Shown: positions 1 to 64,000 of the stretch, in pieces
How the letters are laid out: every line of letters begins with the position of its first letter
How positions within the stretch are numbered: position 1 is the first letter of the stretch
Assembly (NCBI GenBank): GCA_026874595.1
Contig: CM049316.1
Location: forward strand, 57,173,676 to 57,237,675
Direction: 5' to 3'
DNA: 64,000 nucleotides
From: Sipunculus nudus
Taxonomy: Eukaryota > Annelida > Sipuncula > Golfingiida > Sipunculidae
The notes under the pieces: model-generated
Database searches by the model: none
What the model saw: the letters and a program-made list of their open reading frames with translations, nothing else
What the model was told of the DNA's origin: nothing
Program-made: the position numbers and the translations under genes

Positions 1-394
1 ATTATGGATCAGAAAAGGTGGCATATTATCTGATGATAGTGTGACCAATGTAAATGCATTAATCACAGCAAAGTCGGACAGAGTGGATGTCCCTTCAGTT
101 TCGAAAAAGGGAAAGAATATCGTCGCTGGTGGAACTGGATGGTCTATTTTTTCTTGACCCTGACTAGGATGCCTCGATCAGTTACTAAAATTCTTTCCTT
201 GTCAAATGGCTGTCTGAACCGAATTTAGAAAATGAAGCAACCATCATGTCCCCTTCCCTAAGAAGCCAAAAAAAGGGGACTAACCAGCAACCTAGGAAGC
301 CGCATCTTCAGCCTGTGACAAATTTAGAAGGGGCCGAACTTTCAATAAAATTGGTGTTTTTTTTTAAAGATTTTTTGGTGGAGGAAACCGCTAC

Positions 395-765
395 CATTTT
401 TTAATGCTTTGCTTAACTAAGTTATGTACATCTACAGAGTTCCATTCCTGTTTCGGACTAGGTGACAGGGGCTTATATCCGATTTTCCCTGGTGTCAACC
501 AGGTTCGGTATACGACTCCTGCGGGCCCTAAGGTGTGAATCATCCCCATTACTGGGTCATAACACCGAGGAACCCACGAAAGGCGCACTCGTTTGTTAGT
601 GAAACACGACTGATGGGCACAGTACCCATTAAGCCTGCAGAACGCTAACCCTTGGTGGTGGCCGACCGTGAAAAATCTCACTGCCTCGCGATCGGCTGAG
701 ATTCGAACTCACGATCTCTCGGCTTTGAGTCCTGCGCTCTAACCCTGATCCACCGAAGCCGGTAG
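395..765 (-). mobile_element. tRNA-derived SINE
   Basis: Read on the minus strand, 694-764 looks like a tRNA head. It has an A-box-like TGGATCAGGGTTAGAGC (752-736) and a clear B box GTTCGAATC near 709-699, followed by a non-tRNA body of about 300 bp. A five-base acceptor-like pairing (CGGCT/AGCCG) is visible, but the anticodon stem does not pair well, so this is a tRNA relic heading a SINE, not a working tRNA gene. It abuts the DIRS recombinase fragment and may have inserted into it. The 3' limit is uncertain. Confidence 0.6.
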
Positions 766-779
766 GTAGTTTTTTCTTT

Positions 780-2345
780 ACTACACGCGCTTGATGCACA
801 GCAAGACCGACTTGAGAAAATAATTGTCTTGTAATGGATTAGGAAATCCTGCCTCCCTATGAAGGATTCGCATGATATTTATATACTGTTTTACTGTGCT
901 GAATCTACTACGCGCCAGAAATGCAGCATATCTACACAAGTTGTCATTTGTAATAGGCTTTGGTTGTATATCCAAGTCCATACATAATTTTAAATAAGCC
1001 CTCCTGTGTACATTGTATGTTTGTTTTGCGCTTTTTACGAAAGTCGATGACCAGTAGAACCTGATTTTCCGTTCAGCAGTTCAGCCAGTTGTGTACACGT
1101 CGCATCTGTGGGAAAAGATATACAAACGATTTACTAGACGTGATAAGATAGGTCAGTTAGCAATGATATGCACCAGGCTACTTTGATCATGATACAGCAA
1201 GGAGGCTAGCCGTAAAATCTGTCCTGATTGGGGAAGCCTTGAAATGGCGTCTTTATTACGATTCCATTTTCTCGGAACATGTATGGATTCCAGCAAAATG
1301 TTATATTCAGACGATATAAAAATGTGAACAAATACCCTTTCGTTTTCCCAATACCTCCCCCACTTTCTTGCTGCCCATACAACAGAGAGTACCTGTTTGT
1401 AATTTATATACATGTTTTTACTGTGGGCCAATCAGCTGCCCAGTTGACTTACACCCAGTCATTGTGATGCTGGTTACCTGTTGCAATTGTTGAAGCATCC
1501 ATAAAAACACGTGTGTCTGTGAGTAATGGTTGGTAACACCTCCTGAACCCATGTTTTTGCAGGCATGTTTGCCACCATCTAATATCTTTATGGATTTCCC
1601 CTGACTGCTTTGCCCGATGGAACCCCCTTTTACAATAGGCCATAGTGATAAAAGAATACACCGTAAAAATACTTTACCGTCGCGTACAACCTGGCAAGCC
1701 CAGTTTAATTTCCCGACTAGACGCTCCTTAAGCTTAATGCAGAATTCGCTTGAAATATATTACTTTTTTATAAGGTAGTGCAATTGAAAGGGTCTTTGTA
1801 TCAATTAAAAAACCTAAGAAGGTTAGATTCTGTACAGGGCCTTCTACCTTTTTTCCACTTTATACAGAAACCTAATAGCCTCAGAAGTATTAAAAGTTGC
1901 GACATCGCAATTCGACTGTTTTACCCACAATGAAAAAATCGTCCAGGTATACGACAACGGAACTGAAACCCCTTTGTGCCATCATACGTCTCACGGACTG
2001 AGTTCATCTGTGAAATATGGATGGGGCGCAACTAGCTCCGAATGGGAATCTAGTGTCGACCATAAGTCTCCTACGTGTGACCCTCAGGTCCATTTTAATC
2101 TGGTGGCTATATAGTTTGATGCATGTCTTGCCCCTACTGTTAGAGCCAGGTGCTCCTAAAACCGATTGTGCAACGTCGACGATCTTAAAGTTAGGCACAT
2201 CAGCCAATTGTCTAAGGTGTAATGATGGATCCATATGGGTATTTGCCAGTAGTGGGCTAGCGTGATTTGAATTGTGTAAAGCTATCGGCGTACCCAGATT
2301 CACGGTTTGTTGAATGCTCCCCCGTTGGGTCGTTCACAGCGTCAG
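780..2345 (-). mobile_element. Decayed DIRS-type (tyrosine recombinase) retroelement
   Basis: Three reading-frame pieces lie in DIRS order on the minus strand. At about 2303-1900 is a reverse transcriptase piece with FPFGASCAPSIFHR and, after frame breaks, VVVYLDDFF (YLDD active site near 1951-1940). At about 1661-1153 is an RNase H-like piece with IRWWQTCL, a VFMDAS motif and QVLSVVWAARKWGRYW. At 981-781 is the N-terminal core-binding part of a tyrosine recombinase (RFSTVKQYINIMRILHREAG, then FLKSV). The frames are interrupted, the catalytic half of the recombinase is absent and no terminal repeats were found. It is therefore a truncated, inactive copy; the family assignment rests on motif resemblance. 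Confidence 0.75.
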
Positions 2346-2499
2346 CGGTGGCTTTTGTGCTTAGTTCTTGTTGACTTCCAGCCTAGTGTACATTCTGAAT
2401 AGCGCACAATTTGAACCTCTCACTACGCACTTCGAATACGCATGCCGAAAACCATTAGGCATTCTTAACTTGAGACATGTTTTTTATAATAACTGTTTA

Positions 2500-2585
2500 T
2501 GGAGGTAGAGTGGGTAAGCACACAAAATATAAGGTAGATGATCTTTTATGAAGGTAGAGTGGGTAAGCACGCAAAATACATGGTA
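2500..2585. repeat. Two-copy direct repeat of about 29 bp
   Basis: The block GGTAGAGTGGGTAAGCAC, followed by RCAAAATA, occurs twice at about 2503 and 2554, some 51 bp apart. It lies between the DIRS relic and the end of H1. No function is assigned. Confidence 0.6.
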
Positions 2586-3187
2586 GTATACCTTCCACAC
2601 AAAGGTCTAAATTAACACAGCACTCAAACCGATACCAAGAATACAATATTTATTGTGATATTAATACATATACCCCAGTCAACTTATCAATTATATGTTT
2701 AGACATAATACGAATCATGTATGGAAGATATATATGCTTCGCGGAATAGATTCTCATATACCAAATTGGACTTTAAAGTAGTTCTATTCGGATTTGTTAA
2801 TGTATGTGATGATCGTGTTAACATGTCGATGTTATTTGCAATGCTGCTTTCGGAAAAATGTAAGAAAAACCACACAGTTTGTTATAAAATAATAGTGTTC
2901 AACGAGCCCACATCGTCTCTTTCTCTCTCTCTCCTCTTAACTGACTTATCGCATTGGACAATTCATCTGGACAAACTGCAAGACATAAATACATAATATA
3001 ACAACAGTTTTTATATTAAACTATGTCAAGGTTATTTGCTCTTCAGGAACTTATTATTGTATTGAAAGGACATGGTTACTCAAGTTTAGACTGTAGAACA
3101 ACTGTTAGACTTCCCTCCCTTTCCGGTTTCCTTTTAAAATTACATCAAAGATTTTTCATTTATCGCGGACCAGATTTCAAAGAGTAC

Positions 3188-3335
3188 CTGTAAAAGGTCA
3201 ACATCTTTGGTGACATTGATCTCAAAGCCAAGCTCCCGGTTAATGATGGCTGTCAGTTGTTCATTGCTCATAATCACTGCAGGGTCCACATTATGTTTGT
3301 TGATGATGCTGATTATGTATTCCTTGTAAGGTTTG
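3188..3335 (-). CDS. H1 LDD-like exon
   Basis: A 148-nt exon entered in phase 2. The first base completes a TGC cysteine codon with the TG of the previous exon. The peptide contains KPYKEYIISIINKHNVDPAV, matching the 'YKEYL..LIN.H.LDPA' segment of the HOIP linear-ubiquitin-chain-determining domain. The acceptor is CGTAG and the donor CAG|GTACTC. If the donor is skipped, translation runs on to a stop about 45 nt later. Confidence 0.8.
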
Positions 3336-3525
3336 CTACGAAGAAAATTATATTACAAAGGGAAGGTAATCCGACGAGACACATTTTTTTTAAAATAATT
3401 AGTAAATTATCGTGACAGAGAACTGCTTTCATTTTACAGATTTGTGCATATGAATCACACATGTAACATACAGAGAAGCATAATACCTTTCCAGACGAAA
3501 AAAAAATAAAATCATGCCGACATAC

Positions 3526-3644
3526 CATAACCATGTCAATTTTTTCCTTGTATTCTCAGCTGCGATAACTTCGACGTCGCACTCCCGTCTTTGTGCTTCC
3601 ATTTTTAACCAGTCCAAGTAATCCTTGTATGGGCACTGAAATCT
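3526..3644 (-). CDS. H1 LDD helical exon (YKDYLDW)
   Basis: A 119-nt exon, phase 0 to 2, with acceptor TTAAAAG and donor TTATG|GTATGT. The peptide starts RFQCPYKDYLDWLKMEAQRR and ends LTWLW. The same YKDY(L/I)DWxKxEA pattern and terminal WLW occur at the matching place in H2 and H4. It lies between the CHHPRDC exon and the YKEY exon, inside the LDD region of HOIP. Confidence 0.75.
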
Positions 3645-3947
3645 CTTTTAATATATTAAGAAAGATTATTAAATGAAACAAAAATCATGATATACTATTA
3701 AAACATATTTCATTACTTTAACATGTGCAGAAGGACAACGAACAGAGACCAATTTTTATATGCATGACTGAAAGGTATATTAAATAAAAACACTTTTCCA
3801 CTGAAAAAAAAATTAAACACTGAAGTGTGAAAAAGTCTACCGAGAATAAATGCCTTTAAACGAATTTAGAAAACAAAAATCTGAAATCCCCCTTTAAAAC
3901 ATTACAAGATAAACGATAGCTTGAGCATCTACAAAAGCTTTACTTAC

Positions 3948-4058
3948 ATACAGAAGTTTCTTCAATGTCTTCGTGTCTACGTCCCGTAGGTGGAAAACAC
4001 AGTTCTTCGGGTGGTGACAGTGAGGATTTCTAGGACAGCTTTCTGTTTTTGTGCAGTT
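3948..4058 (-). CDS. H1 CHHPKNC exon (end of RING2 / start of LDD)
   Basis: A 111-nt phase-0 exon. The peptide carries NCTKTESC and then CHHPKNCVFHLRDV, matching the HOIP 'HHPRDCLFYLRDW' segment right after RING2. The acceptor is TTCAAG and the donor TAT|GTAAGT. The cysteine/histidine spacing agrees with the other three copies; here R-D is replaced by K-N. Confidence 0.8.
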
Positions 4059-4089
4059 CTTGAAGGACAATTTTAGACTTTAGTTTTAT

Positions 4090-4115
4090 ATATATTTTTT
4101 GCAAATTCTCAATCT

Positions 4116-4182
<67 letters not shown>

Positions 4183-4185
4183 ATT

Positions 4186-4235
<50 letters not shown>
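4090..4235. repeat. (CA)n(TA)n microsatellite in H1 intron
   Basis: A CA run near 4122-4150 passes into two long TA runs up to 4234, separated by TTAATTGAC. Confidence 0.95.
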
Positions 4236-4237
<2 letters not shown>

Positions 4238-4555
4238 CGTTCCCTTATATAATAAAAATTGATGAAAAAATATGAAATATATAAAATACTAAAATCTTAT
4301 GCTCGGTATGCAGTCCTGAAAGTATCGAATATCTCAGTGTTATAATATCCACTGGTGAATGAAACCCAACCTGGTCACCACCAAACGTTATCTATGTAAA
4401 AGCATATAATAATAATAATAATAATAAATACAATACATGCTATGCATGCTTTTAAACGCTGAAACATAAACAAAGATGATATAATGATAATTAATTATAA
4501 GCGTTTAAAAGTACATCAGACAATTCAATAGATTCTGAATAAGGAACTAAGATGG

Positions 4556-4825
4556 TTATAAATAGCTAGGTTTCATATAGTAGACTATAGTATGACTATA
4601 GTAGAACATAACAAATAGGTGAGTTTTTAATTTGCTTTTACATTCTGATAAAATAGAACGGAATCTCATTGTGTCGGGCAGATTGTTCCAGAGTCTAGAA
4701 CCAAGAAAGCTGAATGCCCCGTTTTGTATTGATGACGATTTTGTAAATTCACATAATAAATTTTGGTAATCCTCTGACTGAAAAACGGTGACTGAGGATA
4801 TAATGACATAATGCATGTGTGACAT
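4556..4825 (-). mobile_element. Non-LTR retrotransposon (LINE) ORF2 C-terminal fragment
   Basis: A minus-strand frame contains GAFSFLGSRLWNNLPDTM and then SKLKTHLF. This matches the conserved tail of many LINE reverse transcriptase ORFs, the 'FSFxAPRLWNSLP...FKSxLKTHLF' pattern, which follows the RT domain. Only the tail is present, as expected of a 5'-truncated insertion in an H1 intron. It could belong to a jockey/CR1-like or related clade. Confidence 0.7.
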
Positions 4826-4859
4826 GTATTATACAATTCAAGCACTGACCATTTTGAAC

Positions 4860-7135
4860 CCAAGTGCATGCACCAATTACACAAATTTCACTGCTGAAAT
4901 ATGCTATGGATGCACACAACACAAAAATGATTGTATATGGCACCACTAGTCTTGTGTACGAGAAAGCCATCCAAGATGTATGGACATGAAGGGGCATGGC
5001 ACCCATGAGGTGATCACATGCAGCCTTGAGGGGCATGGCACCAATGAGGTGATCACATGGAGCCTTGAGGAAATGGAGCTGAACTGACCTTATGACCCCT
5101 GGCAAACTAAGTGTACAGTCATTGAACTCTTGACTGGTACCTGACTACACTGAGTGAACTCTTGACCTATATCTGGCTGCACTGAGTGAACACTTGACCT
5201 TTTGCGTAATCTGATACACTTGGCTGTCTGCCAAACTATAAATAGACCCAGACTGACCTATGGCCTGTTGCCAAATCTGGAACAGTTGGCAGTCTGACAA
5301 GCTATTTATAGATACAGACACAATCTTGGCCTGTACGTAAATCTGTTTACACATACGGAAAGACTTTGGCTGAATTGCTTATTTTTATAAAATATTTAGA
5401 ATAATAAAAGATGCAGTCCTTTCATTGTTAAAGGTCCAATAATTTTGCCAAAAATCATTTAAGTAAATTTGAACAAAGGCCACCTAAAAATCATTTATGC
5501 GCAATGTTACAGAAATAATCAATGAAACAATATTTTTGTAAAAGAAGAATATTACAGTCCTAAATTTGATAAAGACTTACTAAGGGCTACAAGAGTAACT
5601 TCAGCTTTCAATGACTCTACCAAAAATCATTGTACCAAACTCTTCTTATAAAATGAGAGAACTTATAACATTCTTGGGATATTAAAACCAATCAGCTTCA
5701 GTTTCATCATGAAACATTTTTAAGCTGAAAAGGGCTAACATTACAATTTTTTTTGTCCATAAAATAAACAGGTGGATGAAGGTGGCACCACAAAACCTCA
5801 GTTTTAAACATGAGTCATGTTGCAACATTTGCACAAAACTTAGTGATGCTAGCTCCTGTCGTTCTGAGATTCTCATGTTAGTTTGGCGTAATGACTGATT
5901 TCAAATTCCTGCAACTCGGCCAAAATTAGCCAAATATTAACCAATCGAACAAACTTGAGAGTACTTATCCCTGGGATAATTTTTCTGAAATATTGAACAA
6001 TTTGGCTCAGGATTTTGGATAAAAAAAATTTCAAAGTCTTTCAAGCTTTTCCCCCATATAAAATGATGTAGGCTGCAACAGAAAAGCTGTATCCCAGAAC
6101 ATTTGAAACCTGACTGAATTTTATGTAAATTTTGCGGATGCTTGCTCCGTCTGTTCCTGAGAAATCATGGGTTAATGTACTGATAATCGATGACCCCCGT
6201 ACAAAAAGGTTGATGCAGGTGGCGTCGTCAATACCTAAATTTCAGATATGACATATGAGACCAAAATTGGCATAAAATTTGGTGATTATAGCCCCAGCCG
6301 TTTCTGAGATTGCAATTTTAGTATGGTTTTTTTTTTTACATATGACTTAGTTCAACTCCCTGTAACACGGCCAAAAATCCCCGAACTAGGGCCATTCGGA
6401 CGAATTTGAGACGGGTTGTTCTGGGAATCATTTCTCTGAAATATAGGACAATTTGGCTAAACGGTTTCGGAGTAGAAGATTTTTAAAGGTTTCAAAGCTT
6501 TTCCACGTAAAATGTTAACTGATGCAGGTGGCGCCAGTAAAAATCTGCATGCTACAACATTTGATATGTGACTGATTTTTGTGTATAATTTTGGGATGCT
6601 AGCTCCTGTTGTTCCCGAGAAATTATGGGTTAATGTACTGATCACCGATGACCCCCATTTAAAAAAGGTCAATGCAGGTGGCCCCACTAATACCTAAATT
6701 TCAAATATGACTCATGTGACCAACACTGGCATAAAATTTGGTGATGATAGCTAGCTCCATCAGTTTCTGAGAGTGTAATTTAAGTATTTTTTTGACAGAT
6801 GACTTAGTTCAACTTCCTGTCACTCGGCCAAAAATCACCGAACCGTTCGAACAAACTTGAGAGAGATTGTTCCAAGAATCATTTCTGTGAAATATTGGAC
6901 AATTTGGCTAAACAGTTTCGGAAAAGGAGATTTTTAAAGTTTTTTTAGCTTTTTTTCCCTATTAAATCTAAGAAAATGCAGTTAGCCGAAAAATAAGCAA
7001 AATCCGGTAGTTTTTTTTATGATTAATCTTTTGCATCAAATTTAGTAATGCTAGCTCCTGCCGTATTTCAAGATAGTATGCGTTAACAGAAGGAAGACGG
7101 CCGACGCCACATTATCGCATGAGCTCACAGGTTCC
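4860..7135 (+). repeat. Interspersed repeat A, about 2.3 kb
   Basis: This stretch matches 34800-37165 in the same orientation at many points. Examples are the shared segments GAGAAAGCCATCCAAGATGT and TCTGTTTACACATAC, and the shared end GCATGAGCTCACAGGTT. Internally it repeats diverged units with 'GATGCTAGCTCCTG' and 'GCAGGTGGCGCCA' motifs. No long open frame was found. It fills the H1 intron between the RING2-like exon and the CHHPKNC exon. The class is unknown. Confidence 0.7.
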
Positions 7136-7321
7136 CTACAAAATCGCTACTTATATTGCAAGGATTGGGTGGAATGTTCTTAGCTGTACATTTCAAATAT
7201 ACTTTCTCTGAAGGATTAAACGGGTAAGGATGGTTGGCATTCGATAAACACATACAATAATTAATTAAATACATTTTTACTATGGACCCCAGTCAGAAGT
7301 TAAACTATAGCGTTTATATAC

Positions 7322-7434
7322 CTGCTCCAGTTCCCTGTTACAGCCATCGCAGAAAGCATGAAAACACGAAGCACATATTCTTTCTTCAAAATGACCAAGA
7401 CCAGGCATACACGCAGACTCACATATCGGACAAC
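7322..7434 (-). CDS. H1 RING2-like zinc module exon, catalytic Cys replaced
   Basis: A 113-nt exon, phase 1 to 0. The split codon gives R, then CPICESACMPGLG, HFEERICASC and HAFCDGCNRELEQ. Zinc-ligand spacing is C-x2-C-x15-C-x2-C-x4-C-x2-C, equal to HOIP RING2. The position of HOIP catalytic Cys885 is Phe, codon 7390-7388. All ligand cysteines are intact. The acceptor is ATTTCAG and the donor CAG|GTATAT. Confidence 0.85.
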
Positions 7435-7689
7435 CTGAAATTTATATATAATCCATACAGCGTGTAGTCACGGGATATTGCCGTCAGAATAACATGAGTG
7501 CCTCAGGAAACTATACATGCAATATTCTGTTTCTGAACATCATTTAATTTGTTTAAATCGTAAATTATGCATATTTATTTTTATAAATGTCGAATCAAGT
7601 ACCGCACTGTATATATGAAACACTGTACACTGTATAAAGGTTCAATAAAACATTAAAAAAAATTTAAAACGAATGATCACGATACGTAC

Positions 7690-7747
7690 GGGCTTGTTCC
7701 TTTTGAAAATAATTGCTGACGTCATAGTTTAGCATTGTGACTTTGGC
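7690..7747 (-). CDS. H1 pre-RING2 helix exon
   Basis: A 58-nt exon, phase 0 to 1, encoding AKVTMLNYDVSNYFQKEQA. It resembles the helical linker before HOIP RING2 and ends in C|GT, so that the split codon precedes CPIC. The H3 and H4 counterparts are 58 and 55 nt. The acceptor is TTTTACAG and the donor GTACGT. Confidence 0.7.
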
Positions 7748-7822
7748 CTGTAAAATAGAATAAAATAATTTTTCCATTGGTATCATATCTTAAATACAAT
7801 TCCTGTCTACAAACCTGTCCCC

Positions 7823-7826
<4 letters not shown>

Positions 7827-7873
<47 letters not shown>
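7827..7873. repeat. (TA)n microsatellite
   Basis: A simple TA run in the H1 intron beside the NZF1 exon. Confidence 0.95.
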
Positions 7874-7879
<6 letters not shown>

Positions 7880-7933
7880 TGACGATCGTTTACCTGTTAA
7901 ATATAAATTATATTTCTCAAAAAATAAAATTAC

Positions 7934-8194
7934 CTCCCGAACTTTTGATGGGTCCTGGCTAACCATATCCAACACATGTAGTTGAAAATTTTCGATTTCC
8001 TTTTCGATTACTGCAGATCTCGGTAGCGCTGTTTTACTGCTTGGGTCCAATATATCAAGTTTCTGTGTGGATGAAAACCCTTTCCCTGACAGTGATGTGT
8101 AGCACATCTCGCATATGTTCGTAGTGGGACGATTCAGGTATGTGCATACGGTACATTGCCTATTTACGTTTGAACCTTCAGCTACCATGCCACC
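7934..8194 (-). CDS. H1 NZF1 (RanBP2-type zinc finger) exon
   Basis: A 261-nt phase-0 exon, 87 codons. The finger is CTVCTYLNRPTTNICEMC, fitting C-x2-C-x3-N-x6-C-x2-C of ubiquitin-binding NZF domains. A hydrophilic tail ends in LDMVSQDPSKVRE, resembling the stretch before the RING2 helix in HOIP. The acceptor is TTATAG and the donor GAG|GTAATT. Confidence 0.85.
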
Positions 8195-8377
8195 CTATAA
8201 AGAAACGGATAAAACAATAATACACATATGAGCACGCATTGCTATAACACAGCACACTGAATTTGGATACTTGTTAATTGCCTCCGCCATGCAGGTTATT
8301 AGTTCATTCCCGTATGTGTGTGTGTGTATTAGTTCAAAACATAGCTCCAGCAATCATGAACTTACTCTCATTAAATT

Positions 8378-8382
<5 letters not shown>

Positions 8383-8467
<85 letters not shown>
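8383..8467. repeat. (CT)n(AT)n microsatellite
   Basis: A CT run followed by an AT run, directly flanking the left end of the pogo-like element. Confidence 0.95.
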
Positions 8468-8470
<3 letters not shown>

Positions 8471-9434
8471 TGAAACCTGTCTAAAGCGGACAGTCAAGGG
8501 ACTCAATCATTTTGACCTTAATAGTGAGGTGTCCTTATTAGGCAGGTTCATCTTGGTTGATAACTGAGGGATTATAAATAAAGACAACGAATAGCTGCAA
8601 GAACATGTTTATTGTATTATATCAGATATCATGTATATGTACAACATATTCATGCACACATCATGCATTCAATATTCATATACAAACTGTGATTACTTTT
8701 ATTTATCTCAAGAAGTGAACAATATAAGGAGAAAAGTCGATGAAGACAACCGTAAAAACAATGTACATATACTCGCGTACGCTCTTTATCGCTGAATCAC
8801 ATAGTCGAATAAGCTTGACATTCTCAGTTTGAGATATACTGAGCAAAACCGATAAATAAAAATCAAACACCCTGCTATAACAAAGTGACTAATTTTACAA
8901 TTAGAGATTGCGTGGTGAGAGCAAGGACGCATGAGAAATCGGTAGCCGTTTAATAAATTTATTGACCCCGCGGTCGAGCAAAAAATATGCAGCTTCGCAA
9001 CGTCTGAATGATCAACCGGGGAATAAAGTGACACGATGTTTAACGCTTCGTATTTTCTGTGTTTAACTTATGAGCATATCACACCGTGACATGAGCACGG
9101 ACACGCATTAAGGTAACAACTGAGGATTGCATGATCCTTTGTGTTCCAGTCCCGGGAACAGCAACAGTACCGGTGGTCTTTGATGTTGCCCGGGGCGAGT
9201 AATCAGTGTCCGCCGGAGGTGGCGTATCGTGTCCGCATTTGTCAGGTTCATTTACTCTTAGAATGTTGGTTTGAGTTGAAATCTGCTGTCCGTTGTCCGC
9301 AGTAGTGAGGTGTCCGCCTTACAGAGGTTCTGCTTATACATGACATATAGGGAATTTTGAACGGACTTAACTATCTTGTCCGTTATAGCCATTTTTCCGC
9401 CTTAGTGAGGTGTCCGTTAGACAAGTTTTCACTG
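8468..9434. mobile_element. Non-autonomous pogo-like DNA transposon
   Basis: The left end reads CAGTGAAACCTGTCTAAAGC and the reverse complement of the right end reads CAGTGAAAACTTGTCTAACG, giving imperfect terminal inverted repeats. Both ends continue into 'GCGGAC...GTGAGGTGTCC' subterminal blocks. The left flank is TA as expected for the Tc1/mariner-pogo group; the right flank is AA, so the duplication is not perfect. No transposase frame was recognised in the 967 bp. It is intronic in H1. Confidence 0.75.
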
Positions 9435-9753
9435 AATATAATAGTATATTTAGCCGTGTACGTAGTCTTCACGTAGTCAGGTATAAATGAGAGTTGACGC
9501 CTAAGTTTCGACTTACTTTTTAATAGATGTCACGAGCTTGCGGAGCTCACAGGCTCCTTCATCAGGTGACAGACAAGTGGGGTAAATGTATATATGGTAA
9601 GTATAATTCGGTCTGGCTATTGTTCTATTACCCATAATTTAGTATGTTGGGTACAGTGGTACATAATTTTCAAAGGTCAATTAATGTTTATGCCCTCTGA
9701 CGCTAAGGGTTACAAAGTAAGTCGAAACTAAGGCATCACCTCTCATTCATACT

Positions 9754-9757
<4 letters not shown>

Positions 9758-9798
<41 letters not shown>
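9758..9798. repeat. (TA)n microsatellite
   Basis: A simple TA run in an H1 intron. Confidence 0.9.
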
Positions 9799-9800
<2 letters not shown>

Positions 9801-9826
9801 TAAGACAAGAGATGTTTCATATTTAC

Positions 9827-9898
9827 CTCTAAGATTGCTGCGCCAGCTCCATGTTCTAGAACATCTGATGCAATATTATCAACACCACCCCCTTTTTC
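9827..9898 (-). CDS. H1 small linker exon between NZF2 and NZF1
   Basis: A 72-nt phase-0 exon with acceptor TTGAAAG and donor GAG|GTAAAT, encoding EKGGGVDNIASDVLEHGAGA plus ILE-ending residues. It is open and in phase with both neighbours, but no counterpart was found in H3 or H4, so it may be an optional exon. Confidence 0.5.
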
Positions 9899-10545
9899 CT
9901 TTCAAAAATATAGATTATTATTTAATATAGAATGATTTGCTGTTAATACAGAAAAAAACTGCATACGAAATGACACCGCACTAAGGAACAAGTTCATATT
10001 ATCAATTTGATTCTGCAACGGGAGGTATTGGTAAAACGCTGAACAAAAAGGAATTGTTTAATTTATATGAAACTCACAAATGTTAATAAAAGCAAACCAG
10101 TGCGCTAGAGGTAAAGTTTAAACAAACATAAATATAAAATACATGGTCAGCCATAAGACGCTTTTTTTAATCCAAGTGGTTCATTGTTTATTGCCGGAGT
10201 GCACATACTGGAGTAGAGTATTCTGCTATTATAACATACTGAACAGAAATATTAGCATTTCATAATCATTGCAAAACAAAATATGGGACTGACTAAGGAC
10301 TGGAAAAATTCTCTCACTTAAGTGCTGGTAAGCTCATACTCCCGTCTTTATATTGTGAGGAAGACTGTATAAAATGTTAGTTAATTTTTCTGGAATGGCC
10401 CAGCTAGTTTGTTGCAGAAAAAAGGGAAAGATACTGGAATATTCAACAGATACATAAATCGAGTGCATGACACTTTATATGTGAATTGGAAACCATTCTG
10501 CATAACATTCATACATATACATATATTAATAGCGCATATACATAC

Positions 10546-10680
10546 TTCGAGTTCCTTGTCGTCGCCCTCAGCTCTGATCTCCAGGGTACTGGAACACATA
10601 GCACAAGCTGTGGCATCTGGGGAGTTCAGATATGTACAAAAGTTGCAAGCATTCTGGGCCAGTGTCTCCTTCAACGATGC
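10546..10680 (-). CDS. H1 NZF2 (RanBP2-type zinc finger) exon
   Basis: A 135-nt phase-0 exon beginning ASLKETLAQ, with finger CNFCTYLNSPDATACAMC and an acidic tail. The H4 counterpart (61509-61357) shares KETL before the finger. The acceptor is TTACAG and the donor GAA|GTATGT. No counterpart was seen in H2 or H3. Confidence 0.85.
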
Positions 10681-10822
10681 CTGTAACACTGCCTATATAG
10701 AATATGGGGTAAAAATGACAACAAGCTGAAAATCATCGATAAAATATTATACATGTATTAGGATTACGCAATGTGTTATACTATGCAATTATATAATATA
10801 AAGGGCAAGTGTCCATTTGCTG

Positions 10823-13507
10823 AAGACATGGGGGTGATTACTTTATAAATGTTATCGATTTCGATTACAATTACGTAGGCAAAGTAATTGATTTCGATTA
10901 CGATCACATTGCTGAAAAAAATGTAATCGATGACAATAACGAATACTTAAAAAATAAATCATCATTGGAATCATGAGTACAACCTGATTTTAGTCAATAA
11001 AGTGAACAGACAACACAAGATTTACACACTGTGAACTTTATGCATATCACATTATCAATATACTCAGACCATAAAATGAACAGTGATCCTGCCAAAGTCG
11101 AAGTTGGAAAATGTATAAAAGTGTGCATAAAAATAAATCAAATAATGTGAGAAAAAAATATAGATCAATCAATTACAAAAAGCAACAGTTTTTGATGTCC
11201 ATGATGAACTGTCAAATTGCTTCAGGAAAGATCTTGCCAATCACAAATGCTTATTGCAATTTATAAACATTAGTCTCTCAAATTGAGCATCTATGAGGCA
11301 GCAGCGGTCAGGCCGGAAAACTTTGCCAGCAACTAAACAATCTCTTCACTGGGGCTCATAATGCAGGAACAGTCAAAAACTTCCTAGCAAGCTGTGACAG
11401 CAGTGGAATGTGGGAGCGCTGGAGTGCCAAAACTTGATTGGGTCGAGATTCTGGAAGGCAGGCTAGCTTTAAGTGATCTTCTATCTCTCCTGCCGCTCCA
11501 GAGGATTTAGGAGAACCTGCTAGGCCTGCGTTGTTGCTGTCCATGAAACCAAACAGCTTGCAACGTTTAACTGGAGGAGATGGCATTGGCACAGGATAGA
11601 CATGTGATTCCTCTAGAGGGCTCAGGCGTTGTGCTTCTGTCAGAAGCTTCATCTTCTCAGCTGCTGCTTCTGTCTGGTCCTTGCACCAGCAACTTCTCCA
11701 GATACCCGCATCTTAAATTAATAAAAAAGTACAAGCAACTGTATACTTATATGCTATGCATATTTTCTTCTTTTACTACGAACAAATACTGACCAAACTG
11801 GATCTATATGACACACTTTTTCTGTGTTTATACATGCTACATAATTTGGTCTAATATATAATAAACTGAGAGTTATTCTTAAGCAAGTTTTTGTATACAA
11901 ATGTGGCTGTGTATTGTAAGTTTTCATCAGCTGGTCGGGGACAATACCTGTACAACACTGATCAATAGCCCTTAGCAAGTTCAGGCTGATGTACATTCAA
12001 CTACCTCAAACCTGCCATATCATTGTAAAATCAAATGGATCTACCAAAAGCCTGCTTTAGTCTGCCTTTGATGAGCAGACATTCACTTAGCTTAAGAGCC
12101 CATGCAGCTGGAGATAAATCATGCTTCATAAGACATATAGGGAACTGTGAATACTAGGCTCCAAATAAAACTTGTGACTAATTAACTTTATTATGCTTAT
12201 GATGTTTGCATTAGATAATCCTTAGCCCACCACCACAGGCCAAATTCTCATAGCTTTAATTGTAGGCCATGTATGATTTCCATGGGCATGGATAAGATTT
12301 AGAAGGAGTCACCGCTGCCCACACAGGGCACACACACCTTGATATATGAAAAATTTGGCAGTTTGGGGGTATTGCATTAAATGTATCAATTCATTGTCCA
12401 CTTTCTGGGTTGTACAAATATTCATCATACTAGTAAACAAAAGTGATGACATCTTGCCGTTATTGTATTCAATGGCCAACCATCTAATTGGCCAATTTTT
12501 ACACCTTAAATGCTATATTCAAGTCGATTACGCATAAAGAATACAATATTATTTTATAAGCAATATATGGGAAAGAGGCATCAGAATATGGTAATGGGAA
12601 ACTAGTTTTAAAGATGTAAAACACATACCTTCATATGAGTGATGAGATTGGATGATGTTATCCTTGTTACAGAGATGGAGATAGAGCAATACTTGCACTT
12701 TGCTTTAAATGTTTTCAAGCGCTCAAGTTCTGCTGGTAGTTCATAGTGATCATTTACATTCAGCCGCCATAACTGCTACTTATCTGTCAGGCAGTATCAG
12801 TATAGCATTCACTTTGTCCAACATGCATCTGATTCACTTGTCAAATATCGCAAATATTTATAGTGAATTTTCAGTCAATTCTGATGAACTGCTCAAAGTC
12901 AGCTCAGGCGGCTCTGCTTTATGCAGAGGTCCATGTTGATTTGCTCATATATAATGAGGGAAATGCTTAGCTGTGTTGACTTGCTTATACCCTCATACTA
13001 ATTAGGTGATATGCTCAAGATGTAGTTGAAGGGTGTGAAATGTCAGGATTTGTATAACTGCTAATTTTTACCAGCACAAGTTGCACAAGAAGGTAATTTA
13101 TTTATTTACCAATATGTTGCATAAATCATATATACAAAGGTTTAGATATTAGTCAACAATTCGAGGGCAATGTTCACATTCACTTAATTGAGCCTCCATT
13201 AGATACATAACCTATCACTCATTCATAGCTCAGTTAATCTTCCTTATTGATGTTTTGAATCACTAGTAATCATGAATGGTCATGCTATAAGGAGACTTTA
13301 ATTGTAGCAATTCAAACTTGAAATATAAAAAAAAATAATCTATATAATCAAATGCAATCACCATGATTACGATTACATAGGCAAAGTAATTGATGAGAAT
13401 TACGATTACATTGCTGAAAAAATCAATGTTATCGATTACGATAACGATTACTAAAAAAATGTAATCGATTGCAATCGATTATAATTACTTACTACGATTA
13501 CCCCATG

Positions 13508-13511
<4 letters not shown>
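10823..13511 (-). mobile_element. hAT-family DNA transposon, decayed, in H1 intron
   Basis: The ends form imperfect inverted repeats: AAGACATGGGGGTGATTAC at 10823 and, from the other side, CAGACATGGGGTAATCG ending at 13511. Both ends carry GTAATCGATT/CGATTACG-rich subterminal repeats. Inside, on the minus strand, a BED-type finger lies at about 12705-12630 (CKYCSISIS, SSNLITHMK). A C-terminal dimerisation-like region lies at about 11652-11290 (HIPLLSQLARKFLTVPAL, then after a stop APVKRLFS). The stop and frame changes mark an inactive transposase. No clean 8-bp target duplication remains; the right flank is a TA microsatellite. Confidence 0.75.

Positions 13512-13513
<2 letters not shown>

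Positions 13514-13551
<38 letters not shown>
13514..13551. repeat. (TA)n microsatellite
   Basis: A simple TA run directly against the right end of the hAT element. Confidence 0.9.
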
Positions 13552-13553
<2 letters not shown>

Positions 13554-13636
13554 ATGTGCTTCATGTATTTTGAAAATATATAGGAATATAAAAACTCATG
13601 TCACCATGTTTATCTTATTAATATACCGCTACCTAC

Positions 13637-13764
13637 CTTTACTTTTGCTCGACTGTTAATCTCATGCTGAAGAGGTTCGGCACAAGTTCTGCATCCGGCA
13701 AGTTGATGAACTGACACAGCTTGCATCGAATTTCCGTATCTGGCAATTCTTCAACTGGTGTTTC
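13637..13764 (-). pseudogene. H1 NZF3 exon with 10-nt deletion
   Basis: The exon starts ETPVEELPDTEIRC with CKLCQFINLPDAEL, then loses the 10 nt that encode the third zinc cysteine region in H3 and H4 (ELCISCAEPL). The downstream frame CAEPLQHEINSRAK is only readable with a shift. The exon is 128 nt, while the intact H4 counterpart is 138 nt. Splice sites are still good (GTCCAG acceptor, AAG|GTAGGT donor). Confidence 0.8.
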
Positions 13765-14478
13765 CTGGACACAAAATATAATACCTTGAGTTTTTCAGCG
13801 GATAATTAATGCCATTCTTGTCAACCCATTAGATTTTATCATTACCTATCTCATGTTAGAAATGTCTTATCCAAACCAGCTTTTAAGACCCGTATGGGCC
13901 TTATACGACCCTCTGAAATACTGTTGGAAGAAAATGCGCGAGTAGTTATCATCATTCATATTTCATAAAACGTGAATAAGAGAATTTTATATGCATCCAT
14001 TTATCATTTGTTAAAACTGGTCTTTTGTGTTACCGCAGCTTCCACGGTATATGATTCTGCAGGTCATGAATATAGGTAATGTATATCTGTTTAAGTTATA
14101 TTAAGTCTGTGATATTGACTGCATGTTTGCAAAGTATGGGAAGGACTTCCTTTACAGTTTGGTTCTTACATGACATATGACACTGACTTGATAGACATGA
14201 CTATGCATGTACACAAAAGCAAGATATTCTGAGACATGAGAAGATTTTTTATGAGCAAGACATTGTGTCAAGTTCTTTCTTTCCGGTTAATATTTATACG
14301 CTGTTCACATGCGATTAAATAGGAACACGAAATATTGTAACTATGCAACTGTGGATATATTGTTTTATAAGCAAGCTCTTGATGCATTGAGGAAAGGTAA
14401 GAAAAAAAATAAATCGTACATTTTGTAAGTTGTCCAATTTTTTTTTTCATATGGATACTGTGTTATTATACCACTTAC

Positions 14479-14602
14479 CTGACCTGACAGCGAATCCGGA
14501 GGCTTGTCTTGTGCTCTTCGATATGACAAAGGATCTTGCTGCTTCTTTATGTTTTCTGAAGACACCTCTGGTACCGTGTCACTGATTTTAGCTGATCCTG
14601 GT
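14479..14602 (-). CDS. H1 linker exon after PUB
   Basis: A 124-nt exon, phase 2 to 0, encoding a hydrophilic segment (PGSAKISDTVPEVSSENIKK, ending DSLSGQ). The acceptor is GTTGACAG and the donor GTCAG|GTAAGT. The equivalent linker in H3 is a much longer 355-nt exon. Confidence 0.6.
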
Positions 14603-14778
14603 CTGTCAACACATATAAAAATTGAATAGTTCAATCAATACCGGATCTTAACGTAAATATCCTCAATCTAGGAGGCCTATTAAAGTATTATACTTATTGC
14701 CTTTAAGCCGAAAAAAAATTAATTATGCTACTCCGGAAATAATGTTAACGATTGCCCTGTTACAAATTTCCAATTAAT

Positions 14779-14788
14779 ATATATACAA

Positions 14789-14858
<70 letters not shown>
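14779..14858. repeat. (TA)n microsatellite, interrupted
   Basis: A TA-rich run with TATACATA interruptions in an H1 intron. Confidence 0.9.
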
Positions 14859-14861
<3 letters not shown>

Positions 14862-15166
14862 CAAAATAATACACCTAGAAGTTCTCTACCAAGCCGGAGA
14901 GCATTAAAAATGTATCGTATACAGTTATATATATATATATAAAATCAAGGTAATACGTGTAGAATTTCAAAACATCACAGTGAAAGTGCTCTACCGTTCA
15001 GGGGAGTATTGATAATGTACCAAGTTTGCTTGGCTTCATTATATTTTACGACAGAAGTTTCGTAAGGACAGCTTTAAGCTGTGCTTACTCCTCAGATAAT
15101 ATATATAGATAATCTTTCTGGTAAATATGAAACATCCCTTGTCGCATTGTACATATATACATACAG

Positions 15167-15169
<3 letters not shown>

Positions 15170-15228
<59 letters not shown>
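15170..15228. repeat. (TA)n microsatellite
   Basis: A TA run lying 20 bp beyond the noncanonical GC donor of the third PUB-like exon. Confidence 0.95.
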
Positions 15229-15231
<3 letters not shown>

Positions 15232-15250
15232 AGGGTAAGTATCGTCTTGC

Positions 15251-15456
15251 CGAAAATATGGCACCACGTGCTTAGACAGTTCATTTTGCATGCGGTGTGC
15301 TCCTCGGAGAAAACATTCGAGCTCTGCCCTGGCCAGGTATAGCTCTGCGGATATTTCCACTATGTCTTCCCCGTTCTGGACTTTCACATGACGGAATGAA
15401 AATCCACAATCACGTTCTATCGTGAACCCCATCTGGGCTAAGATCTCTTTGGTTCC
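15251..15456 (-). CDS. H1 PUB-like exon 3, GC splice donor
   Basis: A 206-nt exon, phase 0 to 2, with core EISAELYLARAELECFLRG. It is the same length as the H2 exon 26590-26795 and matches the H3 exon with TAELYLAEAE. The H2 and H3 donors are GTACGT and GTAGGT, but here the aligned site is TTTTCG|GCAAGA, a GC donor. The domain resembles the PUB region that in HOIP binds OTULIN and CYLD/SPATA2. Confidence 0.75.
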
Positions 15457-15958
15457 CTAAAATGACAAAGAATAGTTCCGACTCTTAATGAGTTTATTAT
15501 ATTTCTTTTCTTTACCGGTTGAGGGCCAAAAAGATGGCAATCAAAAACAAAATATTAAATCATGAAGTTCAGAATATTAATATTTTTTTGTTGATAAAAA
15601 TAGAATATCCCCTTTTTTGTGTGATCAAAGTTGTAAGGCCAGAGAATTCCCTTAATTTTGAGTTTATAATCATTTGGGGTACCAGGCTGAAATATTGAAA
15701 TCATGCTATGCAAAGTTATAATTACCGTTGATTGCGTTGAATTATACGCATACCTGCATTATGTGCGTGTATAACAAAAAGTATTTTGTTAAAGCGTCGT
15801 TTTAAAAAGCTGAACCGACTTCCACAGACAATATAAAAAAAGGGGATTACCATTTAATGATATATCACTGTACGCCATGTATACGGAGCCACGCAGAGGA
15901 ACATACATTCTACTTGTACAAGTAGTTTTATATTTCAAGTAAAAACACATAAACCAAC

Positions 15959-16111
15959 TTTGACAGTTCTTATGTCTACTTGGCCTTCTGGGTCTCTATA
16001 TCTAAATGTTCGCCATGTCTTAGACCTGTTGTGTTCTGGTTACGAAAGGTCAACACTGAACTGGTAGAGACGGTCAAGGGCTCTTAACAACTTCGGTCCC
16101 CAGTCTTGGGT
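15959..16111 (-). pseudogene. H1 PUB-like exon 2 with in-frame stop
   Basis: A 153-nt exon, exactly the length of the H3 counterpart. It reads TQDWGPKLLRALDRLYQFSV, then DLS, then TAA at 16042-16040, where H2 and H3 have lysine or methionine-lysine (LLKPED, ELMKPV). After the stop the frame continues PEHNRSKTWRTF and DPEGQVDIRTVK. The donor AAA|GTTGGT is weaker than the H2 GTGAGT. Confidence 0.8.
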
Positions 16112-16669
16112 CTGAAAAAATACATTTTCCTTTGTTCCATATTTCATTCGATAATCTTATATTTCCTGCACATGAAATTTCATTGGTGTATGAAGAAGAA
16201 GATATTGGCTACTTGAGAACCAGACAGCATGCTAGATAGCATGCTGCAAGCAGCTTGTAATTACAGTTTGTCATGTTCATATATCTTTCACTTGAAACTA
16301 TGACATAAGGTTTATATTACTTGACATAATGCAATTTTGCGGAATTTTTGTGGTAGACAATGAAGTGCTTTATCCGGTGACGTTCTGTGCTAATTTCTTT
16401 AGCATTAAGACAGTGTGAAAACATGGTTCATCTCATTCTTTACATAAAGAATCTCCAAGGGCCACTGAAACAGTGGGCCAGAAATGTAAAAATTAAGCGA
16501 TCTTTTGTTATTATTTTTGTATAATGTAACTGATGTTGCTCTGCCCCCTTTTTATTCTGTCCATATTCCAGTTAATCAGAGAAGGGTTAGGATTCTAAAA
16601 TTATATTTGTACTACTTTGCTATAGAGGAAGAATGGAAACAAAATAGTCTTAAAGGGACATGTATATAC

Positions 16670-16819
16670 CTTTGCATTTTCTTTTATCAAATGTATGAAA
16701 TCAAGCCGCCTATATTTCTTTGCCGGACTCATAGGAAGCTGTACAAAGCGATCTGCAGTATTCGGCTGAAATCCTAGCCACAACCTTGCTGATGCCTCCC
16801 TTCTGATTTCTTGAAGTTT
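16670..16819 (-). CDS. H1 PUB-like exon 1
   Basis: A 150-nt phase-0 exon. The peptide contains EIRREASARLWLGFQPNTAD and ends DFIHLIKENAK. H2 (25260-25409) and H3 (49233-49084) have exons of identical length and matching ends (ITVNAK, IKKNAK). The acceptor is ATTTCAG and the donor GTATAT. Confidence 0.8.
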
Positions 16820-17550
16820 CTGAAATTTTACAAATCACATCAATTAAGCCCATCCAAGACAGCATTAAAATCACAATGAAAACAATCTTATCATATTGAT
16901 CACTTAAATATAAGTTATTTCTAAAAGTTCATATTTATGGTTCTCCTCATTTGTATAAGTTTATAAACCGGAGAAACCATTTATCATAACTGAAGCATGT
17001 TTTGAAAAATAATTAAACAGGAGCCTTCTTTGTGTATTAAACATTTCTGATACTTTTCTATGTAAGCAATTCTTCCATATACAGCCTGAGAAAATGTGCT
17101 AAGTATGCCAACATATATATTCATCGACACCATACAGGCCACGTGGAATATCACGTGGAGACAACTTTGCAACCTTTCAGCGTCAATGCCACAGCAAGTG
17201 CACGTGACCCTATCCACTCAAAGGAAAATTACACCTACCAAAACCAAACACAACTTACGCTTTCAATAAGCTTGTTGATACGAACGGTGCCAAAATAATT
17301 AACCCACAACATTATCAAAAAAGTGGCCCATGGGCCATGACTATCAGCCGAATTCAAAGAACCTTGAACAATGAATAGAAGGACACGACACCAAGACTGC
17401 TCAAAATCATGCACAATGCCGAAAATCCTTGGAAAACAGGTTAAAGCGCCCTTATTAAGGGTTTTCAAGAAGATTTTACAAGGAACTACCAAGATACTGA
17501 GATAGAAGTTCTACGCCCAACTGTTACAATTTGTATGTATCTTACGTACA

Positions 17551-18720
17551 GGGTAATCAAATAATTTTCTTTAACAAAAGTCACAGAATATAGGTCACAA
17601 TGACTTTATTTCAGGTTTCCAAGAAGCATTTACAGGGACCACGTATTTTTATTTAATTAAAAGTTGCTAGGACCAACTGTAACAAACCGTGCAAATTTGT
17701 CTTATAGTGTGCTCAAGTCAGGTCCATTCAAAACATTTTGCAGAATATAGGTCACCATGACTTGGTTTCAGGTTTTCACGGAGATTTGCCCAAAACTTCA
17801 CTGGATTTTACGATAGAAGTTTCTGATTTGATAACAATTTGGGTAATCAAATAATTTTCTTTAACACAAGTCACAGAATATAAGTCACAGTGGCTTTATT
17901 TCAGGTTTCCAAGAAGCATTTACAGGGACCTCCGTGTATTTCCATTTAATTAAAAGTTGCCAGGACCAACTGTAACAAACCGTACAAATTTGTCTTATAG
18001 TGTGCTCAAGTCATGTCCATTCAAAACATTTTGCAGAATATAGGTCACAATGACTTGGTTTTAGGTTTTCACGGAGATTTTCCAAAAATTTCTCTGGATT
18101 TTACGATAAAAGTTTCTGATTTGATAACTATTTGTGCTGTCTGACAATCTGGGTGCTAATAATCGTTATTTTGGCCAGTTGCTTGGAGTACATAAGTCAC
18201 CATGACCTAGTTTAAAGTTTTCTAGGAAATCTTTCCTTAACCTCCTAGGATGTTGTGTAAAAAGATTCAAGGTCTAACAGATACAATTTGTACCAATCTG
18301 ACTTTCAAGGTGCTCAAAATCAAGTTTTTGGCCGATAGTTGGCAGAATATAGGTCACCATAAACTAGTTTCAGTTTCCACAGAGATTTGACCAGTATTCC
18401 CCGGAACGTCTTGTTAGAAGATTCTATGCCAAATGAATACAATTTTTGCCCCGTCTGAATCTCTGTGTGCTCAACAATAATATATTTGGCCAGTTGCTCG
18501 CAGAACATAGGTCACCACGACCTAATTTCCAGTTTCCAAGGAAATTTACCCAGTAACTCCATGCATGTCAGGTAAGAAGGTTATAGACCAAGTGGTTACA
18601 ATTGGTGCCCTGTCTGACTCTATGGGTGTTCAAAATCATGTTTTTGGTCCGTAATTTGCAAAATATAAGTCACCATGGCCTAATTTCATGTTTCAAAGGA
18701 GATTGGCTTAGGACCTCTTT
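17551..18720. repeat. Tandem satellite, period about 157 bp, eight or more units
   Basis: The core CAGAATATAGGTCACCATGA, with variants, recurs near 17583, 17741, 17874, 18031, 18185, 18342, 18500 and 18659, mostly 154-159 bp apart. Each core is followed by 'CTAATTTCAGGTTTCCAAGGAGATTT'-like sequence, split here by variation. Two adjacent 297-bp double units (17551 and 17847) are more alike than the rest. Further diverged copies lie near 18983, 22559, 22698, 42210, 42380 and 54010. It lies in the presumed first intron of H1. Confidence 0.8.
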
Positions 18721-19231
18721 GGATGAACAGTTGAAAGTGACTAGGTCTAACGGTTACAGAATGTGCCATATTAACAGCCAGACTGCTTCATTTGAAGGTC
18801 TCAAAATAGAGAAAAAATGTGTAAAAATGTAAAAAATATACAGGTGGCGCTACTAGCCTGCGGGAACTGATCAAACATTCCATGATCAATATGCATGAAA
18901 AGAATCATGGCAATCAACATTAGTTATTTAGATCCTTGAGCTTTGGTATCATTTTTTTAAATTATTCTCGTGTGTTTACGAGGATATATGCTGCAGTGAC
19001 CTAATTTCAGGTTTCTAAAGAGATTTTTTGTCAATTATAAGCTTCTAGGTCCAGTGGTTACAATATGTGCCTTGTTAATGGACAACATGGGGACCGGACG
19101 AAAGGACGACGGACAAAAACTGATCGCTACAGCTAAAAAATCTATCGCACTAAAGTTTCAGTCAGCTGAGCTAAAAATGAAGTGGTTAATATTATCGCGA
19201 TACATATCAAAGAGGTAATTAAAAACAGCAC
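18721..19231. repeat. Diverged satellite end and GGACGACGGAC repeat terminus
   Basis: Contains a further satellite-like unit near 18983, a 'CAGGTGGCGCTACTAG' block at 18841, and a terminus with AAGGACGACGGACAAAAAC followed by CAGCTGAGCTAAAAATG near 19100-19180. Similar termini end other repeats in the window. No gene is seen. Confidence 0.5.
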
Positions 19232-19258
19232 CTGCTTTACTTGTTCAGAACTGCACAT
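19232..19258 (-). CDS. H1 candidate first coding exon
   Basis: ATG at 19258-19256 opens MCSSEQVKQ and ends CAG|GTGCTG in phase 0, the phase needed by the next exon. The proposed H2 first exon (24879-24917) starts MC, contains SS and Q.V and also ends KQ, which supports homology. The donor is weak and the exon is short, so this stays tentative. Confidence 0.45.
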
Positions 19259-22200
19259 CTCGGTTCAGGAAGGCAACATACGTATTAGACTGACGTTAGA
19301 AGTCACTTCACTCAGTTGTCTTCGCTCTGTAAATTTATAAAAGAAAGAATGATCGAAGATTTAATATTCACTTCTGGGTTATAAAACACTGACAATACTT
19401 TGGTTGTGTATGTCCTGTGAAAAAAGTGTCCAGTTTTACGAGGACAAAGTTCAATCGGTGATTGTCCTAGAATATATTCGGATCATGGTTAATGCTGATT
19501 TGATTTCAGTCGCTTTCTGGTAGGACAAGGTTCAATGGTCTTTTAACATTAACAAACATCATGCGAAAACAAAAATGTGTTGTGCCTTAGTTTTACTCAA
19601 TAAATAATGACTAGGAGGAAGTCTGAATACAAATTAAGCATTTAAAAGTTGGAAAAACTCTGAAATGGTCGTTGGAGGACCTGGCGATACCTTCTCATTG
19701 ACATGCTTTAGATCTAAGATGGCGATAACTTTATCTGAAATCCCGGTAAAGACCCTAATATAGCTACCGTAACAGGAAAACAACCCCCCCCCCCCCCCCC
19801 TCCCCCAGCTGAGCTAGATGGTGACAGGTGGCGCCAACCCCCGCAGCCCCTTATACCAATTAGTTATGTAATTTTCCCTCAATTCGCGGAAACTGTAGAG
19901 CTACCCGCCTGCCGGGTATATCAGCTTGGCCAGTTTAGGTGTCACACAAGGCAAATATATGACTTTTACAGCTATTTTTTTTTAAGTTGCCCCGGAAATT
20001 GAAACAACTGAATATTGAGATCGCTTTTCCGTATCCTTCATCTTTCTTCATTTCTATGAGGATCAATCACTACATGTTTTCCTGGGGCAGAGCTGAACCG
20101 GTAGTATAAGTTTTAAAGTAAAATTTATGAAAGCGGGAACCATGAAAAACCTTTGTCCGATATAATTTACATAGACCTGGTGTTTGCATGAACAGAACCG
20201 ACGAACTAGTTTTGTATGAGTAGACTAAAGGTTAATTATTGTGATAATTATTCAATGATGTGGGGAATAAATTTGGCAATAAATAGGTAGAAGATATGAT
20301 GCATGGTACCATTGTTTATATCAATTATCTTTCCAGAAATATACTGAATTATTGTGGATTTACACGTCAAGTGTCTGTGGTGCGTAGATATTAACTTATA
20401 CGGAATGGCAGATAAATAATCATACCTTGACCTCTACTTTACTAATTCGAATGTTAAAGCTACAGGGCCTGTGCCTGGTGTAAACTCCGAACACACCGGT
20501 CGCATTCCATTCCTCTTATCCATGTACAACTTGACGAATGAATCAGGTCCAACTAATTTATCCATAACTTGACTAACATTCGGGAATACATCTCATAAGT
20601 CAACACGGTTCTTAATTTAACGATATTGCAGGGTACTTATATATATTCTCTTTCTCGTGGCGGTTCACGGGATACGTTCACGTGATGAATGCAGTGTGTT
20701 GAATTAAATGGATTGCCAGGAATGGACTGCGACCCCTGCGTGGTACGTGTTTACCTTGAGTTACAACTTCGCCTTAGAAATAGACGGCTCCAACAACGAA
20801 AGGTCTCATGATGTACATGATAGTCGACTGTTTTAATTAGTACAATCACATTACCATAAAAATATAACGCATTAGATATAAAACATGTCAGTCATTTCAG
20901 TGGCCAAGTCAGATTTGTGAGAGAGGAAATGCCTGTGTGGTCGAATGGCTACAAGAACTAACCTGCTCGTCTGTTTGGCTTATGTCTGACCCTAATACAC
21001 ACATAAAAAAGATATCACGAACAGTCGCCAGGCTGATACTGTGTACCTCTTCAAGTTTCTGCCATGTCAGGTACAAGGTCTACGATCAACTGGACGATAC
21101 GCAGACTAAGCGGCTAATATATGAATGTACCTGTTGACTTGTGGTTGTAGGCCAACCAGTTCGTGAAAATCCGGACGAAGAAGTCCCACATGGAATGATT
21201 CTTCTGTCCATGAAATGATAACAGAACAACACAAACCGTTCGTGTGGTAGGACTTATAATCTCATTAAACCTGGCTCACCTCTGGGAAATCCCCTGATTT
21301 TGCAGAAAAATACTACATTCACTCTTTCGGGCGGTGTATTGTGATTCCTATTAAATTATCGATTGGTCGAATGGTATCTACACTGAAAGGCTCTAGCATA
21401 ACTATCTTAATATACAATAACGATACAAAGACTTCAAGAGAAAAATCACAACCCAATACCTTGACTCTAAATTATTCCCTCTCCCAAACTGCAGGTTTTG
21501 TAATTCGACTTGATAGGTGCTGCCCTCTAGTCATATTGTTGGGAACGATTCTCGTGATTCGTGACAGGTTAACAAACATAAGAATAGCTGACGTCCCTCG
21601 TTACGAGCTCAGAGCCCCAGCACATACTTCACATGCGTTTGTGAAGCAGCCTTTGGACTTAGTTGCACAGTTCCAATAGCGTTTCAAAGCGTTCCTGAAC
21701 TACCTGCCTTGGAAATTATTTGTAAATACCATGGGTAATGACGGCAGGTTTTAAGGTAGACCTACGTGAGCGTCGCCATCTTTTAATATATTGATAATGG
21801 TTTCAACTCAGCAGACACTTCCTTGTTTCTTTCTTGGCACAGGCTTGTCTGTCTGCCTGGTTGATTGCGTAACACACACACGTACATATGGATGATAAAT
21901 GGTTACATTTCTTTTTAGCAATGGCGATCACTCTTTGCCCGTCCGTCCGTTAACAAGGCACAAATCGTAACCACTGGACCTGGAATCTTCCAACTTAAAG
22001 AGATCCATAAAAACTCTAAAAAAATTAAGTTTCTGGCATCAGAGCTTATATTATAAGAAAAATACCAACAGAAATGCATATTTATAGCATGTATTATAAA
22101 AAAAATCCAAACATCATCCTCTGACAAAGCTTTTACTGCCCTCCCGCCCCCCCCCCCCCCTCACACCCCGGCTTGCTCAGCTACGGCCCTTCCTAGAAAA

Positions 22201-24878
22201 ATGAATTTTGGTCACTGCGCCCTAAATTTTGTGAGCTATGGGGTCTGTTTTTGCACCCCAGAATAATTAAAACTTTGATAAAAAGCTCCAGTATCTGAAT
22301 AACTGATGCATTTAGTGTCGTGATTCTTTCCATGCAATTTTAACATTAGTATTTCATTAGTATTTCATTATTATCTTGAAGACTTATTTTATTTAATTTT
22401 TAAGATAATTTCTTTATTTTTGAGTCCTTCAAATAAAGCAGTCCAGCAGTTAACAGGGCACAGCCTTGACCGTCTGAACTAGAAACGTCAGTTAGCCAAT
22501 ACACTATGTGCAATGTCTGACTTTTTGAGTGCTCATAATCATACTTTTTGGCCAGTCGTTCACAAAATATAGGCCACAATGACCTAATTTCATGTTTCCA
22601 AAGAGATTTACGTTATGTTAGAAGATTCTGGGCTAAATGGATCCAAATTGTACCCCGTCTGGCTCACTGGTTGCTTAAAATCAAGTCTTCGGTCCATAGT
22701 ATACAGATCAACATGACCTAATTTCAGGTTTCCAAAGAGGTTTGAGTAATGTTAGAAGTTTAGGAGCAATTTTAAATAGGTGCGACATTAGGGTTCTGTC
22801 TAAATAGGGCGAATCTCCGTCGATATCTGATGACCAATATTCTGTGAGCTACAAGTGGAATGAAGAACATCCAGAAAGTCAGACAGGGCAAAAATCTTAA
22901 CAGTTGGATCTAGAAACGTTTTCCTTGATGTAAAGGGAGGTCACAGTAAAGTCTCCTTGGACAGTTTAAATAAGATCACTGTAGCATATATTCTGCAAGA
23001 TATGTGGAAGAACGTGACTTGAATTACCATTTAGAGAGGTTCGCACATTTTTTTTACAGTTGGACCTAGAAGCTTCGTATTTGATTAAGATCCTTGGAGG
23101 TTCCTGTAAAAGCTCCTTGGAAACCTGAAATAATGTCATTGTTACTATATCCAGCGATCTATGTAAATGAACATGAGTTAAGCACCCTATTAGTCAGGCT
23201 GGCGCATATTATCGAATTTGGATGAAGAAAATTCTTACTTAGCATCTACGGTTCAGATGGTAAAATCTTCATGGAAAGCCTCAATAAGGTCACTGTAAAA
23301 TATGTTCTAAGGACTATGAATAAGAGCATGATTTTTTTATCATTTTGGAAGTCATTCTACCACTTGATCAAGGTTCGTCAACAAATATTTTTTGAAAGAT
23401 CATAAATCAATAATAAATACTTGTGTCACCAGTATGTCAAATTCAGCTGAGCGTCATGGGCCACGGTCCACTTGTGTAAAATGCATCCATTAAGTGTATG
23501 TGCACTATGTTATTGAAACAAAGAAATGCTCGCGTGTTCTTGTCAGGGCGTGTGATCTTGTCAGGGCAACTTCAAAATGTAACTCTTCGTATTTCATAAG
23601 AACCCATCTCTCAGGGCTTTCAGGAATGCGGGATAAGCGGCTGTGACGCTTGAAATCTTTTTTGGACGCCCGGTTCCAGGTGTCCGAGCTTCCAAAGGAA
23701 TGCGCGAGTGTCTGGTTGTAGAACCAAGTTCTAGCAGTCTGCGTTCTTCTCGCAGTTACTAACCATTACCGACACATCCAATTGTATATTCAAAACGCAC
23801 TTACAATTGACAACTGATCCTTACATTTCACTATAATTAGACAAACAGAAAATGACATTTTATGTCATCGTATAATGATATGATAATGCCGTAAAATACT
23901 AAAAATTATTGAACATTCCACAGCCTTTTAAATTTTTATACAGGTCCGCTCTCCTTGGAGCGCTCCTAAATAAAAGCTGATTCTCCATAGAATTGACCTG
24001 TGGGTCCTGGACCCTCTACTTTTTCTCTCTATTCAAAGCCCTTATCTATCCACACAAAAAAATCGTTTAAATTAGTTAATCAATACAATTTCAAGATGTC
24101 CTGCACACAAACAGAAACATAGGTCTTCTCAAAAAGTACTTCTGAAACCGCTTCTCTGATTGGATCACCTCCAAACAAATTTATCCAAGAAATCTGAATG
24201 AAACACATAGAAACTCCAAAATTAAACCATAATTGAGCATAGTCTTCAAAATTAGACTATTTAGCCTCATACCTTGTTGTGTCATCTTATGTCAATAAAA
24301 TATATATATATATTCTATGATCCACGTATGTTGTAATTATGTATAAATGCGACTATAAAGAGAAAAAAGCGTAAAACTTAATTGGTAAAATATACTGGAA
24401 ATAAATAAACATTTTCCCATCTAAAGCAAAATTCTATGTTACTAATCAACATTTGTCAATTTTAGCGAACCATTGTATGTGGTACCCGATGCACTGAAGC
24501 TCGGTCATCACTTGTTCTGATCATCGTCATCATATAAACAAAGGTAGTATCGTTTATTATCTGATGTCTGGTTCAAAAACAGTTTTTTTATATATAAAGC
24601 GGAATGTTCCATTAAGAGGAGGGAGATATGTAAAAGAATATTATATTTACAATATGAACCAATAACAATACCACGATTTATTTCTGTATTGGCAAACACA
24701 TGGCAGTCTATAGAAAGTCTGTGATATTGGTCCGCTTAACGTCGCTGGATGCGGCATGTTCCCCCACCCCATCAACACACACACACACACATATATATAT
24801 GTATATATTGTATAATATCTTATAGCGTATAAAGGTGTTTACACGGAAACAATATATCACTTTATTAGTATGGCCAGT
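19259..24878. other. Divergent intergenic region between H1 and H2
   Basis: H1 and H2 point away from each other across 5.6 kb, so their promoters should lie here. Visible content is a poly-C tract (19783-19801), a second C tract near 22147, repeat segments with GGTGGCGCCA and GGACGA-like termini, satellite-like units near 22559 and 22698, and inverted versions of the same family up to about 23420. No convincing gene was recognised. Short frames at 20937-21137, 21341-21679 and 20600-20463 (minus) are open but match nothing known. Confidence 0.5.
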
Positions 24879-24917
24879 ATGTGTTTCTCCAGTCATCAGC
24901 GAGTATCAGCAAAGCAG
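24879..24917 (+). CDS. H2 candidate first coding exon
   Basis: ATG opens MCFSSHQRVSAKQ, ending CAG|GTACGT in phase 0. It aligns with the H1 candidate MCSSEQVKQ. The donor is good. It lies 343 bp before the first PUB-like exon. Confidence 0.5.
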
Positions 24918-25259
24918 GTACGTCATTGTTATGAAGACGTTAATGTTTCAGTTTTTGTATGTGCGGGATGTAAATTTTTTTTCGTGAAAGGTTATTCAAT
25001 AAGTTTAAAACGAGGATGGAAAATGTAGAAATGACGTTCACAGATCGAGAAATGTGCTGAGAATATCAATTTTCAGATACGTGTGATTAAAATATATCGA
25101 AATGTCTGTTCTGTTTAGGAGATTATGAGCTTATGTCATATATAGAAACTGAAAATATGAGGAGTATCGTAAGGAACCATTCCTAGCCGATTTAGCTTTA
25201 AATTACAATGATGAGATGTTTCAGATATTTATTTTGTTAAATGCTTTACATTGTGTAAG

Positions 25260-25409
25260 GAACTTGAAGACATTAGGACTGAGACCTCGGAGAGACTGTG
25301 GCTTTGCTCGTCACCTAATACAGCGGATCGTTTCTTACAACTTCCTATCAGTCCAGCAGAGAAGTACAAATGGCTTGACCTAATACGGTTAATTACAGTT
25401 AACGCAAAA
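25260..25409 (+). CDS. H2 PUB-like exon 1
   Basis: A 150-nt phase-0 exon, acceptor GTGTAAG, donor AAA|GTAATA. The peptide contains ELEDIRTETSERLWL, then PNTADRFLQLPISPAEKY, matching H1 residue for residue over PNTADRF and LP.SPA.KY. Confidence 0.8.
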
Positions 25410-25735
25410 GTAATATATCCGTTATAATATCACGAAGATTATGATGAATAAAAATAGGATCAATATGATAAGAAATGTACAGTATCATTTATCATGAAAT
25501 CAACCAAGCAAAGCATTCCAGTAATGTATTGATAAAAAGTCGCATATTTTTTGCAGTTAAATTAATATAGAATAAAGGGGACATAAGACAGCAAAATGAA
25601 ATTAAATATGTGAATTCTGTTTAATTTTCATAAAATGGTGATATATATGTACAATGTATGCAACAATATTAACACACTATATGTTAATTATATCACACAG
25701 ATGTTTAAATGTTTTTTTATGTAATTGCGGAACAG

Positions 25736-25887
25736 AGTCCTGACTGGGGACAGAAACTACTGCGTGTCTAGACAGGGTTTACAAATGTTGTGCAGATCTT
25801 TTGAAACCTGAGGATCAGAGGTCAGAGACATGGAGAACACTTATTTATGAAGATCCAGAAGGCAAATTGGACATCAGATGTATCAAA
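25736..25887 (+). pseudogene. H2 PUB-like exon 2 with 1-nt deletion
   Basis: Begins SPDWGQKLLRV, then reaches TAG at 25769-25771. One base later in frame it continues LDRVYKCCADLLKPEDQ and ends DIRCIK|GTGAGT. The exon is 152 nt against 153 in H1 and H3, consistent with one lost base. Confidence 0.8.
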
Positions 25888-26249
25888 GTGAGTATTATTG
25901 ATCCAGGTGTTACTGATTGACAAAAAAAGACATATTCACCACTGATCAACCTTATGTCGAGATACGCCACTAGGATACAAGAATGCACAGTCCAGAATGA
26001 CCGGGAAGGCAAAACTTCAGAAAAATCAGAAGAGACCGACTTTGTAGGTGATATCAAATTATTAACACAAGATATGCCGACTTTCTTACCTTTTATGATC
26101 AATTAATGGTTCTATACAACAGACCAGAAGAGAAAGGATGAACATCATTTTAGCCTGTCATTCAATCAATAATCTCTTTGCCTAACACTCTTTTTTATAT
26201 ATATTTACAATTTTACTACTTTCCCATGGGTGCATCCAACAGGGGACTA

Positions 26250-26251
<2 letters not shown>

Positions 26252-26308
<57 letters not shown>
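26252..26308. repeat. (TA)n microsatellite
   Basis: A TA run in an H2 intron. Confidence 0.95.
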
Positions 26309-26312
<4 letters not shown>

Positions 26313-26589
26313 GATTAAAACCCACTTTATCCATAGGAAGAGTAATCCTATTTACCCTTCTCCTGAACAATGTATTATTCATATGACCAAAGTAAAACAG
26401 CAGGTCAACGTAGCAATATATATTAAGTTATCAGGGTATATCAATAGAACACTCCTCTGAAATTCATCGTTCTAAGAGCACCCGTGAAGACCGAGTTCTG
26501 CTGCTTACAACAATACTACCAATCAAAGCTCTCTACCATGTTTGCATCAATAATACAGTCAATGGTTACAAGAACTTTTTTCATCTCAG

Positions 26590-26795
26590 GGAATCAAAGA
26601 ACTTTTAAACCAAATGGGTTATGCAATAGAACATAAGACTGGTTTGTCCTTCCGAGATGTGAAGCCTGATATTAAACAAGACATCGCAGGAATATCCGCA
26701 GAATTATATCTGGCAAAGGCGGAACTGGACAGTTTCCTACGTGGTTATCACAGCTGGCAACATGAACTCTCAATGTTGGTGCAGCCAGCTTTTCG
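26590..26795 (+). CDS. H2 PUB-like exon 3
   Basis: A 206-nt exon, phase 0 to 2, acceptor ATCTCAG, donor TTTTCG|GTACGT. The core is GISAELYLAKAELDSFLRG. Length and ends equal the H1 exon, but with a normal GT donor. Confidence 0.85.
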
Positions 26796-27538
26796 GTACG
26801 TTCGTTCATTATTATTATTTGATACAATATCAGAGTTGTACTTTTTGGACACTTATTACTTAAATGGCTAGATCTCAGGAAACACAAGTTTGAAAAATGC
26901 CCATGAAACTTTAGCCCATATATTCAAAATCGTAGTGAATCACAAAATCTAACCTTCTATGTTAATTAATACTAAACGAAGCTGGTCTTAATTGATGTCC
27001 ACAATGTGATCCCTCTGATGAACGAAATAATAGTATAAAGCATATATAAAGTACAGTACTGTCTATTGTACGGAATTAGAGATATTCCGTAAGAAAGAAT
27101 ATGTGTTGCCTGTTTATGTAAAGTTAATCTGGACTCGAGTAACATTGTCAAAAGAACTATGGGCTGCGGTACCAAGAGCGAGGGATTCGTGACTGATATC
27201 TCCAGACAAAATGTCTACCATCAAGTACTCCTTAAAACCAATATTCCTCAAATGTGATATCTCTAGATCAACTGTTTACCGAGCTATCAGGTGCTCCCTA
27301 AAGCCAGTGTTCCTCCAATAAAATGACCGGTCTCGAGACCTACACCTGTCCGTAAAAGTAAGAAGCATTTGCTTTGCTTATAGGTAAATGGACCTACAAA
27401 ACTGCTGTACAAAAATATCCGCAAAAGTAGCAGTATATATACTTTAATAAAACAAGTTGTGTGTTTTCATCTTTTTTCGAGGATACGGTCTTGGTTTAAT
27501 ACTCTACACTTGGCAGCCAGATATTTCTGTGTTTCACG

Positions 27539-27673
27539 GAAGCAACGGGAGTTTTAACAGAGGATGAAGTTAGATGTGAGCTTTGTCAGGGTATTAACAT
27601 ATGTGATGCAGAACTGTGTGCATCTTGCGCGGTACCTCTCCAGCGTTTATTGAAACTCCCAGCCAAACTGAAG
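27539..27673 (+). pseudogene. H2 NZF3 exon with broken acceptor
   Basis: The 45-codon frame EATGVLTEDEVRC, CELCQGINICDAELCASC, AVPLQ is intact and ends AAG|GTAATT. The expected acceptor TTTCAG|GAA, as placed in H1, H3 and H4, reads TTTCACG|GAA, so no AG is present at the exon edge. Nearby alternative AGs give the wrong frame. Confidence 0.7.
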
Positions 27674-28401
27674 GTAATTTTTTGGATAACCAACCAGTAA
27701 AATGCTTTACCATTCAGTAATCTGTTTATCTGTTGTCTCTCGCTCAGGATAAATCAATTCATATTGATGTCGAACTCCATCCAGTCACACCATACAGTTA
27801 ATCCATTTGCTTACCTCGCCAACCCTGCATCCTGATAGCAGTTGGCCTATGCTTTTTAAAACCTGATCAATGTTTATTGAAACAGCACTCCTTTAGAGCA
27901 TAATGACATAAAAAAAAATGTGGCAAAATTGTTATTCTGTTGATAGAACAAGAACTTATTAAATAACACAGGGATGATGATACAGGGTCTATATTTTAAA
28001 TGAACGACGCCATGACATATGTATACTTTCACATGCATACTTGCATTTATTTAAATTTTAAAGACTGAACTTTATTTTACAGGCGCAGGGTTCGGTAAAC
28101 ATGACTCCATCCGTCAAACAGGTTATACGAAATAACAAGCCTGTATATCGAAACAAAAATCACCGGTCAAAACATAATCTTTGATAAATACAACAATGTA
28201 ATATATGATTTTTTGATTTTGATAAATTGTCACAGATCCAATTTGCAAGTTTTGAATAAAATAGGTATTAATATGTGTTCTCCTACAGGGAATATTGTAT
28301 CGTCAAGCAAAATACAAGACACTTTATTTTCAATCCTGTATTTCTATTGATATTCATATGGCCCGTGTATTCTTCTTTTACGGGATTCTGGAAAAATAAG
28401 C

Positions 28402-28578
28402 GGAAGTGACGACAAACGACCATGCAGTGCGAGCACATACTTAAACCCTGCTACTACGAACATATGCGAGATGTTTTATTCGTCCATGTGTTCAAAGCCA
28501 AAGTTACAAGGGCAAAAGTTGACAAGAAGCAGTCAGATATCAGGGCCTGGAGCTGCTGGGTTCACGCATGAACAATAG
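28402..28578 (+). pseudogene. H2 NZF1 remnant lacking zinc ligands
   Basis: The frame reads RPCSASTYLNPATTNICEMF, compared with CATCTYLNPSTTNICEMC in H4. The second and fourth zinc cysteines have become Ser (28432-28434) and Phe (28474-28476), so the finger cannot bind zinc normally. The frame ends at TAG 28576-28578, and the charged tail of other copies is not recognisable. Confidence 0.75.
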
Positions 28579-28642
28579 CAGCACAATCAAGCGTTCACCG
28601 GTTTAGCTCAAAACAAATCACCAATGGTACGTACTAAAAATA

Positions 28643-29099
28643 TTAAAGGTGCCCATTCACCTACCTTTTGCAAAAAAAAAAAAATGGTATCCTCTCTGTA
28701 TAAATTAATGATTTAAGGGTAATTCTGGTTATGAAAGTCCTCATAACGCCTCCGTGAAGGATGTATGGACTTGTTTATCAACAACCTATTTGTAAACACA
28801 GCAATGTTGAAAAACGTGAAAAACGTATAACCTAAGGTGGTTGTTTGCAGATATGCCGAGGTAGAAAGGTCACTTATTGCAAAATGCCATTTGCAATGCT
28901 CCGCTTTATTGACTTGCCACTAGATGCCCTTGTTGAGTTTGATTTGATTATTTTGGCGGGCCCCACATATTATAAACACGTTGAAATTAACAAAACAAGC
29001 AGCCTATGTGAGGAGGATATCCACGTTTTCTGGTCTATTTTTATAAAAGCTCAAAGAGATTAGTTTATCAAGGTCAGATAGGTGATTGGGTCCCTTTAA
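28643..29099. mobile_element. TTAA-flanked MITE, copy 1
   Basis: Bounded by TTAA at both ends, with inverted termini TTAAAGGTGCCCATTCACCT and, from the right, TTAAAGGGACCCAATCACCT. A second copy lies in opposite orientation at 60547-61018. TTAA targets suggest a piggyBac-type mobiliser. There is no long open frame with a known domain. It lies in an H2 intron. Confidence 0.7.
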
Positions 29100-29921
29100 G
29101 TAAGATTAATGGTAAAGATTAGAGGTGCACACATTAACGTTAACATTTATTTATCAGATGCAAAGAGCACCGCATTTCGAGACCGATAGCGATTTTATTT
29201 GGTATAGGAAAGCTAAATTCTGCACCATAATAAAAAGCACTATATATGAATCTAAATATATATTGTTCAGTTAATCTATAAATGTATTTACAGGTTGCCG
29301 CTGCATTGACACCAGATGGCTCCAAAAATTATTATCTAAAGATTTACACTATATAAAAAAGTTTGTTATGATTTATGATATGTTTGCAATCGGTTCTATG
29401 GTTGTTTAATTACTTGCATTTATTTATTTATTTATTTATTTATTTTGGAGGGGGGACGAAATCGGCGTTATTGTTATTGATTCGGCATATTGCTTTGGTT
29501 CAAGCAAAAATAATTGCTTCTAACATTTGTGCCTTTAGGGATATTTATTATTATTAATATTAATGTTGACCAAGACTTCTTAATGGCAGAAACAAATTCA
29601 TATATCAATACCGGAGCTCTTACTCTTCCCTTTGTTTCACAGAAAAATGCTTTTATAGTAAATAGAAAAAAAGGCATTATGTTAAAAGTCATTTGTACTC
29701 TGTTGATGAATACGTTTTATAATATAAATATAATATAAACTTATTTATTATACGTGGATTGTACAAACAGTTATTAAACTAATCAAGGCATTCTCCATGG
29801 CTCAGATATTGGCGTTCGGTAGTCTGTACGTATATATAGGAAAATTATTTGCTAAGAATAAATGTCTAGCCTGTACATGTGTGTACCAGGTTCGTTTTAA
29901 ATGTGCTTATATATGTTTTAG

Positions 29922-30033
29922 GCTGTCCCAAAGGCAAGTCTCATGTCACCCGGACCTTGGTGTATTTGATGAAAGAAGATGTTCTGTTTGTGCATGTACT
30001 TTCTGTGATGCTTGTTTTAAGCCCGTTGAACAG
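29922..30033 (+). pseudogene. H2 RING2-like exon with frameshift
   Basis: The 112-nt exon (113 nt in the other copies) starts TGT CCC AAA GGC, where the second cysteine is Gly, and then loses one base. From there the right frame reads CHPDLGVFDERRCSVC and CTFCDACFKPVEQ|GTAAGG. The HOIP catalytic-cysteine position is again Phe. Confidence 0.8.
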
Positions 30034-30099
30034 GTAAGGTTTAAACTGCTCATTTATTTCAAAAGCAGCTCATAGTTATAAGTTCAGTTGACTTGTTAT

Positions 30100-31230
30100 C
30101 ATAAGAGCTATGCTGTGTCGGTCGTAAGTCTGGCCGTCTGATGATTAACATGGTACTAATCATAATCGTTGGAATAAAATTTACTAGCATTCAGGGAGGT
30201 CGTGGGCAAATGTACAGCCTGAATTTATATCATGGTGACCTTTGGCCATTAACATGGTTTTGAGTCCATTAAAAATTGGACTCCCACGAGTGTTCAAGAG
30301 TGCTGATGAAATATTTTGTTTTCGTTCTTAAAATGCTTAATAAGGCATGAAGATACTTAAGCATTCAAAGTTTGGACAAAAAATTTGACCTGACCTGTAT
30401 TCTCCGAGTTATGAGGTGAAAGTAGTTTGAGTAAGTCGGAAGAGGATTCTGTGAAATATATACACAATAGCAAGATATCTCAAGAAAGGCTGTAACTGTC
30501 ACAGTTTTTTTCCGAAATGTTATAGGTCATATGACATTTTTTGCAAAGAAAAAATAAAAATAAATAATAAAAGTTATAATAAAATAAAATAAAAAGAGTG
30601 GCTCTCTATAACTACAGTCCAAATTGGTTGTTTCAACTTTACACACGCATTTCAGTATATATTAAGACCAGCTTTTATATCGTGGTTTATTTTCGAATTT
30701 CAGACCCTTCAAAAATTAAGTATAATCACTTTGAAACGATATTAGTTTTCGAATGCATTCTATAAGAACATATGCGTTATCAAATTTCAATCCTATCAGA
30801 ATGCCAATATTTCTCCCAGGCACTGATCATAGATACCAATTCTCAAGCATATTCTTAAGAATCGTTAGAGCTTTTGCCGTAAAATTACAAATGAAGAGTG
30901 GTTTCTTTGAGGAAACTTGTGCTTAGGAATTTAAGACCAATAGAAATCCATTATGGCCACTAGGCCGCAATCATGGATATTTTATCGTCCGGTATATTAA
31001 GAATCGTTAGCCTTTGCTCTGAAGCTTTATATGACGAAGCATCACTATAGGACCACCTGCCTTATCAAATTTAAGAGCCGTCAAAAATCCAATGAGGCTG
31101 TCCTTGTAAACTTGGGCAGAGGCCATTTCTATCTGTATTAGATCTAATGTAAATGTTATCGTTCAGTAAATCTGGTTGACTTTAAACATTTATAAGTTAT
31201 GCATATTTCAAAAGGTCTTATAAAGTTATG
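30100..31230. other. H2 intron, no gene seen
   Basis: This intron of about 1.2 kb between the RING2-like and CHHPRDC exons holds AT-rich sequence with an AAATAAAATAAAA run near 30550-30595 and no recognisable coding motif. The H1 intron at this place is 3.3 kb and contains repeat A. Confidence 0.5.
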
Positions 31231-31250
31231 CAGTTTCGTTTCAATTGAAG

Positions 31251-31361
31251 AACTGCTCAAGAAATAAATACTGCCCGAAGTACCTCCACTGTCATCATCC
31301 TAGGGACTGCGTTTTCTACCTGAGAGCCGTTGATATAAAGAGCTTAAAGAAACGTCTCCAC
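31251..31361 (+). CDS. H2 CHHPRDC exon
   Basis: A 111-nt phase-0 exon, acceptor ATTGAAG, donor CAC|GTAGGT. It carries NCSRNKYC and CHHPRDCVFYLRAVD, a close match to the HOIP segment between RING2 and LDD. Fully open. Confidence 0.85.
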
Positions 31362-31889
31362 GTAGGTACTAACTTTGACACGATGCAAAGTAACTCCATT
31401 TCCAGGAAACCCGAGAATAATATTTTATTTAATTAAAATACTGTTATTTTATACTATTTGGTAAAATCAGTTCTCTCTCAGTAATAGCATGGAGGAATAC
31501 AAGGATTCTTTGTTAGTCAGATTTCCTTTCTATATGGACATTCAATGTAAGCCAATGTCAATGACAAAATTTCCTTTCTCTATTACAAGTTTTTATATTT
31601 ATTTAAAAATGTTTTCACCACTAAATTCTACGTAGGAAAGAAGAAGCGAATGTTGTAATACCCTGTCAGTATTGTGTGAATGACTCTTCGTCTTGCAGTT
31701 CACACAAACATGTAAAAGGCTGTATATTGCAACAGTTCAGTTAGGGTGCTTTTCCACTAACGTTAATCTTCGCGACGCCATGGAATTGGGGCGGCGGAAG
31801 GAATGTGTCCAATAATGTACCAATAAACACCTTCCATGACATGTAGCAACTCGGTCTGCTAGAGAAATTGACAGAAATAATTTATTCGT

Positions 31890-31892
<3 letters not shown>

Positions 31893-31923
<31 letters not shown>
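31893..31923. repeat. (TA)n microsatellite
   Basis: A TA run in an H2 intron. Confidence 0.9.
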
Positions 31924-31926
<3 letters not shown>

Positions 31927-31992
31927 TATGTATTCAATCTTCAGCAAAGAATGCCATTTTATATAATGCGGTTTGCATATATGGTTTCATAG

Positions 31993-32111
31993 CGTTATGG
32001 GTTGTTCTATAAAGATTACATAGACTGGGTGAAATTAGAAGCAAACCATCGGGGATGTCCGATAAATTTTATTGCTGAAGAAAACGCCTCAAATTCTGTC
32101 AAGTGGTTATG
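31993..32111 (+). CDS. H2 LDD helical exon (YKDYIDW)
   Basis: A 119-nt exon, phase 0 to 2, acceptor TTCATAG, donor TTATG|GTAGGC. The peptide starts RYGLFYKDYIDWVKLEANHR and ends VKWLW. Same length as H1 and H3. Confidence 0.8.
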
Positions 32112-32364
32112 GTAGGCTCCTTTGTTCATCTTCCCTCAACTTCCTACAGCTTTTTTTTTCATTTGGGTAATAGAAAGAAAACGTGTATTTTGATTTAAAA
32201 TGAGCATTATAGGTTTTTAATCAATGTAAAACATATATTCAGTATATAATTCTTAAATTATGTAAAATTCTAAATTTGACGGAATCTTTAAAACGGATTC
32301 AATGCCATCACTCGATGAACATGTCCGTAATACTTGGATACATTACCGCTCTAACTGTTCATAG

Positions 32365-32512
32365 CACATCATACAAGGAGTACATTATCGGCATTATCAA
32401 CAAACACAACGTAGACCCTGCTGTTATAATGAACCCAGAGCAGTTGAAAGCCAACATTCGACGGGAGCTTGACATTGATTCCACGAGAACCAAAGGCCAT
32501 GCATTGCTCGAG
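32365..32512 (+). CDS. H2 LDD-like exon
   Basis: A 148-nt exon, acceptor TTCATAG, donor GAG|GTACTT. It contains SYKEYIIGIINKHNVDPAVI, nearly identical to H1 and H4. It is open despite the decay upstream. A 30-nt exon 101 nt further on (32614-32643) ends CPLR and TAG and may finish the frame. Confidence 0.85.
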
Positions 32513-32929
32513 GTACTTTTAACAGTCCTTATAAGTAAAACAGTGATATATAGTCAACACTATATTAAGTTAAATATATATGTATATCTATTTATATTTA
32601 TATTTTGTTGCAGTGTGTTCAAAAGAACTGCCCATTGAGATAGGTCGATTGGGAGAGCGGTAAAAATGTGTACGGACATTTTAATACCAGCCATATTTAA
32701 GACGCGCAATCATCCATTATGCATACTTAAATCATTATGATCATTCGGAAAGTCATTATATAAAGTCATTCAGAAAATATAGCATGAATATGTTGGCGAT
32801 ATAATATAACGGCAACTACAAAGAGATATTTCAAAATTATGTGCTATTCTGTAAACCCATATAATATTTTGTTGCATTGTTTTATTGGCAATGCTTCAAT
32901 GTGTATTTTCTGTTAAGCTTTCCAGGTTT

Positions 32930-33560
32930 TAGCTCAGCTGAATAAAAAAAGTCATCTGAGCTATAGCGATTACGCTTTGTCCGTCGTCCGTCCGTCTGGC
33001 CGTACGTTAACAGAGCACAAAATGAGCCGTTAGACCTAGAATCTTCTTACTTGATATCCAGGGAGGTCAATAAAAAATCTCCTTGGAACACCGAAATGAG
33101 GCCTTTGTTACCCATATCCTTCGAGCTATGGGGCTCGTTAGTACTCCACCCCCCCCCCCCCCCAGGATAATAAAAAAAATGTTAAAAAAAAGCTCCAGTA
33201 TCTGAATAACTAATGCATTGATAACCACGATTCTTGCATGCATATTGATCATGCAGCGTTCAATCAGTTCCTGCAGACTGGTGGTGCCAGCTGTATTTTT
33301 TCGAAGTTTTATGCATTGTTTCTCAAATTTTGAGACCTTCAAAGAAGGTTAACAGGGTACAATTCGTAACCGTTGGACCTTAAAATCATCTGACTGAACA
33401 TCGAGGGGGGGCCATCAATGCTCTTTTCGGAAACCTGAAATATGGTCCCTGTTACCTATATCCTGCGATATTTGGAGCACTTTTGGAGTCATGTTACCCA
33501 TTGTTCAAGATTCCTTGAATTCAGCTTAGTGTCATGGCCGATGGGTCACTAGTTTCGTGA
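32930..33560. repeat. Copy of the satellite/poly-C repeat family
   Basis: Contains GTCCGTCGTCCGTCCGTCTG, a poly-C tract at 33150-33163, and AGCTCCAGTATCTGAATAAC followed by a TGCATT block that also occurs at 22284-22313. Its 'GAGCTATGGGGCT' part is the reverse complement of segments near 42190 and 42360. Non-coding. Confidence 0.6.
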
Positions 33561-34620
33561 CTCCATGCTGTCTTAGTAAGGTGTACATTGATCATGCTGT
33601 TCACGAGATGATGCCCCTGTTTGGTGCTTCATATACTTTGTGGCCCGCCTTTAATATGCTTCTGGCAGAATTAAAGGATTTTTCAAAATAATACTACATT
33701 TGCCTGTGCATATTTGGTCGTTAACGATTGATTTTGTGTACATCAAATTCAATCGATTAGAAAGGAAAAAACTACCAGTATTCGAAAAGGTTGACTGATC
33801 TACATGATGAACACACACATGATGAACACACATACACATAATATATTGACTATAGTTTTTACTTCATTTCAGCGTACAAAATAAAGTTCATTCAACAGAA
33901 ACAACCTTGCTCGAAGTGCAAAATGACATGCTAGGACTCCATAAGCACTAGTGATGCTGGATCTGACAGCCTCATGCGATGCGATAGACCACCAATAGAA
34001 CACTTTTTGAATGCTTTAAACATCATAATGCTATGTAGGGGACAGCGCTAGCCTAGGTATCATCCTACTTAAGTAATTGCCACCAGACTGTGTTAATAAA
34101 TGGTGAGGTGTCTTAGCAGGTTTTACCTCAGCATGAAGTACCCGAGGTGCATCATTTGCATCTTTTATGTACCTAAAATAATATCAAGCTCAAAATAATT
34201 CATTTCAGGTGTTGATGTGTATTTAATTTTGCTGATACGTAACTTTTCTTGTTTCTGTACATAAAGATTTCTTTGTTGAATTCTGTGTTAAGCTGCTGAA
34301 CGGATCTTGCATGCAAGTTGCTCAGGTATTTCTCGCGGAGAGATTGTTTATTATATCAACGATTTCCTTATATAGGGTGTAATTGGAAAAAATAAACACT
34401 TATGTGTACACCGATTCCTGCATTTATTTCTTCCGATGGTTTCTCTATTTGGCAGTTTTTCGGTGTTCACATTGTTTAAGAAGTTAAAGCAAAAGAAACA
34501 ATAAAACTGAACTTATTTGGGCGCTAGAAGTTGTTCTCTGTCTGTCTCTCGTGATTTGTTCCCGGGCTCCTCACTTTGTCCTCGAGTCTATACATGCATG
34601 CGTTTGGGCTTACTCCACAC

Positions 34621-34623
<3 letters not shown>

Positions 34624-34671
<48 letters not shown>

Positions 34672-34690
34672 AACAGAGAAAGAGAGAGAA
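34624..34690. repeat. (GA)n microsatellite
   Basis: A GA run of about 40 bp with a short interrupted tail. Confidence 0.95.
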
Positions 34691-34799
34691 GCACACAATT
34701 TCACGTTCCAGTTGAACATAATGTTAAAATGATCTGAAACATGAACATTTTTAAGTACACGTGTGACATGCTAGTGCAATGCAAGTACTAAACACTTAG

Positions 34800-37165
34800 G
34801 ACCCGAGTATCAGCATCAATTACACAAACATCACTCCTGAAATACTGTAATGAAAGTATACAACATAAAATGATTGCAGGTGGCATCACTAGTCTTGAGT
34901 ACGAGAAAGCCATCCAAGATGTATGGACATGCAACATTTCAGGCAGATACTTCAAACCACTCTTGGGCTATGTGCACAAATGCATGAAACCCAAAAACAT
35001 TTGTAAGTGGCGCCACAAATCTTGTATACAACAGAACTATCCGAGATGTATGGGCGTGAATTATTTCAGGCTGATATGTCAATTCAATCTTAAGAAATAA
35101 GCAGGAGCCAACACTGTGCAAAAATTGTTGTAGGCGGCGCCATCAGTCTTGTTTACGACGAACCTATCCGATATGTATAGATATGCACAATTTCAGGATG
35201 ATATAACATATCCTTCCTGAGAAATAAGCAGGTGCATACATTGTGCAAAAATCATTGTAGGTAGAACCACCAGTCCTGTATACGAGAAAGCCATGAAAGA
35301 TGCATGGACATGCCAGAATTTCAGGCAGATACATCAAACTTCTCTTGAGTCAGGTGCACTTGGCCGACTAAACTCAGCTGAGGCAGGCAGTTGCCCCAGT
35401 TGAACCGGAACAAATTGCAAGCTGTAGCTACTGCACTGACGGAACGTTTGACCTGCATTTGGCTGTACTGACTAAACTCTTGACCTGTTGCCTAATCTGA
35501 TACAGATAATTGTCTGCCAAAGCTATAAATAGATACAGACTTAAACTTGGACTGTGGCCAAATCTTAAATAGTTGGCAATCTACCAAGCTATATAGACAC
35601 AGACAAAATATTGGCTTGTTGGTAATTCTGTTTACACATACTGGAATAATTTTGCTTACCATGTTTAAGCTGACATATTCATAAGATTTTTTTATCAAAA
35701 TGTTTAGGATTATTACAGATGCCTATTGAAAGCTGAATCAGAACAAGATATATTTTTTTTTCATGGATTTATCTTACACATAATTTGGATATGGACACTA
35801 ATTATTTATGTTACCTGTACAGCTCTGCTTATATACCCGCAGAGCTCAGTTTGTTAATACAATAAATCTACTAGCTTTGTTTACCAAATATCTCATAGTC
35901 CAGCAATGAGGCCAACAGATGAAGGTCCATAATTCAGCTAAAATAATTTAAGTAAACTTGAACAAGGCCACTAAAAGTCATCTTTGACAATGGTACAGAA
36001 TTTGAAACGAGTTTTGCTGAAAAGACTATTGCCTTCCCTAAGTCTGATATAATCTTACATGGCCACTTCAGACCTCATTTAGCTTTCTATGACTCAAAAA
36101 ATCAATGAACCTGATCCATTTTTATACGAATGAGAGATCATTGCAGTAGGATAATGTTTGCGAAAACTCAAATCATTTGGTTGACAGTTTCATCATAAAA
36201 CATTTCCAATGATGTGGCGGAAAGAGACTAAAACGAGTCTTTTGCCCGTAAAAAAAACAGATAAATGTAGGTGGTGCCACAAAAAAACCTCAATTTCAAA
36301 TACGATTCATGTGGACAACATTTGCACAGAACTAAGTGATGGTAGCTCCTGTTGCTTCTGAGACTGTAATGTTAGTATGCTTACTTGATCAAATTACTCT
36401 GTTCAAATTCCTTTAATTCCTGCCAAAATTCACTGAACTCAAATTTTTTTTAAACAAACTTGGACCTCTTGGATCATTTCTGTGAAATATTGAACAATTT
36501 GGCTGAATGATTTTAGAGAAAAGGTTTTCAAAGTTTTTTTTTGCCTCCTAAAATTCAAGTTGATGTAGGTTGCGCCAAAAAAAAAACTCAATTTCACAGC
36601 ATTTGACATGCGACTGATTTTTTCATAAAATTTGGGAACGCTAGCTTCTGCTGTTCCTGGGAAATTATGGATTAATGTACTCATGACCGATGACTCCCTT
36701 ACATAAAAGGTCGATGCAGGTTGCGCCACCACTGCCTCAACTTCAAATAAGAATCATATGACCAACATTTGCATAAAATTTGGGGATGATAGCTCTGGCC
36801 ATTTCTGAGATTGTAATTTTAGTATGCTTTTTTGCCAAATGGCAAAGTTCAGCTTCCCGTAACTCGGCCATATATCACCGAACTGAAACCATTGGAACAA
36901 ACTTGAGGATTGTTTCTTGGATTATTTCTGTTAAAAAATATTGAACAATTTGGATGGCGGTTTCTTTTAGCTTTTCCCCTGTAAAATCTAAGTCAATGCA
37001 GATAGCCAAAAAAAAAAATAAGCTCAACCCGATAGAGTTTGACATGTGACTTATTCTTCCATAAAATTTGGCGCTGCTAGCTGTGAGTTTTAGAGATAGC
37101 AAAGGTTAACGCGAGGACCACGGATGACGGACGACGCTACGCCATCGCATGAGCTCACAGGTTTG
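34800..37165 (+). repeat. Interspersed repeat B, about 2.3 kb (matches repeat A)
   Basis: Colinear with 4860-7135 in the same orientation. Shared blocks include TACGAGAAAGCCATCCAAGA, GTCTGCCAAA.CTATAAATAG, TCTGTTTACACATAC and the end GCATGAGCTCACAGGTT. It lies outside the HOIP-like genes, so the two copies are separate insertions or a duplication. It carries no gene that I can recognise. Confidence 0.7.
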
Positions 37166-37169
37166 CTAA

Positions 37170-38040
37170 AAATTAAACTTGAGCAAGCCAAAACGAAGAA
37201 GACGGACTATTGGCAAACAGTCAACTTGATCCTTATAAAGGACATGATTAAATAACTTGACTGAATATGCTGTTAATTAAACGTGTGCATGTTACATGTA
37301 TTTTCTTTATACTTGCAAAATGTAAGATCTCATTTCTAATTTTTTTTTATGAAAACATGCAAACGTCATAGTAATTATCACAAATTTATAGAATGTAAGT
37401 CACAGGGCTTATACACAGCTACATTCAATGAGAGTCTCAAAATACATGTTTAATTAAGATTATGAAATCAAGACCGCTGATTATCACCAAACTAATTTAA
37501 AAAACTGACTTAAAATGGTCACAATAACTATTTCTTCTGGATATAGCCGAAAACACTTGCAGGTAGCTACCTATAATTTATCAGACCGCTGTCAACTCAT
37601 TTATCACTTGTTTTATGCACCATTATCAAAAAGAGATTCTTGCTCTGTTTAACAAAACCATATCACATGCAAAATATACAAATATTTAAGTATTTATTTA
37701 ATATTGGTTCAGTCTGTGCTATTACGCAATATATTATTTGGTGCAATGAGTGGCGTAAACTGTAAATCTACAATTCCTCATTCGAAGCTTTTGCCCAACG
37801 ATATCGTCGCAATGGCATGGATGGGCATTGTATCGAGTTTTCCCTTATGTATGACGTCTTGTCTCGAAGTAGGCCTGTTATGTCCACCTAAAGTGCCTCC
37901 TACCTATCCTATTTACGGCTGCACTAAATGGCGAAAATAGTTCAATTTTTTTGTCCTATATTGTATGTAACATAATGTCCTTATCGGTCTCCCTATTAAA
38001 TTAAAAAGCAGAATGTATGTTTCAGGTAAAGAAGATATAT
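37170..38040. other. Intergenic stretch without recognised gene
   Basis: AT-rich sequence. One open frame, 37704-37940 plus, of 78 codons with several cysteines and a hydrophobic middle, has no recognised homology and no clear start context. Confidence 0.4.
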
Positions 38041-38043
38041 GTT

Positions 38044-38044
38044 G

Positions 38045-38099
<55 letters not shown>
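38044..38099. repeat. (TA)n microsatellite
   Basis: A TA run in intergenic DNA. Confidence 0.95.
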
Positions 38100-38101
<2 letters not shown>

Positions 38102-38639
38102 ACACCGTAGAGATAATCAAGACGTTTCAATATGTATGCGTGTGAGTGTAAATGAATTAAAATGATATAACCTTTACCTTTCTTTATGTATTCTAATATG
38201 AACCTGAAACTTTTTGATTTAATATTGATAAATGTATATGCAAAATTTGGTCTATAGGATAACGTTGTGTTGACCCTTTGAAGGCAGAAGATCTGTCCAA
38301 GTGTACATTGCCCCCCCCCCCCCCCAAACACAACCCAGTTTCAGCGCCCTTACCGAAACAGGCACACCAATTCCCGTTTTGGTCCTTCGTCATTTCCGTT
38401 TCGGGCGTCTCATCCGTTTCCGTTCCGTTTTAAATAATGTTATATGTCAACTGTATCTGCATGTGTACGTAGATTGTATAGTGACTTTAGGGGATAAAGT
38501 TTTTTTGGGGGTAATTCCTATTTTTTTTCTATTTTCAAAACCAAATCATATTTTTTGTTCCTATTTATGATGGGCATAAGACTTTATCAGATTTTATTGC
38601 TGTATTTTGATCAAGCAAACCATAAATTTTCTCACACCA

Positions 38640-38827
38640 GGAATAAATGGCCATATAAACTGCGGTAGCCGCTTGGTGTTTGACGCTGAGGCCTGCTACA
38701 ACCCCTCCTGTGTAAGACGCCGGCAGACATATTCGCTACACATCAGGCTTTTCAAATCAGCCGAAAACAAAGGCCTTTGTTTCAACCAAGCCAAACTAAC
38801 GGGGTTCAGTTGTGAATGCTGCAGATA
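38640..38827 (+). CDS. Candidate terminal exon of a small cysteine-rich protein
   Basis: After a plausible acceptor (TTTCTCACACCAG) an open frame contains INCGSRLVFDAEACYNPSC and ends SCECCR then TAA. Cysteine spacing is C-x10-C-x4-C-x22-C-x10-C-x-C-C. A compact basic cysteine-rich ending such as this is seen in many secreted peptides, but I do not recognise the family, and no upstream exon or signal peptide was found. It may be a chance frame. Confidence 0.22.
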
Positions 38828-40060
38828 AGAAATGGTTTCTTTTGCGTGGATAAAAGCGAAAAGTGAATGTGGAAGCTGAAAAGAAGGTAGGTCGGCGTCA
38901 AGAAATCGTGCATAAATAACAAACACAAATACAAGCAGAATTATATTATAGATATTTAATGTTCATAAAATACCATATAACACATCATAATGTACATAAA
39001 ACCAAACACTGAAGCAGTAAATCTTCCGAAATCTCAGATGTCAAAGTGTTATTACCCACTACTGGTCTAATTGCACGTTCCACATGTGACGTCACATGCA
39101 ATTGTACAGCGTCTATCACAGGGTTAAAAAGTATGAGGAGTATCGGAGTTCGCTGTCATATTTTTTTTCTCTGTCATATTTTTTTTCTCTTCAATGTTCA
39201 TTGTCGTAAAAATATAAACATTTATTTCCCACTTACGTAAATATTTCTATATAATAGCCACGTTATCTCCCGTGCAATGATGATAGGTGAATTTCAGCTG
39301 CTTAAAAACATACATTTGTAAGAAGTATAGCAAAATAATGGCGAAATTTGTTGGAACGTAGTGGTATTATTAATCCGACAATGCGATAGAACTTACAATT
39401 TATATTAGAACATAATTATTATAATGAAAAACTACGTGACGTTAAAGGTTGGAGACATGGTTCTATAAATCGGCATTAATAATGTGTTCTATCTGCTTGT
39501 ATCGACGGGATGAATAGCCGATGCAATGCAATCAGCATTCCAAACATTTCGTTTATCCATGAATCTCCTTCTGTTCGCTTATTCAATCGAGTGCAGTGGG
39601 TATATCTTCTGAACGAACTGCAATGATAGAATATCAAAATATACATGAATATAAATAATATGAAAAATAATTTTTAAATACTTTATAATTTCAACTAGCT
39701 AACATAAACATTGCGCATAGAGTTTCAGTTCACAAGACTGTTAAAGCAAATATATTGTATGGGACTAATATTTCCAAGGATAAAAAAAGGCTTCAAACTG
39801 CGATGCACGGCTTAACAATTTGGATAATGTCTCACATCTATTCAAGAAAATCTAAATAAATAAGTGAACCCTGCGTCCCCGAGACAGACAGAGTATATCT
39901 TGCTTTGTCCACACACTGACAATTTTACAGGCCATTTTAACACAAGACAGGGGAAGATATGCTCTCAGTCGTATGGTGTGCATAATGCGACTGGCTGCCA
40001 ATCAGATATGTTCATTACAACGCAGCATACCAGACCAAATCATGAACACGTGATAAAAAC

Positions 40061-40216
40061 ATGGTGAATAAAATAAAGCGTAGTGATCCACATGACGAAC
40101 AGTTGGCCGTCTCTAAGAAAATGAAACTTAATGACGACGTAGCTTTGGACAAACTTAAGCGAACACTAAGTGACATATTATGTAAAAGGGATCGCAGGCT
40201 CCAATTAATGATTTAA
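40061..40216 (+). CDS. 51-codon lysine-rich open frame, unrecognised
   Basis: ATGGTGAATAAA opens a highly charged frame with SKKMKLNDDVALDKLKRTL, then SDILCKRDRRLQ, and stops at TAA. The composition (alternating K/R and D/E, a possible nuclear-localisation cluster SKKMK) looks more coding-like than the surrounding DNA. No homology was recognised. It could be a first exon or chance. Confidence 0.2.
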   Translation: MVNKIKRSDPHDEQLAVSKKMKLNDDVALDKLKRTLSDILCKRDRRLQLMI

Positions 40217-40389
40217 CTGAAGGGAATTATATTCTGCCAGTACGTCACTGAACAGTTTTTTTTCTGGTACGGATAACATAAATGTTTTGCGTGTTTAAAC
40301 AGGGGTCTCTTACATTCCAAGGAATCCAAATTATCTGATCCCCTGACTTTTCCCTAATGGATTTCAAGAACTAGATATTTCTTGGCACC

Positions 40390-40465
40390 GCAGGTGCCAT
40401 AGTATCCCCAGACAATTAATCCCCCCCCTTTAAGAATAGTCCCCCCCCTTTAAGAATAGGCCCCC
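40390..40465. repeat. Poly-C / CCCTTTAAGAATAG two-unit repeat
   Basis: CCCCCCCCTTTAAGAATAG occurs twice in a row with a 23-24-bp period at about 40421-40460. Confidence 0.7.
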
Positions 40466-40599
40466 ATCTTCAGCAGCATATGCTGACACTTAGCTAAAGC
40501 GACTATGGTTTCTTCTATCTATAAACTTGAGAAACTATATTTTTCACCAAAAATGGGGGCCTATATGTTGAATCTCTCTTGAGAAAAGAGCATTAATTT

Positions 40600-42110
40600 A
40601 TTTTACAGGAACAGGAAGGTAGGTGGCGCCACCTGTCTGCTTTTCAAGAAAATTTTCCAAGAGGGATAGACATGCCAAATTTCAGACCTATACCTTGAAC
40701 CAATCCGGAGATGTGAGCAATTTTCACCCAAAGCACACGTACAGATGGACGCCACACTAAAATGATTGCTGATGGCACCACCAGTCTTGAGTACAAAAAG
40801 TAGCAGTCCAAGATTTATGGATATGCACAGTTTCAGGCCAATAGGGCAAATCACTCCTCAGAAAAGGGTATTAATTTATTCTACAAAAACGGGAAGGTAG
40901 CTGGCGCCACCTGTATGGTTTATGACTTTCCAAGATGGATGGCCATATATAAGTCAAGTTTGAAACCCATAAATCAATCCAAGCTGGAGTTATCATCAGG
41001 AAATGAATTTTTGGACAGGTGGCTCCTGTGACTTCGACCTTGTGACCTAAAAATTGATACAGGTTTTCCTTTATTGGCAGGTGAACTATATGTGCAAGAT
41101 AAAAGGTCAGAGATTAAAAAGTTTGGCTGAAAAAGCATCCACAATCTTTTCAGAGATGGTTGTCCTGTGACCTTGACCTTTGACCTCATGACCTCAAAAT
41201 CAATAAGAATCTTGTTTTATTGATGGGCAATATATAAGTCATGTTTGATACCAATATATCATTCCAAGCTGGAGTAATCATCAGGGTATGAATTTTGGAG
41301 AGATGGCTCCTGTGACCTTCACCTATGACCTTGTGACCTAAAAATGGATAGGGGTCTTCCTCTATTGGCAGGTGAACTATATGTTCAAGATAAAAGATTG
41401 GCTGAAAATGCATCAACAATCTTTTTAAAGATGTGTGTGTCCTGTGACCTTGGCCTTTGACCTCACGACCTCAAAATCAATAGAGGTCTTGTTTTATTGA
41501 TGGGCCATATAATAAGTCAAGTTTGAAATCCATATATTAATCCAAGCTGGAATTATCATCCAGGAACCTAATTTTTGGACAGATGGCTCCTGTGACCTTC
41601 ACCTACGAGCTTATGTCCTCAAAATGGACAGGGGTCTTTCTCTATTGGTTGGTGAACTAATGTGCAAGATAAAAAGGTCTGGAATGAGAAGTTTGGCTTA
41701 AAATGCATCCACAATATCTTTAAAGATGTGAGTCCAGTGACCTTGACCATAGACCTCATGACCCTAGAACCTATAGGGTTCTTACTTTAGTGGTGGGCCA
41801 TACATAGTCATGTTTGAAATCCATTTGTGTCAACACTGGAGATATCATAAGAAGTGTGTGATTTTCACCAAATATAGAAATATTAAAGGTCAAGGCCACT
41901 CTCATGGTAAAGGTCATGACCCAAATTTAAATAAACCTCATCCCATAACCCATCTCTCTACATGTTCATCATATGAAAGAAATCTGTCCATTAGATTTTT
42001 ACCTATAATGCTAACAGTACTGTCAAATGGCAATTATGGGATTATTAAATGGCGTAAAAACAAGAAAAGGATAATAGGTGGCGCCACCAAGTTGGTGGCG
42101 TCAAGTTAGA
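40600..42110. repeat. Tandem array of about 280-bp units with TGACCT half-sites
   Basis: The block CCTTTGACCTCA, then GACCTCAAAATCAATA, then TTGTTTTATTGATGGGC, recurs near 41177 and 41453, with a diverged third near 41740. Between them 'GTGACCTTCACCTATGACCTTGTGACCT'-like blocks also repeat, split here by variation. Each unit carries several TGACCT (AGGTCA) hexamers. The array is bounded by GGTGGCGCCACC blocks at 40620 and 42080. Non-coding. Confidence 0.75.
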
Positions 42111-42119
42111 AGATTCTGG

Positions 42120-42660
42120 GTCCAATGGTTATGATGTGTTCCCTACTTTGGTATCAAATTTTCAATTATTCTGTAGTGTGCCTATAAGCCCCATAGCTCA
42201 GGGAATATGGGTAACAGAGACCTAATTTCACGTTTCGAGGGAGACTTTTCAATGACCTCACTGGATTTTAAGTAAGATGATCCTAGGTCAAATGGTTATG
42301 ATTTATGCCTTGCTTTGTATCAAATTTTCAATTATTCCGGGGGAATGCTTATTAGCCCCATAGCTAAGAGAATATGGGTAACAGGGACCTAATTTCAGCT
42401 TTCAAGGAAATTTTCACGGACCTCCCTGGATGTCAAGTAAGAAGATTCTAGAACCAACTGTTACTATTAGTTGTTCAGATACTAGAGCTTTTGTATCAAA
42501 TTTTCCATTATACTGGAGGAGGGGGGTACGTCGAAGCCCCTAGCTCAGATATTATGGATAACAGAGAACTAGTTTCAGGTTTCCAATGAGAGTTTTCATG
42601 GGCCTCCCTCAGCTCAAGATACAAGAACCTAGGTCCAGTCATTACGATTTCTGACAATTA
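42120..42660. repeat. Satellite-family units
   Basis: Two or three units with 'AGCCCCATAGCT', 'GAATATGGGTAACAG' and 'GGACCTAATTTCA' motifs near 42190, 42360 and 42540, spaced about 175 bp. Related to the 17.5-kb satellite and to 33.1 kb in reverse. Confidence 0.6.
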
Positions 42661-42700
42661 GCAACCATGAACAATAAGACAAACTTGGTACCACCTATGC

Positions 42701-45700
42701 TTATTTTGACACTCTCCAGGACTAGAACAGATTTCTGATATCGGCCGTGATTCAGACAAAGACGGACCAAATGACCGAGACTGTGCTAAAGTTAAAAGTC
42801 ATGTACTGACCTCTTGTATGTTGGTGTTCTCTAACTTGAATTCGTCTGGTTCTCCACCATATTCTTGTCTGATAATCGTTTTCAGTATCTCATCCTTCAT
42901 CGCACCTGCTGGATCCAATTTATGGGTTTGAATGATCCGTATAAGATATTCCTTGTACGGGTAACTGGTAATTGCACAATAAATGTAAAGATCAGAATCA
43001 TATATGACCAATTTGAATGCAAGCATTTGGTTAGATAGCGGGCGCAGTTGCCTGACAATCGGTGTTTACATATAACCGGGCCCCCAGAGGCACTCGAAGA
43101 AACATAGGAATTCTGTAGGAGCACTTCAGACAAAAATAAGAGTTTGTAGGGATTTTCAGCCAAATATATATGTGAAATATATGGGTTTTCATTGCACAAA
43201 CACTGTTTTGATCGCATATATCCTGTGACCAACGGGTTTAATAGGTTTGCTCAATAGTTTTGGACAGCTGTACTCGTGGGACCGCAACTCTTACATGCAC
43301 AAACTACAAAATAGCTGATTGTTTTCAATAATAACAGGTCTATATAATAATAATATAAGAAACACGACTGTGCAGTGAATAATTATAGGAAAATGTAGGA
43401 GATAATGATCTCTATATAAGATGGAAAATACAGGAAATTATAAGAGACAGTCTTTTCATAGGAAAACAGAGAAAATATATGAGTAAGTAAAAGTCCTAAT
43501 ATAATGATTGTACATATATTCTCGGAGTTACTGGTTTGCTAAATCAGGACTGGACAGAATAGATTCGTGTATATAAACAACACGTTTTCATATTATTTCG
43601 ATACAAAGAAAATGATGAATTAGGCTATATTTTACCACAATCTGTTTCCTTCTGTAGCTTTGTGCTCGTTTTCAAGGTCTACAGTGTTCCATCCAAGACG
43701 GCTTGATTCCTTTGCCAACCAGTCACGGTATCCATCATGTTTTATACCATTTTCCTTTAATGTTACATCACACAAGTTAATGTTATGGGGTCATTTTAAA
43801 TATATGAATGAAGATAAATTCTTGTATAAGATACATTGTAAATGTGCATAGTGTAAATTCCAATCTTAAAAGTTTCGAAACAGTTTATCTGCATTTGTTT
43901 AAAGAAAACATATAATTAAATCTAAAAGTAAATATAACGCTTACTTTTAAAATACGTTTCAACTCTTCAAGTGGACAGTATTTAATATAGAAGACACAGT
44001 CCCGCGGATGGTGGCAATGGGGGTCTCTTGGGCATTCTCTAAATTTCCTGCAGTCCTGCCATTCATACGTCAAGGAAAATATGAGTACGATTACCGCGTT
44101 GTGGGTAACACACATGATTAAATATAAGTGAACGCTTCATCAAACTTTAGCTCAATGGATCTTTTAAACATATTTCATTGAACTATAGTAACTAAATCTT
44201 ATCAGTAGACATGTATCCTAAAACTTTTTCAATCAATGTAACTGATTTTTTCAGATGTGACATTGAAATGTGATGTTATTTTTCTGATTAAGGTATTAAT
44301 ATAAGTTAGGAATACATGATTCCATAAAAACTCTTGTCTGAAATCTGATGTTTCAAAATAATTTAATCAGAGAAGCATATTTGAAAAATGACTGGAAAGT
44401 GGCTGAGAAGCGCATTAATGCAAAAATAAGAGTAATGCAAATACATATAATGAATGTACTGTTGTTAAGGAACACCATTGGATATTGCAATATTAGTAAT
44501 ATCGCAGCATGATGTATGGAAACAAAATGGTATATTTGTACAAAGCCATTACCCCTTTGAAAGGAGCTTTGCATCCATCACAGAAACTGAACGGACAGTT
44601 GGAACATTTACGCTGTCTAAAACCCCAAAGTTCTCTGTGGCATACCGATCCACATTCCGGGCAGTCTACATGAAATAAAATGTGACAGTACTTAAATGAC
44701 TCCGTAGGAGAAAAAGCCAGACCTTATACAAATCATACAGAATAGGAACCTTTTTTAACAAGAAGGGCTTCCAAAATACCATTGCAGCTCACTGAGTTCA
44801 AGCACATAGTTTTCATAGAATATAGTACGTATAGTGGCATAGTGCATATTGAGACATACTTAAACTTACAGATTTCATCCTGTGTCGTCTGAATTTTGCC
44901 TTCATCTCCGATAGCAGCACCAGGCTCCTGCAAGTTAATGAAAATATAAACGCTGTAATGTAGGTAAATGTCTGAGAGTGTACGTAATCTACGTACGCCT
45001 TACACGTAATGAACACATAACCGGTTAGTATACCACGTAATGTAAAAGTATGAAACTTGTATAGGCGGTTGTCATGTAATGTATACGTTATCACCAATGA
45101 CCGTAGTGTAATGTAAACATGCGCGGTTATATGCAGAGTGACAACGCCACTGTGAAGTATACGTAAGCGTTAATTACTATGATATAAAATACAACAAAGC
45201 ATTAATGATATACGTAAGCATTAATGATATACTAGCGACTACAAAAGTTTCCGTTTGACTATCCGTTTAATCGATATTGACGAAATCCATTATCAGACCT
45301 TTCAACAGAACGTCGTTCGTTCAATAGTAAACTTGTACTTGCGCTGGATTTATTAGGAAAAAAAGAGAATTAGTATAACGGGTTCACCTTGAGACCGTTC
45401 AAGGAACGTTTGGCGTCTGGTTGGATCATCCCTGTATGTTCTTCTGCTTGTCCTGGTTCATCGTTGTTTCCCGTTGGGAGATCATCGGAATCTTGCTTGG
45501 CAGTGGTCCCATTATCAATAAGGGACTTGTAACACATCAAGCAGATGTTTGTGGTGACTGGGTTCATGAAGGTGCATGTCTTACATCTTCTCGCTTTCGG
45601 GTCCCGGTCTGTGCAAAGCTCACTCTAAAAATAGGTGATTAGTTTACTCATCTACGTTTAAGGTCAATTTTTATTAACTTACACCCGACTAGTGAAAAAC

Positions 45701-46004
45701 TAACTGGCTTCCCTGCTGGCTGATATCGAAACACATTATCAATAATATTTTTTGTGTTCCTTATGGAGTGTGCAATAAACATTTTAGATCATCGCAAATT
45801 TCTTATTATTGTCATAATGTTACCTTCATAATCAATCTTGCCTGGACGACAAGGACCCATTTGTGTCACACGCATATGACAAATATGATCTTTGTATGAC
45901 AATGATCTTGTTCCAAAGAATGAATATCCCAGGAAGTAGTTTTTTTATATCAATTACGTTTGTGTGTTACAATATTAAAGAAGTTTGTATACAATATAGA
46001 AGTT

Positions 46005-46038
<34 letters not shown>

Positions 46039-49000
46039 AACACTGGCATAAAAATGTTCTTCTTGGCGTGTGGCTCGCTTGATTTGTCTGGGCAGTGTTT
46101 TATTCGCAATAATCCGTGTTTAAGCATATTTTTGGGATGATGATAACTAAAAAACTTCTAAATGAGTAGGGTAAGCACCCTTCCTTCAGCTTAAAATATG
46201 ATTACATCTTCAATTATCAAACACCAACACCCCGCTAAAACATGATCACTGTTTTCAAATGTGGTTTAGTTTGTTGTTCTTTAAATCTAGTATTCTAGGT
46301 TATCTGACAATATGCATAACCTACCATTTTTGCATTTCCATCTTGATCTGGAGGGACCGGACAATCCAGAGGTTCGGCGCAGGATATACACAGCTCCGCA
46401 TCAGGAAGATTGATAAACTGGCAATGGGAACACCTCAGGTCAGTCCCAAACGAGGATCTAAGGGATTCCTAGAACATATTTGAGAAAAGGTACGCTTAAT
46501 TCCGGCCAACAATATCATTACATGCATGTGATACTAATAGATTAACTGAATACTATACTTTTACCATCGAGACATTTTCTAGCTAACACTTAAATCAAGA
46601 AGTCATTGCTTCTTCATGTTTCGATTTTGTCAATCCTGTTCGTGCATAAGTTCATAAAACAAATTCGTACTACAATATTGGCCAAAATTAATTAAAGTTT
46701 GAAATATTTCGAAAATTTTCCTTTTATATTAATCAATCATCTTTAATATTTCATTAAATGTGTAGGTAATGTCCTCATCGTAAAAGAAAATCTACCGAAC
46801 AGAATATATGACAGTTAATTAATTCTGTGAATGGAATACATATTTTATAAAATAAAATAATTCTTGATTAGATAAAACTGTCGCAAAGAAGATCAATTAT
46901 CATATGTTTGACAGAATGCTTCTCACATCTTTTTCTGTGGACCCTGAACTTAAAGACTGGGGAAAATCGGACTTCTCAGCAAGAAGACCTGTCTGCTCCT
47001 TTGCATAAGACTCTGTAATACTGGACTCCTGAACTGGCGGCTCGGGAACATCTGGCACCAACTCAAAGGACTCCAGACCGGTTGACTCGCAGGCACACTG
47101 ATCTGTTACATTTGAAGCAGACATACAAAGGTCTGCACCATTCTGTTCGTGAACGTTTGGATCTCTGAAATCTGTCCACTCGTGTTTTTCAGGGATGCCG
47201 TCTTGCACCTCTGGCTTTGAAGTTTCCACTTTCCCAGAGGAGGTTTCTAGAGAACCATTCGCCGCGACAGCTGTGGAATTTCTGTATGTAATAAGCGAAA
47301 ACAGTATTCCCAACATGATTTTATTTTGTTAAGTCCAATTATGACATATATAAGTGACACAGCCGAAATTACTTTTCCACGTCTTTTATTAAGTAATTGT
47401 TCTTCGTGTCAATAAATAAGTTCATATTATATAAAGCACCACGTAACACTATTTGAGGAGCTTGGCTCTGAGCTAAATGCTCATATGTAATTTGATGTCA
47501 GGACTAAAAATAAATGAAGATCCTATCGTAATTGGAAGCTGCTTGAGTAATTTAAAAATGCTACTTCTGGTTAATTAGCAGATAACCCATTTGATATTAG
47601 GCAATATATATGATTGTTCCATTGTGACAACGGTTAAAATATATATCTTACTGGGAAAACAACACACTGTAATAATTCGAGTATATTTCATTGATTGTGT
47701 GTGTATGTGTGAAAACCTACTGAAACTTGGGAGGTACCAGACAGTCAAACAGATTGCCAAATGGGTGGGATCCACTAAGATAACATGACATCTCAGCTTC
47801 TGCTAGATACAACTCTGCTGTCAGCTCCACTTTCTCCTTCCATACAGATGAATCTTCCTCATATATGAAGGCATCAGGAACCTCTTTGTATCCAAAAAGC
47901 TGCAGCAAGTGTATGTGTCCCTGAAAAATATTCCAGTTCAATGTTGTAAGTGTGTGAAGAAAGTTAATCCAGTGGGGATGTGGATGTACATCCAGGAACA
48001 TCAGAAATTAAATCTGTCATTGATGCAGACAGGCACGTGGAGGAGGATTTCAGTATTTATGACATTGTGGAAGTGACAAATCGACATTGACAAAGATATA
48101 TGCATTCTGTGAGTAAAATTTTTTTTTTTCATATTATTATCTGCTTAGAAGGTAATGACTTCCATTTTTCCTACCACAATCTTCAAACGAAATGTGCTTT
48201 GATAAAAGTTTAACTTTACCAGATGATAATCTGTTATTGTTTAAATAAATACACGTGTTTAAAAGTAAACTGTTCATTGACTTTGTTTAATTCATGATAT
48301 TCTTCTATTCAAAATATCAGTCAGTACAACTTTCCCGAATCTTTGGTTTACCGAAGAAGGACCATTAATATTCACACACAAATAAAACTTAACTTGTATA
48401 CTTCTTTTTTTTCCATCATGTCACATTCATAGCGCCGTTTATGAACTGGGTTCCTAAAGAGTATTAGCCTTGATATAATTAAAATACTCATACATGATTA
48501 CTCACCTCGATGTCTTTTAAGATATCGAGGTAGGTGGTGTCCGCGAAGCTTATATAGTCCCACATGTCACTCCGCTCTTCCACTGGCTTCATTAATTCTC
48601 TACCAAGTGAGTAAAACTGGGCTAACGCATGGTCAAGCCTTTCTTCCCAGCCATGTGCCTATGCAGGAAAGTTCACAAAGTGTTACCAATTAACTCCATA
48701 TTCAAATGTGAGTAAAAAGAGAGAAGTTAATGTTTTCATATGAACCAAACATACGTCGTTTTATTGTCGTATATCTCAAGCATCAGCAGATGATTGAAAA
48801 CTGGGAAACCGTGCTCGAAATTGTTATCCGTTATGCAAACATTTATTTTGAAGGACACATTTAAATATATGTGTGTGTGTGTGTGTGTGTGTACTATCCC
48901 CGCAGCTGTTTATGGAACTAATTGCTACAGAACGGCAGCATGAAGACGGTGTATAATTCATTTTGAGAATCTGTAAGACTGTAACATGTATTTTTCATTT

Positions 49001-49616
49001 CATTTGAATCTTCCATGCAGTGACCCATAATAGACGGATCTCTACTAAAACGGAAATGTTACTTTGCAACTAACTCCACGTACCTTGGCATTCTTTTTTA
49101 TAAGATCCTCCAAGTCCAGTTTCACATACTTATTTCTCAAAGAAACTTGCAGCTCGATAAAATCCTCCGGGAAAATAAGATCTATCCCTTGTTGCAAAGC
49201 ATCTGCTACCGCAGATCGGATTCTTGAAGCCTCCTTTCAACAGAAAAGAAATCAAGAATAACTTAAATAAATTCCCCTATGAATATCTGTCAAACCATAT
49301 TGTTGTTGTTTTTTATGTAGACAAAAAAATTATAATAAAATTTAAATACATGTAAATACAGACCTTGGAAATGGATAAACATCAGTTAGCATGGAATATA
49401 ATAGCCATAAAGGTCTTCAACGAAGCCAATATGACAAGTCCAGGCCACTAAGCCACTGGTTGGTGTTAATATTACTACTAATAATAATAATAATAAAAAT
49501 AATATATTAACAACGACACTATAATAACATGATCTTTCAAGTTTGACTGTTGCCATGTAAGGTTTATTTAATTCTGTTGTATGATGACTTACCTGCATTT
49601 CATCTTCAAGGTCCAT
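42701..49616 (-). CDS. RNF31-like: H3: intact HOIP/RNF31-like gene lacking RING1-IBR
   Basis: Exons in order: 49616-49593 (start), 49233-49084, 48658-48506 and 47920-47721 (PUB-like), 47281-46927 (linker), 46468-46325 (NZF3), 45624-45388 (NZF1), 44927-44870, 44665-44553 (RING2-like), 44055-43945, 43754-43636 and 42964-42811 (LDD-like). A short last exon 42721-42701 (TAA) or read-through to TGA at 42801-42799 may close it. All phases fit and no stop or frameshift was found, giving about 606 codons. HOIP is much longer (about 1070 residues); the missing parts are one NZF, UBA, RING1 and IBR. The RING2-like module keeps its zinc ligands but has Phe at the catalytic-cysteine position. Inferred role: a cytosolic ubiquitin- or LUBAC-partner-binding protein without ligase chemistry. 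An acceptor just before the start suggests a 5' non-coding exon. Confidence 0.82.
42811..42964 (-). CDS. H3 LDD-like exon
   Basis: A 154-nt exon entered in phase 2, so the first base T completes TGT cysteine. It contains YPYKEYLIRIIQTHKLDPAG, clearly the HOIP LDD pattern but more diverged than H1, H2 and H4. The acceptor is TTACCAG and the donor GAG|GTCAGT. Confidence 0.85.
43636..43754 (-). CDS. H3 LDD helical exon (YRDWLAKE)
   Basis: A 119-nt exon, phase 0 to 2, acceptor CATTAAAG, donor TTGTG|GTAAAA. It encodes ENGIKHDGYRDWLAKESSRL and ends NRLW. Same length and ending pattern as the other copies. Confidence 0.8.
43945..44055 (-). CDS. H3 CHHPRDC exon
   Basis: A 111-nt phase-0 exon, acceptor TGGCAG, donor AAA|GTAAGC. 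It carries DCRKFRECPRDPHC and CHHPRDCVFYIKY. Confidence 0.85.
44553..44665 (-). CDS. H3 RING2-like zinc module exon, catalytic Cys replaced
   Basis: A 113-nt exon, phase 1 to 0. The split codon gives Y, then CPECGSVCHRELWG, FRQRKCSNC, PFSFCDGCKAPFKG. Six zinc-type cysteines have the HOIP RING2 spacing. Phe (codon 44621-44619) replaces the catalytic cysteine. The acceptor is ATGTAG and the donor GGG|GTAATG. Confidence 0.85.
44870..44927 (-). CDS. H3 pre-RING2 helix exon
   Basis: A 58-nt exon, phase 0 to 1, acceptor CTTGCAG, donor T|GTAAGT, encoding EPGAAIGDEGKIQTTQDEI. Same length and phases as the H1 exon although the residues have diverged. Confidence 0.65.
45388..45624 (-). CDS. H3 NZF1 (RanBP2-type zinc finger) exon
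   Basis: A 237-nt phase-0 exon, acceptor TTTTTAG, donor AAG|GTGAAC. The finger is CKTCTFMNPVTTNICLMC, with the TF dipeptide typical of ubiquitin-binding NZFs, followed by a hydrophilic tail. Confidence 0.85.
46008..46034. repeat. (TA)n microsatellite
   Basis: A short TA run in an H3 intron. Confidence 0.85.
46325..46468 (-). CDS. H3 NZF3 (RanBP2-type zinc finger) exon
   Basis: A 144-nt phase-0 exon, acceptor TTCTAG, donor ATG|GTAGGT. The finger is CSHCQFINLPDAELCISC, then AEPLDCP. It is the undamaged form of the exon broken in H1. Confidence 0.85.
46927..47281 (-). CDS. H3 long acidic linker exon
   Basis: A 355-nt exon (1 nt plus 118 codons), phase 2 to 0, acceptor ACATACAG, donor GAT|GTGAGA. 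The peptide is rich in E, S, P and T and looks disordered. The H1 counterpart has only 41 codons. It may carry short partner-binding motifs. Confidence 0.75.
47721..47920 (-). CDS. H3 PUB-like exon 3
   Basis: A 200-nt exon, phase 0 to 2, acceptor TTTTCAG, donor TTTCA|GTAGGT. It begins GHIHLLQLFGYKEV and has the core ELTAELYLAEAEMSCYLSG. The 'LL.LGY...' and 'TAELxLAxAE' patterns fit the HOIP PUB region. Confidence 0.8.
48506..48658 (-). CDS. H3 PUB-like exon 2
   Basis: A 153-nt phase-0 exon, acceptor TGCATAG, donor GAG|GTGAGT. It encodes AHGWEERLDHALAQFYSLGR and continues ELMKPVEERS; it ends LDILKDIE. It is intact where H1 has a stop and H2 a frameshift. Confidence 0.8.
49084..49233 (-). CDS. 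H3 PUB-like exon 1
   Basis: A 150-nt phase-0 exon, acceptor TTGAAAG, donor AAG|GTACGT. It contains EASRIRSAVADALQQGIDLI and ends DLEDLIKKNAK, colinear with H1 and H2. Confidence 0.8.
49593..49616 (-). CDS. H3 first coding exon
   Basis: ATG at 49616 encodes MDLEDEMQ and ends CAG|GTAAGT in phase 0. The 5' side has TATATAG 13 nt before the start codon, a likely acceptor of a 5' non-coding intron. The AAAATGG start context is favourable. Confidence 0.65.
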
Positions 49617-50414
49617 TTTCGAAATTCAACCTATATAATAATAATAATAATAAATAAAAAAAAATATTACTAATAACATACTATAATAAATGTTTTCATA
49701 TTTATGGAGGATAACATTATTACTTGATGAAAACCTCCGCGCTTAAGGATTGGCAGCTGATAAAAATGCACCATGTTATCTTTACACCTGTATAATTATC
49801 TGCATCTCGTGAGCTAACGTAAACCAGTGCATATCATTTGCAAATAATCAGATGCTTTTGGGACATTCGTAACCAAGCTGAACCTGTGAACACTTAATCA
49901 ATATAAGAAGCACGTGTATTTGAATTAATAAGGAACCAAGCTTTACGTTTTCTCCTTTTCATGATTAATTGCAATTATTCATAATGTTTTCATTTGATTC
50001 AGTTTCTTAGGTGCCGATATCGAATCAAGTAATATTTACATGCAAGAGATTTTTTTTTTCAATATTTTCACGTAAATCATTAGTTATTTTACATTCTTAT
50101 GGAAATGTTGCGTTGTTTTTGTGGTTTTTTTTGTACAGCGTGTCCTAATGTAATAATGGGTAATATGCCAGTGAATAATAATAATGATAATAATAATAAT
50201 ACATATAATAATAAATAAATAAAACAACAAATAAATAAAATAACAAGAAAATTAAATACGTCCTTCAATGTGGGAATTCAACCAGAAATACGGGAAACAG
50301 AATACGCGTTAAATGAGAAAAACAGCGCCGGATTTTGCATTTAAAACAATTTCCTTTCCTTACTTCTGCTATCTATAGCGTATAAACATATTAGCAATTT
50401 GGCATTCATCAACA

Positions 50415-50647
50415 TTTACCCCCCCCCCCCCCCCGCATCCAATACTCCAGTCCTCCACGGTATAATGATTAAATTTTCTAACACACAATCATGAAAACCC
50501 TGACACTTGTATTTGCAGTTTTTGGAACTACTTCAAATAAAGCATTGCTCATGCAGTAATTAAGGTAATGTTTATTGATAATTCGATAATTCTACATTTC
50601 ATTAATTCATCTTTCAAACTGATATTTCTAATTGAAATTAAAACGTG

Positions 50648-50704
<57 letters not shown>

Positions 50705-50812
50705 TTTAATTGACTTTGCCAAATATTGGGCCCCCTTCGCTTCCTCAATCCTGGGTACGCCCCTGTGCCCCCCCCCCCTTGTAAACGCATCTACGGGCCC
50801 CGACATTGCAGT
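50415..50812. repeat. Poly-C, TA microsatellite and 'GGGGCGTACCC' element end
   Basis: A C tract at 50419-50434, a TA run at 50651-50701, and on the minus strand CAGGGGCGTACCCAGGATTG at about 50764-50745. The last resembles the terminus of common animal MITEs; the other end was not found. Confidence 0.55.
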
Positions 50813-50819
50813 TTATTGT

Positions 50820-51570
50820 GAATTTATATCATAAAACGAATTGTTCAGTGATTAATAAATACGCAACAGGCTGATTGAAATTGACCACGAAATAAAAACT
50901 CACACTTGCAATCCGAGTCTTATATACGCATATACCAACCAGCTGCGTGTACGTACTGCACTACATCAAACCTTTGCTGCAGGTAGGCCTAAACAAAACT
51001 AGACAGTGACTCGCTAAACAGACCTAGCTGTGATTAACTCCGAACCTCCGGAAACGAACTTCTGGGAATCCCAGTGTGAATCAGCCGTGTTGTTTAGGTT
51101 ATTCAATAAACGCAAGGTGGCGCTTCGGATCGACATAGGGCTTCCCGTTATATTGAGGATTGTAAAGAGGCTCTCCCCGTACTGCACGTTCATTACGAGT
51201 TTGAAAATAAATACTTTCTTATAGTCTTGTTCAAAGCTTAATCGGCTGGACACGTGACATAATTGGGAACTTCCGTGTAACAACATTAGCCATGAATTCG
51301 ATCTATAATTACCTGGCGCAGAAGAGGGCTGCACCCTCGTAAATACATTGAATAATTATCCGCGGCCTAAACTGTAATTGATAAGGGGAGCGGAGCGATA
51401 TTCAAATATAGTTTTAGTGAAATCGAAATAGGCCTATAAAGTTATGATAAAACAACTCAGGCGATAGCGTGGAAAGCTTATGCGAACAACTGCGAAATCA
51501 CCTCTGCCCCACCTGAAAAAAAAAAGTGTCAAACATCCCCAGATCCCTATTTTGACACTGATTTGCACTA
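50820..51570. other. Stretch without recognised gene
   Basis: Open but unrecognised frames exist near 51030-51224 (plus) and 51334-51014 (minus). Neither shows known motifs. Confidence 0.35.
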
Positions 51571-51585
51571 GATATATTGTTGATA

Positions 51586-51587
<2 letters not shown>

Positions 51588-51644
<57 letters not shown>
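51588..51644. repeat. (TA)n microsatellite
   Basis: A TA run. Confidence 0.95.
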
Positions 51645-51647
<3 letters not shown>

Positions 51648-52192
51648 TGAGTTATTCTACATGCACACAGAATATAAATGGGGTCGAAGTCAACACATAG
51701 AAGCAATGGCATGGAAACAAGAACTTAATTATAAGCGCACCGTGTCGCACCTTGTAACATACACACAAAGCAGTATTTCTGGTGGGCGTGTTTTCTTCAG
51801 TATGTTAGACACCTAATACACCTTTTTATCATGATAACAGTTAACGTACAGTACGTGCATGCTATACTTATTCTATAAGGGCTCAGATATATTTTGTGTA
51901 TCACACCATAGACCTACCTTGTCACTGGTTCACAGGTATTCGGGTAATTGCGTAATGTTGACGAGCGCTTGATTATCTCTTCTACCAAACAACATAACCT
52001 CTGAAGTTATATATGACATCAACAACAAATCCGGGAAAACCCACTACTGTGGGAAGTTCCACGCTTTCAACACTCGCTGCCCGCGTGGAGCATTCACTAC
52101 TATTCGTGTACACACCATACGATATCCTCTCAACAAGGTCGCCATCTATTTGGCACAGGATGAGTCCTGTTGTTGTGTCTGCACACGGCACG

Positions 52193-52354
52193 CAGGGGCG
52201 GATCAAGGATTTAGAAAAAGGGGGGTCCAACCCAAGAGGACTCTGGCCGAAACATTTGGTCTGAAAATCATAAAAAAGTTTGCATGCGGCGACAGAAAAA
52301 AAAGGGGGGGGGGGGGTCCGGACCCCCTGGACCCCTCCCCTGGATCCGCTTCTG
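52193..52354. mobile_element. Short MITE with CAGGGGCGGATC termini
   Basis: The left end CAGGGGCGGATCAAGG and the reverse complement of the right end, CAGAAGCGGATCCAGGGG, form imperfect inverted repeats around a G-rich middle. The 5-bp GCACG flanks both sides, a probable target-site duplication. 162 bp, non-coding. Confidence 0.7.
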
Positions 52355-52559
52355 GCACGATATTTTTGCTAAGACTGGTCTACCTCCTATACTTATCAAT
52401 GGATATATATCAGACAGGGGTCGTAATAACGCCTTTTCGCCTATCTCAGACAGGTAAAGATGTGGACGGAAAAGCATTTTTCATTTTTATCAATCCGTGG
52501 GAAAGTCGAATACCTAGATGTTTTCCACATTAGTAGCTGATAAAAAGTAAACACGGCAC

Positions 52560-53980
52560 AAAAACGAAATATTTTACAAACGGTGTTCCACCGACTCCGT
52601 CTATTTTCCTATAAAAATGGTATTTATTTTTTATACTTTCCGGCATTTGCGCCCCGATCTCCTGTATTTTCCTGTTTTTTTTTCACTACACAGTCGTGTT
52701 TCTGATGTAAGTGTTTCTATTAAAAACAATGAGTTCTTTTTTGCATTCTAGTGTGCATGTAGGATGGCATTTAAGATGGTAGAATCAGGTTTACACTGAG
52801 CAAAGTGTGACTGAAATTTGACATGATGGTAGAATGCATCTTTAGCGGAAAGGCAAATTTTTTAAAGACAAATATATATGGTCTGCCAACACATGTATGC
52901 CTTTCCCAGTCATGTTTGTCTCTCATATCATGCTGCAGTTGTTTGCCATTCAAACGGGTCATTTCAAAATTACATCAGCAACGTTTCCTGGAACACATAA
53001 CCTCCATTTGGAGTTGTATGATATTAGGCCAAATCATGATATAAATATAAAGCTGTAACATAAACATGTAAACCTACCGTTGTTTATGCAGCAGACCTTG
53101 AGCAGACCTTTACACTTTTATATTTACACGGTACATTTATAATTTACACTACGATAATTACACACTTTCTTTTTCCTTATGTTTTTTTTTTCGAATTACG
53201 TCATTTGTAGTTCAGCATCTGTTCATGTGATTATTATATTATGCTAAATGATAACAGTCTTCATAATAGATGATGTCTTAGAGTGTTCTAATATTGTGGT
53301 ATGAAAGTTTTAGTAGGTAGAGTTGGTGCTTCCGACGCTGGAATTGTGCCCCAAGCTATAGGGTTCATGTCCACATACATCGGACTACCGGAGGAGGAGG
53401 AAAAACTATCAGTTGGGGTCTGAGCCTGTCACGTTGAGCCAATTAATTGGTAATCGCCCTTCTCCCTGCCCAATAACGAAAGTTGAGGAAACATAATTTG
53501 TTCCTAGGAATTCGGCCACTAAATATTGTAAGGAAAAATAGAAGCGAAGTCTGAGAGAGTTTTTGAAGACGCCACACCAAGCCAAGCGCCAAGATCGACG
53601 CCGTCCCAGGTTAGCTCCAGATCGTCACGCAGCGAGACCAAGATGGTAAGTCGGACGAGTCAGCAGAGCATCAGCAACCACGCCCACTCTGAGCCGAGAA
53701 CCTGCACACCGCCTCCAACCGCATGCACACAGTTTATATGAATGAAGCCACAAGAATGAGCCCTGTGCATAGGGCAATCAAATAACCGAAGAGCCTGCCA
53801 TCACAGCAAGCTACACGAGTTTTATATATGCCCCATGTAGGGAGCACATGAAAGCTACGGGAATGAAAAAGTCCCAAAGGGAGACTGATACTGTCGATGA
53901 TATCTCAGCCGTTCTTTCATGCGACATGTTCGTATCTCAGTTATAACATTTACGTTATTAGCTTCACCTTTGAGCGTTTG
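52560..53980. other. Repeat-poor stretch without recognised gene
   Basis: No known domain was seen. Around 53580-53655 the sequence CAAGATGGTAAGTCGG looks like a splice donor after an ATG, but no downstream exon could be assigned. Confidence 0.35.
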
Positions 53981-54344
53981 CATAACTGATCATTTACCAG
54001 GTTTTCAGAATAAAGGTCACCATGATTTAATTTAAGGTTTCCATGGAGATTTGCCCAAGATTTTCCTGGGTGATTCATTAGAAGATTCTATTGGGCCAGC
54101 CGATACAATTTATAACATTTTGACTTTCAGGGTACTAAAAATGTTTTTTCCCGTGGTTCACATGACCTAATTATACAGCCATTCTTTCAAGAATACATGT
54201 TTATCCCAGTTATAACATTTGTGATTAACCTTAATAGGTCCACTTTGGGTGTTCTGCATAGCTGATCCCTCGGACCAACCAATAAGGGTATCCCTCCTGC
54301 AATATTAAGCTTAACATTTAATGGTTCAATCTGATTGGTGATTG

Positions 54345-54348
<4 letters not shown>

Positions 54349-54417
<69 letters not shown>
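54349..54417. repeat. (TA)n(GA)n compound microsatellite
   Basis: A TA run of about 28 bp followed by a GA run of about 40 bp. Confidence 0.95.
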
Positions 54418-54419
<2 letters not shown>

Positions 54420-54953
54420 GTAACGGCTCCGAAAATACCACTTTCATAACATTATCGTATACTATCAGGTCATGATTCGCCTTGCTGCCTTGCAGTTATG
54501 AATTGCCTTAGTTGCCTTGGTTGCTTTGTCTCATACTGATTTCTAGTCGAGAACCGGTTTTCAATTGTTTTGTATTGTTTTCATTCGGACAAACACACCG
54601 ACCGACCCGCACCCTGCCAAGCCTCAGTCTTCATGGTATCTTCATGTGTTTTCTCATGCATACGTTACCGAGTAATATGTTCACTACTTCAGTATAATTA
54701 ATTGTAATGTGCACGTTAAATGAATTGTATATACCATATATCATATTTATCATATGTTAAGTATCAGAGTGTAAATTTTGTGCTTGGCAGGGCCTACGGA
54801 TTGGATCATTCCAGGATATGTATATATATTACTGAATAAACCGACTTTTATATATGTATCGCTGCCTTGATATCACTCACGCCGGGTAACCTTGGCTTTT
54901 ACCGGGAACACCCGTTACACACACACACACACACAGAGACACACACACATATA

Positions 54954-55127
54954 CAGTGAAACCTCGAAATTACGACCACCAACGGGACCACGACAAAGTG
55001 GTTGCATTTTAGAGGTGGTCGTCTAAGCGAAGTCTGATATATGGCGCAAAAAAAATTGGGACCGAGATAAAGTGGTCGTTATTTTAAGGTGGTCGTTAAA
55101 CCAAGGTGATCGTTAGGCGAGGTTTTA

Positions 55128-55130
<3 letters not shown>
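54954..55130. mobile_element. Pogo-like MITE, 177 bp
   Basis: Starts CAGTGAAACCTCGAAATTAC and ends GGCGAGGTTTTACTG, an imperfect inverted pair, flanked by TA on both sides as expected for the Tc1/mariner-pogo group. Internal 'GTGGTCGTT' blocks repeat. It is followed directly by a TA microsatellite (55131-55176). Confidence 0.8.
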
Positions 55131-55181
<51 letters not shown>

Positions 55182-55561
55182 CAATGTGCATGTAACTTGT
55201 CAAAAGGCACAAGTAACAAGTAATAAAAGGTCATGTGGTCATCTGACTGACCGTCACTTTATCAGAATTCCGATAAATGTCTTAATTTTCCGAGCAGACA
55301 GAATAACTAGATGATAGCTGGAAATTTTAGAATCACCCACACGCACTAACCTGAGTTCGCATTACCGAAGGAAGCATTATATTAGATTTTACTTGGATAT
55401 CACCTATAATGCGTCATATCAAACACAAAATACATTTTGCGAATATGGTAGGAATAAAAGAAAGCCGTATCTTAATTACAATTTATAATCGTTTTATTTT
55501 TCACATACAATGCTCCTCTATTTCAACCTTGTTAATAATGATATAATAAAGAAATTCACTC

Positions 55562-55604
<43 letters not shown>

Positions 55605-55640
55605 TATTTATATATAATAAATGTGTATATATATAATATA
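55562..55640. repeat. (TA)n microsatellite, interrupted
   Basis: A TA-rich run with TATGTATA and TATTTATA breaks. Confidence 0.9.
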
Positions 55641-56613
55641 TGGGCGTGTACTCATATATACTCATGCCTTAAGGCCATACAGTATAAATTAAATATGGCA
55701 TCTATGCCGCATTATCTGCTAATATATGAATAAAAATATCCTACAAAAAAATGTTACCTCTCCAAATCCACGAGGAGACTAAAAGTATATTCACACCTTA
55801 ACGAATACTGCTTTCGGTGCAAGAGTGGATTAACCCGCCCGCCTGCATGACCTGACAGCGGCAAGTATCAGCCTATGGTTGGATCCTACTGTTGCAACAA
55901 ATAAATTGGGAAGCACTCAGCTGTCCGGTACATGCCAGGCAATCAGGGACAGAGTATTGTGGCGGACTAATGAGAATGGTTCGTCTCTAAATGATGGACC
56001 TGTACGCCCGACCCAGTGTTGGCTGGCCCGGGAAGACCTTGGATATAACGGTTGGATATAACGCCATTAAAGGAAGGTTTAAAATATAGTACAACTCGAG
56101 GAAGTGCTATTGAGAAAAAACTATGAAAAGTTAAGTTATACATTTACTCATCGAGGGAAATAAAAGACGGACATGGGGTGATCGCTATTGATCAGAGGAC
56201 CTATGGTCAGCTGAGCTAAAAACATACCTTAGGAAAATGGAAATATGAGTACTATTTTTAATATTTAACTTTATTCTTTTTGTCACCAACTTTATAACAA
56301 AAATTGCTTTCTTTGGCAATTTTGTTATCTCCTGCATTGTATATCATACTTATTCCTAGTCAACTTCTGATTATGATTGTCTCCATAAACACATATTTTC
56401 ACCATCATGCAGGTTCCACTCTGATTCGCCTTATCTCAATGGGCAATTCTTCTGTATGAACTGCAGGATAAAGATAGAGAACGTTCCAACAAAAGTGCAA
56501 ATAAACACATTTCATAATGTCCTGCATCTTAAAACCATGTAATTTCAAATGCGTAATAGAAACATGTCAATGAGCAAAGCATTAATCAAATTAAACGTTT
56601 ATTGTTGTATTCT

Positions 56614-59600
56614 TCACCGGGGTGCAGTTATAGAACAATGCTATAAAATATCTATCAAATTAATTGTTAATAAAGAAGTGATGTTCATATTACAAATACT
56701 TTTATTAGGCAGGATTACCTCGGTAAGTGCGTGGTCGTTGATGCCCGTCATATCGATGTCAAGCTCACGTCGAATGACGGCCGTGAGTTGCTTTGTGTTC
56801 ATAATTACCGTAGGGTCCACTTTGTGTTTGTTTATAATGCCGATAATGTATTCTGCATATGGTTTGCTGTAAAAAGTAAAAAATATAAATAAGTTATTTT
56901 AACATAGATATATAATAGTTTTCCAAGAGAACGTATATAAAGATATTTTGCGTCTTCAAATTTAATTTAAAAAAGTTACTGTTAAATTCCAAAACAAACT
57001 TTAAATAAAAGTAATTATTGCTATTTATTAAGTGCCAAAATGACGAAAAATAGAATTAAAAATCTACTGCTGATAATACAAACACGTGATATGTTGCTTT
57101 TGAATAACAATGCTCTACCAAAATATGGTAATTACAGGAGACATTACCTACCGAAACAATTGAACACAAGCACTTGTACAAGATAGCTACCTTTTGCAGG
57201 GAACAAACAAATGAAATGTACCCACCACAGCCATTTAAGTTGTCCACAGTTTTCTTTTGCAACAACATCTTGCTTACACCCGCGACGTTCAGCCTCCATT
57301 TTTAACCAGTCAAGGTAGTCTTTATAGTACAGTCCATATTTCTTTTGAAAAGAATATGCATAGCAGAGAGTTAAAAATCAGGACAGTTTTGTGAGTGTAG
57401 ATATATTAAGGTAATCATCGCGTCATTGCATTGACAAGATGGAAATATGTGTTAATGAAAGGGAGGACCGTACTGATTTGGTGCCCTCATTTATTTTATT
57501 TACTCAGAAAGTTTTGAATAATAGGGTGTCTTTTTGTATTATATGTGTGAGCTAGTCGCCATAGAATGAATACAAAAAATGAGTGTTAGGTCTTTTGACT
57601 AGCGCTTAAGATATTATTGACAGATGATGAAACAGTCTCCATATTCAGAGACTTGTTTTGTCTCAGTCATGTACAATATGTTTATAAATAGATATCTTTC
57701 GGCCAGCGAGTTTAGTTATATGTTACAATTTATCATGTCTAATTGAAGAAATGCAGGCCATGGCAGAAAAGATAAAAAGCAAAAGATTACATCCCTAATG
57801 GAAATCTGCAAGAACATTTTTGTCAGTCATTAAACCAATATGAGAGTTTGTTCTACATTGATTTTATTTGCCGTCGAAGAGAGAATACTCACATGCAGCA
57901 TTTTCTTTAAAAGTTTTGTCGAGAAGTGTCGCAGGTAGAAAACACAGTCCCTTGGATGATGACAGTGAGGTTCTTTGGCACAGTCTTTTGTCTTTGTGCA
58001 GTTCCAAAAGTACCAAAAGTACATCTATGCAGTGGCGTCAACTTTTTTTTAGATATATACATTTTTAAATATATCAGCGTCTGTATGACACATTTGAAAT
58101 ATATATACTTAATCCTATTTCAAATATATTACAAGGTTAACAAATATATTATAAGGTTTTTTTTAATTAAGGTATTATATTTCCAGTATAAGTTAATTCT
58201 AAACTAGGTTTCGACATAATATTTCATTGTAAACACAAAAACGAACCAGTCTATATAACTTTAAATATTGATATATGTTATTTGCAATATATGAATATTA
58301 TTCTCAGATTAGTGCCGGGGATGATAACACTGACCACCCCCAACCCCCCAACCCTTTGCCAAAAGTGGAGAGGGGGATATATAAACCCACGTAACCCTTA
58401 TATTGACGCCCATGAGTACATCTAACATGTAAAAAGCGTGCACGTGCGCGGTTACGAATACACAAACGCACGTGAACTAATTACTATACAGATGATGCAT
58501 GTACATAAGGGTCCTGAAGGCACGCAGGGCCTTGAACAAGCAATGCAATATGTAATTAGCAAGACATTTGAGAATATGGTGAGATGAGAATATATATATC
58601 GTCCATTGTCCGTTCTGAGACTACAGCTGCTTAGGTCTTTGTAGCTGTGAAAATGGACGAATGGGTAAAGCCTTTATGTTCGCTCTCATTTTATTACCTG
58701 TGGACCAAAAGGGTGCATTTAATGCAACATACCTGCTCAAATGGTCTACTGCATCCATCACAGAATGCATAACCACAAGAAGCACAAGTCCTTTCTTCAA
58801 ACGGTCCAAGGTCAGGCAGACATTCGCATTCGCACTTAGGACAACCTGATGAAAGAAAGATAAATATAATATAAACAGTGACGATAATTAAAAATAAACT
58901 TTAAATAAAAGATTCTCTCTTGATGACAGATTAAATTTACTGTCACTCTATCTTTTGCAGCTGGAGTAAAAATTATGCTTCAACAATATAACGTTGTTAT
59001 ATTATCACACACACACACAAGCGGGATGTTGCTACTTTTACAATGTCTATATATTTTCTGTATAAAAATCATTATGTAAATTCCTATTTTGTAGTTTGTA
59101 AACACACAAATAATAAATCAAAATTTTATAACCTTAATATATATCATACATAGTAATTATGTAGTAAAATAATATTTCGAGAAGAATAATACATACGGCC
59201 TTTTTCCTTTCGAAAATAATCGCTGAAATCGTTTTGTAAAGTGACATAAACCTATAATAGAGAAGAGAAATCAAATAATAATGTGTTTTTCAACAAGCAT
59301 TTACAAAAACATATGGTTAGGGACCACACCAGTTATAATTCAGCCATATCATTCATACGATTCATAAGTATTTATTTGTTGCCAAGACATGGACAAATAA
59401 ATCGAACGTTCAAATTTGGAAAGGGGGCACCTTTGAAAGCCTTAATGCATTCTGTCGCACCAAGGGTTCACAGTCTTCTTGGTCTTCCATATTTCCCACA
59501 GGATTTGTTGTTGCGTCATTGTTGAGAGCTTGTACCACCCCATGGGCCTTTGTCTCAGGTGGAGTTTGGTTTCCAGTGAGTGAGGTATAGCACATCTCAC

Positions 59601-60187
59601 ATATGTTCGTCGTGGAAGGGTTTAAGTATGTGCAAGTGGCACATTGCCTTTTATCCTGCCTTGTATCGACCTAGAAAGATATATATTATATAAGTTATAC
59701 ATTTTATATAATATGTTATATATATATATATATATATAATAATATATAATTCTGATATGCAAATTATAAACATATATAATTCTCAGTTTTGAAAATGCAA
59801 ATAATACATTAAGTTTACTGCACAATGTGCTAAATGATTATAAAGTTATATCATAAATTAAAGTGAAAGTTTTGTGAAGGCTATTTCGTTCGGTGTCATG
59901 CAACTGCAGGTTATGGCAATGATCATTCAATTATCTATAATCTCACGTGGCGTTTTAAGAGAATTTCTTGTAAAAGTTTCCGTTCAGGATATTCTTCACG
60001 TATATAGGTATTTGATTGGGATTAGGATAGCAGTATAAATTAATACACTCAGCAAAAACTACAGTTATAGTTAAATCTTTTCCAATGATGTACATTTTGC
60101 CATATCCGTAGGTAGGTAATCGTCACAAGCCCCCTGCATGTACATTTGAAATAAAATTTGATTATACCCGGAAATTGAATTTATAAG

Positions 60188-60229
<42 letters not shown>

Positions 60230-62861
60230 CATTTCATATACGCGTAATTCCAAACATTCAGAAAACAGCAACGCACAGTGATCATTGCGCACTGAATGCT
60301 TACATATATTTAAAGATCTCATTCATGATTATTGTTTTATTAAAGTCCAACTTCACAAAATATAATTACTCGTTCTGTAGCAGATAACTTGTTTGTTTAA
60401 GTGATCCTTTTAAGTTTATGATCCGCTTTACATCTATAATATTTTTATCTTAGGGCGTATCATATATATACTGAGATGTTTACACACCGGTGATCGTCAG
60501 GTAACTGTTGCCTAACACGGGCACCCGGTTGTTCCTGTTATTTCCTTTAAAGGGGCCCAATCACCTATCTGACTTTTATAAACTAAAAGTAATCCCTCGG
60601 AGCTTTTATAAAAATAGTCCAGAAAACGTGGATATCACCGCACACAGGCTGCTTGTTTTGTTTACATCAACGTGTTTATGATATGTGGGGGCCCGCCAAA
60701 ATAATCAAAACAAAGTCAACACGGGCATCTGGCAGCAAGTCAGATAAGGCAGAGCTTTATAAATGGCGTTTTGCAACAAGTGACCTTTCGACCTCCGCAT
60801 ATATGCAACCTACCACCTGAGGTTACATGTTTTTCTCGTTTGTCAACATTGCTGTGTTCACAAACATGCTGTGGATAAACAAGTTCATACATCCTTCACG
60901 AAGGCGTTATAAGAATTTTTCGCGTACAAAATTACCCTTAGATCATTCATATATACACATAGGAAGCCAGAAATCACATAAATTCCTTTCCAAAAGGTAG
61001 GTGAATAGGCACCTTTAAGCACGATTTGGTGGCTTTGAGGAGTGGTCGCATTTCGAAATAGCTCATTGCGTTTGTTCAGACTAATCAAACGCTTTTATTA
61101 CGTAAAATGTGGTACTTGACCTCAATACAGAGCTTACATTGTCCCGATGCGATATATGTTAACATAGGTTTTCTAAAGGTCAAGGACTTTACTGGATAAT
61201 GACACATATGAAAAAAGCCTCAGCTGGTATTTGATATATCTATACGCGGAACCAAAAAGTCCAAAACGGTGTTCGACCAAATTAAAAAAAAAGTCAAATT
61301 TAACTAGCAGGGAAATATATTTTTAGAAACAGTAAACATGACAAATATGCACATACAGTTTTTTCTTGTTCCTGAACCTCCTCTGCTGTAACTGCCAAGG
61401 TTTTTGAGCACATTGCACAAATTTTGGCTTCGGAGTGGTTTATATATGTACAGTAGTAGCAAGCTTTCTCAAATAACATTTCCCGAGTGGTCCCATGCAA
61501 CGTTTCCTTCTGACAGTTCATTGAAATATATGAAAAACATGAAGACAAAGTATATGATGACTATGTTCCACGATCTCAACTTATACTAGACCCAAGAAAT
61601 TAATAATTATAAAAGAAACCAAAAGGGCATTCCAAACCAGCATTATCAAGGATTACCGGAATGGTGTTCTTACCGTATTTCCTTTTTTTTTAAAAAACAC
61701 CTTGATGGACTCTTTCTGGATCTAATGTGGATTCTGGTAATTTAGTGATTTTAAAATTTCTTTTATTGATATGAAACACTTTTCGTGGGCATTCGTTGAT
61801 TGATCGTTCCTGAGACGTTTCTAGTGTTATTGACTGACTATACTAATGCCGTCACTCAGACGTGCGTTTAAACAAGACAAGCAGTACACAATTAACCTTT
61901 GTAGCGGAATACTATGAGAGAGAGAGCAAATCCTCATTTACTAGTGTAATTGCAGATATTCTTTAAAAGAAACACTTGTACGTCCGTCATTGCTGAAATA
62001 TGCTTTACTTAAATTTCACTAAACTTCAGGTAGACCTGAACAACTGTTTGAAAGAATAAGGTTTGTTCATCGGACTTATTTGTCTAAATAAATAGATTAT
62101 ATCACCATCTATGCGTTATGCTATCAACAGGTCATTGCTAACAGAGAAGGTATTTTGGGCATTCACAGTTTCGTTACTGACTGAAGATCAACGCAAAACC
62201 TGCTTTCAAAACCTTCTATAATAAACTATATGATCAGAATTTTTTAATATCGTGAAAACGTTGCCCACAAATTCCACAAAAATAGACCCCTCGTGATGAA
62301 TTGAAAATCCACACTTTCTCAAGGCATACAAAACTGTTTTTATATATGTATTTCAGAATCATGTAGTTTTACAAATATTGAATGTGATTATTTATGACAT
62401 TAATACACAAGAAGATCAAATTTAAGGAGAAAGAAAAAAGAAAAGTAAATAGCTATAGTTTGCTGAAAATGTAATGGCTCTTCAAATTCGCTCATTATTT
62501 AACACTGATGGTTTACCTTGAATGCAGCTGAACAATTTATCTCACGTTGCAACGGCTCAGCGCAGGAGATGCATAATTCGGCATCGGGCAGGTTTATAAA
62601 CTGACAATGCTGACATCTTATTTCTGTTTCTGGCAGCATATCCGTGGTCGGTTCCTTTTTAAAACATGACAGAAAAGTGTGACTCCTCTTCACTTGTCAA
62701 TGTACTATTGGTGACTCGAAGGCAATACTTTTGTTCATGAAACGACATGTTTACAGTATATCATGTTCTTGTAATAAACATCAAATTATATGTAAAACGT
62801 TCGTCTTTACCTGTTTGTATACGGAGCGTAAGATCCCCTCTTGGAAAAGCTTCAGAACCAT
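56614..62861 (-). CDS. RNF31-like: H4: HOIP/RNF31-like gene, PUB domain not seen
   Basis: Exons in order: 62861-62811 (possible start), 62654-62517 (NZF3), 61509-61357 (NZF2), 59670-59431 (NZF1), 59251-59197, 58845-58733 (RING2-like), 58024-57893, 57341-57226, 56866-56719 (LDD-like) and a possible last exon 56640-56614 (TGA). Phases match the other copies and all frames are open. No PUB-like exon appears between 62.9 kb and the window end. Instead ATG at 62861, in an AAAATGG context, opens MVLKLFQEGILRSVYKQ and splices in phase 0 to NZF3. Either this copy lacks PUB or its PUB exons lie beyond 64 kb. Unusual: a MITE sits at the acceptor of exon 58024-57893. The RING2-like module has six zinc cysteines but Phe at the catalytic position. 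Confidence 0.78.
56719..56866 (-). CDS. H4 LDD-like exon
   Basis: A 148-nt exon, acceptor TTTACAG, donor GAG|GTAATC. It contains KPYAEYIIGIINKHKVDPTV. The first base completes TGC with the previous exon. Same length as H1 and H2. Confidence 0.85.
57226..57341 (-). CDS. H4 LDD helical exon (YKDYLDW)
   Basis: A 116-nt exon, phase 0 to 2, acceptor TTCAAAAG, donor CTGTG|GTGGGT. It begins KYGLYYKDYLDWLKMEAERR and ends LKWLW. Confidence 0.8.
57893..58024 (-). CDS. H4 CHHPRDC exon with transposon-abutted acceptor
   Basis: From the AG at 58026-58025 the frame reads MYFWYFWNCTKTKDC, then CHHPRDCVFYLRHF, ending CAT|GTGAGT. It is 132 nt, seven codons longer than in the other copies because no AG precedes AACTGC. 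The extra part contains a doubled TACTTTTGG. The acceptor AG lies in the target-site duplication of the adjacent MITE. Confidence 0.75.
58028..58414. mobile_element. MITE with CAGTGGCGTCAA termini at H4 splice acceptor
   Basis: The left end CAGTGGCGTCAAC (58030) and the reverse complement of the right end CATGGGCGTCAAT (58414) form a 12-bp imperfect inverted pair. AGTACATCTA flanks both sides (58018-58027 and 58415-58424), a 10-bp target-site duplication. No coding frame. On the H4 strand the duplication reads TAGATGTACT, so it contains the splice-acceptor AG. Confidence 0.75.
58733..58845 (-). CDS. H4 RING2-like zinc module exon, catalytic Cys replaced
   Basis: A 113-nt exon, phase 1 to 0, acceptor TTCATCAG, donor CAG|GTATGT. 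It encodes CPKCECECLPDLG, PFEERTCASC, GYAFCDGCSRPFEQ. The ligand spacing is identical to H1 and H3. Phe is encoded at 58801-58799 where HOIP has the catalytic cysteine. Confidence 0.85.
59197..59251 (-). CDS. H4 pre-RING2 helix exon
   Basis: A 55-nt exon, phase 0 to 1, acceptor ATTATAG, donor C|GTATGT, encoding VYVTLQNDFSDYFRKEKG. It aligns with the H1 exon over 'VT...D.S.YF.KE'. Confidence 0.75.
59431..59670 (-). CDS. H4 NZF1 (RanBP2-type zinc finger) exon
   Basis: A 240-nt phase-0 exon, acceptor TTTCTAG, donor AAG|GTGCCC. The finger is CATCTYLNPSTTNICEMC, then YTSL and a hydrophilic tail ending ALRLSK. All four cysteines are intact, unlike H2. Confidence 0.85.
59700..60530. other. H4 intron, TA microsatellites
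   Basis: Holds TA runs near 59719-59737 and 60188-60226 and no recognised exon. The small H1 exon (9898-9827) has no visible counterpart here. Confidence 0.5.
60547..61018. mobile_element. TTAA-flanked MITE, copy 2
   Basis: Begins TTAAAGGGGCCCAATCACCT and, read from the right, TTAAAGGTGCCTATTCACCT. It matches 28643-29099 in the opposite orientation, sharing 'TTATAAAAATAG', 'ACGTGGATATC' and 'GCCCGCCAAAATAATCAAA' segments. It sits in the intron between NZF2 and NZF1 of H4. Confidence 0.7.
61357..61509 (-). CDS. H4 NZF2 (RanBP2-type zinc finger) exon
   Basis: A 153-nt phase-0 exon, acceptor CTGTCAG, donor ACT|GTATGT. It begins KETLHGTTREMLFEKA; the finger is CYYCTYINHSEAKICAMC; the tail is acidic (TAEEVQEQEKT). 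It pairs with the H1 NZF2 exon. Confidence 0.85.
61520..62500. other. H4 intron between NZF3 and NZF2, nothing recognised
   Basis: About 1 kb of AT-rich sequence with no known repeat or coding motif that I could identify. In H1 the matching intron carries the hAT element. Confidence 0.5.
62517..62654 (-). CDS. H4 NZF3 (RanBP2-type zinc finger) exon
   Basis: A 138-nt phase-0 exon, acceptor TTAAAAAG, donor AAG|GTAAAC. It begins EPTTDMLPETEIRC; the finger is CQHCQFINLPDAELCISC, then AEPLQREIN. It is exactly 10 nt longer than the damaged H1 exon. Confidence 0.88.
62811..62861 (-). CDS. H4 candidate first coding exon
   Basis: ATG in AAAATGG context opens MVLKLFQEGILRSVYKQ and ends CAG|GTAAAG in phase 0, as required by the NZF3 exon. 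An in-frame TAA lies upstream. It has no counterpart in the other copies, so it could instead be a chance match with the true start beyond the window. Confidence 0.4.
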
Positions 62862-62869
62862 TTTCAGGT

Positions 62870-64000
62870 GTAATTTTGTTTATAAGACTCACTTCAAACT
62901 GTTACATTATCTTTGACAAAGAGAGGCTATATACAAACGTCTCCCGGAGGCTGTCACTGTCACCAGTCACAGCGCCTTCCCAAAAACAGAATTAGGAACA
63001 CAGATGACTGCACTGTTTAAACTTTTTTTTAACAATTTGACTGGGATACATTCTTTTCAGCCCTCTTTCGACACTTGACAATCACTCCCGGAGAAAGTGT
63101 GATGACAATGCAATTCATAATCTTTACAGATTACGAAGGACAATAAGAAGCCGCAATAATGAAATGACCGCGAACAAAATACATGCTATAAATACCTACC
63201 ATTTTGGACCAGTTGTGCACTAGGTTGAATACATCATTACAATTGAATTAAAGTAAAAAATATATATTCAACATTGATTAGAATTATAATGACTAAATTG
63301 TCGCGATGCAGTTGAAACTGATTTTGAATGAATAGAAAGCGGACCCAAAGATATATGTAGAATTTAGCACCAATCTCGGAAAGAGCGGTTGATAAAATTT
63401 CCCGATCTTTTAGCTTTACCAACAGTCCAACTGTCCAATCTGTATCTGTACCAGATGGCATCACAGGGGCGTTTCTTTGTTGGAAAATATGTTTATACTC
63501 AACGCTGCTTCCTAATTTTGACTCCAAAAATTAATCAACGTACATCTTCGTAAAATTGTGTGAAAATCTGTCTACATCATGATTGTGTATGTGAGGGTGT
63601 GTGAAAATAGACACGGCTTTATTACCTGTTTTGGTGACTTTCGTCTATGAATCGTCAGACTCATGTTATAAAAGAGTAGACTAACACACCGATGGTTGCA
63701 GTGTTGTTAACTAAGTCCGTCACTCGGAGCTCTGCCTGCTTTTTATCAAAAGAAAAAAAATAATAATAGATTTCTGCACAGTGAAATTAATCTCTTCTTA
63801 AAACTGCGCATTTTTCACAGATGATACAAACCAAATGCACTCAGGGTGCATACCTCTAATAGAATAGCGGAAACATGAAGTGCTATATACCCTTAAATCT
63901 ACTAATTGCAAAAATATAACTGTATCACCTAAACTTTTGGCATGTAGTTCCTTGGTTATTAATATGCATATTCAGCAGAAGTTAATCCAGGGTGTGTGTG
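62870..64000. other. Window end, no gene confidently assigned
   Basis: PUB-like exons expected upstream of H4 were looked for and not found. A 96-codon minus frame at 63527-63237 is open but unrecognised. The region could hold the H4 promoter if 62861 is the start. Confidence 0.4.

Follow-up and report, generated by a model that had tools for sequence, protein, structure and literature searches.

In RBR E3 ligases, RING1 binds E2~Ub, and in HOIP (RNF31) the UBA domain binds the UBL of HOIL-1L, a trait of the core LUBAC subunit; SHARPIN is a non-catalytic relative of HOIL-1L within LUBAC. LUBAC, in which HOIP is the catalytic subunit, is described as the sole linear-chain ligase known (PMC8245127), and SHARPIN as binding HOIP via its UBL (PMC5413910). 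The latter source also presents LUBEL, the Drosophila orthologue of HOIP, as PUB-less and active with RING1-IBR-RING2-LDD kept, and the T-F/Phi motif of NZF domains as touching the Ile44 patch of ubiquitin (PMC5413910). Asn102 is portrayed as the cornerstone of the PIM-binding PUB domain, recruiter of OTULIN and SPATA2, and the N102D mutation in human HOIP as abolishing OTULIN binding (PMC4017264). Pseudo-E3s are conceived as E3-derived, inactive and with a presumed structural or regulatory role (PMC13061254); among the papers listed by a literature search, none described a family of RBR descent that keeps a dead RING2.

The window, i.e. the whole 64-kb stretch of DNA analysed, lies within a cluster of 0.4 Mb (C11:56.95-57.39 Mb) that holds at least 13 HOIP-type RING2 copies lacking the catalytic cysteine, H8, a fourteenth at the cluster edge, being counted apart from this set. 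The canonical HOIP of the same genome, at C11:16.607-16.63 Mb, keeps Cys885. Four copies, H1 to H4, fall within the window and H7 lies outside it; the parts of the window copies are as follows.

H1 N-terminal exon: 16670..16822, minus strand
H1 PUB exon 1: 15959..16111, minus strand; one in-frame stop, Asp at HOIP Asn102
H1 PUB exon 2: 15250..15456, minus strand
H1 first zinc-finger exon: 13658..13784, minus strand; broken by a frameshift
H1 middle NZF-type exon: 10542..10688, minus strand
H1 last NZF exon: 7934..8181, minus strand; CTVCTYLN...CEMC, linker exon 186 bp further
H1 linker exon: 7690..7747, minus strand; by position the equivalent of the IBR-RING2 helix, directly after the last NZF exon
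H1 RING2 exon: 7322..7434, minus strand; 113 nt, phase 1 to 0, Phe885 codon 7390-7388
H1 LDD exon 1: 3948..4058, minus strand; zinc finger, HCHHPKNC
H1 LDD exon 2: 3526..3644, minus strand
H1 LDD exon 3: 3182..3335, minus strand
H2 N-terminal and PUB exons: 25257-25409, 25772-25887, 26590-26803, plus strand; Asp at Asn102
H2 zinc-finger exons: 27521..28697, plus strand; one stop in the aligner's last exon
H2 RING2 exon, in-frame part: 29923..30033, plus strand; Phe885 codon 29965-29967, lacks the first two zinc cysteines
H2 LDD exons 1-3: 31251-31361, 31993-32111, 32365-32521, plus strand
H3 N-terminal and PUB exons: 49236-49084, 48658-48506, 47920-47721, minus strand; Asp at Asn102
H3 first zinc-finger exon: 46325..46457, minus strand
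H3 NZF exon: 45396..45608, minus strand; CKTCTFMN...CLMC
H3 linker exon: 44870..44927, minus strand; 58 nt, phase 0 to 1, set by eye in place of the aligner's choice
H3 RING2 exon: 44553..44665, minus strand; 113 nt, Phe885 codon 44621-44619
H3 LDD exons 1-3: 44055-43945, 43754-43636, 42964-42850, minus strand
H4 three zinc-finger exons: 62687-62517, 61509-61357, 59655-59431, minus strand
H4 linker exon: 59197..59251, minus strand; 179 bp past the last NZF exon
H4 RING2 exon: 58733..58845, minus strand; 113 nt, Phe885 codon 58801-58799
H4 LDD exons 1-3: 56710..58003, minus strand

Doubtful small exons stand in the models of H6, H9 and H5 (PUB to last NZF), and likewise in those of the H2 zinc-finger part and the H4 5' part. 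The H0 model includes an H8-type PUB and may fuse two genes; the first and middle zinc fingers are not detectable in H5, and H6 consists of a tail fragment whose linker contains a stop.

A first-pass annotation of the window had placed Phe at the HOIP Cys885 position in all four copies, at a gap-free distance of 16 residues and with the zinc ligands kept in H1, H3 and H4, and translation bears this out. The motif C-x2-C-x10-F-x4-C-x2-C-x4-C-x2-C is read at 7432-7340 in H1, 44663-44571 in H3 and 58843-58751 in H4 (minus strand), with all six RING2 zinc cysteines retained; H2 has identical spacing at 29923-30015 (plus strand) with Leu and Arg replacing the first two zinc cysteines, leaving four, and the Phe codon is TTT in each copy. 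The annotation's 113-nt RING2 exon applies to H1, H3 and H4 but not to H2, where the aligner gives 100 nt (29934-30033) because the acceptor differs. Its claim that His887 and Gln896 are changed likewise stands for the window, with Glu, Glu, Gln and Glu at the former position and Ala, Thr, Ser and Ala at the latter (H1 to H4), but not for the family, since Gln896 is present in 2 of 13 copies. In the alignment check against solved structures that the annotation had suggested, the RING2 plus LDD of the intact copy H7 retrieved human HOIP chains at E 1.9e-13, gap-free across the RING2 cysteines. An alternative register that would bring a cysteine to 885 was rejected: the closest ones lie at 878 and 890, and the zinc pairs on either side hold the alignment in place.

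Across the 13 cluster copies, residue 885 is Phe in 12 and Leu in one, with Lys in H8, so that Cys885 occurs in none of the 14 cluster copies read vs. all 11 HOIP-type copies elsewhere on C11 and C16. These 11 were counted among 25 IBR_1 places outside the cluster; the remaining 14, on C1, C4, C5, C7, C8 and C124, were left out of the HOIP-type count, six of them being read (L003, L052, L055, L057, L060, L061), L004/L062, L058 and L059 giving no readable match and five more being unread. His887 is gone in all 13 Phe or Leu copies, the LDD residue Asp936 is lost in seven out of eight, and each RING2 zinc ligand is retained in 12 or 13 of 13.

The Phe change noted earlier is real but only one among several losses, which also concern RING1, IBR, UBA, Asn102 of PUB and Asp936 of LDD. 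The canonical RING1 exon found 17 matches in its own genome and none at C11:56.95-57.39 Mb, tblastn found no RING1 match within the 264 kb searched, and in H1, H4 and H7 the gap between the last NZF exon and the linker exon is just 179-190 bp long, which leaves no room for RING1 there; the intron length of H5 is uninformative because 2.5 kb precede its linker exon. For the canonical IBR exon, five genome matches were obtained with none in the cluster, and IBR queries by tblastn in the 264 kb gave chance-level scraps only; the UBA_HOIP profile found seven genome matches, again none in the cluster. As five IBR and seven UBA_HOIP matches compare with 11 Cys-type RING2s, the IBR and UBA absences are weak negatives vs. 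the strong one of RING1. Hidden RING1 or IBR exons in the cluster were rejected on these searches and the short introns of H1, H4 and H7; an IBR-like stretch in H8 scores 19 bits, beneath the cut-off of 24.3.

In the 13 cluster PUB exons read, the position of HOIP Asn102 is occupied by Asp in ten (H1, H2, H3, H5, H7, H9, a copy at -36711 on the window scale, L070, L071 and L072), Ser in two (the H0 model and H8) and Glu in one (L073), vs. Asn in 7/7 PUBs outside the cluster, namely the canonical HOIP and six PUB-exon-1 matches. The natural Asp102 equals the laboratory mutation N102D; for only five of the ten Asp102 PUBs does a gene model include a Phe RING2, and in H0 a Phe RING2 is modelled with a Ser102 PUB. 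Following the residue pattern of the NZF T-F/Phi motif, the putative ubiquitin-contact signature reads CTYLN...CEMC in H1, H4 and H7 and CTFMN...CLMC in H3.

We consider it likely that the cluster represents a HOIP-derived pseudo-E3 clade of architecture PUB-NZFs-linker-RING2-LDD, whose members are probably non-catalytic ubiquitin readers, scaffolds or decoys; purifying selection on RING2-LDD and the kept NZF signature T-Y/F...M both point this way. One HOIP (RNF31) paralogue clade has expanded in tandem and lost UBA, RING1 and IBR, as well as Cys885 from its RING2. With RING1 gone, ubiquitin uptake from E2 in the RBR manner would be impossible, and with Cys885 gone, a ubiquitin thioester could not be held. 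Such proteins would probably recognise ubiquitin without attaching it, acting on chains produced by those HOIP and HOIP-like enzymes of the genome that bear Cys, with no coupling to HOIL-1L (UBA not found) or to recruitment of the OTULIN type (Asn102 replaced by Asp); inactivity, ubiquitin binding and role are here predicted from sequence.

The RING2-LDD fold has been under purifying selection in the past, as shown by the dN/dS check also suggested by the first-pass annotation: omega is 0.185 for RING2 (lnL -1130.7 vs. -1178.6 at omega 1; 13 copies) and 0.254 for RING2 plus LDD (lnL -2956.6 vs. -3036.7; seven copies, H6 being omitted as a fragment). Together with the zinc ligands, the cysteine present outside the cluster and the absence of RING1, IBR and UBA, this supports the annotated picture of a folded RING2 minus its catalytic cysteine. 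That picture does not extend to all four window copies, since H1 (stop and frameshift) and H2 (ligands lost in RING2 and in NZF, where two of four cysteines are missing at 28423-28476) look like decaying genes. That the whole cluster consists of relics of HOIP duplications, functionless now and heading for loss, would fit these two copies, the H6 fragment and the dN/dS of 0.56 in the youngest pair (H0-H5), and some of the purifying signal may be older than the decay given the state of H1, H2, H4 (no PUB exon found upstream), H5 and H6. This is nonetheless unlikely, considering that H7 and H3 look intact, the former with a 12-exon model that has GT-AG introns, stays in a single frame and ends in a stop, the latter open from the N-terminal PUB exon to LDD exon 3 (two exon borders by eye), that in most copy pairs synonymous sites approach saturation, and that the RING2 zinc ligands are kept at an omega of 0.19.

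Selection could instead have acted mainly on PUB and the zinc fingers, the proteins being SPATA2-like deubiquitinase bridges with RING2-LDD as structural support. The PUB frame of H2 (26554-26868) has its best match, beneath the cut-off, in a SPATA2_PUB-like domain, and the PUB of SPATA2 is described as binding CYLD without recognising PIMs (PMC5413910), which would fit Asp102. Such PUB-centred adaptors appear distinctly improbable, however, as RING2-LDD is conserved in H4, for which no PUB was found, and the omega of RING2 is the lower of the two measured.

All 14 cluster copies read, H8 and the degraded H2 among them, carry a new cysteine, Cys878, at a position where the 11 Cys885-bearing copies have Phe (ten) or His (one); in L053 and L054, whose first cysteine pair is more widely spaced, position 878 was located by counting backwards from Cys885. 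Cys878 went unmentioned in the first-pass annotation, and in an ungapped alignment it lies off the active-site position. As the canonical type is Phe878-Cys885 and the cluster type Cys878-Phe885, Cys and Phe look swapped. H8, with Cys878 and Lys885, falls among the Cys-bearing rows on the best tree, so that the swap may have arisen twice; in this tree, two of the three Cys-bearing rows were assembled from adjoining RING2 and LDD exons and the RING2 columns carrying the trait were retained. Cys885 loss requires two changes on the best tree and one in 16% of bootstrap trees, and a single origin including H8 is possible but not favoured. There is a slim chance that through the swap a ubiquitin-accepting or otherwise reactive cysteine came to lie seven residues further upstream; the resulting module, devoid of RING1, would work in trans with another E3 or perform a different modification, and H8 would have arrived at this design independently. 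A nucleophile relocated to Cys878 and acting with E2 or RING1 in trans is very improbable: the placement of H8 is poorly resolved, His887 (13/13) and Asp936 (7/8) are lost, no RING1 was found in the cluster, and the spacing to both zinc pairs sets 878 apart from the active-site position.

The cluster copies are HOIP paralogues by descent. Exon order is PUB, NZF, RING2, LDD as in HOIP, with shared intron phases that, at RING2 and the LDD start, are identical to those of the genome's canonical HOIP; the H7 PUB matches the HOIP PUB at 6.7e-11, its RING2 plus LDD matches HOIP structures alone up to E 0.01, and the frame of H4 LDD exon 3 scores 26 bits against Pfam E3_UbLigase_RBR (cut-off 23). That the RING2-like exons are an unrelated zinc finger merely resembling RING2 is scarcely credible and refuted in practice by this exon context, despite the weakness of single exons (IBR_1 scores of 12 to 24 bits for H1, H3 and H4; 3.2e-5 and 1.2e-4 for H3 and H4, beneath the curated cut-off; H1 not significant) and the failure of the 38-aa H4 exon alone to retrieve any HOIP chain among solved structures. 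The H2 RING2 frame had no match to IBR_1, and an NCBIfam search with three exons was uninformative. An assignment to IBR was also rejected, H3 and H4 fitting IBR_1 better; H1 fits IBR slightly better, neither being significant, and exon context settles RING2.

The same animal genome holds Cys-bearing HOIP copies and a separate cluster of at least 13 paralogues in which the catalytic cysteine is missing along with the sites for E2 and HOIL-1L and, in most, the deubiquitinase pocket is changed; this permits a direct test of RING2-LDD function without catalysis. Like human HOIP and that of the genome itself, these paralogues show the domain succession PUB, NZF-type fingers, RING2, LDD, the same exon phases at RING2 and LDD start, and the zinc ligands of RING2 and of the LDD finger; they differ by giving no UBA, RING1 or IBR match, by Phe, Leu or Lys for Cys885, by loss of His887 (Phe/Leu copies) and of Asp936, by Asp102 in most PUBs and by Cys878. 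LUBEL is likewise an invertebrate HOIP with altered accessory domains, but an active one with RING1-IBR-RING2-LDD, whereas neither RING1 nor IBR was found in the cluster copies. With SHARPIN they would share retention of a LUBAC-family member after loss of RBR catalysis, except that SHARPIN derives from HOIL-1L and the cluster copies from HOIP with RING2-LDD retained. Being E3-derived and predicted inactive, with a presumed role, kept zinc ligands and a record of selection, they resemble pseudo-E3s, and would illustrate how an RBR ligase can become a pseudo-enzyme.

The four RING2 exons of the HOIP-derived gene copies inside the window (H1 to H4) lie and translate as the first-pass annotation had claimed, each with Phe (TTT) at the position of the catalytic Cys885 of HOIP (residue numbers are those of the human protein) and with the second and third zinc cysteines kept 16 residues apart. 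The zinc ligands, described there as kept in H1, H3 and H4, are incomplete in H2, from which the first two zinc cysteines are gone. RING2 plus LDD of H7, a copy right of the window, matches HOIP chains with an E-value of 1.9e-13, and no gap falls among the RING2 cysteines.

Taken with its flanks (40 kb on the left and 160 kb on the right, 264 kb altogether), the window, at C11:57173676-57237675, belongs to a run of eight Phe-bearing RING2 exons, namely H0 on its left, H1 to H4 inside and H5 to H7 on its right. Against the whole 1.43 Gb genome, the H7 RING2 gives at least 16 matches, 13 of them in C11:56.95-57.36 Mb, on the same contig as the window, the others being H8 at the cluster edge (C11:57385162) and two weak matches elsewhere; these counts are lower bounds, and five previously unread copies were taken as short stretches. 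Cys885 is found in none of the 14 cluster copies read: four of the five further copies have Phe (TTC) and the fifth (L045) Leu, while H8 has Lys at this position and His at that of His887. As the Phe885 codon is TTT in eight copies and TTC in four, Phe885 has been kept through synonymous change. Among the zinc ligands, C871 and C874 are present in 12 of 13 copies and the other four in all 13. Position 878 is Cys in all 14 copies read, a residue that could be structural, zinc-related or reactive.

Features in and around the cluster and elsewhere on C11 (window-scale coordinates extend the window numbering beyond its ends)
Window 391-2333 (-): retroelement-like ORFs, one giving on reading the impression of a tyrosine recombinase
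Window 4891-5144, 34791-35400 and 40583-41028: short repeat families common to several places in the window
Window 7411-7409, 44642-44640 and 58822-58820: examples of Cys878 codons, in RING2 exons of cluster copies
Window-scale -36711 to -38763 (L024, in the left flank): further H3-type PUB with Asp102, its 3' part beyond the stretch examined
Window-scale 97774-99280 (L031, in the right flank): H9, another H3-type PUB with Asp102, with an NZF at about 90.9 kb and no RING2 found beside it
Window-scale 211487-211597, + (L042:7487-7597, C11:57385162): H8, a HOIP-like gene with Cys878, Lys885, His887 and an IBR-like stretch
C11:18.70-19.18 Mb (L005-L008, L050, L053, L054, L056, L064, L065, L067-L069): HOIP-type copies that have the catalytic cysteine, grouped in a cluster of their own where RING1 matches and Asn102 are also seen

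The exons flanking RING2 are the HOIP set, i.e. PUB, RanBP2/NZF-type fingers and LDD. The PUB matches HOIP PUB structures at 6.7e-11 in H7 and 3e-13 in H8, and the LDD reaches 26 bits in H4 and 24.8 bits in H7 against Pfam E3_UbLigase_RBR (cut-off 23). The canonical HOIP of this genome lies at C11:16.607-16.63 Mb and, with its intron phases read from the DNA, has in common with the cluster copies a RING2 exon running from phase 1 to 0 and a first LDD exon starting in phase 0; its RING2 reads ...SLARGGCMHF..., with the catalytic cysteine present.

Of the 25 IBR_1 places in the whole genome, the 11 on C11 and C16 all keep Cys885, and their position 878 is Phe in ten and His in one, tallies in which the copies are not independent of one another. 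Cys and Phe thus appear to be swapped between positions 878 and 885 in the cluster copies. In a tree of 126 columns and 11 rows, a well-supported split (100/98) sets seven Phe rows against H8 and three Cys-bearing rows; the best tree calls for two changes to account for the loss of Cys885, and a single change suffices in 16% of the bootstrap trees. In H8 the catalytic cysteine may have been lost a second time, independently of the other copies. Judging from sequence, a catalytic-looking form of HOIP is likewise expanded in this genome.

The canonical RING1 exon, searched in the whole genome, has 17 places and none in the cluster; tblastn with RING1 against the 264 kb gave no match, and no RING1 was found in H8. 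Genome searches with the canonical IBR exon (five places) and UBA_HOIP (seven places) also gave none in the cluster, which is weaker evidence since 11 Cys-type RING2s were found and some real domains were therefore missed. The IBR-like stretch of H8 is weak (19 bits, cut-off 24.3). In H1, H4 and H7, 179 to 190 bp separate the last NZF exon from the linker exon, RING2 coming next, which leaves no room for RING1 and IBR; the corresponding gap is about 460 bp in H3 (DNA read by eye) and 2.5 kb in H5.

Asn102 is described in PMC4017264 as the cornerstone of the OTULIN-binding pocket of the HOIP PUB, binding being abolished by N102D. Among the 13 cluster PUB exons read, ten have Asp (H1, H2, H3, H5, H7, H9, the copy at window-scale -36711, L070, L071 and L072, only the first five being joined to a Phe RING2 by gene model), two have Ser (that of H8 and the one placed with H0 by gene model) and one has Glu (L073); all seven PUBs read outside the cluster, i.e. 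canonical HOIP and six PUB-exon-1 matches, have Asn. In the LDD, Arg935 and Asp936 touch the acceptor ubiquitin and are required for activity, according to PMC7125101. Arg935 is present in seven of eight cluster copies and Asp936 in one (H1); canonical HOIP has Asp936, and three other outside LDD exons have Asp (two) or Glu (one). The LDD finger Cys/His residues are intact in seven of eight copies, with one change in H6.

The RING2-LDD fold was under selection. With synonymous sites near saturation in most copy pairs, the codon model gives an omega of 0.185 for RING2 (13 copies; lnL -1130.7 vs. -1178.6 at omega=1, the best of runs at three kappa values) and 0.254 for RING2 plus LDD (seven copies; lnL -2956.6 vs. 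-3036.7 at omega=1, the best among six kappa values), these estimates covering RING2 and LDD. The youngest pair, H0-H5, has a dN/dS of 0.56 and recent constraint may therefore be looser. The genes themselves differ in state. H7 can be modelled as 560 codons over 12 exons, with GT-AG introns, a single frame and a terminal stop. Inside the window, H3 is readable with compatible phases from the N-terminal PUB exon through LDD exon 3, its linker exon and PUB donor having been chosen by eye and its first coding exon not found. The first and middle zinc fingers of H5 and a PUB for H4 were not found; in H1, PUB exon 1 is interrupted by an in-frame stop and the first zinc finger by a frameshift, the NZF and RING2 of H2 are degraded, and H6 is a fragment.

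RBR ligases require RING1 for E2~Ub binding and the RING2 cysteine for taking ubiquitin, as set out in PMC9834252 and PMC13061254. With both gone from the cluster proteins, ligase activity of the known kind would not be expected. The T-Y/F...M signature is kept in their NZFs and, because of this and of the selection on the RING2-LDD fold, we propose a role for them in linear-ubiquitin signalling, as readers of ubiquitin, as scaffolds or as decoys. No such family was found in a literature search on RNF31/HOIP and RBR E3s in molluscs, inactive RBR/pseudo-E3s and LUBAC evolution, subscription papers being mostly outside its coverage; in Aplysia, one HOIP is reported (PMC9334734).
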